Assembly: GCA_903875045.1 (NCBI GenBank)
Contig: CAIQUS010000128.1
Location: 1-44,236, forward strand
Direction of reading: 5' to 3'
Origin: an uncultured Bacteroidales bacterium
GTDB taxonomy: Bacteria; Bacteroidota; Bacteroidia; Bacteroidales; FEN-979
Length of the DNA stretch: 44,236 bases
In this document: positions 1 to 44,236 of the stretch, piece by piece
Numbering within the stretch: position 1 is the stretch's first letter
Layout: every line of letters starts with the position of its first letter
Notes under the pieces: generated by a model
The model's database searches: none
Told to the model about the DNA's origin: nothing
The model's input: the letters and a program-made list of their open reading frames with translations, nothing else
Position numbers and translations under genes: made by a program

Positions 1-95
1 GTGCATTTCCTTTGATGGGGCCGGGGGTTGAGGTGCTTTTCCTTTGAAGGGGCCGGGGGTTGAGGTGCTTTTCTAACAATGGGCCGGAGGTTAAG
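1..95. repeat. 32-bp GC-rich tandem repeat, truncated by window edge
   Basis: Units begin with GTGC at 1, 33 and 65. The first two are 32 bp and almost identical, sharing the core GGGGCCGGGGGTTGAG. The third is 31 bp and degenerate. The array may continue upstream of the window. It lies directly before the promoter-like box of the endonuclease gene. No hairpin or ORF explains it. Confidence 0.8.
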
Positions 96-114
96 ATAAT
101 CTCAGTGATTTCGT

Positions 115-122
115 TACCTTTG
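115..122 (+). promoter_or_regulatory. Bacteroidota -7 box (TACCTTTG)
   Basis: The sequence TACCTTTG matches the Bacteroidota housekeeping consensus TAnnTTTG and lies 40 bp before the endonuclease start. No convincing -33 TTG was found at the expected distance, so this rests on the -7 match alone. The same TACCTTTG occurs before the gene at 34942. Confidence 0.45.
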
Positions 123-161
123 CATTTCAATGTAAACTAATTATCCAATCCCTTTATCATT

Positions 162-1364
162 TTGCTAAAAACCGGCCAAACTCCCCTTCAACACCTGCGG
201 ATCGTTTTTTTACTTGCGGTTCTGTCTCTTCTCTATTCTGCTGTTTCGGGTCAGATTCCCCCCGGTTATTACAACACGGCTTCAGGCAAAACTGGTGAAA
301 CGCTGCAAATTGCGCTCTACAACATCATCAAGGGTCACACTTCCCTCAGCTACGATAATTTGTGGGGTGCCTTCTATGCTACCGACAGCAAGGCAAACGA
401 CAGCGTTTGGGATATGTATTCCGACATTCCCGGGGGCACTCCCCCCTATCAGTTCTATTTTGGCAGCGAACAATGCGGTACAGGTGGCAGCGGCGGTTAT
501 GAAGGTGACTGCTACAGTCGCGAGCACTCCTTCCCGAAAAGCTGGTTCGGGGGCACGATAAGCCCGATGTATACTGATCTTTTCCACATTTATCCGGCTG
601 ACCAGTATGTAAACAATTACCACAGCGACAACCCGTACGGGAATGTTACGGCTCCGTCATGGACTTCGCTGAATCTCAGTAAATCAGGGCCATCAAGTAC
701 CCCCGGATATACCGGAACAGTTTTTGAACCCATCGATACCTACAAGGGTGATTTTGCACGTTCCTATTTCTATATGGCCACCCGATACGAAAATGTGATT
801 GCAACCTGGAAGAACTATAATCCGAACGGTGCCGCTGTGCTCGATGGATCCTCATATCCTGCGTACCAAACCTGGTACCTCAACATGCTGATTCAATGGC
901 ATACCCAGGATCCGGTATCGGCCAAGGAGATCGCCCGTAACGACTCTATATACAAAATTCAGCATAACAGGAATCCATACATTGATCATCCCGAGTATGT
1001 CGGGGCTGTTTGGGCACCTCCCACAATATGGCCCGAACCAACCAGTTATCCAGCCAGCTTCTCAGCACACAACATTCATCTGCAATGGGTTGATGCCACC
1101 GGCCCCGTTATTCCTGCCGGCTACCTGGTCCGCTTGGGAACCTCTGGTTTTGCCTCAATTCCAACACCGGTTGACGGGACCACCTACCCTGACACCGGCA
1201 CCGATCAGCATGTGCTTTTCGGTGTACAAAACGTATGGTTTAAAAATCTGAACCCCAATACCATTTATTACTTCAAATTGTTTGGCTATTCCGGAAGCGG
1301 AGCCAGCATTGATTACAAAACAGATGGCACTGTTCCACAGATCCAGCAGGCTACCGGTCAATAA
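162..1364 (+). CDS. Secreted endonuclease I family nuclease with C-terminal Fn3-like domain
   Basis: This is an extracellular or periplasmic endonuclease I (EndA-type) that would cut DNA or RNA nonspecifically. A signal peptide covers residues 1-30 (hydrophobic core VFLLAVLSLLY, exit near VSGQ). The nuclease core runs from about 35 to 280 and shows the family motifs CYSREHSFPKSWF (118-130, catalytic His at 122), DLFHIYPADQYVNN (139-152) and FEPIDTYKGDFARSYFYMATR (188-208). A fibronectin III-like domain follows from about 290. TTG at 162 is the only usual start codon in frame between the stop at 138-140 and the signal peptide. The protein stops right after the Fn3 fold with no T9SS sorting domain, which many family members in this phylum carry. 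The next gene starts 10 bp downstream, so co-transcription is likely. Confidence 0.88.
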   Translation: MLKTGQTPLQHLRIVFLLAVLSLLYSAVSGQIPPGYYNTASGKTGETLQIALYNIIKGHTSLSYDNLWGAFYATDSKANDSVWDMYSDIPGGTPPYQFYFGSEQCGTGGSGGYEGDCYSREHSFPKSWFGGTISPMYTDLFHIYPADQYVNNYHSDNPYGNVTAPSWTSLNLSKSGPSSTPGYTGTVFEPIDTYKGDFARSYFYMATRYENVIATWKNYNPNGAAVLDGSSYPAYQTWYLNMLIQWHTQDPVSAKEIARNDSIYKIQHNRNPYIDHPEYVGAVWAPPTIWPEPTSYPASFSAHNIHLQWVDATGPVIPAGYLVRLGTSGFASIPTPVDGTTYPDTGTDQHVLFGVQNVWFKNLNPNTIYYFKLFGYSGSGASIDYKTDGTVPQIQQATGQ

Positions 1365-1374
1365 AACCTACTCC

Positions 1375-4300
1375 ATGAATTTCAAACCATTACTCTTTGT
1401 CATCCTTCTTGGCTTTTCAGTATCCATCATGAATGCTCAGGACAAGCCTGCCGTACCCACCCTCACCGGGACCGGAGAATTCAAGGGAGAGACTCCTCCG
1501 TTGAGGGATATACCTGCCATGTCTGCCGCAGAATATCAGCTTATGAAACTACAAGCGGATAAAAAACTACTCAATAAAAAGCTCAGGAAAAGATTTTATC
1601 CCTTTAAGGCAACTGCCTTACCCAAAGGATCTGATGCGGTTTGGCAGAAAACAATGGGAGACGCAGCAGTGTCAAATGCACCAATTTTAAATTTCGACGG
1701 TCAGACCTCGCCATACTACCCGCCCGACTGTAATGGTGCCGCAGGTCCAAATCACTACATGCAAACCATCAATTCAACCTATGCCATCTATAACAAATCG
1801 GGTACATTAATGGCAGGCCCCACCAATATGAACCTTCTGTTCGGCACTGTAACCGGTTCTGGGTGCAATGACGGAGATCCGCTGATACTTTACGACGAGC
1901 AGGCAAGCCGCTGGCTGGCCGTGGAATTTTCAATCTGTGGGGCAAATGACTATATGCTGATCGCTGTATCTACAACCAGTGATCCCACAGGAACCTGGTA
2001 TAAATACTCCTTTGATGTTGCCGACATGCCCGATTATGAAAAGTTTGGTATCTGGCAGGATGGTTATTATATGGCCGACAACAATGCCTCCAGCAACGAT
2101 ATTTACGTCTTTCAGCGTTCAGTCATGCTCACCGGAGGAACCAGCCCGGGGATGGTGGCTTTCGATAATCCAAACCGCCCTTCTTCGATTGATGGATTCA
2201 TGTGTATCCCTCCTGTCGATAATGACGGAGCATTTGCCCCTGCAGGTGCTCCGGGAATATTCATCGCTTTCAATGATGATGCCATTGCCGGCGGATCCGA
2301 CCAATTATGGATCTATGAACTGGCAGTAAACTGGACAACACCTTCATCTTCAACATTTGGCCGGGTACAGCAATTGGCTGTTTCACCTTTTGACAGCGAT
2401 TTCGGGAACGACTGGACCAATATTGCCCAACCGGGAACTACACAACAGCTGGATGCTATTCCACAAGTAATCATGAATGTACCCCAATACCGGAATTTCG
2501 GGACCTACCAGACAATTGTTTGCTGCCATACGGTTGATGTGGATGCAACTGATCATGCGGGAGTACGCTGGTATGAACTCCGGAGGGGCACACAAACTTC
2601 GGGAAACTGGACTGTGCGGCAGCAGGGCACATATTCTCCTGATATTCATTCCCGGTGGATGGGAAGTATTTCCCTGAATGGAAGTGGAAAGATTGGTTTA
2701 GGGTATTCCGTTTCCAGTTCAACAGTTTATCCGGGCATTCGGTACACTGGCCAGTCTTCATCAGCCTATAATGCCGCCAGCGGAATTATGGATATACCGG
2801 AAGAAGTGATCCATACAGGTTCTTACGCTCAAACCGGTTATGAAAGGTGGGGCGATTATTCAGCCATGTCAGTCGATCCGACAGATGATCAGACCTTTTG
2901 GTTTACTACACAATACATAGGGACCGGCGGAGCACGGAAAACAAAAATTGCCTCTTTCAAATTCGGAAATACTCCAACAGTTACAACCACTGCCGCCTCG
3001 GCAATTGCCGGCACCACTGCTACCCTGAACGGTATGGTGAATCCCAACGGACTGGCAACAACTTACTATTTTCAGTACGGCCTCACAACCAGTTACGGAA
3101 GCCAGACCACAACTACCTCTGCCGGGTCAGGTACTACCGCTATCTCAGTGTCGGCCAATATTACCGGTCTGGTTGTCGCGACTACTTATCATTACAGGCT
3201 GGTTGGCGTGAACAGTGACGGTACAACCAACGGAAGCGACCTTACTTTCCTTACCCTTGGAGCCGCTGAGGTAACAACAACAGCTGCATCAGCCATCACG
3301 CAAACTACAGCCACTTCGGGCGGAAATGTCACTTCCGACGGCGGCTCGCCCGTTACGGCAAGAGGGGTATGCTGGGCCACAACCGCCAATCCTGTGGCCT
3401 CCGGCAACCATACAACCAATGGAACAGGTACAGGTGTGTTTACCAGTTCCATCACCGGATTATCAGCCAGCGCCCTGTATCATGTGCGGGCTTATGCCAC
3501 CAATGCCAACGGAACCTATTATGGTACCGATCTGACATTTACGACTACTTGCGGGCTGGTTTCATCTTTCCCATGGAATGAAGGATTCGAAAACGGCGGG
3601 ACCATTCCAGCATGCTGGACACAAGAGCAGGTAAACAGTTCGGGCATTTATTACACGTTTATCACTGGCAGTGGAAATAATAACCCTGTATCAGCACACG
3701 GTGGCACCCTCAATGCATGCCTGAAAGATGTTACTGCCACTGATAATAAAACCAGGCTTATTTCGCCCCAGATCAACCTGTCAGGAATAACCGGGGCGAC
3801 CCTTACTTTCTGGCATACACAGGCGGTTTGGACGCCAGACCAGGACCAGCTGATCGTTTATTACCGGACCTCCACCACCGGCACATGGACTGCTTTGGCA
3901 ACCTATACGGCGAGTATCACATCATGGACCATGGAAACAATCACCTTGCCCGGGGGAACCAACGATTATTATATTGCCTTTGAAGGAAATGCAAAATATG
4001 GTTACGGGGTTTGCATTGATGATGTTTCCATCACAGGCAACGCTCCCGCACAACCTATAGTTACAACCACTGCCGTTACTTCCATCTCTCCGACCACAGC
4101 CATCTCGGGAGGAAATGTTACCTCCCCTGGATCATCCTCCGTTACGGCACGCGGCGTTTGCTGGGGTACCAGTGCCAACCCGGCGATTACCGGCAATCAC
4201 ACCACTGATGGAACCGGAGCCGGTATTTTTACCAGTTCCCTTACCGGCTTGTCACCAAGTACGACCTATCATATCCGTGCTTACGCCACCAATGCTTCCG

Positions 4301-5667
4301 GGACTTCTTATGGCATAGATCTCACTTTTATCACTGCCTGCGGACCGGTTTCATCTTTTCCATGGAATGAAGGGTTTGAAAATGGCGGAAGCATCCCTGC
4401 CTGCTGGATACAGGAACAGGTAAACAGTTCAGGCATTAACTGGACTTTTATCTCCGGCAACGGTACCATAAATCCCGTTTCCGCCCATGGGGGCAACTTA
4501 AATGCCTGCCTGAAGGATGTTACATCACAGAGCAACAAAACCAGGTTGATAACACCTCCTTTCAACCTCACATCCCTGATCAGTCCCCAGTTAAAATTCT
4601 GGCATGTACAATCCTTATACAGCCCCGACCAGGATACACTGATTGTTTTCTATAAAACTTCATTCGCAGGTACCTGGATACAGCTGGCCAAATATTCCTC
4701 CAATATAACAACCTGGACCCAGGAAACGCTGAATTTGCCAAATACAGAGAGTACCTGTTACATCGCATTTGAAGGTAATGCCTGCTGGGGATATGGCGTT
4801 TGTGTCGACGATGTTTCCATCACAGGAACAGCGAAAATTTTATCGGTTTCTCCCACAAACCAAAATGTTACACCCCCCGCCGGAAACACGGTTTTCAATG
4901 TGACCTCAAACACCGGCTGGACGGCATCCAGCAATCAACCCTGGTGTACCGTTACAAACGCAGGTACCGGAAACGGATTGATTACATCTGTTTATCTGCA
5001 AAATATTTCCACAACACCCAGAGTGGCAACCCTAACAGTATCCGTAGCCGGGCTGACCCCTGTGGTGACAACGGTGACACAGGAAGGAGTTGTTGATAAG
5101 GTGTTAAACCTTACCCTCTTCCTCGAAGGTTTATTCAACGGCACAACCATGAACAAGGCAAAGAATGCCACCGGGGATCAATTCGCCGGTACGGTGGCCG
5201 ACCAGATCACCCTGGAATTGCATCATTCAGCCTCACCATATCCGATTGCCGGAGGACCTTACACCGTCAATGTAAATACCGATGGTACCGCATCTGTAAC
5301 CGTACCTGCTTCGCTGGGTTCGAGTTATTATATTGTGGTGAAACACCGCAACAGCCTTGAAACATGGAATGCAAGCCCGTTGTCGTTCAGTGGTGCCAGC
5401 ATGAGTTACAACTTCACCAGTGCTGCCGGGCAAGCCTTTGGGAATAATCTCAAACCGGTGTCGGGGAAATTTGTCATCTTTGCCGGCGATGTAAACCAGG
5501 ATGGAATTGTGGATGCCGGCGATCTGGTTTCTGTGGACAATGGCGCCGCAAACCTCATCAGTGGTTACCTCGCCAGTGATGTAAATGGCGATGGCATTGT
5601 AAATTTGGTTGATTTAGAATTGGCCGGTGCAAATGCCACATTTTTTGTGGCAAAGTTAACTCCATGA
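1375..5667 (+). CDS. Giant secreted propeller/Fn3/MAM-like protein with C-terminal dockerin-like module
   Basis: A 1430-residue exported protein of unknown ligand. The start at 1375 (MNFKPLLFVILLGF, cleaved near NAQ) is preferred over the in-frame ATG at 1282, which would overlap the nuclease gene and bury the signal peptide. The domain order is: signal 1-21; a repetitive propeller-like domain at about 110-530; Fn3-like at about 533-630; an Fn3-like plus MAM/cleaved-adhesin-like pair at about 633-895; a second copy of that pair at about 896-1152; a BACON-like domain at about 1154-1239; and the shared C-terminal module at 1243-1430. That module holds two Ca-binding loops, DVNQDGIVDAGD and DVNGDGIVNLVD, of dockerin type I form. 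There is no T9SS domain. The MAM and BACON folds suggest binding to protein or glycan, but no catalytic motif was seen. Confidence 0.85.
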   Translation: MNFKPLLFVILLGFSVSIMNAQDKPAVPTLTGTGEFKGETPPLRDIPAMSAAEYQLMKLQADKKLLNKKLRKRFYPFKATALPKGSDAVWQKTMGDAAVSNAPILNFDGQTSPYYPPDCNGAAGPNHYMQTINSTYAIYNKSGTLMAGPTNMNLLFGTVTGSGCNDGDPLILYDEQASRWLAVEFSICGANDYMLIAVSTTSDPTGTWYKYSFDVADMPDYEKFGIWQDGYYMADNNASSNDIYVFQRSVMLTGGTSPGMVAFDNPNRPSSIDGFMCIPPVDNDGAFAPAGAPGIFIAFNDDAIAGGSDQLWIYELAVNWTTPSSSTFGRVQQLAVSPFDSDFGNDWTNIAQPGTTQQLDAIPQVIMNVPQYRNFGTYQTIVCCHTVDVDATDHAGVRWYELRRGTQTSGNWTVRQQGTYSPDIHSRWMGSISLNGSGKIGLGYSVSSSTVYPGIRYTGQSSSAYNAASGIMDIPEEVIHTGSYAQTGYERWGDYSAMSVDPTDDQTFWFTTQYIGTGGARKTKIASFKFGNTPTVTTTAASAIAGTTATLNGMVNPNGLATTYYFQYGLTTSYGSQTTTTSAGSGTTAISVSANITGLVVATTYHYRLVGVNSDGTTNGSDLTFLTLGAAEVTTTAASAITQTTATSGGNVTSDGGSPVTARGVCWATTANPVASGNHTTNGTGTGVFTSSITGLSASALYHVRAYATNANGTYYGTDLTFTTTCGLVSSFPWNEGFENGGTIPACWTQEQVNSSGIYYTFITGSGNNNPVSAHGGTLNACLKDVTATDNKTRLISPQINLSGITGATLTFWHTQAVWTPDQDQLIVYYRTSTTGTWTALATYTASITSWTMETITLPGGTNDYYIAFEGNAKYGYGVCIDDVSITGNAPAQPIVTTTAVTSISPTTAISGGNVTSPGSSSVTARGVCWGTSANPAITGNHTTDGTGAGIFTSSLTGLSPSTTYHIRAYATNASGTSYGIDLTFITACGPVSSFPWNEGFENGGSIPACWIQEQVNSSGINWTFISGNGTINPVSAHGGNLNACLKDVTSQSNKTRLITPPFNLTSLISPQLKFWHVQSLYSPDQDTLIVFYKTSFAGTWIQLAKYSSNITTWTQETLNLPNTESTCYIAFEGNACWGYGVCVDDVSITGTAKILSVSPTNQNVTPPAGNTVFNVTSNTGWTASSNQPWCTVTNAGTGNGLITSVYLQNISTTPRVATLTVSVAGLTPVVTTVTQEGVVDKVLNLTLFLEGLFNGTTMNKAKNATGDQFAGTVADQITLELHHSASPYPIAGGPYTVNVNTDGTASVTVPASLGSSYYIVVKHRNSLETWNASPLSFSGASMSYNFTSAAGQAFGNNLKPVSGKFVIFAGDVNQDGIVDAGDLVSVDNGAANLISGYLASDVNGDGIVNLVDLELAGANATFFVAKLTP
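3271..4833 (+). repeat. Internal tandem duplication, 789 bp (Fn3-like + MAM-like unit)
   Basis: Unit 1 is 3271-4059 and unit 2 is 4060-about 4833. Each encodes an Fn3-like domain with a GVCW motif, then a MAM-like domain opening SFPWNEGFENGG and closing YGVC(I/V)DDVSITG. The reading frame is kept across the duplication. Many codons are shared, which points to duplication within the gene rather than convergence. Confidence 0.8.
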
Positions 5668-5725
5668 TTTCAGCAACATCAGTATCACATGCCCAATAGA
5701 CCATAATATCAAAATCCGTTTTCTT

Positions 5726-8700
5726 ATGAAAAACATCATTCTTGCATTGTTGCTATCTGTTACCATCCATCCGGATTCAATTTTTGCCCAGCAAAAGATT
5801 TTTCAACCCACTACCGTGAAAAAAGCCGTCTATTCTGATGCGATTCCCTCACTGCTTGACCTGCCAGTGATCTCCCCCCGGCCCGTGCGTGCGGAAACCA
5901 ATGAAGATGAGGTTGAAAACGAAACCAACTTGCATGAATCGCGTAATCTACCCCCGAATAAGTTTTTACAAACACAAGATCCTGCGCTGCAGGAAGCTGT
6001 CAAAGATAACATGCCTGTGCCGATGGCCCCTATTCAGAATTTTGACGGGATCAGCAATACGTGGGGTGTTTATCCGCCCGACACACAAGGAGATGTTGGC
6101 CCTGGCCATTATGTTCAGGTAGTTAACCTTGGTTTTCAGATATGGAATAAAACAGGCACCTCTCTTTATGGTCCCGCTAATCTCAGTACAATTTGGACTG
6201 GGATTCCTTCTCCATGGAATAACACAAACAATGGCGACCCTATCGTATTGTACGATCAGGCTGCAAACCGATGGATGATTTCACAATTCTCATTGCCGAA
6301 CACAACTCAGTATGCTATGCTGATCGCCATTTCACAAACTGATGATCCTACCGGGGCCTGGCACCGGTATGTTTTTGAATTCGGCAGTAAAATGCCCGAT
6401 TATCCGAAATTCGGCGTTTGGCCCGATGGTTATTACATGGCCATTAACCAGTTTATCAGCGGCTCGAGTTGGGGCGGCGTTGGCGCATGTGCTTTCGAAC
6501 GCTCGAAAATGCTCACCGGCGATCCGACAGCCCGGATGGTTTACTTCGACCTGGGAGCCGCAAGCGACCCGGGCGGCATGCTGCCAGCCGATTGGGACGG
6601 CACAACAGCACCTGTTGCCAATGAGCCAAACTACTTCTCCTATTTTAATGACTGGTCTTCCACAACCACCCGGTATTTAAAAATATGGAATTTTCATGTT
6701 GACTGGACCACCACCACGAATTCAACTTTTTCAGAAGCGGCAAGCCTTGTTACGGCTTCCTTTAATACTGTTGATGGCAATGTCATTCCACAATCGGGCA
6801 GTACTGTTTTGCTGGAAGCTCTGGGTGATCGCTTGATGTACCGCCTGCAATACCGGAACTTTGGCGATCACCGGTCGATGGTGACAAATCACACCGTTGA
6901 TGCCAACGGAACCGGCAGGGCTGGTATTCGCTGGTATGAGTTGAGAAATACGGGAAGCGGATGGTCAATTTATCAGCAGGGAACGTATTCTCCCGATGCT
7001 ACTTACCGGTGGATGGGCAGTATAGCCATGAATGCCAGCGGTGACATTGCGCTTGGATATTCTGCATCAGATGCTACTATCTTCCCTTCAATCCGATACA
7101 CCGGCAGGTTAGCCGGTGACCCTTTGGGACAAATGACTTTTGCCGAACAAACCATCATGGCCGGTACAGGCTACCAGTCTGGTACGGCTGCCCGATGGGG
7201 CGATTACAGTATGATGTCGGTCGATCCTGTTGATGACGCAACCTTTTGGTACACCACCGAATATATTCAGACTTCAGGCAGTGTCAGCTGGAAAACCCGG
7301 ATAGCATCTTTTCTTTTTGGACCTGTTGTCCCCGGAGCTCAATTCTCGGCAAACAACACCAAACCCTGCCTGAACGCTACTGCAATTTTTACAGATCAAA
7401 CCACGGGAATTCCTGCCTCCTGGTCGTGGTCGGTTACACCTGCCACTTTTGTATACACGGATGGAACAACCAGCACATCGCAAAATCCACATATTAAATT
7501 CACCGCATATGGCAATTATACCATTGCATTAACCGCCACCAATGCCCAGGGCAGCAACACCATGACCAAAACCAATTATATATCAGTAAATGCAGCAAAC
7601 GCTGATTTTACTGCCAGTTTAACTACCCTGGTTGTTGGAAATTCAACCACTTTTACAGATGCATCCACTTGTGGAATATCATCCTGGTCCTGGAATTTCG
7701 GTCCCGGCGCATCACCGGCAACTGCCAGTACCATGGGCCCTCATGTGGTAACTTACAACACAACCGGGCAAAAAACCGTTACTTTAACTGTGAACGGCTC
7801 TGTTATCCAAACTAAAACCAATTATATCACCGTAACCGATCCAATATTTAACATCACCAATGGAACAGTTACCACGTGCACCGGTAATTTTTATGATTCG
7901 GGCGGATCTGCAGGCGCTTATCTGGATAATGAAACCTTTACCGAAACATTTTTACCGGCAACCACCGGGGCATTGATCAGGTTTACTTTCAGTTCGTTTA
8001 GTACCGAATTGGGTTACGACACGCTGACGATCTATAACGGGATAAATACTTCTGCCCCCGTTATCGGCAAATATCACGGAACCACAAGCCCCGGAACCGT
8101 TACGGCATCAAATGCCTCCGGAGCACTTACCTTCCGGTTTCATTCAGATGCCAGTGTTACAAGTACGGGATGGGCTGCAGCAATCAGTTGCTACAGTACA
8201 GCAATCCCTCCTGTTGCACAATTCACCGCATCTTCAACATCTCCCGCGATTAATTCAACGGTAACATTTTCGGATCAGTCAACCAATTTTCCAACTTCCT
8301 GGGTATGGAGTTTCAGCCCGAATACCGTGGTTTATACGGGTGGAACCACCGCCACATCGCAAAACCCGCAGGTGCAATTTACATCATTGGGACAATATAC
8401 GGTAAGCCTCATCGCTACCAATGCTTACGGTTCTGATCCGGAGGTAAAAACAAATTACATCAATGTGGTTCCATTCACTTACTGCATTCCCACCTATACA
8501 ACGGGTACCAGTGCCGGTGATTATATTTCCCTTGTACAGCTTGGAACCATAAACAATTCTACAAGTGCCTCCTTAAGCCCTTATTACACCTATTACAGCA
8601 GTTTAACTACAGATTTGACCCCAGGCAACGCCTACACCATTACCCTGAGTCCCGGAACCTATACCAGTGGTAACAATATCTCCGTTTGGATTGACTACAA

Positions 8701-9490
8701 TCAGAACGGGGCTTTTGAAACCTCCGAGAAACTGGGAAATGTGATTATTGCAGCAAAACCGGCAACCGGAACCATTGGTTTCACGGTTCCTGCCACTGCA
8801 ACAACCGGTCCGGCCAGGATGCGTGTAAGAGAAGTATGGAATAACAGTGCCTTTGATGCCTGTTCAAATTATACTTACGGCGAAACCGAAGACTACAACG
8901 TCAATATATTGAGTCTTTACAAAAATCTGAACCTTACCGTTTTTCTGGAAGGCCTTTTCAACGGCACCACCATGAATAAGGCAAAAAATGCCACCGGCGA
9001 TCAATACCCTGGTACCATAGCCGACCAGATCACACTGGAACTCCATAACTCAACCTCTCCTTATTCACTGGCAGGTGGCCCTTATACAGCCAATGTAAAT
9101 TTGGATGGCTCGGCATCTGTTACGATTCCTGCTGCACTGGGTTCGAGTTATTATATCGTTGTGAAACACCGGAACCACCTTGAAACCTGGAATGCCAGCC
9201 CATTGTCTTTCAGTGGTGCATCCATAAGTTATAACTTCAGCAGTTCTCCCGGACAGGCTTTTGGGAATAATCTGAAACTCATGTCCGGAAAATATGTATT
9301 ATTCGGAGGCGATGTGAACCAGGATGGCATTATCGATGCAGGTGACATGATTGGCATGGACAATGATGCCGCAAACTTCATCAGTGGTTACTTCTCGAAT
9401 GACGTGAATGGTGATGGCGTTGTCAATTTGGCGGATATACAACTCGTGGGTGCAAATGCGGCTGTTTTTGTGGCAAAGATAACACCCTGA
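5726..9490 (+). CDS. Giant secreted propeller/PKD/CUB/GEVED protein with C-terminal dockerin-like module
   Basis: A 1254-residue exported protein, paralogous at both ends to the gene before it. The domain order is: signal peptide 1-22 (exit near IFAQQ); propeller-like domain at about 102-532, sharing the pattern GDPIVLYDQAANRWMISQF; PKD at about 535-622 and 625-707; CUB-like at about 709-827; a third PKD at about 829-915; a GEVED domain at about 918-1063 (SVWIDYNQNGAFETSE, YGETEDYNV); and the shared module from 1068 to the end with loops DVNQDGIIDAGD and DVNGDGVVNLAD. The centre is unrelated to the preceding protein, so N- and C-terminal parts were kept while the middle was exchanged. There is no T9SS domain. 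It begins 58 bp after the previous stop and probably shares its transcript. Confidence 0.86.
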   Translation: MKNIILALLLSVTIHPDSIFAQQKIFQPTTVKKAVYSDAIPSLLDLPVISPRPVRAETNEDEVENETNLHESRNLPPNKFLQTQDPALQEAVKDNMPVPMAPIQNFDGISNTWGVYPPDTQGDVGPGHYVQVVNLGFQIWNKTGTSLYGPANLSTIWTGIPSPWNNTNNGDPIVLYDQAANRWMISQFSLPNTTQYAMLIAISQTDDPTGAWHRYVFEFGSKMPDYPKFGVWPDGYYMAINQFISGSSWGGVGACAFERSKMLTGDPTARMVYFDLGAASDPGGMLPADWDGTTAPVANEPNYFSYFNDWSSTTTRYLKIWNFHVDWTTTTNSTFSEAASLVTASFNTVDGNVIPQSGSTVLLEALGDRLMYRLQYRNFGDHRSMVTNHTVDANGTGRAGIRWYELRNTGSGWSIYQQGTYSPDATYRWMGSIAMNASGDIALGYSASDATIFPSIRYTGRLAGDPLGQMTFAEQTIMAGTGYQSGTAARWGDYSMMSVDPVDDATFWYTTEYIQTSGSVSWKTRIASFLFGPVVPGAQFSANNTKPCLNATAIFTDQTTGIPASWSWSVTPATFVYTDGTTSTSQNPHIKFTAYGNYTIALTATNAQGSNTMTKTNYISVNAANADFTASLTTLVVGNSTTFTDASTCGISSWSWNFGPGASPATASTMGPHVVTYNTTGQKTVTLTVNGSVIQTKTNYITVTDPIFNITNGTVTTCTGNFYDSGGSAGAYLDNETFTETFLPATTGALIRFTFSSFSTELGYDTLTIYNGINTSAPVIGKYHGTTSPGTVTASNASGALTFRFHSDASVTSTGWAAAISCYSTAIPPVAQFTASSTSPAINSTVTFSDQSTNFPTSWVWSFSPNTVVYTGGTTATSQNPQVQFTSLGQYTVSLIATNAYGSDPEVKTNYINVVPFTYCIPTYTTGTSAGDYISLVQLGTINNSTSASLSPYYTYYSSLTTDLTPGNAYTITLSPGTYTSGNNISVWIDYNQNGAFETSEKLGNVIIAAKPATGTIGFTVPATATTGPARMRVREVWNNSAFDACSNYTYGETEDYNVNILSLYKNLNLTVFLEGLFNGTTMNKAKNATGDQYPGTIADQITLELHNSTSPYSLAGGPYTANVNLDGSASVTIPAALGSSYYIVVKHRNHLETWNASPLSFSGASISYNFSSSPGQAFGNNLKLMSGKYVLFGGDVNQDGIIDAGDMIGMDNDAANFISGYFSNDVNGDGVVNLADIQLVGANAAVFVAKITP

Positions 9491-9575
9491 GTTCCGGTTT
9501 TTCACCGGCATCATTCCTTTCAGGGCAGGCAACTTAAAATAACTAATTGTTAAATATTTACTTTTGACAACATGC

Positions 9576-9607
9576 TTGTTTTTTAAATGACTTTTTTTAT
9601 ATCTTTG
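9576..9607 (+). promoter_or_regulatory. Candidate Bacteroidota promoter for the 9738 gene
   Basis: TATCTTTG at 9600-9607 fits TAnnTTTG, with a TTG at 9576-9578 placed 21 bp upstream as a possible -33 box. Transcription would begin near 9614, leaving a leader of about 125 nt. The remainder of the 247-bp intergenic region (9491-9737) is A/T-rich and shows only a weak 5-bp hairpin at 9494-9508 without a T run. Confidence 0.5.
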
Positions 9608-9737
9608 AACCCCTTGTCCGACACATGGGTATTATGTGATAAAACCCGGTCAACATCACTTCCCTGCCAAATTATGTCATCACATCCGGAACAACAAACC
9701 TAAATAATACATAGTTTACCCTGAAAACTAAACCATT

Positions 9738-12700
9738 ATGATTCACAAATTACTCTTTAAGCACAGTTTTGCAGCCTTACTGTTTACAGTTTTAGCTTGT
9801 TTATCCGGATTAAATGGATGGGCTCAGTTTTCAATTGCAGCCGGAGGTACAAATTATACGCAGGATTTTTCTTCATTGGGAACCACTGCAGGAACCTGGA
9901 CGGATAACACCACCCTCACCGGCTGGTACGCCCGAACTGATGCAACGGCCTCCATAACAACTATCGGAGTGAATACAGGAGCTACAACTGCTGCCGGCCT
10001 TTATTCATTTGGTGTATTAGGAACAAATGCCCTGGCAGACAGGGCACTGGGGTATGCCCCCAGTAACGGATATACCGGTGCATCTGGTGTTGGAAAGGGG
10101 TATGTTGGCTGGCGGCTGAAGAATAATACAGGAAGTGCCATAACCTCAATTACCATAATCTGGACAGGGGAACAATACCGTAAAGAAAATAATGCAGCAG
10201 CACACACGCTGAATCTGTTTTACCAAACCGGGGTAACTGTAACAAGCCTTGTAACCGGAACCTGGACACCTGCATCTTCAACATTTACAAGTCCGGTTTT
10301 TGGAGCAACCGCCGCCGCTGTCCTCGATGGAAATGCCCCTGCAAACAGGGTTGCAAACATTACTGTTAACCTTACGGTGTCGATTGCTGCCGGAGATGAA
10401 ATTATGCTTCGGTGGGATGACCTGAACGATGCCGGAAATGACCATCAGATGGCAATTGATGATGTAAGTGTGAATGCAACAATAAGCAGTGGATTATTAA
10501 CCCCGCCAGTGCTTACCCCAGATGGCACAAATAACAATGTCGACAACAATATCGACATAACCTTTACTGATGATCCTTCATGGAGAGCAAACATCAACGC
10601 AGTTAAAATCGGAGGTACCGCGCTCACATTAACAACAGATTATTTTATTACCGCCGGAAATATCCAGTTAAAACCTTCCGGTGGAAATTTACTTTTAACC
10701 ACCACCGGCACTAAAAATATTACTGTCGAAGCCATCGGATATACCAATGCTCCTGTAACCCAGGTGATCCTTGCGGGAGTTCCTACTGCAAATTCTACCG
10801 CAACAATAAATTCCGCATTGGCCCAGAATATCACACGAACCATAACCTGTACTGCAAAAGACCAGTATAACAACCTGGTTTCCGGTTATACCTTTATGTA
10901 TGATGTAACCATCACAAACAACGATGTAACCACTGCCGAAATATATACCATTGATGGCGTTGCACTTACTGCAACAACCAATAACGTGAGTGTACTGGCT
11001 TTGACAAATGCCAGCGGAGTGGCAACTTTTCCAGCTACACTCCCTGCCATCATCGATGGTGCTGACGGAATCAGCATTCAGGTTCAGTTAAACAATGGAA
11101 CCACCAATGTGGGCACCCCGTTTTCCTTTATACAGTCTTTGATGCCAACCATAACCGTTGGAACTGTTACCTCTTTTGGCAATCAATACATTAATAGTTC
11201 GTCAGCCGAAAAAACGTATATTGTATCAGGGTCTAACCTTACTGCTGACATTATAATTACCCCTCCCGTCGGATTTGAAATTTCCGCCACCACAGGTTCC
11301 GGTTTTATTGCAAACCCAAACACTATTTCCCTTACCCCAACGAGCGGTACAGTAAACGCCACCATCTTTGTTCGCTTTTCTCCAACGTTGATCCAGCTAT
11401 ATTCCGGAAACATTACACATACCAGTACAGGCGCTACCCAGCAGGATTTAGCAGTAACCGGTACCGGTATCGCAGCTCCCCCGGGTTTGCCTTTTTCTGA
11501 AAATTTCAATTATACCCTTTCATCACTCCTTACCAACAATGGATGGGTTTCTCACAGCGGCGGCGGTACCGCACCGATTACGGTTACTGCTGCTTCAATT
11601 CTCTATCCCGGCTACCTTTCCTCAGGCATTGGTAACGAGGTAACCATGGCTACCTCAGGAGAGGACGATAATACGGTGTTTGCATCCCAAAACGCCGGAT
11701 CTTTGTATGCTTCATTTATTGTGAATGTTACTACTGCGCAAACAACCGGCGATTATATGGCCCACTTTGCAGCAACATCCGGTGCAGCGGCATCAACTTT
11801 TGCCGGAAGGATTTGGATCAAGAAAGATGCTTCCTCCGCAAATTTTGCATTTGGCGTTTCAAAATCTTCAACCGCAGCAAATATAAGTTATACCGGATTC
11901 AATTATGTTCCAGGAACTACTTATCTTCTTGTTGTTAAATATACTTTTGTCGCAGGAGTGACAAATGATATTGGTGCCCTTTTTATAGATCCGGCACTTC
12001 ATTCGGCAGAGCCCACTCCCACGATCATTACCTTACCCGCCGACAATGGTACCGCCGACCCCGCTCAGCTAACAAGTTTTTGTTTACGACAGGGCAGCAG
12101 CACTGCGGCTCCTACCCTCAAACTCGATGGAATCAGGATTGCCACAACCTGGGAAGATATTGTCGGGATTCTTTCTGCGCCAACCATTCAGGCAGATACC
12201 CTCACATTCAGCCTCCTGGCAACTACCGGTTTCACTGCGAACTGGACAAACGGAAACGGCTCAAGCCGTGCTGTATTTGTGAAGCAGGGCAATACCGGCA
12301 ATGCCGCACCGGCAGATGGCATTACTTACACAGCCAATCCGATTTTTGGTTCAATCGGATCAGAAATAGGATCAACCGGCTGGTATTGTGTGTATAATGG
12401 AACAGGCACCTCCGCTGCCATAACAGGATTGACAGCTTCAACCGATTATACTGTTCATGTTTGTGAATACAACGGTGGTTCCGGCAGCGAAAAATATAAC
12501 TCCGGCACTAATGTTACAAACCCGCTCGTTCAGGCAACCCCTTCCGGAGCTGTTGCTCCTGTTGTAACATCACCTACCGCTACAGCAATAACCGCGATTT
12601 CTGCCACACTAGGTGGAAATATCACCTCCGATGGTGGAAGTGCCATCACAGAACGGGGAACTTTATGGAGTACCTCTTCTCCGGTAACCATCAGCGACAA

Positions 12701-15293
12701 CAAATTGGCTGAAGGAACAGCAGCAACAGGTGTTTTTACACATCCAAGAACTACCCTGACTTCAAATACCCTTATCCACTATGCCGCTTATGCGACAAAT
12801 AGTATCGGAACAACGCTTTCGGCAGAGGGAAGTTTCACAACATTATATGGTGAACCTACTAACCATGCAACTGCTTTTACAGCCACCGCCCCCAACTCTT
12901 CAAACATCACTGTAACCTGGAATGATAATGACGGTACCCAGCCGGCGTTAGGATTTTTGATCCTTGGAAACAAAACAGGTACTTTTGCTGATCCTGTTGA
13001 TGGTACCGACCCTGCAGATGATGCAGTTTTGGCCGACGGAAGCGGGGTGGTGCATGTCGCTCATGGTGTGCAAAATTATACATGGACAACCCTTGATGCC
13101 AGCACACAGTATTACTTTAAAATTTATCCATATACCAACTCAGGTACCAGTATTGACTATAAAACTGACAACACCCCGGTCACTGTACCCACGGCAAATG
13201 CCACAACACTTTCACCCACCATTACTCCCTATACATGGCAGGGTGCCGATAATGGCTTATGGACTGAAGCTGCTAACTGGACACCATCCCGCACCACACC
13301 GGCAACCAATGATATCCTCCAGTTTAGTGATGGAACCACCAAAACTGTGACAGCAGTTCCGACACAAACCATCGGTCAGCTTGTACTTTCAAATAACACG
13401 GTGGTTAATCTGCAAAGCGCTGGTATTGCAATACTAACTGTTGCAGGTTCAACAGGAACCGATTTGGCTATTCCTGCAGGCTGTGCATTAAACCTGAATG
13501 CCATTAATGCCATAACGATCAATCTGCCAGCCGGATCAACAGGAAGCATTGGCGGAACCATGTCATTTTCTGCCACCGCTGCCACTGCACATCGTTTAAC
13601 TGCTGTTGACTTAGGCGCAATAACATTTACCAGCGGTGCAATTTTTACGGCCGGACTTAATTTTTCAGGTAATCCGTTTGGCACTGCAAATCTGAATTCT
13701 ATCTTTTTTGCATCAGGATCAACATATCTTGCAGTGGCAGGGAGTAATCCTTTTGGAGCATCCCAGCCTAACAGCGTGGTTGTTTTTCAAACCGGAAGTT
13801 TATATAAGGCAGTGGGAACAGCAACTGCATCAATAACACCGGCCTTTTCCGGAAGAACGTATGCCAATGTAGAAATTGACCAGGTTTTAGCGGTAACTTC
13901 TTCCGGTACTGCTGCCGGGATACTTGATAACCTCACCATTACAAATGGTACCTTCAATTTTAACATGACCGCAACTCCGGGTCATTCTATTAAAGGGAAT
14001 ATTTATGTAGCGCCAGGCGCAACACTTACATTTTCACCCGCTTCTCCAGGGGGTACGGTCAACCTGAACGGGTCAGCGCTCCAGACAATTTCCGGTGGCG
14101 GAACCATCACTGCGGGAACATTATCTACCCTGAATATCAACAACGCAGCAGGTGTTAATCTTGGAAGTGACATGTCCATCAACGGAACACTTAGCCTCAC
14201 GAATGGTTTGTTCTCCCTTGGAAACAGCAACCTTTTGCTGGGTGCAACTGCCGTTATTGGCGGAACTCCTTCGGCTGCAAATATGATCGTTGCTTCAGGT
14301 AACGGGGAACTAAGGAAATCTTTTACAACAACAAATAGCTTTACTTACCCGGTTGGAGATAATACCGGGACTGCCGAATACAGCCCTGTTACCCTCAGCT
14401 TTACGTCCGGTACTTTTACCGCTGCCTACGCAGGTGTTAAACTCGCCAATATACCATTTTCAGGTAGCGTTGCCAGTTATCTTAAACGTAACTGGACAGT
14501 TACCTCCTCCGGGATAAACGCTTTCTCATGCAATGCCCAATTCAATTATGTCCCCGCTGATGTGGTGGGAGCCGAGAGTGATCTTTACTGCGTAAGGGTA
14601 TTGCCATTGCCTGTTTCCGTATATAATGCGGCCAACACAACCCTCCACCATCTTACTGCCACCGGAATCAGTTCTTTCGGCACATTTACAGGAGAAAGTG
14701 CCAGTCCCAGTAAAACCCTCGATCTTGTAGTTTTCCTGGAAGGTCTGAAAATCGCAGGGGATGTTTCTATGAATCAGGCCCAGGGATCATCAGGCGCTCA
14801 ATTCGCACCCGGTATTGCCGATCAGGTTACCATTGAGTTACACGAAAGTACTGCACCATACAATGTTGCCTATACTTTTGCCAATGTGGACCTGAATACC
14901 GATGGCACACTGTCTGTTCCTACGGTTCCGTCCGAGGCTTCCGGATCGTATTACATCGTCGTCAAACATCGCAACAGCATTGAGGTATGGAGTGCCATAC
15001 CGGTTCCTTTCACTGGCACATTGATTTTTTACGACTTCAGCATCGCTGCATCCCAGGCTTATGGCAACGCTTTGAAATCATTGGGTAACAACATTTTCGG
15101 CATGTATGCCGGTGATGTAAACCAGGATGGACAGGTGGATGCCGCCGACTTGGTTGCTGTGGACAATGATGCCGCTAACTTCGCAACAGGGTACATCACC
15201 AGCGATGTGGATGGGAGTGGTGCTGTTAATTCGCCTGATCTCATTTTTCTGGATGCAAATGCTTCTGCTTTTGTTGCAAAAATAAGACCCTGA
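9738..15293 (+). CDS. Giant secreted multidomain adhesin-like protein with C-terminal dockerin-like module
   Basis: 1851 residues. The signal peptide is 1-30 (LLFTVLACLSGLNGWAQ). Regions in order are: a beta-sandwich-like N domain at about 30-251; a region resembling Shr-type Hb-interacting/DUF1533 domains at about 255-346; a Big-like domain at about 348-466; a Hydin-type Ig-like domain at about 469-580; a LamG-like jelly roll at about 583-809; three Fn3-like domains at about 813-1156; and a long Gly/Ser/Thr-rich repetitive beta region at about 1163-1655 opening YTWQGADNGLWTEAANW, as in passenger-like beta-helices. The shared module starts at 1661. Its first loop is DVNQDGQVDAAD; the second, DVDGSGAVNSPD, has Ser in place of the fifth-position Asp. 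No enzyme motif and no T9SS domain were seen. Domain names in the middle are low-certainty pattern matches; the overall secreted adhesin-like character is clear. Confidence 0.82.
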   Translation: MIHKLLFKHSFAALLFTVLACLSGLNGWAQFSIAAGGTNYTQDFSSLGTTAGTWTDNTTLTGWYARTDATASITTIGVNTGATTAAGLYSFGVLGTNALADRALGYAPSNGYTGASGVGKGYVGWRLKNNTGSAITSITIIWTGEQYRKENNAAAHTLNLFYQTGVTVTSLVTGTWTPASSTFTSPVFGATAAAVLDGNAPANRVANITVNLTVSIAAGDEIMLRWDDLNDAGNDHQMAIDDVSVNATISSGLLTPPVLTPDGTNNNVDNNIDITFTDDPSWRANINAVKIGGTALTLTTDYFITAGNIQLKPSGGNLLLTTTGTKNITVEAIGYTNAPVTQVILAGVPTANSTATINSALAQNITRTITCTAKDQYNNLVSGYTFMYDVTITNNDVTTAEIYTIDGVALTATTNNVSVLALTNASGVATFPATLPAIIDGADGISIQVQLNNGTTNVGTPFSFIQSLMPTITVGTVTSFGNQYINSSSAEKTYIVSGSNLTADIIITPPVGFEISATTGSGFIANPNTISLTPTSGTVNATIFVRFSPTLIQLYSGNITHTSTGATQQDLAVTGTGIAAPPGLPFSENFNYTLSSLLTNNGWVSHSGGGTAPITVTAASILYPGYLSSGIGNEVTMATSGEDDNTVFASQNAGSLYASFIVNVTTAQTTGDYMAHFAATSGAAASTFAGRIWIKKDASSANFAFGVSKSSTAANISYTGFNYVPGTTYLLVVKYTFVAGVTNDIGALFIDPALHSAEPTPTIITLPADNGTADPAQLTSFCLRQGSSTAAPTLKLDGIRIATTWEDIVGILSAPTIQADTLTFSLLATTGFTANWTNGNGSSRAVFVKQGNTGNAAPADGITYTANPIFGSIGSEIGSTGWYCVYNGTGTSAAITGLTASTDYTVHVCEYNGGSGSEKYNSGTNVTNPLVQATPSGAVAPVVTSPTATAITAISATLGGNITSDGGSAITERGTLWSTSSPVTISDNKLAEGTAATGVFTHPRTTLTSNTLIHYAAYATNSIGTTLSAEGSFTTLYGEPTNHATAFTATAPNSSNITVTWNDNDGTQPALGFLILGNKTGTFADPVDGTDPADDAVLADGSGVVHVAHGVQNYTWTTLDASTQYYFKIYPYTNSGTSIDYKTDNTPVTVPTANATTLSPTITPYTWQGADNGLWTEAANWTPSRTTPATNDILQFSDGTTKTVTAVPTQTIGQLVLSNNTVVNLQSAGIAILTVAGSTGTDLAIPAGCALNLNAINAITINLPAGSTGSIGGTMSFSATAATAHRLTAVDLGAITFTSGAIFTAGLNFSGNPFGTANLNSIFFASGSTYLAVAGSNPFGASQPNSVVVFQTGSLYKAVGTATASITPAFSGRTYANVEIDQVLAVTSSGTAAGILDNLTITNGTFNFNMTATPGHSIKGNIYVAPGATLTFSPASPGGTVNLNGSALQTISGGGTITAGTLSTLNINNAAGVNLGSDMSINGTLSLTNGLFSLGNSNLLLGATAVIGGTPSAANMIVASGNGELRKSFTTTNSFTYPVGDNTGTAEYSPVTLSFTSGTFTAAYAGVKLANIPFSGSVASYLKRNWTVTSSGINAFSCNAQFNYVPADVVGAESDLYCVRVLPLPVSVYNAANTTLHHLTATGISSFGTFTGESASPSKTLDLVVFLEGLKIAGDVSMNQAQGSSGAQFAPGIADQVTIELHESTAPYNVAYTFANVDLNTDGTLSVPTVPSEASGSYYIVVKHRNSIEVWSAIPVPFTGTLIFYDFSIAASQAYGNALKSLGNNIFGMYAGDVNQDGQVDAADLVAVDNDAANFATGYITSDVDGSGAVNSPDLIFLDANASAFVAKIRP

Positions 15294-15297
15294 GCAG

Positions 15298-16176
15298 TTG
15301 TTACCTTTGATCGACAAAAATCACCAGCCCGGAAATCACAAACCTATTGAAGGCCCTTTATCATCAAAGGCCCTTTTTGAACTTAGTGTTTTTTCCACTC
15401 TCCTTTTTGTTTTTGCCGCTTTATTCATGCAGTTTTTACTGACCCTTTACACGGCCATTCTGTTAAACCTGAATTCTATTGCGTTTCAATACAGCCTGTT
15501 CCGGATCTCATTTTTATCTGAGAGCAGTTCCTCCTGGTCAGTGGCTCTGGTCTGTTTCGTTTTCGGTTCGGGGCCGGTTATTCTTTCTTTTATCGGTTTT
15601 ATATTGCTCTTCATACTCGGAAGAATCATGGATTTCGGCTGGAAAACCAAGCTCGCATTAACCTGGACAGCTTTTTTAATGGTTAATGCTTTGCCTTGCG
15701 GCATGATAGCAGGTGTTTTCTTTTACGAAAGTTTCGGGATGGCTTTTCAATGGTTGATCGGCGATGACCTGGTGAGGGGGGTCATTGCCCTGGTGGTTCT
15801 TATGATCCTGATTATCTTCAGCCGGTTCTGGCTCCGAATGTTTTTAAAAACAACCTATGCGTCTGTATTCAGTGATAATGTTGAATCCCAGAAGATTTTC
15901 ATTAAAACTGTTTTTCTCAAACCATGGATATATGGCATAATAATTCTCATGCTGTTTAACCTGCAATTCACCAACTTTTACTGGCGTGTGTTTTTACTGA
16001 GTCTTGGTTATTTAGCAATCGTCCTGTATGATCCCCGTTTAAAAATATTTCGTAAACCACACATCAGGAGATCAGATAAAAAAATATTCACAAGCCGTTA
16101 TCAGGTGATATTTTTTGTGGTGGTTCTGATATTAATCGGACTTGCAGATAACGCTTTGATCTATTTTTCAGACTGA
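15298..16176 (+). CDS. Polytopic membrane protein of unknown function
   Basis: A hydrophobic protein of up to 292 residues with about six membrane segments, for example LLFVFAALFMQFLLTLYTAI, FVFGSGPVILSFIGFILLFI, ALVVLMILIIFSRFWL, WIYGIIILMLFNLQF and VIFFVVVLILIGLA. I do not recognise the family. The TTG start at 15298 lies 4 bp after the preceding stop and gives a 30-residue polar N-terminus. The first in-frame ATG (15427) would remove most of the first membrane segment, so the longer form is kept with doubt. It is convergent with, and 15 bp from, the membrane-bound AraC regulator gene. Confidence 0.7.
   Translation: MLPLIDKNHQPGNHKPIEGPLSSKALFELSVFSTLLFVFAALFMQFLLTLYTAILLNLNSIAFQYSLFRISFLSESSSSWSVALVCFVFGSGPVILSFIGFILLFILGRIMDFGWKTKLALTWTAFLMVNALPCGMIAGVFFYESFGMAFQWLIGDDLVRGVIALVVLMILIIFSRFWLRMFLKTTYASVFSDNVESQKIFIKTVFLKPWIYGIIILMLFNLQFTNFYWRVFLLSLGYLAIVLYDPRLKIFRKPHIRRSDKKIFTSRYQVIFFVVVLILIGLADNALIYFSD
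15302..15309 (+). promoter_or_regulatory. Possible -7 box TACCTTTG inside annotated start of membrane protein
   Basis: This exactly matches TAnnTTTG and is identical to the boxes at 115 and 34914. If functional, transcription would start near 15316, downstream of the TTG start at 15298, and translation would have to begin further in. A TTGTTG lies 25 bp upstream, which is longer than the usual spacing. Confidence 0.3.
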
Positions 16177-16191
16177 CATCAGCCGGGTTCG

Positions 16192-17469
16192 CTATTTCTT
16201 TTCCTGATATTCACTGGGCGTCATACCGGTAACACGCCTGAAGGCTTCGTTGAACGATGATTTTGAGGAGAAACCTGCCAATCTCGCAATACCCTGAATA
16301 GAATATTTCTGATGATACTTGTCCTTTAGCAACTTTTGCGCCTCCTGTATCCTGAATGCATTAATATAGGTGTAAAAATTTTGATTGTGTGATTCATTGA
16401 TTACCTGTGAAAGATATTTTGAATTGGTTTCCATTTTGTCAGCCATATCGTCGATGGTGAGTTTTTCGTTGAGAAATAGTTTCTCCTTCATTAATTTTTC
16501 AAGTGTCTTTTTTAACACCTTTTTCTGCTGTTCTGTCAGCCCCGACCCTGCATACTTTTTTACCCTGGAACTATCATCGTCATCACCTGAAACCACTTCG
16601 GGATTTATCTTTGTACCGTGCTGCATGATCACAATATCGACCGTTTCCTGGTCAGCCTTTCCGCTTTCGATGATCACGGATACCGGTTTGACTTCCTCCT
16701 CCGGTTCAATAAATGCCAGTTCATGGTGAGGATAAATATCCCGTTGAAGGATGCCAAAGATGCCAAAAAGTAAAATAATCAAAAGCATAATCAGATTGAT
16801 CCAGATATGATAATAATCATGCCGGGTCTTTCCCAATAAATAACTCAAATCAAGAAGTATCAGAAAAACAACAATCATCACCGTAAGAATAATAACCCAT
16901 GATAATTGGATGGAATTCTTAAATGAAAAGGATGATTCCAGATTTGTTTTATGAATTTTATATAACCTTGCTATTTTAATGGAATAGAGAACCACCTGGA
17001 AATTAAAGTATCCATATATAAAGAAATAATAGGTGTATTTTAAATAAGTCAGCCATTGGCTCTCCAGCAATCCTGTTCCCTGGGAGAAAAACGACTCCCG
17101 CTTTTCACCGGATATGACATAGTAAGGCAGCGAAAGAGAAAAAAGAATAATTGCCGGCCATAAGTGGCGGTATTCTTTTCTTGAAAAATGATATTCCCTG
17201 ATGATCAGTGATTTGATATAAAAATAAAATGTCGGAAAAAAGGAGAGAAACAGTGGTATGCCAATGGGGAATAGATACCAGAACCAATGGTAAAAACCCG
17301 GAGTGTACGCCCCCCTGTAAATGCCAAACGCGGCACTTAATATCATAAACCATCCCAGGTATTTCTTTGAATAATTGCCATGACGGAAATACAGGACAAA
17401 AGAAAAAACCGCAAACAATGCTGACTGGTATACCTGCAGCATGAGAATTATGTTTTTCAATTCAACCAC
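16192..17469 (-). CDS. Membrane-bound AraC-family transcriptional regulator (7TM + HTH)
   Basis: A 425-residue protein with seven predicted membrane segments in residues 1-260 (among them LFAVFSFVLYF, LFPIGIPLFLSFFPTFYFYI, WVIILTVMIVVFLILLDL and NLIMLLIILLFGIFGIL). An acidic linker follows (about 265-315), then an AraC/HTH_18 DNA-binding domain at about 320-425. The first helix-turn-helix is around LTIDDMADKMETNSKYLSQVI, and the second carries the hallmark IARLAGFSSKSSFNEAFRRVTGMTPSEYQ. The N-terminal half probably senses a membrane or external signal, and the C-terminal half acts on promoters. The start is GTG at 17469; ATG at 17442 is an alternative. It is transcribed away from the giant-protein operon at 18073, with about 600 bp between the two starts, so it is a plausible local regulator, although nothing in the sequence shows its target. 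Confidence 0.88.
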   Translation of the reverse strand: MVELKNIILMLQVYQSALFAVFSFVLYFRHGNYSKKYLGWFMILSAAFGIYRGAYTPGFYHWFWYLFPIGIPLFLSFFPTFYFYIKSLIIREYHFSRKEYRHLWPAIILFSLSLPYYVISGEKRESFFSQGTGLLESQWLTYLKYTYYFFIYGYFNFQVVLYSIKIARLYKIHKTNLESSFSFKNSIQLSWVIILTVMIVVFLILLDLSYLLGKTRHDYYHIWINLIMLLIILLFGIFGILQRDIYPHHELAFIEPEEEVKPVSVIIESGKADQETVDIVIMQHGTKINPEVVSGDDDDSSRVKKYAGSGLTEQQKKVLKKTLEKLMKEKLFLNEKLTIDDMADKMETNSKYLSQVINESHNQNFYTYINAFRIQEAQKLLKDKYHQKYSIQGIARLAGFSSKSSFNEAFRRVTGMTPSEYQEKK

Positions 17470-17542
17470 GTTATACCCGTTTATGCACCGTTATAGAAAC
17501 TTATAGAAGAAAAACACCTGACCTGATACCTCTATTCATTTT

Positions 17543-17550
17543 CAAATATA
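17543..17550 (-). promoter_or_regulatory. Candidate -7 box for the AraC-family regulator
   Basis: On the minus strand this reads TATATTTG, a TAnnTTTG match, about 75 bp before the GTG start. No clear -33 TTG is present at the ideal distance. Confidence 0.4.
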
Positions 17551-17716
17551 ATAATAACTTCCTGATTTTCTTAAAAATCATTAAAAATATTATTACTTTA
17601 CGCTCTTTGACAATTATATTTACCTGTTTTTGTGTGTGTTAATTACTGTATTGGTATGAATTCCTGAATTCGTACACACAACCTGTTTACAGAGAAATTT
17701 GTGGTACGCTTTTTTA

Positions 17717-17723
17717 TATCTTG
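17717..17723 (+). promoter_or_regulatory. Candidate -7 box upstream of giant gene (TATCTTG variant)
   Basis: The context TTTTTATATCTTGCAACC closely resembles TTTTTATATCTTTGAACC at the promoter before the 9738 gene, differing at the end of the -7 box. If used, the leader to the ATG at 18073 would be about 340 nt. Confidence 0.35.
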
Positions 17724-18072
17724 CAACCAAATATTTATTCATTTAATGTATCCTGTTTTATGAAAAAATTCTACCAGCCACCTTTTTTTTCATGCATCGT
17801 TCCCTGGTCACCCACCATTGCTCAAATTGACCCGGAACAGGCTTCTGCCCCTCCTTATAAAGGGAAAACGGCTTGCAACGCCCCCGATCATTCGGGTATT
17901 GGCCCAGTCAACCAAGGTAACCGGCTTTGGTTCATGGAAATGGCATAAGGATATACTAAACTCCGGTTCCTCCTCTTCTGCTGCCATCTCTCCCGTATCA
18001 AAAAACAAACACATTATATATTTTCCCGCAAGTATTTATTTTTTTTGTAACCAAACACAAAACCAAATAATT

Positions 18073-21000
18073 ATGAAAAGACTATTACTCATTTTAGTGG
18101 CAGTTATAATGATTTCCGGTATCTCTCTCGGACAGGTCACCGTTTCCGGTTCCAATGGTGCCGATGCAACTTATGCAACCCTCACCAACGCTTTAGGTGC
18201 TTTTGCTGCCATTAATGCTGCAGATCAAAGCGGCAAAGACATTATAATCACTATTACCGCAGATGTAACTACAGAAGCCGGTACCAATTCACTGAATGCC
18301 GGTTTGTGGAAATCATTTACCATTAATCCTGTCGGGGCCCGAACTGTCTCCGGAACCGTGGCGACCGCACCAATGATTAATTTAAATGGCGCCAGCAAGG
18401 TCACCATTGATGGATTAAATACCGGGGGTAATTCTTTGACAATCTCCAATTTAAGTACTTCTGCAACTGCCCTTACCTCTACCATAAGGCTTATTGCAGA
18501 TGCTTCAAATAATATCATTACAAACTGTTCCATCCTCGGATCTGCTGCTGTACCGCTGGGAACAAATGGCGGTAATATCTTTATCAGCACAGGAACCACC
18601 AATGGCAATGACAACAATACCATCTCTTATTGTAAAATCGGCCCTGCCGGAACAAACCTGCCCTCAAAGGGGATCTTTGCAAACGGCACCACGACCAATG
18701 CAAACTTCGCAAACAGCGGCATAACGATCAATAACTGCGAAATTTACGACTACTTTTTGACCGGGGGTTGTGCAGGTATTTATGCCCTGACAGGCAACAC
18801 CGACTGGACCATCACCAACAATAAAATATATCAGACTGCCTCCCGTACCTTTACAGCTGCAGGAATAATGTATGGTATTTATTTTGTCAATGCCACCTAC
18901 GGGAATAATATTCAAATCACCTCCAATACAATCGGTTATGCCACCAATGCAGGCACTGGCACTTTTACCTTGCTGGGTAGTGTTGCAGGCGCTTTCCAGG
19001 GCATCTATCTGGGAGCGCAATCAACTGCTGCAATTGCCTGTAATATCAACAGTAATCTCATTTCTGATATTTCGATGACATCATCCACTGGCACGTTCTA
19101 CGGCATTTACAATGCAACTACAGCATCGTCCAACACCATCAACATCAATAGCAATACGGTAAGGAACATTGCAACTGTTACAACAACCGGCATCCATTAT
19201 GGTATTTATTCCGGTGCGGCAACAACATTATCTGTTAATGGCAATACGCTGAACAACATTACAAGAACAGGTTCCGGGGCTCTTTACGCTATACACATGA
19301 TGAGTCCGACTACTGCAACATTTAACAACAATATCATCTCAAATTTAGCTATTAACCATGCTACTTCTGCTTCAGGAATTTATGGGATTTACGGAAATAG
19401 TTCAAGCGTTAATGTTACTGCGAATGGTAACACCATATTTAATTTGACATCTACATCGACCGGATCCTTAACAATTGCAGGCATCAGGGAATATGGAATT
19501 TCCGGAAACAAAGTTTACCAGAACAATACTATTTATAACCTGAGTTCCGGAGGTGGAACCGCCACAATATATTGCATTTATCAGGCTGCCGCAAGTTCTC
19601 CAAATGCCCTTGACATAAGTGGCAATAAAATTTATACAATTAACGGGGCTGCTACTATTTATGCTTTCTATCAATCCGGTTCAAGTGCAGCTGTAAATAT
19701 TTATAAAAATAAAATTTATGACATTTCGGGATTTGGTGCCGCAGCTGCTGTTTATGGTATTTATATTGGTGGTGGAACCACCAATAATTTATACAATAAT
19801 TATGTAGGTGATCTGCGTGCAACTGCCGCCACCGGGTTAAACGCCATCAATGGTATTTATGGCAGTGCAACATCAACCTACAATGTATATTACAATACGG
19901 TTTATCTGAATGCCACCAGCAGTTCAGCAACAACCTTCGGCACTTCCTGCGTGTATTTCTCAAGTACTGCCACTGCCTTCAACCAGAGAAACAACATCCT
20001 TGTCAATCTGTCAACACCTGCACAGGAAGCAACAAATGTTGCCACCAATGGCATTTCTGCCTGTTTAAGAAGATCGGGCGGTACAGCAGCCACTGTTCCG
20101 GCAAATTATTCCACCACCTCAAATAACAACGATTTTTGGTGTAAACCAGCATCCGGGACAAACAACCACCTCTCCTATGTAGAAGGAACGAGTACCGTTA
20201 CAAATCCCAAAAACACAATTGCTGATTTAAAAACATTCATGGTGAACCGGGATCAGGCCTCAAAGGGTGAAAATCCTGCCTTTGTCAGCACAACCGGATC
20301 TGATGCAACTTTCCTGCATATCAGCACAGCAACACCAACCCAGCTTGAAAGCGGTGCTGCAAATATTGCCACCTTTACCGACGATTATGAGGGTGATATC
20401 CGCCAGGGTAATGCGGGGTATCCTGTTCAGGTCAATGGCGGTGGTACAGCACCCGATATCGGCGCTGACGAATTTGACGGAATGCCCTTGGATTTAACCC
20501 CTCCCTCCATTGTTTACACCCCCCTCCCAAACACAGCCTCCATCGCATCCCGTACCCTTGTGGCCACCATTACTGATGCTTCGGGAGTAGGCAGCGGTGC
20601 CAACCAACCCGTGCTTTACTGGAAAATAAATTCAGGCGCATACACCGGACCGGTTGCCCCGACTTCCATTGCGGGAAGTAATTATACCTATGATTTTGGT
20701 TTGGGTGTGGTTGCAGCCGATGTCGTTTCCTATTTCATTGTTGCCCAGGATAACGCTGCTACCCCCAATGTGGGTTCTTTCCCGGCAGGAGCTACTGTTA
20801 CTGCCACCCCCCCGCTGGCATCTGCCGGCCCTGCCGCACCAAGTACCTACACCATTCTTGGCACCTTGTGTGGCTCGAAAACAGTTGGTGTTTCGGGTGA
20901 CTATGCGACCTTAACCGCCGCTATTGCTGACCTTAATGCCAAAGAATTATGCGGTCCGCTCACATTTTTATTACTGGATGCCAGCTACACAAACCCAGCC

Positions 21001-24000
21001 GAAACATTCCCTTTGGTAATTAATCGCAATCCTGGATCGAATGCCACCAACACGGTCACGATAAAACCAAATACCGGTGTAACTTCTGCCATCACAGGAA
21101 CTTTAACCAGTGGCCCGATTTTTAAAATCCTTACTGATTATTTTGTCATTGATGGTTCGAATTCTGGTGGAACAAGCCGCGATCTTACAATCACCAATTC
21201 CTATGCGACAACCCCGAATGTTATTCTGATCGGTTCGACCGGAACAACTCCGATCATCAAGGTAACTGTGAAAAATTGTGTGCTTATCAATGGAGTGAAT
21301 ACATCCACCGCCCTGATAATCAGTGATGGAACAACCTCAGGCAATGCCGGATATTTCAGCAATATTACCATTCAGAACAACAGCATTCAAAAGGCCTATG
21401 TAGGGGTTTACAGTATTGCGGTTGTGGCTGCCGGCAATGGCAGTCAACTAATCACAGAAAATCTAATGAATACTTCCGGGGCAAATGCGATTGCATTTAC
21501 TGGCGTTTATGTGCAGGGCTGCGATGGGGCTGTTGTCTCAAAGAATCTGATTGGAAATTTTGACGGCACTGGCGCTCAGGATGACAAAGCAGTCTGGTTT
21601 GCCACCGGAACCATTAATAGTACCATTGAGAAAAACTACATTACAACTTTGGTTTATTCAGGTACCGGCGGTTATGGTGGTCATGGAATTGCTGTATCCA
21701 CAGGGGCAACCGGTTCGAATATTATGATCAGAAACAACATGATCTCCAATATTTCCGGAGATGGATGGGCTCAATCTACGCTGGGGGATAACTCTCATGG
21801 CATTTACCTTTACTCGGTACAAACCGGGGTTAAAGTATACCATAACTCCATCAATCTTTATGGAAACACCTTAAATAAAACAGGTGCTTATTCCTATGGC
21901 ATATCACTTGGAACCGGAAGTACTGCAGAAATTATAGACAATATTATTGTTAACAACCTTGGCTTGTTATCTGCAACCGGTCTGGGTAGTATCGGAATCT
22001 TCCTTCAAACCGGCAATACACAGTTAGAGGCATGTAATTACAACGATATATGGGTAAATCCAACCGGATCCGGAGTTAAATATATCGGCATGATTGGCGC
22101 TACCGGGTATACCGATCTGGCAAGCTGGCAAACGGCAAGTGGCAAGGATGCAAACAGCGTTTCCGGAGATCCGAAATTTGAAGCCAACACCAACCTGCAC
22201 ATTCAACCTACTGTTATTTCGCCCGTTAGTGATGCCGGTATAACAGGATATGCCATTGATGATATTGATGGAGATGTCAGGTCTAATCCACCCGACATTG
22301 GTGCCGACGAATATACCTTTACACCACCTTCTGTTGACCCACCTACCAGTTTCACAGCCACTCCCTTTAGTTCACAGCAAATCGATCTTACTTTTGGCTT
22401 AAATGCAGCAAGCAACAATGTTGTCATTGTCTGGAACCTCACCGGAACTTTTGGAACGCCTTCCGGAACACCCCCTGTGGCTGGAGGATCATTTGCCGGA
22501 GGAACGATGTTATATAATGGTGCAACCAGCCCTGTAAATCATACAGGTCTCATTGCAAATACTATGTATTATTATAAAGTCTGGTCATTTGACGGTTCTT
22601 TTTATTCAGGCGGCCTTTCTGCCAGCGCAACAACGCTTGCGGTGATCAACCCTACTTTATTTGCAGCAATTGCTGTTGCAAAGGATGAAATCGATCTTAC
22701 CTGGGTGAAAAACCTTGCCGACAACAATGTGATGGTAGCCACCAACAGCACCAGCACCTTTGGAACTCCGGTTCAGGGAACAGCTTATGCTGCCACCGAT
22801 CCTATTACCGGTGGCGGTACCGTTATTTACAATGGACCGCTTTCCGGGTTTAACCATACCGGTTTGTCTACATCAACCCAGTATTTTTATAAAGCATTTT
22901 CGGTGGATGCTGCAAAGAACTACTCTGCCGGTGTAACAGCCAATGCAACAACCATGTGCGATTATGCAACCATTACCGGAACAACCCCCGGCACCCGTTG
23001 TGGTACAGGAACCGTAGAACTTGCTGCAACCGCCAGTGGTACCTTAAAATGGTTCGCAAATCCAACAGGCGGAACCTCCCTTTTTACCGGTTCACCATTT
23101 ACAACTCCTCCGATCAGCACAACTACCAGTTTTTACGTTTCTACCGAAGCAAGTACGACGGGTCCCGGCACTGCTATCATCGGAACAGGTACTTCTTCTT
23201 CAACCTCAGCAGGTTATACACCATATTATCCCTATTGGGAAAGCAGTAAAAATCAAATTTTATTCCTGGCGAGTGAGTTAACTGCTGCCGGGTTAGGCGC
23301 AGGAAATATAAACTCAATGGCGTTAAATCTTTCATCGGTTAGCACAACAGCCATGACCAATTTCACCGTATCAATGGGTGCCTCGGCATTAACCGCTTTA
23401 ACTACAACTTATGAAACGGGCCTGACTGATGTTTATACAAACGCCTCCTATATGCCCGCCGGAACCGGTTGGCAAACTGTTACCTTTTCAACACCGTTTG
23501 CATGGGATGGAACTTCTAATATTATCCTTCAGATTTGCCAGGGTAACAATACCGGGTATTCTACGGGTTCTGGTGTTTATTATTCTACCACCACATTCAA
23601 TTGTCACCACTATGGTTACCAGGATGGCGGAACGGGCTGTGCGATGACTACACCCACTTATAACTATGTTGGAATGTACCGTCCCAATATTAAGTTTGGC
23701 GGTTTGGTTACGGCAACATGTGCCAGTCCCCGCACAGGAGTTCTTGCCACTGTAAACGCACCTCCGGCATTAACTGTCAGACCCGACACCACAATTTGTA
23801 ACAACGCAGTAAGAACCCTTGCTGTTGTTACTGGCGGCTCAGATTTTGACACTTACTTGTGGGGCCCCGTTACCAACCTGTTTGAGGATGAAGCATGTTC
23901 AATCCCTTACACCGGAAATAGTTTCCTGACAGTTTACTACAAATCAACTTCGGCAGGCATTCACTCCTATACCTGTACGGCGCATAAGGTAATCGGTGAA

Positions 24001-27000
24001 TGTATCAATACAGCGACATCAGTAATAACCAATTTACCGGCAAGTCCTGCATCTACTGCAACACCGCCTGCACTGTGCATCAGTGGCACTTCAGCATTAA
24101 CAATTGCTCCCGCAACAGGGTATGGCACTGCTACTTTCCAGTGGCAAAACTCTTCTGATAACAGTATATTTACCGATATTGCCGATGCAACTTCTCTCAC
24201 TTATTCCACCCCTGTACTTACCAGTACTACCTATTATAAAATGGCGGTAAAACTTGGTGCAGCAACGTGTTCAGAATCAACTGTTGCAACGGTTACTGTT
24301 AATGATCCATCTATTACCTCAACAACTCCTGCCACCCGTTGTGGTTCAGGAACAGTAACATTGGGGGCAACGGCCAATATAGGTTCCACGTTGAACTGGT
24401 TTCCGTCTGCAACCTGCGGTACAAGCCTCGGAAGCGGCACATCCTTTACAACGCCGGTTATTTCAACCACAACACCCTATTGGGTTGAAGCATCTACCGG
24501 CGGTACGTCATTCAATGTCGGTTTGACTGCAAACACTCAGGCATCAGGACCTTATGGTCCTTATGGAATGTTTTTCGCCACAACCAAGGCATCAACAATT
24601 AGTTCAATTGATGTATACCCCGGTGTAGCCACCACATTAATTATAACGATGAACGATGATCTGGGCGCTGTTGTCGATTCCCGGTCATTTGTAATTACCG
24701 CCGGCGAAGTCAGTTCCACCGTCCTTAAAACACTTCCATTGGGTTTCTGTGTACCTGCCGGCGTAACAGGATGGTCATTGAATTATAATGTAAACCTTTA
24801 TCGCGGATCAGGATCTTATACATATCCGTATACAAACAATGGTTTTTCTATCACTGGTAACACCTATGATGGCAACCCTATAACATCAGGAACCCGCTAC
24901 TATTACTATAATTGGGTGATTTATCAAACATGTGCCGGTCCGCGCGTACAGGTTGACGCTACAGTAACACCTGCTCCGGCCATTACCGCCAATGCAGCCC
25001 CCCTGGCAATGTGTATAGGAGGAACAACCTTGCTGGATGCAAGCAGTACCAACTCCGGTTATATCTACACCTGGTCACCTGCAACAATACCTCCAGGCGG
25101 ACCTTATGTTTCAGCCTCTCCGGAAGTAACTACCTTATATACTGTAACCGGTACTGACAATTCGGGTGGACCTTACGATGGGTGTGCTGAAATCGCTACA
25201 GTAACTGTTACCGTTAACCCTTCTCCATCCTCAGTAGCGGCTACAGCCAGCATTTACCAGGTTTGCGATGCGGTTACTCCTTATGATTTGTACTCCACCT
25301 CTAACAGCAATTCTTTTGTACACTCCACTTACGTTTCCCCCACCAAAGAGGGCGGGTTTGATCAGGGAGATACATTTTTATCAAACGGCTGGACTGAATT
25401 AAACGGTACGTATAACAACTGGTTTGTCGGAACGGCTGCCGGTGTGAAAGAAGGCCTGAATGCTGCTTATGTAGGAACAGGGTTCGTTGCTACCGGCAAT
25501 GCAGCCGTAAACCATTTCTACAGAGATGTAGTAATCCCGGCAGGGTATACGAATATTGCGCTGCAGTTTTATCTGAAGATGCCAGTTATAGATGGTGGGT
25601 ATGATTATTTTGAAGTATACACAACCACTCCGGCCTTTACACCAGTGGTGGGTGTAGAACCTTTTGATAACAATGTGAATTATCTGTTGTGGTATTATAA
25701 TACTTCAACCATATTCAGTGGGTATACCCTGCACACCATCAATCTTCCCGCTACTCTAGCCGGCACTACGGTACGTCTGGTCTTTACTTACCTGAACGAC
25801 GGGGTTGCTCCTCATGCGGTGGCGGCTGTGGATAACATTTCTGTTACTGCCGCTTTGAATATTCCTGCAACTTATTCCTGGACTTCCATTCCCGACGGGT
25901 TTACTTCTTCGTTGCAAAATCCTGTAGGGCTTACACAAACTTCAACAACATCCTATGTGGTTACGGCAACAAATAGTTTTGGCTGTTTTGCTACCGACAC
26001 CACCACCGTTTCAACGGTTACCAGTGCTTCCATCGTTACAAATCCGATGTATGTTGCTAAATGTGCCGGGGAAACAGCAAAATTTTCGGTTGTTGCAGCA
26101 GGTCCCGGATTAACATACCAATGGAGAAAAAATTATACGAATATCCCAATCGTTGATAACCCGAGTGCCGGTACAGATACATTAACTCTTCTCAATATTT
26201 CCTCTGCCGATGCTGACATTTACGATGTGAGTGTGCTTGCTTCCTGCGGATCGGCTGTGTTCAGCGATACTGCTTCATTAGCCGTTCATCCGACACCAAC
26301 AGCAGTAGCAGCAAGCAATTCACCTGTCTGCGAAGGTTCCGTATTAAACCTTACAGGTACAACCGATATCGGAACTGTATTCAGCTGGTCTGGTCCTGCC
26401 GGATTTACCTCATCCGTCGAAAATCCCTCCATTGCTTCGGCAACGCTGACTGCGGGCGGTACATATTCATTCACAGCTACCCTGGGTGGTTGTGCCAGCA
26501 CCGGAGCAACAGAAGTTGTTGTAAACCCGTTGCCATCTGCCCTCGCAATTGTGCCTTCTGCACCAACTATTATTGAAGGGGCAATTCAGGCGTTGGCCGC
26601 TTCCGGCGGAAATGTTGTTTCTACCTTGTTGAGCGAAAATTTCAATGGTGCAGAGGTTCCAGGCTGGACAGCAATCAATAATTCTTCAGGTGGCAATCCT
26701 GCGCTGGCTGCATGGATGTTATATCCTTCCGACCCATTAAACGTCCAAAGCAACGACAATTCCAATTATATTGCCTCCAACAGTGATGCACAGGGTTCAG
26801 GAGGCACTACCAGTACCGAACTGATCACACCTGTTATCAATACAACCGGATATACCAATTTGTCATTATCGTTCTGGCACTATTTTAAGGCTCTTTCCGA
26901 TGAGGGTAAAATTGAAGTTTCGACCGATGGTGGTGTTTCCTGGTTATCTCCTGCCTTGATTTCATACACAACCACACAGGGAACTGCAACTGCATGGGCT

Positions 27001-28182
27001 CACGCGGTCGTTGATTTGTCCGCCTATATAAACCAGACCAATTTACAATTACGATTCAGTTATAATTCGTCATGGGGATGGTATTGGTGCGTTGATAATG
27101 TTTCTATTACCACTACATTAGCCTCCCCGATCACCTGGTTGCCGATCACCGGATTGTACACCGATGCACTGGCCACTACTCCTTATCTGGGAACTGATGC
27201 TGCAACAGTGTATGCAAAACCTGCCAGCACAACAACATACACTGCAACAGCTACTTCACTTGCAAGTTGTACCAGAACAGCGAATGTGATTGTTACGGTT
27301 TTGAACAAAGCTACAGTTACAACCGATGCAACCACTTCAGTGGCCTCAACCACCGCTACCTCCGGGGGTACTGTTACTTCTGATGGCGGTTCCGCCGTTA
27401 CTGCCCGTGGTGTTTGTTACGGAATATCCCTTAATCCATCGCTTACAGACAATGTACTTACCGATCCGGGAACCGGAACGGGACATTATGTGAGCAACCT
27501 GACCCTGCTTTCCCCGGCAACACTTTACCATGTTCGTGCATACGCTACCAACAGTGCGGGCACCTCTTACGGTGCAGATGAGGTATTTACCACTCTTTCC
27601 GGTACCAAAACCATCAACCTGAGCGTGTTCCTTGAAGGTTTGTATAACAACGGCGGGTTAATGAGAAAAGCACAAGACGAATTTGGTGATCATTTCCCCG
27701 GCACTGTGGCCGATCAGATTACGGTTGAACTGCATGATGCATCAAACTATGCCACTGTTATTTACAATGCAGGTCTTATTGACCTTAACATGGATGGTAC
27801 CGCTACGGTAAGTATTCCCTCCACCTATTCCGGTTCATACTATCTTACCATCAAACACCGCAACAGTATTGAAATTACCAGTGCCTTGCCGGTTGATCTG
27901 TCGGGTGGTGTTCTTGACTACAACTTTGCCACCAATCTATCAAATACTTACGGCGACAATCTGAAAGCAATGGGTGAGGGGATCTATGCGATTTATGGTG
28001 GGGATGTTGACCAGGATACCGGTATTGGAGTAAGTGATATGGTTCTTGTTGACAATCAGTCTGCTGAGTTTGGTGTAGGATACATTCCTGAAGATGTTGA
28101 CGGAGATGGTGGTGTTGGTGTAAGTGATATGGTTATAGTTGACAACAATTCTGCTAACTTTGTAAGCGCTATTCTACCATAG
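18073..28182 (+). CDS. 3369-aa secreted beta-helix/Ig-like giant protein with C-terminal dockerin-like module
   Basis: The largest gene here. The start at 18073 gives a clean signal peptide (MKRLLLILVAVIMISGISLG|Q); the in-frame extension to 17818 has no such signal. Residues about 25-800 form a right-handed parallel beta-helix (repeated GIY, N-N and ITNNKIY-type turns) ending DIGADEFD at about 795. A second beta-helix at about 934-1416 ends DIGADEYT. Two Fn3-like domains follow (about 1418-1626), then a chain of Ig-like domains, some with Cys motifs (TPGTRCGTGTVEL, TPATRCGSGTVTL). A cleaved-adhesin/MAM-like domain lies at about 2850-3015 (ENFNGAEVPGWTAIN, WYWCVDNVSI), an Fn3-like domain with GVCYG at about 3080-3176, and the shared module from 3181. 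Its loops are DVDQDTGIGVSD and DVDGDGGVGVSD. There is no catalytic motif and no T9SS domain. It is likely a surface adhesin or polysaccharide-binding protein. Confidence 0.85.
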   Translation: MKRLLLILVAVIMISGISLGQVTVSGSNGADATYATLTNALGAFAAINAADQSGKDIIITITADVTTEAGTNSLNAGLWKSFTINPVGARTVSGTVATAPMINLNGASKVTIDGLNTGGNSLTISNLSTSATALTSTIRLIADASNNIITNCSILGSAAVPLGTNGGNIFISTGTTNGNDNNTISYCKIGPAGTNLPSKGIFANGTTTNANFANSGITINNCEIYDYFLTGGCAGIYALTGNTDWTITNNKIYQTASRTFTAAGIMYGIYFVNATYGNNIQITSNTIGYATNAGTGTFTLLGSVAGAFQGIYLGAQSTAAIACNINSNLISDISMTSSTGTFYGIYNATTASSNTININSNTVRNIATVTTTGIHYGIYSGAATTLSVNGNTLNNITRTGSGALYAIHMMSPTTATFNNNIISNLAINHATSASGIYGIYGNSSSVNVTANGNTIFNLTSTSTGSLTIAGIREYGISGNKVYQNNTIYNLSSGGGTATIYCIYQAAASSPNALDISGNKIYTINGAATIYAFYQSGSSAAVNIYKNKIYDISGFGAAAAVYGIYIGGGTTNNLYNNYVGDLRATAATGLNAINGIYGSATSTYNVYYNTVYLNATSSSATTFGTSCVYFSSTATAFNQRNNILVNLSTPAQEATNVATNGISACLRRSGGTAATVPANYSTTSNNNDFWCKPASGTNNHLSYVEGTSTVTNPKNTIADLKTFMVNRDQASKGENPAFVSTTGSDATFLHISTATPTQLESGAANIATFTDDYEGDIRQGNAGYPVQVNGGGTAPDIGADEFDGMPLDLTPPSIVYTPLPNTASIASRTLVATITDASGVGSGANQPVLYWKINSGAYTGPVAPTSIAGSNYTYDFGLGVVAADVVSYFIVAQDNAATPNVGSFPAGATVTATPPLASAGPAAPSTYTILGTLCGSKTVGVSGDYATLTAAIADLNAKELCGPLTFLLLDASYTNPAETFPLVINRNPGSNATNTVTIKPNTGVTSAITGTLTSGPIFKILTDYFVIDGSNSGGTSRDLTITNSYATTPNVILIGSTGTTPIIKVTVKNCVLINGVNTSTALIISDGTTSGNAGYFSNITIQNNSIQKAYVGVYSIAVVAAGNGSQLITENLMNTSGANAIAFTGVYVQGCDGAVVSKNLIGNFDGTGAQDDKAVWFATGTINSTIEKNYITTLVYSGTGGYGGHGIAVSTGATGSNIMIRNNMISNISGDGWAQSTLGDNSHGIYLYSVQTGVKVYHNSINLYGNTLNKTGAYSYGISLGTGSTAEIIDNIIVNNLGLLSATGLGSIGIFLQTGNTQLEACNYNDIWVNPTGSGVKYIGMIGATGYTDLASWQTASGKDANSVSGDPKFEANTNLHIQPTVISPVSDAGITGYAIDDIDGDVRSNPPDIGADEYTFTPPSVDPPTSFTATPFSSQQIDLTFGLNAASNNVVIVWNLTGTFGTPSGTPPVAGGSFAGGTMLYNGATSPVNHTGLIANTMYYYKVWSFDGSFYSGGLSASATTLAVINPTLFAAIAVAKDEIDLTWVKNLADNNVMVATNSTSTFGTPVQGTAYAATDPITGGGTVIYNGPLSGFNHTGLSTSTQYFYKAFSVDAAKNYSAGVTANATTMCDYATITGTTPGTRCGTGTVELAATASGTLKWFANPTGGTSLFTGSPFTTPPISTTTSFYVSTEASTTGPGTAIIGTGTSSSTSAGYTPYYPYWESSKNQILFLASELTAAGLGAGNINSMALNLSSVSTTAMTNFTVSMGASALTALTTTYETGLTDVYTNASYMPAGTGWQTVTFSTPFAWDGTSNIILQICQGNNTGYSTGSGVYYSTTTFNCHHYGYQDGGTGCAMTTPTYNYVGMYRPNIKFGGLVTATCASPRTGVLATVNAPPALTVRPDTTICNNAVRTLAVVTGGSDFDTYLWGPVTNLFEDEACSIPYTGNSFLTVYYKSTSAGIHSYTCTAHKVIGECINTATSVITNLPASPASTATPPALCISGTSALTIAPATGYGTATFQWQNSSDNSIFTDIADATSLTYSTPVLTSTTYYKMAVKLGAATCSESTVATVTVNDPSITSTTPATRCGSGTVTLGATANIGSTLNWFPSATCGTSLGSGTSFTTPVISTTTPYWVEASTGGTSFNVGLTANTQASGPYGPYGMFFATTKASTISSIDVYPGVATTLIITMNDDLGAVVDSRSFVITAGEVSSTVLKTLPLGFCVPAGVTGWSLNYNVNLYRGSGSYTYPYTNNGFSITGNTYDGNPITSGTRYYYYNWVIYQTCAGPRVQVDATVTPAPAITANAAPLAMCIGGTTLLDASSTNSGYIYTWSPATIPPGGPYVSASPEVTTLYTVTGTDNSGGPYDGCAEIATVTVTVNPSPSSVAATASIYQVCDAVTPYDLYSTSNSNSFVHSTYVSPTKEGGFDQGDTFLSNGWTELNGTYNNWFVGTAAGVKEGLNAAYVGTGFVATGNAAVNHFYRDVVIPAGYTNIALQFYLKMPVIDGGYDYFEVYTTTPAFTPVVGVEPFDNNVNYLLWYYNTSTIFSGYTLHTINLPATLAGTTVRLVFTYLNDGVAPHAVAAVDNISVTAALNIPATYSWTSIPDGFTSSLQNPVGLTQTSTTSYVVTATNSFGCFATDTTTVSTVTSASIVTNPMYVAKCAGETAKFSVVAAGPGLTYQWRKNYTNIPIVDNPSAGTDTLTLLNISSADADIYDVSVLASCGSAVFSDTASLAVHPTPTAVAASNSPVCEGSVLNLTGTTDIGTVFSWSGPAGFTSSVENPSIASATLTAGGTYSFTATLGGCASTGATEVVVNPLPSALAIVPSAPTIIEGAIQALAASGGNVVSTLLSENFNGAEVPGWTAINNSSGGNPALAAWMLYPSDPLNVQSNDNSNYIASNSDAQGSGGTTSTELITPVINTTGYTNLSLSFWHYFKALSDEGKIEVSTDGGVSWLSPALISYTTTQGTATAWAHAVVDLSAYINQTNLQLRFSYNSSWGWYWCVDNVSITTTLASPITWLPITGLYTDALATTPYLGTDAATVYAKPASTTTYTATATSLASCTRTANVIVTVLNKATVTTDATTSVASTTATSGGTVTSDGGSAVTARGVCYGISLNPSLTDNVLTDPGTGTGHYVSNLTLLSPATLYHVRAYATNSAGTSYGADEVFTTLSGTKTINLSVFLEGLYNNGGLMRKAQDEFGDHFPGTVADQITVELHDASNYATVIYNAGLIDLNMDGTATVSIPSTYSGSYYLTIKHRNSIEITSALPVDLSGGVLDYNFATNLSNTYGDNLKAMGEGIYAIYGGDVDQDTGIGVSDMVLVDNQSAEFGVGYIPEDVDGDGGVGVSDMVIVDNNSANFVSAILP

Positions 28183-28223
28183 TTCTTTTATACTCTATAC
28201 TAATTATTAAATAAATTACAAAG

Positions 28224-29396
28224 ATGGTTCAAAATAAAAAATTATCAACACCAGCTAATCTGTTGGCGATAATCCAAATAGTTATCCTTTATTATTTGGT
28301 TGTATTCACAGGGACTGCTCAGGCTCAAACTCCTTCGTTTTTTTGTGATATACGCAACGAAACGTATGTGTCAGCAAATATTTTTGAGTTTGATCTTTAC
28401 ATCACGCGTACAAGTATATTACCATTGGAGCTTGCCTGTTTCCAATCTGCGATTAAAATTAACACGGCTTTTATCAATGGAGGGGACATCACCCCCTCCA
28501 TTGTTACCAGCTCATCTGAATTTAACGCCCATCAGGTTCCTCTGGCAATCAACTTTGTTCAAGGCAGTAACAATTGTATCAAACTGGCTCCTCGTTTACC
28601 CCGGACAAATTACACTGCCCCTGTTGCAACAAATGGCACTATGGTTGCATCAAATATCGGCACCAAGGTATGCAGGATACGCTTATCAAATACCCTCTCT
28701 TTTGGTTCTTCTCCGATAAATTATGCTTGGAATTATACAGTTAGTCCTTATAATTCAATAGTTTCCGCTTTTGTTCCTGGCACTCCCGCCATAAATACCA
28801 TTGTTTCATCGGCAAATGATTTTGCTGTAAGTAATAATGTAAATGTATTTTTGGAAGGTCTTTACAACGGGTCAGAAATGAACAAGGCTAAAAATGAATT
28901 TGGTGATGGCCAGTTTAACGGACCTGTTGCTGACCTTGTAACCATTCAATTAGCTACTGCCCCAGGTTCAATCGTTAAAGAATTTTCAAATGTTAATCTG
29001 TTACAAAATGGAACGTGTTCCATCGGGCTTCCTGCTTCATCAGCAGGCAGCTATTATATTGTTGTAAAACATCGGAATAGCATCGAAACCTGGAGCGCCA
29101 ACCCAGTTACATTCTCTTCGAATCCAATATCTTATAATTTCACCAATGCTGCCAACAAAGCCGCTGGTGATAATATGAAAGATTTCAGCAATGGCTTTTT
29201 CGGAATTTACGCCGGGGATGCCGACCAGGATGGTGGCGTTGGAGTGTCTGACATGGTTCTTATTGACAATCAATCTGCCCTATTTGCTTCCGGTTACCTG
29301 GTAGAAGATATAGATGGTGATGGCGGTGTTGGTGTTAGTGACATGACCATTGTCGACAATAACTCTGCGGCATTTGTTTCAGTTATTTATCCGTAA
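28224..29396 (+). CDS. Secreted protein joining a cohesin-like N domain to the dockerin-like C module
   Basis: 390 residues. A long signal peptide covers 1-36 (IIQIVILYYLVVFTGTAQAQ). Residues about 37-205 form a domain shared with the products of 29438 and 32554 (opening TPSFFCDIRNET, then FEFDLYITRTS, and IGTKVCRIRLSNT). Its length and strand pattern resemble a cohesin fold; this is a reading by eye. Residues 206-390 are the shared C-terminal module (NVFLEGLYNG, YYIVVKHRNSIETWSA) with loops DADQDGGVGVSD and DIDGDGGVGVSD, closest to the module of the upstream giant. It is the only protein here with both parts, and could polymerise or act as an adaptor if the two domains bind each other. It begins 41 bp after the giant gene, probably in one operon. 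Confidence 0.82.
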   Translation: MVQNKKLSTPANLLAIIQIVILYYLVVFTGTAQAQTPSFFCDIRNETYVSANIFEFDLYITRTSILPLELACFQSAIKINTAFINGGDITPSIVTSSSEFNAHQVPLAINFVQGSNNCIKLAPRLPRTNYTAPVATNGTMVASNIGTKVCRIRLSNTLSFGSSPINYAWNYTVSPYNSIVSAFVPGTPAINTIVSSANDFAVSNNVNVFLEGLYNGSEMNKAKNEFGDGQFNGPVADLVTIQLATAPGSIVKEFSNVNLLQNGTCSIGLPASSAGSYYIVVKHRNSIETWSANPVTFSSNPISYNFTNAANKAAGDNMKDFSNGFFGIYAGDADQDGGVGVSDMVLIDNQSALFASGYLVEDIDGDGGVGVSDMTIVDNNSAAFVSVIYP

Positions 29397-29437
29397 TTTA
29401 TGCTCAAATTTTCTCACATAATGCAATTATTTAATAT

Positions 29438-32155
29438 ATGAAAAAACAAGTACCTTACTCTATTTTGCTGATGGCAATGTTCATCATTGGGTTTTTGGGA
29501 GTCAGGGCGCAAACTCCAACATATAATTGTGCACTCAGGAACGATTCTATGACCACCGCAAGTATATATGAGTTTGACATCTACCTCTTACAAACCGGAA
29601 CAAATATATTTGAATATTCCTCCGGACAGTATGGGATCGTTTTAAATAGTGCTATTAAATCTGGAACCGTCACTGCCAAATTGGTGGCTGTAAATGGTCT
29701 TGCTTATGCAAACTATAATGCTGCAATCTCTGCCGGAACAACATTACTTACCGATTTACCTGCAAACAACCAGCCCAATACCATTACATTTGCAACTGCC
29801 ACGAACGTTATAAAAATTTCCGGTAAAACACCGACCGCAGGATGTTTTATCAGCAACACAGGAATCGGAACACGGGTTGCCAGGATCAGGGTTGAAACAA
29901 CCACCTCCTTTTTGCAAGCCCAGCCAAATCCGACATGGTCGTTCACCGTTAATCCTTACAATACGACCATCAGCGCATATATTGCCGGAGTTAACACTGT
30001 TGTGATTTCTAGCGGTACTTTTATAACCTCTAATCTGTTCAACCCTTTGCTTAATGGATCCATCACGGCATTCAATGTAACCGGAGGTGGTTCTTACTGC
30101 CAGGGTGGTACTGGCTTGCCTGTTGGCACCGATGGTTCCCAGACCGGTGGGGTAAAGTACCTCCTTTACAAAGGTGTTACCCCACAGGGATCCTGGATCA
30201 CAGGCACTGGAATTGCATTAGCTTTTGGCAATCAGCTTGCAGAAACATATACCGTGAAAGCTCATAGAACTGCCACTTATATGTTTCTGAATATGACCGG
30301 CAGTGCCATCATTTCACAACTTACCCAAGTCACCCCATCTGTTACCATTGCTGCCAGTGCCAATCCCGTATTCGCCGGAACTCAGGTTACATTTACCCCT
30401 ACTCCTGTGAACGGCGGATCACCAACGTATGAATGGTTTGTAAACAATATTTCTGTCGGCACCGGTGCCACCTACGCATATTTCCCACTCAATGGGGATG
30501 TTGTTAAAACTGTAATGACTTCATCCTTCTCGTGCGTTACAAGTCCTACTGCTACCTCATCCCCTGTAACCATGACAGTTAATCCCATCTGGACCGGAGC
30601 TGTCAGTTCTGACTGGACCAACTCTCAAAACTGGCTTCCACTCTCAGCACCCACCTCCTCCCTGAATGCTTATATCCCTTTATCTGCAGTAAACAAGCCT
30701 GTTATTACCCAGGGCCCGGGCTCTCCTGTCATTTGCAATAATCTTACGATTGAAAGCGGTGCCTCTGTAACGGTGGCTGTTTCAGGTGCGCTAACCGTAA
30801 ACGGAATTCTGACCAAAGGTGCCGGCAATGCAGATCTTGTTGTTGAAAGCGGAGGTTCACTGATACAAAATTCCGCAGTTACGGGAACAGTAAAGCGTTT
30901 TGTCGGGAACTGGATGGCCGGTCCGGAAAAAGGCTGGCACTTTCTGTCATCACCCGTATCAAACCAGGTCATTTCTCCTGCGTTTGCAAATGCGTCCACC
31001 CCTGATAATGATTTCTATGCATGGTGGGAACCTACCAACGAGTGGATAAATTTCAAAAACACCACCCAGGCGCCTGTCTGGAATACCGCAAATGTTTTGA
31101 ACGGTATCAATGGTCTTGGTAATTTTATCCCTGGCAAAGGATATCTCATTGCTTACGAAATCGCTGCAACAAAACAATTCACCGGAACGCTTAATACAGC
31201 AGATTTCAATATAAGTGGCCTGGTAACGACCGGTGGAATATTTCATGGCTGGCACTTATTGGGAAATCCTTTCAGCAGCGCCATTGTATGGAATAACGGA
31301 TCTTGGGCTTTAAGCAATATCGATGCGCTCGCAAAGATCTGGAATGAGACTGGTGCAAGTTATACAACCATTAACCCTTCAGAGATCATTCCGGCCACGC
31401 AGGGTTTCATGGTATATGTTCCGTCGGGTATCGGATCACTTACCATTCCATCAACAGCACGCACCCACAGCGCCACACCATGGTATAAGGCATCGGCCAA
31501 CCCCTATATCAAACTCGTTGCACATGCCTATGAGGCACAAACTTTCCAGGAGAGCATTGTATCTTTTGATAGTCAGGCAACGCCGGGATATGATGGTGAC
31601 CTTGATTCTTACTTTCTGCAAGGATATGCCCCCCAGTTCTTTTCCATGGCCGGCGATGCTCAGCTCTCGAACAATACCCTGCCAGTTCTTCTTGAAAACC
31701 AGACCACCATCCCTTTCAGCTTTATTAAAACAGGAGAAACCAATTATACCATCGAGGCTGAACAGATTGACAATGTGCCAACACAGGTTTATCTTACCGA
31801 CCTTAAACTCAATCATACGCAAAACCTTTTGACAAACCCCGTGTATACATTTTCTTCCGCAGATGGCGATGATCCTGCCAGGTTCCTTCTTTCCTTCAGC
31901 CATGTAAATGTTGGCACAGGTGAAAATTCTCTGAATAACCATTCCGTCTATACGTTCGAAAATAACCTTTTCCTTGTCAACCCGGGGAAAGCCCGACTGG
32001 AAGTGTTTAACCTTACAGGTCAGAAATTACTGACCCGGGAGATCAATTTCCCCGGGATATATAAAACAACCTTGTCTGTTCCAACCGCCTATTACATGGT
32101 GCGTCTGACAACCGGAACAAAGGTTATCGTAACAAGGGTGTTCATCAAATCATAA
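29438..32155 (+). CDS. T9SS-exported protein with cohesin-like N domain
   Basis: 905 residues. Signal peptide 1-24 (ILLMAMFIIGFLGVRAQ). The cohesin-like domain is at about 25-195 (YEFDIYLLQTGTNIFEY, IGTRVARIRVE). A linked domain at about 200-295 contains GGGSYCQGGTGLPVGTDGSQ, followed by an Ig-like domain at about 298-381. A beta-helix-like region at about 381-500 opens IWTGAVSSDWTNSQNW, and the conserved region after it (FLSSPVSNQ, IPATQGFMVYVPSG) is shared with the 34942 product. Residues about 832-905 are a type A T9SS C-terminal domain (LVNPGKARLEVFNLTGQKLL, ending RVFIKS). The protein is therefore expected on the outer surface or released, with its cohesin-like domain outward. It is nearly identical in its N-terminal third to the 32554 product. 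The gap to the preceding gene is 41 bp. Confidence 0.86.
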   Translation: MKKQVPYSILLMAMFIIGFLGVRAQTPTYNCALRNDSMTTASIYEFDIYLLQTGTNIFEYSSGQYGIVLNSAIKSGTVTAKLVAVNGLAYANYNAAISAGTTLLTDLPANNQPNTITFATATNVIKISGKTPTAGCFISNTGIGTRVARIRVETTTSFLQAQPNPTWSFTVNPYNTTISAYIAGVNTVVISSGTFITSNLFNPLLNGSITAFNVTGGGSYCQGGTGLPVGTDGSQTGGVKYLLYKGVTPQGSWITGTGIALAFGNQLAETYTVKAHRTATYMFLNMTGSAIISQLTQVTPSVTIAASANPVFAGTQVTFTPTPVNGGSPTYEWFVNNISVGTGATYAYFPLNGDVVKTVMTSSFSCVTSPTATSSPVTMTVNPIWTGAVSSDWTNSQNWLPLSAPTSSLNAYIPLSAVNKPVITQGPGSPVICNNLTIESGASVTVAVSGALTVNGILTKGAGNADLVVESGGSLIQNSAVTGTVKRFVGNWMAGPEKGWHFLSSPVSNQVISPAFANASTPDNDFYAWWEPTNEWINFKNTTQAPVWNTANVLNGINGLGNFIPGKGYLIAYEIAATKQFTGTLNTADFNISGLVTTGGIFHGWHLLGNPFSSAIVWNNGSWALSNIDALAKIWNETGASYTTINPSEIIPATQGFMVYVPSGIGSLTIPSTARTHSATPWYKASANPYIKLVAHAYEAQTFQESIVSFDSQATPGYDGDLDSYFLQGYAPQFFSMAGDAQLSNNTLPVLLENQTTIPFSFIKTGETNYTIEAEQIDNVPTQVYLTDLKLNHTQNLLTNPVYTFSSADGDDPARFLLSFSHVNVGTGENSLNNHSVYTFENNLFLVNPGKARLEVFNLTGQKLLTREINFPGIYKTTLSVPTAYYMVRLTTGTKVIVTRVFIKS

Positions 32156-32174
32156 ACAATAGTTAAACCATCCA

Positions 32175-32444
32175 ATGAAAATATTTCGCAAATTATTTCT
32201 GACAATGCTCTTTCTCTTTACCAGCCTGTTCATGGTAAGTGTATTCGCAGATGAACCTCTTGACAATCCCCCCCCTCCTCCCGGGGGTGGACATGGCGGT
32301 GGCGGTAACTCGCAGGGTGCCCCTATCGACGGGGGGGTGAGCATCCTTTTGGCACTTGGTGCCGGATATGGCTCTTTCAAACTCTATAAAAAAAGGAAAT
32401 CCGATAAGAATGTCTTAACAATACAACGCTGTGATCAAAATTGA
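32175..32444 (+). CDS. Small Pro/Gly-rich protein with PID-CTERM-like sorting tail
   Basis: 89 residues: signal peptide at about 1-25 (LFLTMLFLFTSLFMVSVFA), a short Pro/Gly-rich stretch (PPPPPGGGHGGGG), then a tripartite tail of motif GAPIDGG, a hydrophobic segment VSILLALGAGYGSF and a basic cluster KLYKKRK. This arrangement matches the class of small Bacteroidota proteins described as having a PID-CTERM putative sorting signal; the identification is from memory of the motif. It starts 19 bp after the 29438 gene. No sorting or processing enzyme is encoded in the window. A membrane-anchored final state is the simplest reading. Confidence 0.78.
   Translation: MKIFRKLFLTMLFLFTSLFMVSVFADEPLDNPPPPPGGGHGGGGNSQGAPIDGGVSILLALGAGYGSFKLYKKRKSDKNVLTIQRCDQN
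32268..32337 (+). repeat. Homopolymer tracts C8 and G7 inside the small PID-CTERM-like gene
   Basis: There are eight Cs at 32268-32275 and seven Gs at 32331-32337, both coding. Slippage in the C tract would shift the frame before the PID motif. Slippage in the G tract would shift it just after PID, losing the hydrophobic tail. Both tracts are near lengths at which phase variation occurs. Confidence 0.7.
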
Positions 32445-32553
32445 AAAATATTTTTTGTTGTTCATCTTTACAAACCTTCCCTTCAAAATTTATTTTTAGA
32501 GGAGGCATCTTTAATATTATAAATGTTATTCCGTCACACTTAAAATTAATTAT

Positions 32554-34860
32554 ATGAAAAAACAAGTACTTAGCTTTGTATTGTTGATGGCGATTTTTAT
32601 CCTGGGATTTTTAGGCGCCAGGGCACAAACTCCTACATATTTTTGCGAACTCAGGAATGATAGCCTGACTTCTGCAAATTCTTATGAGTTTGACATCTAC
32701 CTCTTACGAACCGGAACGAATGTTTTTGAATATTCCTCCGGACAGTATGGGATCGTTTTAAATAGTGCTATTAAAGCTGGAACCGTCACTGCCAAATTGG
32801 TGGCTGCAAATGGTCTTGCTTATGCAAACTATAATGCTGCAATCCTTGCCGGAACAACATTACTTACCGATTTACCTGCCAACAACCAGCCCAATACCAT
32901 TACATTTGCAACTGCCACGAACGTTATAAAAATTTCAGGGAAAACTCCGGCTGCCGGATGTTTTATCAGCAACACCGGAACAGGAACAAGGGTTGCCAGG
33001 ATCAGGCTTGAAACAACCACCTCCTTTTTGCAAGCCCAGCCAAACCCGGCATGGTCATTCACCGTTAATCCTTACAATACGACAATCAGCGCTTATATAG
33101 CTGGTATAAACAATGTTGTGATTGCTTCTGGAACTTTTACAACAGCCAATTTGTTCAACCCTTTACTTAATGGTTCCCTCACAGCATACAATGTAACCGG
33201 AGGCGGTTCTTACTGCCAGGGTGGTACCGGATTGCCCGTTGGCACTGATGGTTCTCAGGTTCCTGGTGTGAAGTACCTTCTTTACAAAGGTGCTACCCCA
33301 CAGGGTACCTGGGTTCCAGGGACAAATTTTGCGCTGACTTTTGGCAATCAGCTTGCAGAAACATATACCGTTAAAGCTCATAGAACCGCTACCTATATGT
33401 ATGCAGACATGACCGGCAGCGCGATTCTTACCGAATCCACTCCTGTCACCCCGACATTTGCAGCCCTCGGCCCCTATTGCGTTGGAGCAACGCCGGGAAC
33501 ATTGTCTTTGACATCCACAAACGGTATCACCGGAACATGGGATCCTGCCACCATCAGTACAGCAGTGGCCGGGCCCACTGATTATACCTTTACCCCCGAT
33601 GCCGGACAGTGTGCAACCACAGCAATTATGAGTGTAGTGGTCAACGCCGTGGTTACCCCTGCCTTTGACGCTCTTGGTCCATACTGCGTTGGTGCAACAC
33701 CCGGTACTTTGTCGCTTACTTCGACCAACGGTATCACAGGCACCTGGGATCCTGCTACCATCACCACAGCAGCATCCGGATCAACTGATTATACCTTTAC
33801 CCCCGATGCCGGACAATGTGCAACCACAGCCATTATGAGTGTAGTGGTCAACGCCGTGGTTACACCTGCCTTTGACGCTCTTGGTCCATACTGCGTTGGT
33901 GCAACACCCGGTACTTTGTCGCTTACTTCGACCAACGGCATTACAGGTACATGGAGCCCCGCTTCCATCAGCACAGCAACATCCGGATCAACGGATTATA
34001 CCTTTACTCCAGGTTACGGACAATGTGCAACCACAGCCATCATGAGTGTTGTGGTGGATCCATTGCCTGGCGCTGCCGGAACAATCACCGGGCCTTCACC
34101 AGTCATACAAGGTCAGACTGGGGTTATTTTCTCCGTATCAGCCATCACCAATGCAACCGGATATAACTGGTCATTGCCAACCGGCGCATCCATCACGGCC
34201 GGCGCAAATACAAACAGCATCACGGTCTCCTTCTCAGGTACAGCCGTTTCAGGAATTATTACTGTAACCGGAACGAACCCCTGCGGAAGTGGTACTGTAT
34301 CCGCTGATTTCAGTCTGACTGTTAATCCAAGTGTGCCTGTCATTCTTAACGTTGATGGCACTATTTTCACCAACGAGTGTTACAATGCCACCCAAACCAT
34401 CATAGTGGCCAATAGCGGTTCATTTATTGTAAAACCAGGAGCTGGCGCAACAATGATTGCCGGGCAGAATATTGTTTATAAACCCGGAACCACGGTTGAA
34501 CTTAATGGATACATGCATGGTTATATCTCCCTGACAGATCATTGTGGCGCCAAATCTGCTACGATCGTAACGGCTGTTGCCGGTGAAGACCCACTGCCGA
34601 TGATTTCACAAAAATCATCCTTCAGGATCTATCCTAACCCTACAGCCGGGAACTTCACCCTCGAACACACGGGTGGCTCGCAGAATGGAACCATTAAAGT
34701 GGCCATTTATGGAACACATGGGGAAAAAGTTATGACCAGGGAGTTGACAAGTGAAAAGAAGTATGAATTCTCTATCTTCGAATTCCCTGCAGGCCTCTAT
34801 TTCGTAAAGGTGGTTGCTGGTGAAGAAGCCGAAACCCTTAAACTGATAAAAACAAATTAA
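32554..34860 (+). CDS. T9SS-exported protein with cohesin-like N domain and three Ig-like repeats
   Basis: 768 residues. Signal peptide 1-24 (FVLLMAIFILGFLGARAQ). The cohesin-like domain at about 25-195 and the next domain at about 200-295 match the 29438 product almost residue for residue. Three tandem 69-residue Ig-like repeats follow at about 298-504 (ALGPYCVGATPGTLSLTSTN in each), then an Ig/PKD-like domain at about 508-590, a beta-stack region at about 595-675 (AGQNIVYKPGTTVELNGYMH), and a type A T9SS domain at about 690-768 (FRIYPNPTAGNFTLEH, GLYFVKVVAG). It is the last gene of its unit; a strong terminator follows 22 bp after the stop. The start at 32554 is supported by the signal peptide and by the near-identical start context of its paralogue. 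Confidence 0.87.
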   Translation: MKKQVLSFVLLMAIFILGFLGARAQTPTYFCELRNDSLTSANSYEFDIYLLRTGTNVFEYSSGQYGIVLNSAIKAGTVTAKLVAANGLAYANYNAAILAGTTLLTDLPANNQPNTITFATATNVIKISGKTPAAGCFISNTGTGTRVARIRLETTTSFLQAQPNPAWSFTVNPYNTTISAYIAGINNVVIASGTFTTANLFNPLLNGSLTAYNVTGGGSYCQGGTGLPVGTDGSQVPGVKYLLYKGATPQGTWVPGTNFALTFGNQLAETYTVKAHRTATYMYADMTGSAILTESTPVTPTFAALGPYCVGATPGTLSLTSTNGITGTWDPATISTAVAGPTDYTFTPDAGQCATTAIMSVVVNAVVTPAFDALGPYCVGATPGTLSLTSTNGITGTWDPATITTAASGSTDYTFTPDAGQCATTAIMSVVVNAVVTPAFDALGPYCVGATPGTLSLTSTNGITGTWSPASISTATSGSTDYTFTPGYGQCATTAIMSVVVDPLPGAAGTITGPSPVIQGQTGVIFSVSAITNATGYNWSLPTGASITAGANTNSITVSFSGTAVSGIITVTGTNPCGSGTVSADFSLTVNPSVPVILNVDGTIFTNECYNATQTIIVANSGSFIVKPGAGATMIAGQNIVYKPGTTVELNGYMHGYISLTDHCGAKSATIVTAVAGEDPLPMISQKSSFRIYPNPTAGNFTLEHTGGSQNGTIKVAIYGTHGEKVMTRELTSEKKYEFSIFEFPAGLYFVKVVAGEEAETLKLIKTN
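33445..34065 (+). repeat. Three 207-bp tandem in-frame repeats
   Basis: Units are 33445-33651, 33652-33858 and 33859-34065, each exactly 69 codons. Units 2 and 3 are identical over long runs including synonymous positions; unit 1 is more diverged. Each encodes one Ig-like domain with two conserved Cys. Confidence 0.9.
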
Positions 34861-34881
34861 TCAATGTTTTATAAAACAAAG

Positions 34882-34907
34882 AATCCCGCTCAATGCGGGA
34901 TTTTTTG
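34882..34907 (+). terminator. Intrinsic terminator closing the 18073-34860 unit
   Basis: AATCCCGC at 34882-34889 pairs perfectly with GCGGGATT at 34895-34902 around the loop TCAAT, followed by a T run to 34906. It sits 22 bp after the stop codon of the preceding gene and directly before the next promoter box. Confidence 0.9.
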
Positions 34908-34913
34908 TTTTCG

Positions 34914-34921
34914 TACCTTTG
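34914..34921 (+). promoter_or_regulatory. -7 box TACCTTTG for the 34942 gene
   Basis: An exact TAnnTTTG match 20 bp before the ATG at 34942, placed just after the terminator. It supports 34942 rather than 34864 as the start. The expected -33 position falls in the terminator stem and has no TTG. Confidence 0.55.
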
Positions 34922-34941
34922 CACTCCCATTTAAATATATC

Positions 34942-37900
34942 ATGCTTAAAAACAAACCACCATTCTTGAAACACCCCGCCATTCTTGTTTTGCTTTTACT
35001 GGTTCTGGCTATTACGCCAGGAATAGGTTGGGGGCAGGTTTACTATCATGATTTTGGCATAACCGCCATCACCGCAAAACCTTATACCGGTCCTCCCACA
35101 ACCCTGGATCCAAATCTTTCCGGCTCATCCTGGACCACAAGTGCAGCAGCATTTGCCGGATTTGCAGGAAACGGGGGAGGTACAAGTGCCTGTTTATCAA
35201 TAAATAATTCTTCCGGAACACCAACTTTTACATTGACCTTTAATGTAGCCACAGGATATCAGCTAACGGTCACCTCCTTCAATTTCTGGAGAGTCAGGAG
35301 TACTTCCGGCGCTCAAAACTGGTCGATGACCATCAATGGAATTGCGGTGGGAAATGGAAACATTCCCGCAACAGGGGCCATGATCGGCCAGACAAATGTT
35401 AGCAATCCGGTTTCCGGGTTAACCGGTATAATCACATTGGTCTACACCATGAGCGGGGCAAGCGCATCCGGGTCCTGCAGATTGGATGACTTTACCCTCA
35501 ACGGCTCTGTTATTTCAACAGGCAATACCAACCCCACTGTTACAACGCAAGCGGCAACTTCAATTGCGACAACAACGGCAACCGGTAACGGCACAATCAC
35601 CTACACGGGTGGTGTTGACCCTTCGGCAAGGGGTTTTTGCTGGGATCTGGCATCCAATCCCGACCCTGATATCAATGATTCAAAGGTCGAAGAAACAGCA
35701 GGCCCATATACAACCGGGACATTCACCGGCAGTATTACCGGCCTGACACCTGGAACGAAATACAAAGAAAGGGCTTATGCAACTAACACATCCGGAACCG
35801 GATATGGCAATATTGTTATTTTTTACACGCTTTCAACTGAACCGGTAAGTTACCCGGCTTCTTTCACTGCTTCAGCATCATCCCAATCGCAGATTAACCT
35901 TGTGTTCAGCGCTGCAAGCACCATTTCATCTGCATCCGGCTACCTGATCGTGCAAAAATCCGGCTCTGAGCCTTCAAATATTCCCGGGGATGCAATGGGC
36001 TATTCAGTTGGAACTGCGATCGGAGATGGAACTGTCGCTGCCATTGTTACAAATTCAACAGCTACAACAGCCATCATCGCAGGTTTAACGGCTGGTACGC
36101 ATTATTATTTCAAATTGTTTCCCTTCAACTGGGATGGGATAAATGCTGCAACCTACAACTATAAAACCGATCTTCCGGTTCCAACAACTGATGCTACCAC
36201 AAATCCACCCAATGATGTTTCTTCATTTGTGGATGCGCCAGGAACACAGGCTGATCCGGTTTCAATCTCCTCGTTGTCCGACACTGACCCGGAATCTGTT
36301 GAAGTTTTCAAATTCAGGATAAATGATGTAGGAACAGATGGACTGCCCACTAAAGTTACCCAGGTTACCATCCATGCCGGAACAAATAACAGTGCCAACT
36401 GGTTAAACACGATCCAGGGTGTAAAGCTTTCGACCAGCGGGGGCAGCTCTTTTGTTACAACAGGAGCTCCTGTCATAACAGCTTCGTCAATCGTCTTTCC
36501 GATTTCAGCAAACAATCTGAATATAATCAATGGTGGAAATACCACCGTTTCTCTGTTCCTCTATTTAAAATCTTCAGGCCTGACAGATAATACATTGCTG
36601 GAGTTTAAAATTCCGACCTCCCCGCACGGTTTTTCCGCCGATGCAACCGGTTCAACCTTTTTGTCCTCATTTTCAAGTGCAACTTCTTCTAATCAAATAT
36701 ATATTGACGTTGTTGCCACCAAACTTAATTTCATACAACAGCCAACCAATGTAGGAACAACACCCCAAACCATTACACCTGCGGTTACTGTAAGTGCAGA
36801 TGATGCAAACGGCAACCGGGATCTGAATTATATTTCCTCTTTTTCCATCACTGCCAATGGCGCCAGCTTAATCGGTTCTCCTGTTTCCGGCAACCCGGTT
36901 AGCGGGCTTGCTACATTCAGTTCATTGTCTTTTAGTGCAATTGCTATCGGGGTTACCCTGGAAGCCTCTTCAGTAACTTTAGCAGGTGCCACAAGCGCTG
37001 CATTCAATGTTCTCTCTTTACCTGCCCCGGGAGAAATAGTTATTAATCAGTTTAGTCCGGATTATAGCGGACCAAGCAACGAATATATCGAATTGCTGAA
37101 CAAAACCAATAAAACATTCGACCTCAATGATTTTAAAATTGAATATCAGTCGGCCTCCGGGGGTATCGGTACGGCGGGGGGGCAATTGTCAGGATCTTTA
37201 GGGCCTTATCAATACTGGTTGCTTTCACCTGATGCAACCATTACGATAGGCCAAACCATTGCTGTAACCCGCGACGGAGCTATTGCTTCCGGATTTGCCG
37301 GTACCAGCGGTCAATTGGCCTTGCGGTTAAAAAATTCACCCAATACCATAATCGATGGTTTAGCTTACGGGACAATTACGACAAATAATCTGGGTGAGGG
37401 TATTGCCGCTTCATCTCCTCCTGCTCATGGAGGTTTGGTGAGGGCTGTTGATGGTTCAGATAACAATATGAACTCTGTTGATTTTACAACAGTGGCCCAG
37501 GCTAATATTTATCTCAGAAATCATAATTCATATAATTATTCGACCAGTTACACACTTCCATCAACCAATTATTCAGCTGACGTTGTAATCTCGGGATTAA
37601 CAACGTCTGTGTTTTTATCTGGTAACACTACCATTGCAGGCAAACTTACAATCCTTGCCGGAACCCTGACCATTGCCAGTGATAAAAATTTAACCGTTTA
37701 CGGTACCCTGACTAATTCAGCCGGAACTGCAGGCCTGGTGGTGAATTCCGATTTAACCGGCAGCGGTTCCCTGCTCCACAACACCGCCAATGTGTCTGGA
37801 ACCATCGAACGCTATATGACCGATGCAAATTGGGCTGACTGGACAGACGGCTGGCACTTCCTGAGTTCTCCTGTGGCAGCCCAGGATATTGGCTCATTTG

Positions 37901-39060
37901 CTACATTCCCCGCCGAAAATTACGATTTTTATTCATGGTATGAACCCGCCAGGATCTGGGTCAATTATAAGAATACCGGGTCGGAACCTACCTGGAATAC
38001 AGCCAATGGGTCAACCAGTTTCACAGTTGGAAAAGGTTATATGGTTGCCTATAACAATGCCCAGGTCAAATCTTTTTCCGGTATACTGAATGTGGGTTCC
38101 GTTGCAAAAACAAACCTTCCCTTCACCCCTTTATCATATACAGGAAGTGACATCGACCCCGGATGGAATATGCTTGGGAACCCATTTGCCAGCGCAATAA
38201 CCTGGAAAACACCCGGATGGACATTGCAGAACATTGCAGCCGTTTCTAAAATTTGGAATGAGGGGATGGCCAGTTATACTGATATCGACTCCGGAATGAT
38301 CATTCCAGCCACCCAGGGATTTATGGTCAATGCCATTTCGATTACAAATTCACTTACAATTCCTGCTGCATCCCGCACTCATAGCACACAACCCTGGTAC
38401 AAATCGACAGGGAACCCTTATCTCAGGCTGGTTGCAAAAAACCTTGATGCAAAAACCGCACAGGAAAGTGTGGTAACCTTTTGCAATGAGGCAACGCCCG
38501 GATACGATCCTGGTTTTGATTCGCACTTCCTGCCTGGATATGCGCCTTTATTTTACTCCGTTGACGGTACTGAAAAATTGTCAACCAACGTGTTGCCTGC
38601 ACCCGGTAATCAAACCACCATTCCATTCAACTTCATTAAAACGACAGGGACACATTTCACGATTGAGGCTGTTCAAATGGCCAATATTTCGGCGCAGGTG
38701 TACCTGACCGACCTGAATATCAACAAGATTCAAAACCTGAGAGAAAACCCTGTGTATGCCTTCACTGCATCCCAGGGCGACAACCCCTCCCGTTTTCTGA
38801 TTTCATTCAGTCATGTCGGTATCCCGGAAATCACCTCGGGAAACAATGGAATCTATTCATACAAAAACAACCTTTATCTTGTAAATCCTGGTTTAGCTAA
38901 ACTTGATGTTTTTAACCTTACCGGCCAAAAAATACTGACCGAAGAGATCAACAGCTCCGGATTACATAAAACCATAATCATTGGTCCCGATGGTTTCTAT
39001 TTGGTGCGTTTGACCACAAAGACAAGAATTGTGAATACAAAGGTCTTCATAACGCTGTAA
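34942..39060 (+). CDS. Giant T9SS-exported protein with Fn3, Big-like and lamin-tail domains
   Basis: 1372 residues. The start at 34942 gives the signal peptide AILVLLLLVLAITPGIGWGQ (exit near residue 33). The in-frame extension to 34864 would read through a terminator and a promoter. The order is: a beta-sandwich N domain at about 33-192; Fn3-like domains at about 197-297 and 300-422; a beta-rich region at about 425-587; a Big-like domain at about 590-690; a lamin-tail domain at about 696-847 (GEIVINQFSPDYSGPSNEYI); a region at about 890-1290 paralogous to the C-terminal half of the 29438 product (WHFLSSPV, IPATQGFMV); and a type A T9SS domain at about 1300-1372 (LVNPGLAKLDVFNLTGQKIL). No catalytic motif was seen. 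Confidence 0.87.
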   Translation: MLKNKPPFLKHPAILVLLLLVLAITPGIGWGQVYYHDFGITAITAKPYTGPPTTLDPNLSGSSWTTSAAAFAGFAGNGGGTSACLSINNSSGTPTFTLTFNVATGYQLTVTSFNFWRVRSTSGAQNWSMTINGIAVGNGNIPATGAMIGQTNVSNPVSGLTGIITLVYTMSGASASGSCRLDDFTLNGSVISTGNTNPTVTTQAATSIATTTATGNGTITYTGGVDPSARGFCWDLASNPDPDINDSKVEETAGPYTTGTFTGSITGLTPGTKYKERAYATNTSGTGYGNIVIFYTLSTEPVSYPASFTASASSQSQINLVFSAASTISSASGYLIVQKSGSEPSNIPGDAMGYSVGTAIGDGTVAAIVTNSTATTAIIAGLTAGTHYYFKLFPFNWDGINAATYNYKTDLPVPTTDATTNPPNDVSSFVDAPGTQADPVSISSLSDTDPESVEVFKFRINDVGTDGLPTKVTQVTIHAGTNNSANWLNTIQGVKLSTSGGSSFVTTGAPVITASSIVFPISANNLNIINGGNTTVSLFLYLKSSGLTDNTLLEFKIPTSPHGFSADATGSTFLSSFSSATSSNQIYIDVVATKLNFIQQPTNVGTTPQTITPAVTVSADDANGNRDLNYISSFSITANGASLIGSPVSGNPVSGLATFSSLSFSAIAIGVTLEASSVTLAGATSAAFNVLSLPAPGEIVINQFSPDYSGPSNEYIELLNKTNKTFDLNDFKIEYQSASGGIGTAGGQLSGSLGPYQYWLLSPDATITIGQTIAVTRDGAIASGFAGTSGQLALRLKNSPNTIIDGLAYGTITTNNLGEGIAASSPPAHGGLVRAVDGSDNNMNSVDFTTVAQANIYLRNHNSYNYSTSYTLPSTNYSADVVISGLTTSVFLSGNTTIAGKLTILAGTLTIASDKNLTVYGTLTNSAGTAGLVVNSDLTGSGSLLHNTANVSGTIERYMTDANWADWTDGWHFLSSPVAAQDIGSFATFPAENYDFYSWYEPARIWVNYKNTGSEPTWNTANGSTSFTVGKGYMVAYNNAQVKSFSGILNVGSVAKTNLPFTPLSYTGSDIDPGWNMLGNPFASAITWKTPGWTLQNIAAVSKIWNEGMASYTDIDSGMIIPATQGFMVNAISITNSLTIPAASRTHSTQPWYKSTGNPYLRLVAKNLDAKTAQESVVTFCNEATPGYDPGFDSHFLPGYAPLFYSVDGTEKLSTNVLPAPGNQTTIPFNFIKTTGTHFTIEAVQMANISAQVYLTDLNINKIQNLRENPVYAFTASQGDNPSRFLISFSHVGIPEITSGNNGIYSYKNNLYLVNPGLAKLDVFNLTGQKILTEEINSSGLHKTIIIGPDGFYLVRLTTKTRIVNTKVFITL

Positions 39061-39126
39061 TTCACCTTGCAGGGAACTCTTTTAAAAATATTTTCACCTG
39101 ATAGGTCGATTTTACGGCTCATGTTG

Positions 39127-39134
39127 TATATTTG
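39127..39134 (+). promoter_or_regulatory. -7 box TATATTTG for the receiver-domain gene
   Basis: A TAnnTTTG match 17 bp before the ATG at 39152, which implies a very short leader. No good -33 TTG was found. Confidence 0.5.
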
Positions 39135-39151
39135 TAATAAAATCAACAACA

Positions 39152-39595
39152 ATGCGCCCTTATAAGATTGCACTATTTGAAGATGAGTTTCTATTAGCCA
39201 ACGATTTAAAGCGGCAGATAGAGCCCTACAACTACGAGGTCATTGCTATCTTCCGAAAGGCTGAGGATGGTTTGAGGTTCTTTGAAGAGACGCTGCTGTC
39301 TGAAAACCTGCCTGATATTGTTTTAATGGATATCTCTCTTGCGGGGAAAATGAATGGCATCGAAGCAGCCCAAATCATGCTGGCAAAATATAATTTCGCC
39401 CTGGTTTTTCTCACAGGGATGAGCCAGATGGATGTTTTTGAAGATGCATGTAAAACCAAGCCCCACGCCTTTTTGATCAAGCCGTTTGTCATCCAGCAGG
39501 CATTGTTGAGCATTAGGTTAGCGGTTTATCAAAAGAATCTTGAAAATCAATTACGACAATTCAAGGAAGAATCCTCTGCATTGGTTCAACCCTGA
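39152..39595 (+). CDS. Stand-alone response-regulator receiver domain
   Basis: 147 residues and essentially only a CheY-like receiver. The acidic pair is D11/E12 (FEDE), the phosphoacceptor is D60 in IVLMDISL, the switch Thr is T88 in FLTG, and K110 lies in LIKPF. No output domain follows; the last 25 residues are helical and polar. It would take phosphate from a histidine kinase not encoded here, and act through protein contact. It is a single gene with its own -7 box. Confidence 0.9.
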   Translation: MRPYKIALFEDEFLLANDLKRQIEPYNYEVIAIFRKAEDGLRFFEETLLSENLPDIVLMDISLAGKMNGIEAAQIMLAKYNFALVFLTGMSQMDVFEDACKTKPHAFLIKPFVIQQALLSIRLAVYQKNLENQLRQFKEESSALVQP

Positions 39596-39654
39596 TTGAA
39601 TGACCTCACTTTCCTTCGTTTTCGATATTTGATGTAGCTAAAGCCCCTGTTAAC

Positions 39655-39686
39655 TTCGCCATTTCGCTATTTCACTATTTCACTAT
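39655..39686. repeat. 8-bp tandem repeat at the 3' end of the aldolase gene
   Basis: Four units: TTCGCCAT, TTCGCTAT, TTCACTAT and TTCACTAT, with a partial fifth. On the minus strand they encode the last residues (SEIVK) and the stop of the aldolase, then continue past the stop. Confidence 0.75.
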
Positions 39687-40515
39687 TTCTTATCTCCTGC
39701 AATTGTTCCCCCGTAAGCCCCTGTGGTTCCATCCCTGTGGATTTGCATTGGAAGTAAATCTTCGCCGATTTGGCAATAATATCGAGGTAATCAAATGCCT
39801 CAGATACTGTTTTACCAAGAGCGATGCAGCCATGTTTTTCCCATAAAACAACCTTGTGCTTTTCAAAACCCTTGAGAGTTGCCCCGGCAATAGTTTCAGT
39901 TCCGGCCAGGGTATATGGTATAAAACCTACGCCGTCGGGCAGAAAAAGGAGGGATTCCGGATGCATTCCCCACAACAATGAATTAACTGCCAATTCTGTG
40001 GTAAATGGTGCAAGATGAGTAAGCGCAATCAACTCGGTGACATGCGCATGCAATATTACTTTTTCCGGTGATTTTTTTTGAAGCAACTGTTGTTGTATTG
40101 CAAGATGCGTTGCCAGCTCGGAAGTCGGACGTATAGAAACACCCTCCTGGTTCCCGTCAATGATGTGGAATGCCGACCCGGAATCGCTGATATAAACAAA
40201 ACAAATATTTTCAACCGGATTCCGGGCCATATCACGCATCCTCGTTCCGGTACCACTCACCAAAAACAAGGTACGCGCCAGATCAGGATATCTTTTTTGT
40301 AACGGAAAAAATGGATATGCCGAAAACCGCTCCAGCTCTTTGATATGAAACAAACTGGTTATGTTGATTGAAAAATTTCCTGCGTTCCTTTCTGCCCAGC
40401 CATGTTCCCATAGATGCTGTGCAATATCAGCAATCTGAACAAAAACTGGTTTTAACTCCTTTTTCTGATAAATATCATTTGTAAAATTCAACAGGTTGTC
40501 GATATTTCCTATCAT
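39667..40515 (-). CDS. rhaD: Rhamnulose-1-phosphate aldolase (class II aldolase)
   Basis: Cleaves L-rhamnulose 1-phosphate to dihydroxyacetone phosphate and L-lactaldehyde in the cytoplasm. At 282 residues it is close to the usual family length and matches RhaD along most of its length: WEHGWAERNAGNFSI (36-50), FLVSGTGTRMRD (84-95), catalytic Glu E133 in RPTSELATH, Zn ligands H156 and H158 in ILHAHVTELIALTH, FLPDGVGFIP (191-200) and the third Zn ligand H228 in LWEKHGC. It starts with ATG overlapping the TadA-like stop (ATGA), so the two are translated together. No rhamnose isomerase, kinase or transporter is in the window, so the rest of the pathway lies elsewhere or the enzyme works alone. 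Confidence 0.9.
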   Translation of the reverse strand: MIGNIDNLLNFTNDIYQKKELKPVFVQIADIAQHLWEHGWAERNAGNFSINITSLFHIKELERFSAYPFFPLQKRYPDLARTLFLVSGTGTRMRDMARNPVENICFVYISDSGSAFHIIDGNQEGVSIRPTSELATHLAIQQQLLQKKSPEKVILHAHVTELIALTHLAPFTTELAVNSLLWGMHPESLLFLPDGVGFIPYTLAGTETIAGATLKGFEKHKVVLWEKHGCIALGKTVSEAFDYLDIIAKSAKIYFQCKSTGMEPQGLTGEQLQEIRNSEIVK

Positions 40516-40970
40516 ATTCGTTTACTTTTGAAAAACTTTTTCAACAAAAGACTGCACTCTTCCGCCAGCACACCTGAAGCAACCTGTGTTTTGGGATGAA
40601 GCAATGGATACCCTGCCAGCTGGTAGCCTCTTTTCTCATCCGACGTTCCAAAGATGATACCTCCAAGTTGGGTCCAGAAAGCCGCTCCTGCGCACATCAC
40701 ACAAGGTTCCAGTGTTACAAAAAGGGTACATTCATCGAGATATTTGCCGCCAAGGTAACCGGATGCTGCAGTAAATGCCTGCATTTCCGCATGGGCGGTG
40801 GCATCGTTGAGCGTCTCAGTTAAATTGTGTGCCCTGGCAATAATGGTACGGTTGCATACCACAATCGCACCCACCGGAACCTCATCACGGTCAAATGCCT
40901 TCTGCGCCTCCTTCAACGCCTCATTCATATAATACTCTGGAGAAAAAATCGTATAACTCCCTGTCCTCAT
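40512..40970 (-). CDS. TadA-like nucleoside/tRNA adenosine deaminase
   Basis: A cytidine-deaminase-fold zinc enzyme, by similarity a tRNA-specific adenosine deaminase (A34 to inosine) or related nucleoside deaminase. With the ATG at 40970 it has 152 residues. Zn ligand H60 and proton-shuttle E62 lie in ATAHAEMQAF, and C90 and C93 lie in LEPCVMCAGA. The family N-terminus YYMNEALKEAQKAF and EVPVGAIVV are present. The longer ORF from 41012 is rejected because its extra residues come from a 7-bp tandem repeat. It overlaps rhaD by 4 bp. It lies 86 bp downstream of the BNR gene's stop on the same strand. Confidence 0.86.
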   Translation of the reverse strand: MRTGSYTIFSPEYYMNEALKEAQKAFDRDEVPVGAIVVCNRTIIARAHNLTETLNDATAHAEMQAFTAASGYLGGKYLDECTLFVTLEPCVMCAGAAFWTQLGGIIFGTSDEKRGYQLAGYPLLHPKTQVASGVLAEECSLLLKKFFKSKRI

Positions 40971-41005
40971 TCGTAAATCGTAAATCGTAAATCGTAAATC
41001 GTTAA
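40971..41005. repeat. 7-bp tandem repeat (TCGTAAA) immediately before the deaminase start
   Basis: Four perfect copies of TCGTAAA start at 40971, 40978, 40985 and 40992, with a degenerate fifth (TCGTTAA). They end at the deaminase ATG, so they form the 5' leader of that gene. Confidence 0.85.
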
Positions 41006-41006
41006 G

Positions 41007-41058
41007 TGTCACCCCTCACACCTCATCTGTCACGCGTCACCCGTCACGTCTCACCCTC
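41007..41058. repeat. Degenerate TCAC-based short repeats between BNR gene and deaminase
   Basis: Repeated TCACNCNTCAC-like words (GTCACCCCTCAC, GTCACGCGTCAC, CCGTCACGTCTCAC) fill the gap and reach the stop codon of the BNR gene. They abut the TCGTAAA repeat. Confidence 0.6.
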
Positions 41059-43819
41059 AATAAACAACCACCTTCCCACTCCACAAACTCCCGCCACCAT
41101 TTCTCAATGTAACCATATAGGTTCCCCCAGGCTCTCCTGTCAGGTCAATCCTCTTGTAGAACTTTCCTGCAACAGCTGTCTGTATTTCCTGATAAACCTG
41201 CCTCCCCTGCATATCTGTCACCGTAAGGTTCACCTTCGCCGGCTGACTTAGCACTGTTGAAATGCAAAATGTCCCCGTTGAAGGATTCGGAAAAACCGAA
41301 AATATTTCCAAAGGTTTATCCATAACGCCTGTTAAAAGATTCCAGGTCATGGTAAAGAGACCTCGTCCATGTGTGGCAGCAAGTACAAGATTATCGGACT
41401 TTCGAAGCTGCAGCATGTCGACGCGTACGTTGGCCATCCCGGCACTCACAGGATTCCAGACAACGGGCGATTGTGTCAGGTTGATACATTCCCAAACCCC
41501 AGCTTCTGTGGCAATTAACGCCTGACGGTTGTTTTGTGGATGGAACAACGCCCAGCGGACAGGCATATCAGGTAGATTGCCTTCTATGTTCTGCCACATC
41601 CCACCACCATTATTTGTTTGCCAGACAGATTCAACACCGTAGTTGGAAAATGTAACCATCAGGGTATCCTCCGATTTGCCAATGGCAACAGACGAAATGG
41701 TTGCAGCAGGAAACGCTGTACTTCCGATCTCAGATACTACAGGGTTATTGCTTTGGGCCTCCTGAACTTTAAACAACCGGCCCGAGGCTGATCCCACAAA
41801 CAAGGTGGATTTCCCGGACGGAGAATATGGTGAATATTTTAAGGCTGTAAAGAAAACAGTTGAGCCGGTATTCAGGTTTACAAATGTCCCCGAAGTGTTG
41901 TTCTGTAAATTATCGAGCCTGAGAATGCGGTCCTGGTAGTTACCAACATAATCTACCGCATTGCAAAACAGGAGTTTCAGCCGGTAGTCAAGGTCGGCAG
42001 GACTCACAAATGTTCCGCTTTGCCAGTTGTTGACAGAATTCTGATAGTTGCCATTGTCGAATACAGTGTAGTTGTTGTAGTAATAGGATGTAATGGAAAT
42101 GGCTGGATCAAGTTCATCATAAAAGCAATAAGCACCATCGCCCCCGGTTACCATATCATAAATGGTCAGAGGGGCTCCGTTGTAGAAGAGAGTCCCGTTA
42201 TCCTGAAGGCCTCCGTAATATTTCTCAATTCCTGCGCCGGGATGAATGGCACAGGTATAAAACTGCAGGGTGGAGTATTCTTTGTTATGTTCTTCAAATG
42301 CCGGATTTATACTGGTTCCTTCGGATGTATAAAAAACGCCGCCATCCGTTCCAAACAAGATTTCCCCTGAGGAACCGGGTTTGAAAACAATGGCGTGCTG
42401 GTCAGCATGAATATATTGGGGACCACCTCCGCTATACATTTTTGACCAGTCGCTCACTCTGTTCCAGGTAGCGCCGCCATCCGGTGAATTATGAACATCA
42501 AGCCCCCCGATGTAAAGCCTGTTGGCATTATTGGGATCGATGGCAACGTCGAGTGCATGCCAGGCAATGGTGGCAAAATTATCTCCTGATGTCAGGTCGG
42601 AGGGCAACGCTTTTTTTACCCAGGTCACTCCTTTGTCAGCAGACCGCAGGATATGGTAACAGTTGAAATAGTTAAATCCATTGGCCGGATTGACATAACC
42701 ACTTGCGATTAAAGCATACACCACATTGGCGTCGGAAGGGGCATTTGCTAAAACAACCCGCCCAGGGATATTTTTCGTACCACTGCCAAGAATCTCTGTC
42801 CTGTATTGTTCATTCACAGTCCATTGTACGCCATCGTCTGAATATAAAAGAACGGCGGCACCCTCTCCGTCGAGATTGGGCCGGGTACCGGCATACAGCC
42901 GGTTATCAGCACCCAGGGCGATATCGGAAACGCAATATGGTACTGTAGATCCGGTTATGATCGGCATTACCTGCTGCCAGGTTGTACCGCCGTTTACCGA
43001 CCGGAACATCCCGTCGGAAGGCGTGCTCTGATGCTGGCTTCCTTTGTACAGTCCGGAGGCTACCCCGGCATAAATGACACTGATCCCGTTTTCAACCCGG
43101 ATCACAATATCGGTTACATAAGCAAATTGCTCAGTTCCTGCAAGGTGATACCACGTCTGGCCGCCATCATCAGAGCGTGAGATCCCAAATCCCAGCCCGG
43201 AACTTTCCCGGTAAGTCTCCATGGCAGTTTCAACTTCACCGGTTCCGGCGAAAAAGGTTTGAGGATTATTCGGATCAAATGCCAGGCAACGGATGGACAG
43301 CGTACTCCAGAAATCGCCGACAGGAATCCAGGGACTGCCGGCACTGGTAATATTGTTATTGTACCATAATCCGCCGGTTACACCTCCTGCCCATACTTTT
43401 TTATGCGTGGCATCATTGGGGTCGTACATGATCGCCCTGGTACGCCCGCCCATGTCGGAAGGATATCCCTGCCATGTAATCTGACTGCCCTGTTTCTGAG
43501 AGGTCACCGATCGGGTATATTCTAAAGCAACAACAAGCCGTTCGCGGGGAACTGTACCGGTTGAAGGATCAAAAGTCATCAGGAAATCATGAAACGCTGC
43601 AAGACCCGGTTCATCAGCAGATTTTTCCTCGGTTTTGCCATTTTTCTGCATAGGAGGTGCCGATTGATTGATCACATTCAGCTGCAATTCATATTTTCGG
43701 CGCTTCTCAGCGTCCGGCCGGTCATTCCTGTGAAGAACCAGGTATCCGCCGCCAAAAAATAACAGGGCAACCAGCCCCGGGAGGCATCTTAATACAACAT
43801 GTTTATAGTTCTTGTTCAT
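41057..43819 (-). CDS. BNR/sortilin-type propeller protein with T9SS C-terminal domain
   Basis: 920 residues. The ATG at 43819 (MNKNYKHVV) is chosen over the TTG at 43831. It has an N-terminal signal or anchor segment at about 9-30 (CLPGLVALLFFGGGYLVL) and a charged stretch, then a long propeller with Asp-box-like motifs: SDDGGQTWYHL, SVNGGTTWQQV, SADKGVTWVKK, NSPDGGATWNRV and TNNGGGMWQNI. Such VPS10/BNR folds bind ligands or hydrolyse glycans, and no sialidase catalytic Arg triad could be assigned. Residues about 845-920 are a type A T9SS domain (VFPNPSTGTFCIST, ending GKVVVY), so the protein is exported to the surface. It is the first gene of a minus-strand group with the deaminase and rhaD, but the functions look unrelated. 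Confidence 0.88.
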   Translation of the reverse strand: MNKNYKHVVLRCLPGLVALLFFGGGYLVLHRNDRPDAEKRRKYELQLNVINQSAPPMQKNGKTEEKSADEPGLAAFHDFLMTFDPSTGTVPRERLVVALEYTRSVTSQKQGSQITWQGYPSDMGGRTRAIMYDPNDATHKKVWAGGVTGGLWYNNNITSAGSPWIPVGDFWSTLSIRCLAFDPNNPQTFFAGTGEVETAMETYRESSGLGFGISRSDDGGQTWYHLAGTEQFAYVTDIVIRVENGISVIYAGVASGLYKGSQHQSTPSDGMFRSVNGGTTWQQVMPIITGSTVPYCVSDIALGADNRLYAGTRPNLDGEGAAVLLYSDDGVQWTVNEQYRTEILGSGTKNIPGRVVLANAPSDANVVYALIASGYVNPANGFNYFNCYHILRSADKGVTWVKKALPSDLTSGDNFATIAWHALDVAIDPNNANRLYIGGLDVHNSPDGGATWNRVSDWSKMYSGGGPQYIHADQHAIVFKPGSSGEILFGTDGGVFYTSEGTSINPAFEEHNKEYSTLQFYTCAIHPGAGIEKYYGGLQDNGTLFYNGAPLTIYDMVTGGDGAYCFYDELDPAISITSYYYNNYTVFDNGNYQNSVNNWQSGTFVSPADLDYRLKLLFCNAVDYVGNYQDRILRLDNLQNNTSGTFVNLNTGSTVFFTALKYSPYSPSGKSTLFVGSASGRLFKVQEAQSNNPVVSEIGSTAFPAATISSVAIGKSEDTLMVTFSNYGVESVWQTNNGGGMWQNIEGNLPDMPVRWALFHPQNNRQALIATEAGVWECINLTQSPVVWNPVSAGMANVRVDMLQLRKSDNLVLAATHGRGLFTMTWNLLTGVMDKPLEIFSVFPNPSTGTFCISTVLSQPAKVNLTVTDMQGRQVYQEIQTAVAGKFYKRIDLTGEPGGTYMVTLRNGGGSLWSGKVVVY

Positions 43820-43966
43820 AGTGTATTCCAATTTCTAATAAGGATCCAACATTTCATTTTGATGCATATTTTGTCATAATATTATTTGATTCAAGTTTCG
43901 GAGTTAACCAAGTGTCATGATAATTCAATATTCATGAAGATTTTCAAAGATTTTATTAGAAAATCT
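43820..43966. other. A/T-rich intergenic region with a small inverted repeat
   Basis: The only structure seen is a perfect 7-bp inverted repeat at 43948-43966 (AGATTTT, loop ATTAG, AAAATCT) directly before the 53-bp array. No TAnnTTTG box was found for the minus-strand BNR gene. Confidence 0.5.
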
Positions 43967-44236
43967 AATCATTTCATCCCTTCGGGATTTTGTTGCAAAT
44001 CAATATGGTTCACTGCTACAATCATATCATCCCTTCGGGATTTTGTTGCAAATCAATATGGTTTACTGCTACAATCATTTCATCCCTTCGGGATTTTGTT
44101 GCAAATCAATATGGTTCACTGCTACAATCATTTCATCCCTTCGGGATTTTGTTGCAAATCAATATGGTTCACTGCTACAATCATTTCATCCCTTCGGGAT
44201 TTTGTTGCAAATCAATATGGTTCACTGCTACAATCA
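43967..44236. repeat. 53-bp tandem repeat array, at least five units, running off the window
   Basis: Units start at 43967, 44020, 44073, 44126 and 44179, and a sixth begins at 44232. The whole 53 bp is conserved, with one or two substitutions in all (T for C in GGTTTACTG of unit 2; A for T near 44026). Each unit carries the perfect hairpin ATCCC-TTC-GGGAT. Because the entire unit repeats, there are no variable spacers and this is not a CRISPR array. No ORF spans it convincingly. Confidence 0.92.

Follow-up and report, generated by a model that had tools for sequence, protein, structure and literature searches.

A probable cohesin/X-dockerin surface complex with T9SS-tailed scaffoldins in Bacteroidales MAGs

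Known cellulosome-like systems and the locus

Clostridial cellulosomes use Gram-positive surface anchors, where the bacterium considered here has T9SS tails. In the CipA scaffoldin of Clostridium thermocellum the modules presumably follow one another in a single chain in the order cohesin, X and dockerin, the order that we propose below for the protein P0005. In another phylum, the Cloacimonadota, a cellulosome-like complex has been predicted in Ca. Stygibacter, where C-terminal dockerins are found on an S8 and a C25 peptidase and a scaffoldin with tandem cohesins carries a C-terminal surface-attachment domain (PMC8542988). The same paper names the "Planctosome" of freshwater Planctomycetes, a non-canonical cellulosome-like structure reported to serve polypeptide degradation. 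Neither the module nor the domain described here was named in the titles and abstract openings, among the matches listed and mostly open-access, of the literature on cohesins and dockerins in Bacteroidetes or T9SS bacteria, on non-cellulosomal pairs, and on T9SS export of proteins lacking a CTD.

The window, the whole stretch of DNA that was analysed, comprises 44,236 nucleotides from an uncultured Bacteroidales bacterium. A preliminary description of it had noted that five neighbouring secreted proteins (P0001-P0005) end in a common module, and the five stop codons agree exactly with this. We consider it probable that the locus encodes a cohesin/X-dockerin surface complex with T9SS-tailed scaffoldins, found in Bacteroidales MAGs and built on a new cohesin-like family, the binding between its parts being what we infer from the evidence below. 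The features are collected in Table 1. P0005 begins 41 bases after P0004 and ends 41 bases before P0006, and a scan for promoters and terminators gave 55 and 28 sites, against averages of 42.1 (sd 6.7) and 19.7 (sd 5.5) in shuffled sequence; both counts lie within two standard deviations and were set aside.

Table 1. Positions of the proposed cargo and scaffoldin genes and of their domains in the window
Feature	Position	Strand	Remarks
P0001, tagged cargo, MAM domains	1375..5667	+	module 5101-5664; Pfam dockerin part 5482-5619; start chosen as the ATG before the signal peptide
P0002, tagged cargo, PKD, CUB, GEVED	5726..9490	+	module 8927-9487; dockerin part 9308-9448
P0003, tagged cargo, Shr-like HID and fn3	9738..15293	+	module 14718-15290; dockerin part 15108-15251
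P0004, large tagged cargo, Ig_7 domains	18073..28182	+	module 27613-28179; start chosen
P0005, proposed adaptor scaffoldin	28224..29396	+	signal peptide, cohesin-like domain, X-dockerin
P0005 cohesin-like N domain	28326..28838	+	
P0005 X-dockerin module	28839..29393	+	
P0006, proposed anchoring scaffoldin	29438..32155	+	cohesin-like domain and T9SS type A tail
P0006 cohesin-like N domain	29507..30064	+	
P0006 T9SS type A sorting domain	31961..32149	+	26 bits, cut-off 23
P0007, second proposed anchoring scaffoldin	32554..34860	+	cohesin-like domain and T9SS type A tail
P0007 cohesin-like N domain	32623..33180	+	
P0007 T9SS type A sorting domain	34627..34851	+	40.5 bits

The C-terminal module and the T9SS tails

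Each of the five copies is 185-191 residues long (about 188), has Pro as its last residue and is followed immediately by the stop codon; copies 2-5 share 78, 55, 42 and 50% identity with the first. An HMM made from these copies gives them 310-328 bits (E 6e-98 to 1.3e-92) by construction, and it gives 183 bits (E 1.5e-53) to a copy of the same genome outside the five (C175), so that the module is more than a chance resemblance. The position search suggested in the preliminary description found the module at the C-terminus of 196 of the 202 complete module ORFs in the fetched loci. The fixed terminal position that had been claimed for the module therefore stands for the five window copies and for most of the family, but not for a sixth copy of the same genome (L009), which is internal and is followed by an N domain like that of P0005 and then by a T9SS tail. 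It is the only one of the 202 ORFs in which such a tail follows the module.

Two dockerin type I-like calcium loops, as first described, are present in every copy; they are of the type Dx[ND]xDG, with a divergent form, GVGVSD, in P0004 and P0005, and the repeats of the P0004 module are near-identical, GVGVSDM occurring twice. A protein search with Pfam Dockerin_1 (PF00404) placed P0001 over the cut-off and P0002 and P0003 below it and found no match in P0004 or P0005, while in a six-frame search P0001-P0003 were all over the cut-off; 12 of 15 module members match this family at E <= 0.1. The module profile A3 matches solved dockerins in the PDB, including the CipA chains 2b59_B (E 3.4e-4) and 3kcp_A (E 1.1e-3), these two over profile positions 112-178 only. 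The duplicated calcium loop-helix repeats of a type I dockerin, about 22 residues each, were found in 111 of 125 modules with a regex that dropped the other 14 and that itself fixes ligand positions 1 and 5 wholly or in part. Among these 111, ligand positions 3, 9 and 12 are kept in 97, 104 and 108 modules in loop 1 and in 110, 105 and 109 in loop 2. The two repeats of a module agree better with each other (0.455) than with the repeats of the genome's other proteins (0.417; 0 of 5000 shuffles), which resembles dockerins with two equivalent binding faces.

In the predicted structure of P0005 a beta domain of the module precedes two helices, which lie in the part that holds both calcium loops; this dockerin part is modelled at low confidence (pLDDT only about 59-73). 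In Foldseek the first four matches of this model are CipA scaffoldin chains, 4fl4 and 3kcp (E 2.6e-5 to 6.6e-5 over 371-384 columns), which we take to be CohI9-X-DocII, with TM-scores by query length that are modest for the whole chain (0.20-0.24); further down the list come a pilin, at rank 5, and glycosidases that bear CBM3. The alignment behind the model (A4) has rows of single N domains spread over both halves. The possible sign of an X-module is the beta domain that precedes the dockerin, and it was as a whole chain that the model matched CipA, which has a C-terminal X-dockerin (4fl4, 3kcp, 2b59) like the one proposed for P0005. Sequence and predicted fold together point to an X-module plus a dockerin, and the dockerin and CipA matches back the layout of the cellulosomal X-module/dockerin pair to which it had been likened. 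Of the three outcomes that would have spoken against the preliminary description (mostly internal copies, a T9SS domain usually behind the module, a structure lacking two calcium loops), none was observed.

At the C-terminus the module stands where other proteins carry the T9SS type A sorting domain (TIGR04183). The tagged proteins lack this domain, as the preliminary description said of all five: TIGR04183 finds no tail in P0001, P0002, P0003 or P0005, and a purpose-built model finds none in the 196 ORFs with a C-terminal module, P0004 included. Other proteins of the window do have it, again as described, with P0006, P0007 and P0009 over the cut-off and P0008 just below (21.6 vs 23 bits). Proteins with the cohesin-like N domain usually end in one or the other, a T9SS tail in the proposed anchors and the module in the proposed adaptors: of 49 complete ORFs, 22 have the module, 17 the tail, 1 both and 9 neither. 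An exchange of endings is seen at the locus L185, where two paralogues are 82.6% identical over 711 residues, yet the module closes one of them and a T9SS tail its counterpart. Bulk homology between tagged and T9SS-tailed proteins (81 of 128 at E < 1e-8) was set aside as an argument because shared repeats probably inflate it, and the L185 case alone is used.

The shared place, the L185 swap and the T9SS tails found in 98 of 100 relatives would also suit a module that is itself a new T9SS-type CTD, with dockerin loops that serve secretion, not docking. A fusion without a CTD serves as a control in T9SS work on Flavobacterium johnsoniae (PMC10994853), which implies that tagged cargo needs some way out. 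This reading is nevertheless improbable, as the module matches dockerins and not T9SS tails, stands ahead of an N domain and then a T9SS tail in L009, and co-occurs with a cohesin-like domain, which a secretion signal leaves unexplained. As a mere variant of the T9SS tail the module was set aside on the missing sequence match and its internal position in L009.

The cohesin-like domain and its co-occurrence with the module

The N domain of P0007, modelled alone with its own alignment (A5), reached a pLDDT of 89 and a pTM of 0.86. Cohesin chains, most of them type II as judged by entry titles and, for complexes, by chain letters, take Foldseek ranks 1-17 (E 1.4e-5 to 4.3e-4), with modest TM-scores of 0.40-0.48 by query length. 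The model has a cohesin jelly-roll fold and matches mainly type II cohesins, the kind that pairs with X-dockerins in clostridial cellulosomes. By sequence the domain is not recognised as a Pfam cohesin: none of 24 N domains matches PF00963, those of P0005-P0007 have no credible match in Pfam, PF00963 has no match anywhere in the window, and profile A5 found no cohesin by sequence in the PDB, its one match being an unrelated chain (E 2.2). An hhalign comparison with the Pfam-type cohesins of the genome and its relatives, one pair, was unconvincing both locally (Prob 0.6, E 0.095) and globally (Prob 4.3, E 0.0029). The Pfam cohesin assignment was set aside as unsupported by these sequence searches, and the fold comparison then gave cohesins; because of the missing sequence match to PF00963 and known cohesins we call the domain cohesin-like and treat it as a separate family by sequence. 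Tandem cohesin-like domains, three each, occur in L251 and L260. On the predicted fold, the domain represents a new cohesin-like family and is the probable partner of the module.

The two travel together, as the preliminary description had suggested examining. In a survey of 247 genomes of the order, with counts resting on the first 13-14 candidates scored per genome, the N domain is present in 8 of 9 genomes with a strong module and in 0 of the 238 others (Fisher 3e-14), where the cut-offs for "strong" were chosen after the scores were known and the genomes are not independent. Among the relatives the figures are 11 of 13 against 1 of 87, that one having four internal stops. G237 in the order and G015 among the relatives have a strong module and no N domain; the N domain of G003 reaches 30 bits only. 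The module and N-domain genes are often adjacent, and a module gene lies directly upstream of 18 of 31 cohesin-like genes that lack the module, with open frames within 100 bases, in loci of which most were picked for having the module.

One might suppose instead that the module has no dedicated partner: it would form a C-terminal cap stabilised by calcium or would associate with itself, and the N domain would be an unrelated domain for adhesion that accompanies it. Jelly-roll folds are common, CBM3-bearing chains appear in the Foldseek lists of both the N domain and P0005, 23 genomes of the order that have no N domain hold broader or partial relatives of the module, and binding itself is purely inferred; we nonetheless find this very unlikely, since the module in its full length co-occurs with and adjoins the N domain and the top Foldseek matches are cohesins for the one model and CipA scaffoldin chains for the other. 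Still harder to credit is that the partners of the X-dockerins are the host's usual Pfam-type cohesins, which would leave the N domain some different role. PF00963 does have 33 matches in the genome of the window (E <= 0.1) and occurs in G027 and G081, but G022, G024 and G030 have module and N domain and no PF00963 match at E <= 0.001, and many genomes with PF00963 cohesins lack a strong module. A sorting, anchoring or docking function had been proposed for the tag; docking has gained because a likely receptor has been found in the N domain, with its type II cohesin-like model, its co-occurrence and its frequent adjacency, and sorting has become the weaker option.

The proposed complex among known systems

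In the complex that we favour, the module would act as an X-dockerin tag at the C-terminus of cargo, P0001-P0004 here and many proteins in related genomes, in the place of a T9SS tail, and the N domain shared by P0005-P0007 would be the matching cohesin, of a family unseen by Pfam. P0006 and P0007 combine a cohesin-like domain with a T9SS type A tail and are therefore proposed to cross the outer membrane and to serve as anchoring scaffoldins attached to the surface. With its cohesin-like domain and X-dockerin, P0005 could act as an adaptor that forms bridges or polymers. At a guess, one class of cohesins would suit the dockerins of P0001-P0003 and the other those of P0004 and P0005. The cargo dockerins, loaded with calcium, would clip into the cohesins, giving a surface complex that is cellulosome-like in plan and whose cargo would include proteases and adhesion-type domains. 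When 48 of 98 complete tagged ORFs were scanned without the module, they yielded S8 (5), C25 (3) and M14 (2) peptidases along with CUB, MAM, GEVED, PKD and BACON domains, and no glycoside hydrolase among the best 25 of 42 Pfam families.

How dockerin-tagged proteases without a T9SS tail, some of them of the gingipain family, cross the outer membrane is a question that the complex raises. Such cargo perhaps leaves the cell bound to a protein with both cohesin and T9SS tail. We tentatively entertain, as an unlikely extension, that the tag is a ride-on ticket: CTD-less cargo would bind a cohesin-CTD carrier while still in the periplasm and leave the cell with it. If so, one T9SS substrate would export and display many others, and a swap between T9SS tail and X-dockerin would decide whether a protein is exported directly or by a carrier.

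A surface complex of this kind would make sense of a C-terminal module that has 33 or more matches in each of two related genomes, and it brings to light a cohesin-like family overlooked by Pfam. The cohesin-like/X-dockerin pairs might also supply protein engineering with orthogonal binding pairs.

The Planctosome belongs to another phylum. The predicted system of Ca. Stygibacter is alike in its dockerin-tagged S8 and C25 peptidases and its surface-attached scaffoldin, and differs in that it belongs to the Cloacimonadota, its cohesins are recognised by InterProScan, GH18 and GH57 are also tagged, and one large scaffoldin carries CBMs, while section 7 of the paper has no X-module or Coh-X-Doc adaptor (PMC8542988). 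Unlike clostridial cellulosomes, the proposed system includes proteases and adhesion-type domains in its cargo and would use a cohesin family missed by Pfam; it suggests that T9SS bacteria may build cellulosome-like surface complexes for protein or adhesion work, with T9SS-tailed scaffoldins as their anchors.

The module and its predicted partner

The module was found in five copies in the window, which is the entire contig C128 (44,236 bases), exactly where the preliminary description had placed them; all lie on the plus strand, with a stop codon directly after each (see table). Unchanged in the five are, among others, FLEGL, SYY, KHRN, GD..QD, GY and the final P, and both repeats of the P0004 and P0005 modules have the loop form GVGVSD. 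Two more matches occur elsewhere in the genome (5.96 Mb, 253 contigs, completeness 99.1%), a full-length internal one on contig C175 and a weak one on C159. In the C175 protein (2,808 residues) the internal module is followed by a cohesin-like domain and then a T9SS tail, so that a single chain combines tag, socket and anchor.

Positions of the module copies and of other features
Feature	Sequence	Position	Identity to first copy (%)
Module, tagged protein P0001	Window	5101-5664	
Module, tagged protein P0002	Window	8927-9487	78
Module, tagged protein P0003	Window	14718-15290	55
Module, tagged protein P0004	Window	27613-28179	42
Module, P0005 (N domain and module)	Window	28839-29393	50
P0003; residues 259-344, Pfam Shr-like heme/haemoglobin-interacting domain (E 4.8e-19)	Window	9738-15293	
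Gene upstream of P0001, ending without a module	Window	162-1364	
Protein with internal module	C175 (locus L009)	1702-10128	

A profile built from 15 diverse copies matches solved dockerins, including chains of CipA, the Clostridium thermocellum scaffoldin. The AlphaFold2 model of P0005 (pLDDT 76, pTM 0.50) is in line with the proposed likeness of the module to an X-module/dockerin pair: it has a beta domain at residues ~202-330 (blocks mostly 77-94) and, after it, a dockerin part with two helices, where confidence is only ~59-73. Foldseek ranks the CipA chains of 4fl4 and 3kcp, which we take from entry titles and profile matches to be CohI9-X-DocII, first to fourth over 371-384 aligned columns, ahead of a pilin at rank 5 and then CBM3-bearing glycosidases and type II cohesins. 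Since the TM-scores with these chains reach only 0.20-0.24 by query length, we read the match as one of domain order and not of domain placement.

The N domain, common to P0005, to the T9SS-tailed P0006 and P0007 and to the C175 protein, has no credible Pfam match in 24 members (the sole match is Gelsolin, E 0.14, in one), and neither profile-profile comparison nor a PDB profile search recognised it as a cohesin. In a Foldseek search with its predicted structure (pLDDT 89, pTM 0.86) the 17 best matches are all cohesin chains, with type II cohesins from dockerin complexes at the top. Because the cohesin fold is predicted and sequence comparison gives no cohesin match, we call the domain cohesin-like and treat it as a putative separate family. 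P0006 and P0007 share 89% identity in this domain, and each shares 36-37% with P0005. Proteins of loci L251 and L260 have three such domains each and T9SS-like tails scoring 25 and 14 bits, the latter under the cut-off of the open reading frame (ORF) survey.

The two dockerin repeats were compared at 13 variable positions in 111 of 125 modules, the other 14 being left out since the regular expression did not parse them. Repeats agree at 45.5% within a module, 41.7% between proteins of one genome and 28.1% between genomes, and none of 5,000 within-genome shuffles matched the observed agreement. The excess over the genome background is small and uneven, with little in CAIYJU (0.04), JAPLDG (0.08) and CAJAXK (0.19).

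Position, spread and gene order

The survey covered the window, L009, stretches from seven relatives (L052-L111), further genomes (L244-L261) and 73 named loci (L171-L243), these last retained from at least 544 related stretches and titled as Bacteroidales, Bacteroidetes, Lentimicrobium and Lentimicrobiaceae MAGs. As would be expected of the terminal tag first described, 196 of 202 complete, non-duplicate ORFs with a module at E <= 1e-10 have it within 25 residues of the stop and six deeper inside; a custom model, seeded with the window's four T9SS tails and broadened by iteration, detects no such tail in any of the 196. By a crude rule, 90 of the 98 tagged ORFs with a complete start (median length ~1,235 residues) have an N-terminal hydrophobic segment. 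In genome G081 (L053-L071) a few extra residues, e.g. YPGKK, often trail the module. Very short tagged proteins (L197, L201, L224, L226; open frames of 267-289 residues) consist almost wholly of a signal peptide, a small region of the GGSA/SVGEP type and the module; such a region usually precedes a T9SS tail.

The co-occurrence of module and N domain, put forward for checking at the outset, holds in both genome samples, which share G000, G022 and G081 and in which only the first candidates per genome were scored. Among 100 relatives, the module is matched at any strength in 24 and strongly (E < 1e-40) in 13; the N domain occurs in 12, namely 11 of these 13 and G060, whose match has four stops inside. 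Of the two strong-module genomes that seem to lack it, G003 does show an N domain scoring 30 bits, on a T9SS-tailed ORF adjoining the module ORF. Among 247 genomes of the order, module matches of any strength occur in 32 and strong ones (E < 1e-30) in nine; the N domain is seen in eight, all among the nine, with weak matches in G187 (E 6e-7) and G247 (E 7e-11), and in none of the 23 with weaker, mostly partial module matches. Fisher tests, which ignore kinship and use cut-offs set after the scores were seen, give 6e-12 (relatives) and 3e-14 (order). Many copies of a broader module relative are present in G087, G109, G151, G155, G213 and G250, where the N domain has no match; most of these copies match from near model position 28 or 58.

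P0004, P0005 and P0006 are consecutive, with gaps of 41 bases, and L189 repeats the order of tagged protein, cohesin-like domain with module, and cohesin-like domain with T9SS tail. In a sample that is not free, the loci being mostly selected for the module, 18 of 31 cohesin-like genes without their own module have a module gene directly upstream on the same strand (frames <=100 bases apart); it is directly downstream in one, farther off in five and absent from the stretch examined in seven. The pair is also found where the genome has a single full-length module match and just one or two N domains: G199 (L245), G022 (L253), G018 (L257) and G017 (L258). In L244, L245 and L246, from three genomes, the tagged protein beside a cohesin-type protein is just 244-257 residues long, perhaps a minimal form of the system; the L246 N domain was detected in the order-wide search and missed by the later model-based locus search.

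Endings are exchanged at L185 (KTt_bin-0938), where a module protein shares 82.6% identity over 711 residues with one T9SS-tailed neighbour and 70.5% with a second, the common part taking in the N-terminal signal region. After it the module follows at once in one protein, and ~400 and ~700 more residues, then a T9SS tail, in the others.

Cargo and an apparent second cohesin-dockerin set

Pfam domains were sought in 48 of the 98 complete tagged proteins, P0005-type adaptors included, with the module removed. Among the 25 of 42 families listed are GEVED (11 proteins), PKD_4 (10), CUB (10), BACON (7), MAM (6), subtilase (5), Sortilin-Vps10 (4), peptidase C25 of the gingipain family (3) and peptidase M14 (2), a repertoire that looks protein-degrading and adhesive (we infer the substrates). 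The product of the gene upstream of P0001 is presumably a secreted endonuclease.

At E <= 0.1 the genome of the window has 33 Pfam cohesin and 17 dockerin matches (three of the latter in the window) on C33, C34, C52, C64, C141 and other contigs, both kinds lying close together on C52 and C34. It apparently also has a second, ordinary cohesin-dockerin set, separate from that of module and N domain. Given the Pfam cohesins in four of the 48 tagged proteins, the two sets may be linked.

A proposed surface complex and its precedents

Anatomy would suggest three roles: tagged cargo, an adaptor (cohesin-like domain and X-dockerin) and an anchor (cohesin-like domain and T9SS tail). In the simplest model, cargo and adaptor would be clipped in a calcium-dependent manner onto T9SS-anchored cohesins, and chains of adaptors would be possible because in P0005 cohesin and dockerin belong to a single polypeptide. 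The window has two dockerin forms (P0001-P0003; P0004 and P0005) and two groups of cohesin-like domains (P0005; P0006 and P0007), which would allow a two-tier layout, though this is a guess. The cargo would still need a route out of the cell: in Flavobacterium johnsoniae work a fusion lacking the C-terminal sorting domain (CTD) serves as the control (PMC10994853).

Published work reports Pfam dockerins in a few single-cell genomes of Bacteroidota, the sole genome with a cohesin being from Christensenellales (PMC10266427), cellulolytic machineries without dockerin or scaffoldin in two cellulolytic species (PMC6247017), no cellulosomes in a capybara gut community (PMC8810776), and cellulosome components assigned to MAGs named Defluviitaleaceae, Firmicutes and Jeotgalibaca (PMC8067321). 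The nearest published system found, in a different phylum, is the complex predicted for Ca. Stygibacter (PMC8542988). In that prediction, peptidases of families S8 and C25 carry dockerin tags, and the scaffoldin with its cohesins has a domain for attachment at the C-terminus. The general plan is thus already known from another phylum; the features that seem new, here in Bacteroidales, are the family of cohesin-like domains, the X-dockerin, the adaptor protein and the exchange of module and T9SS tail as endings.
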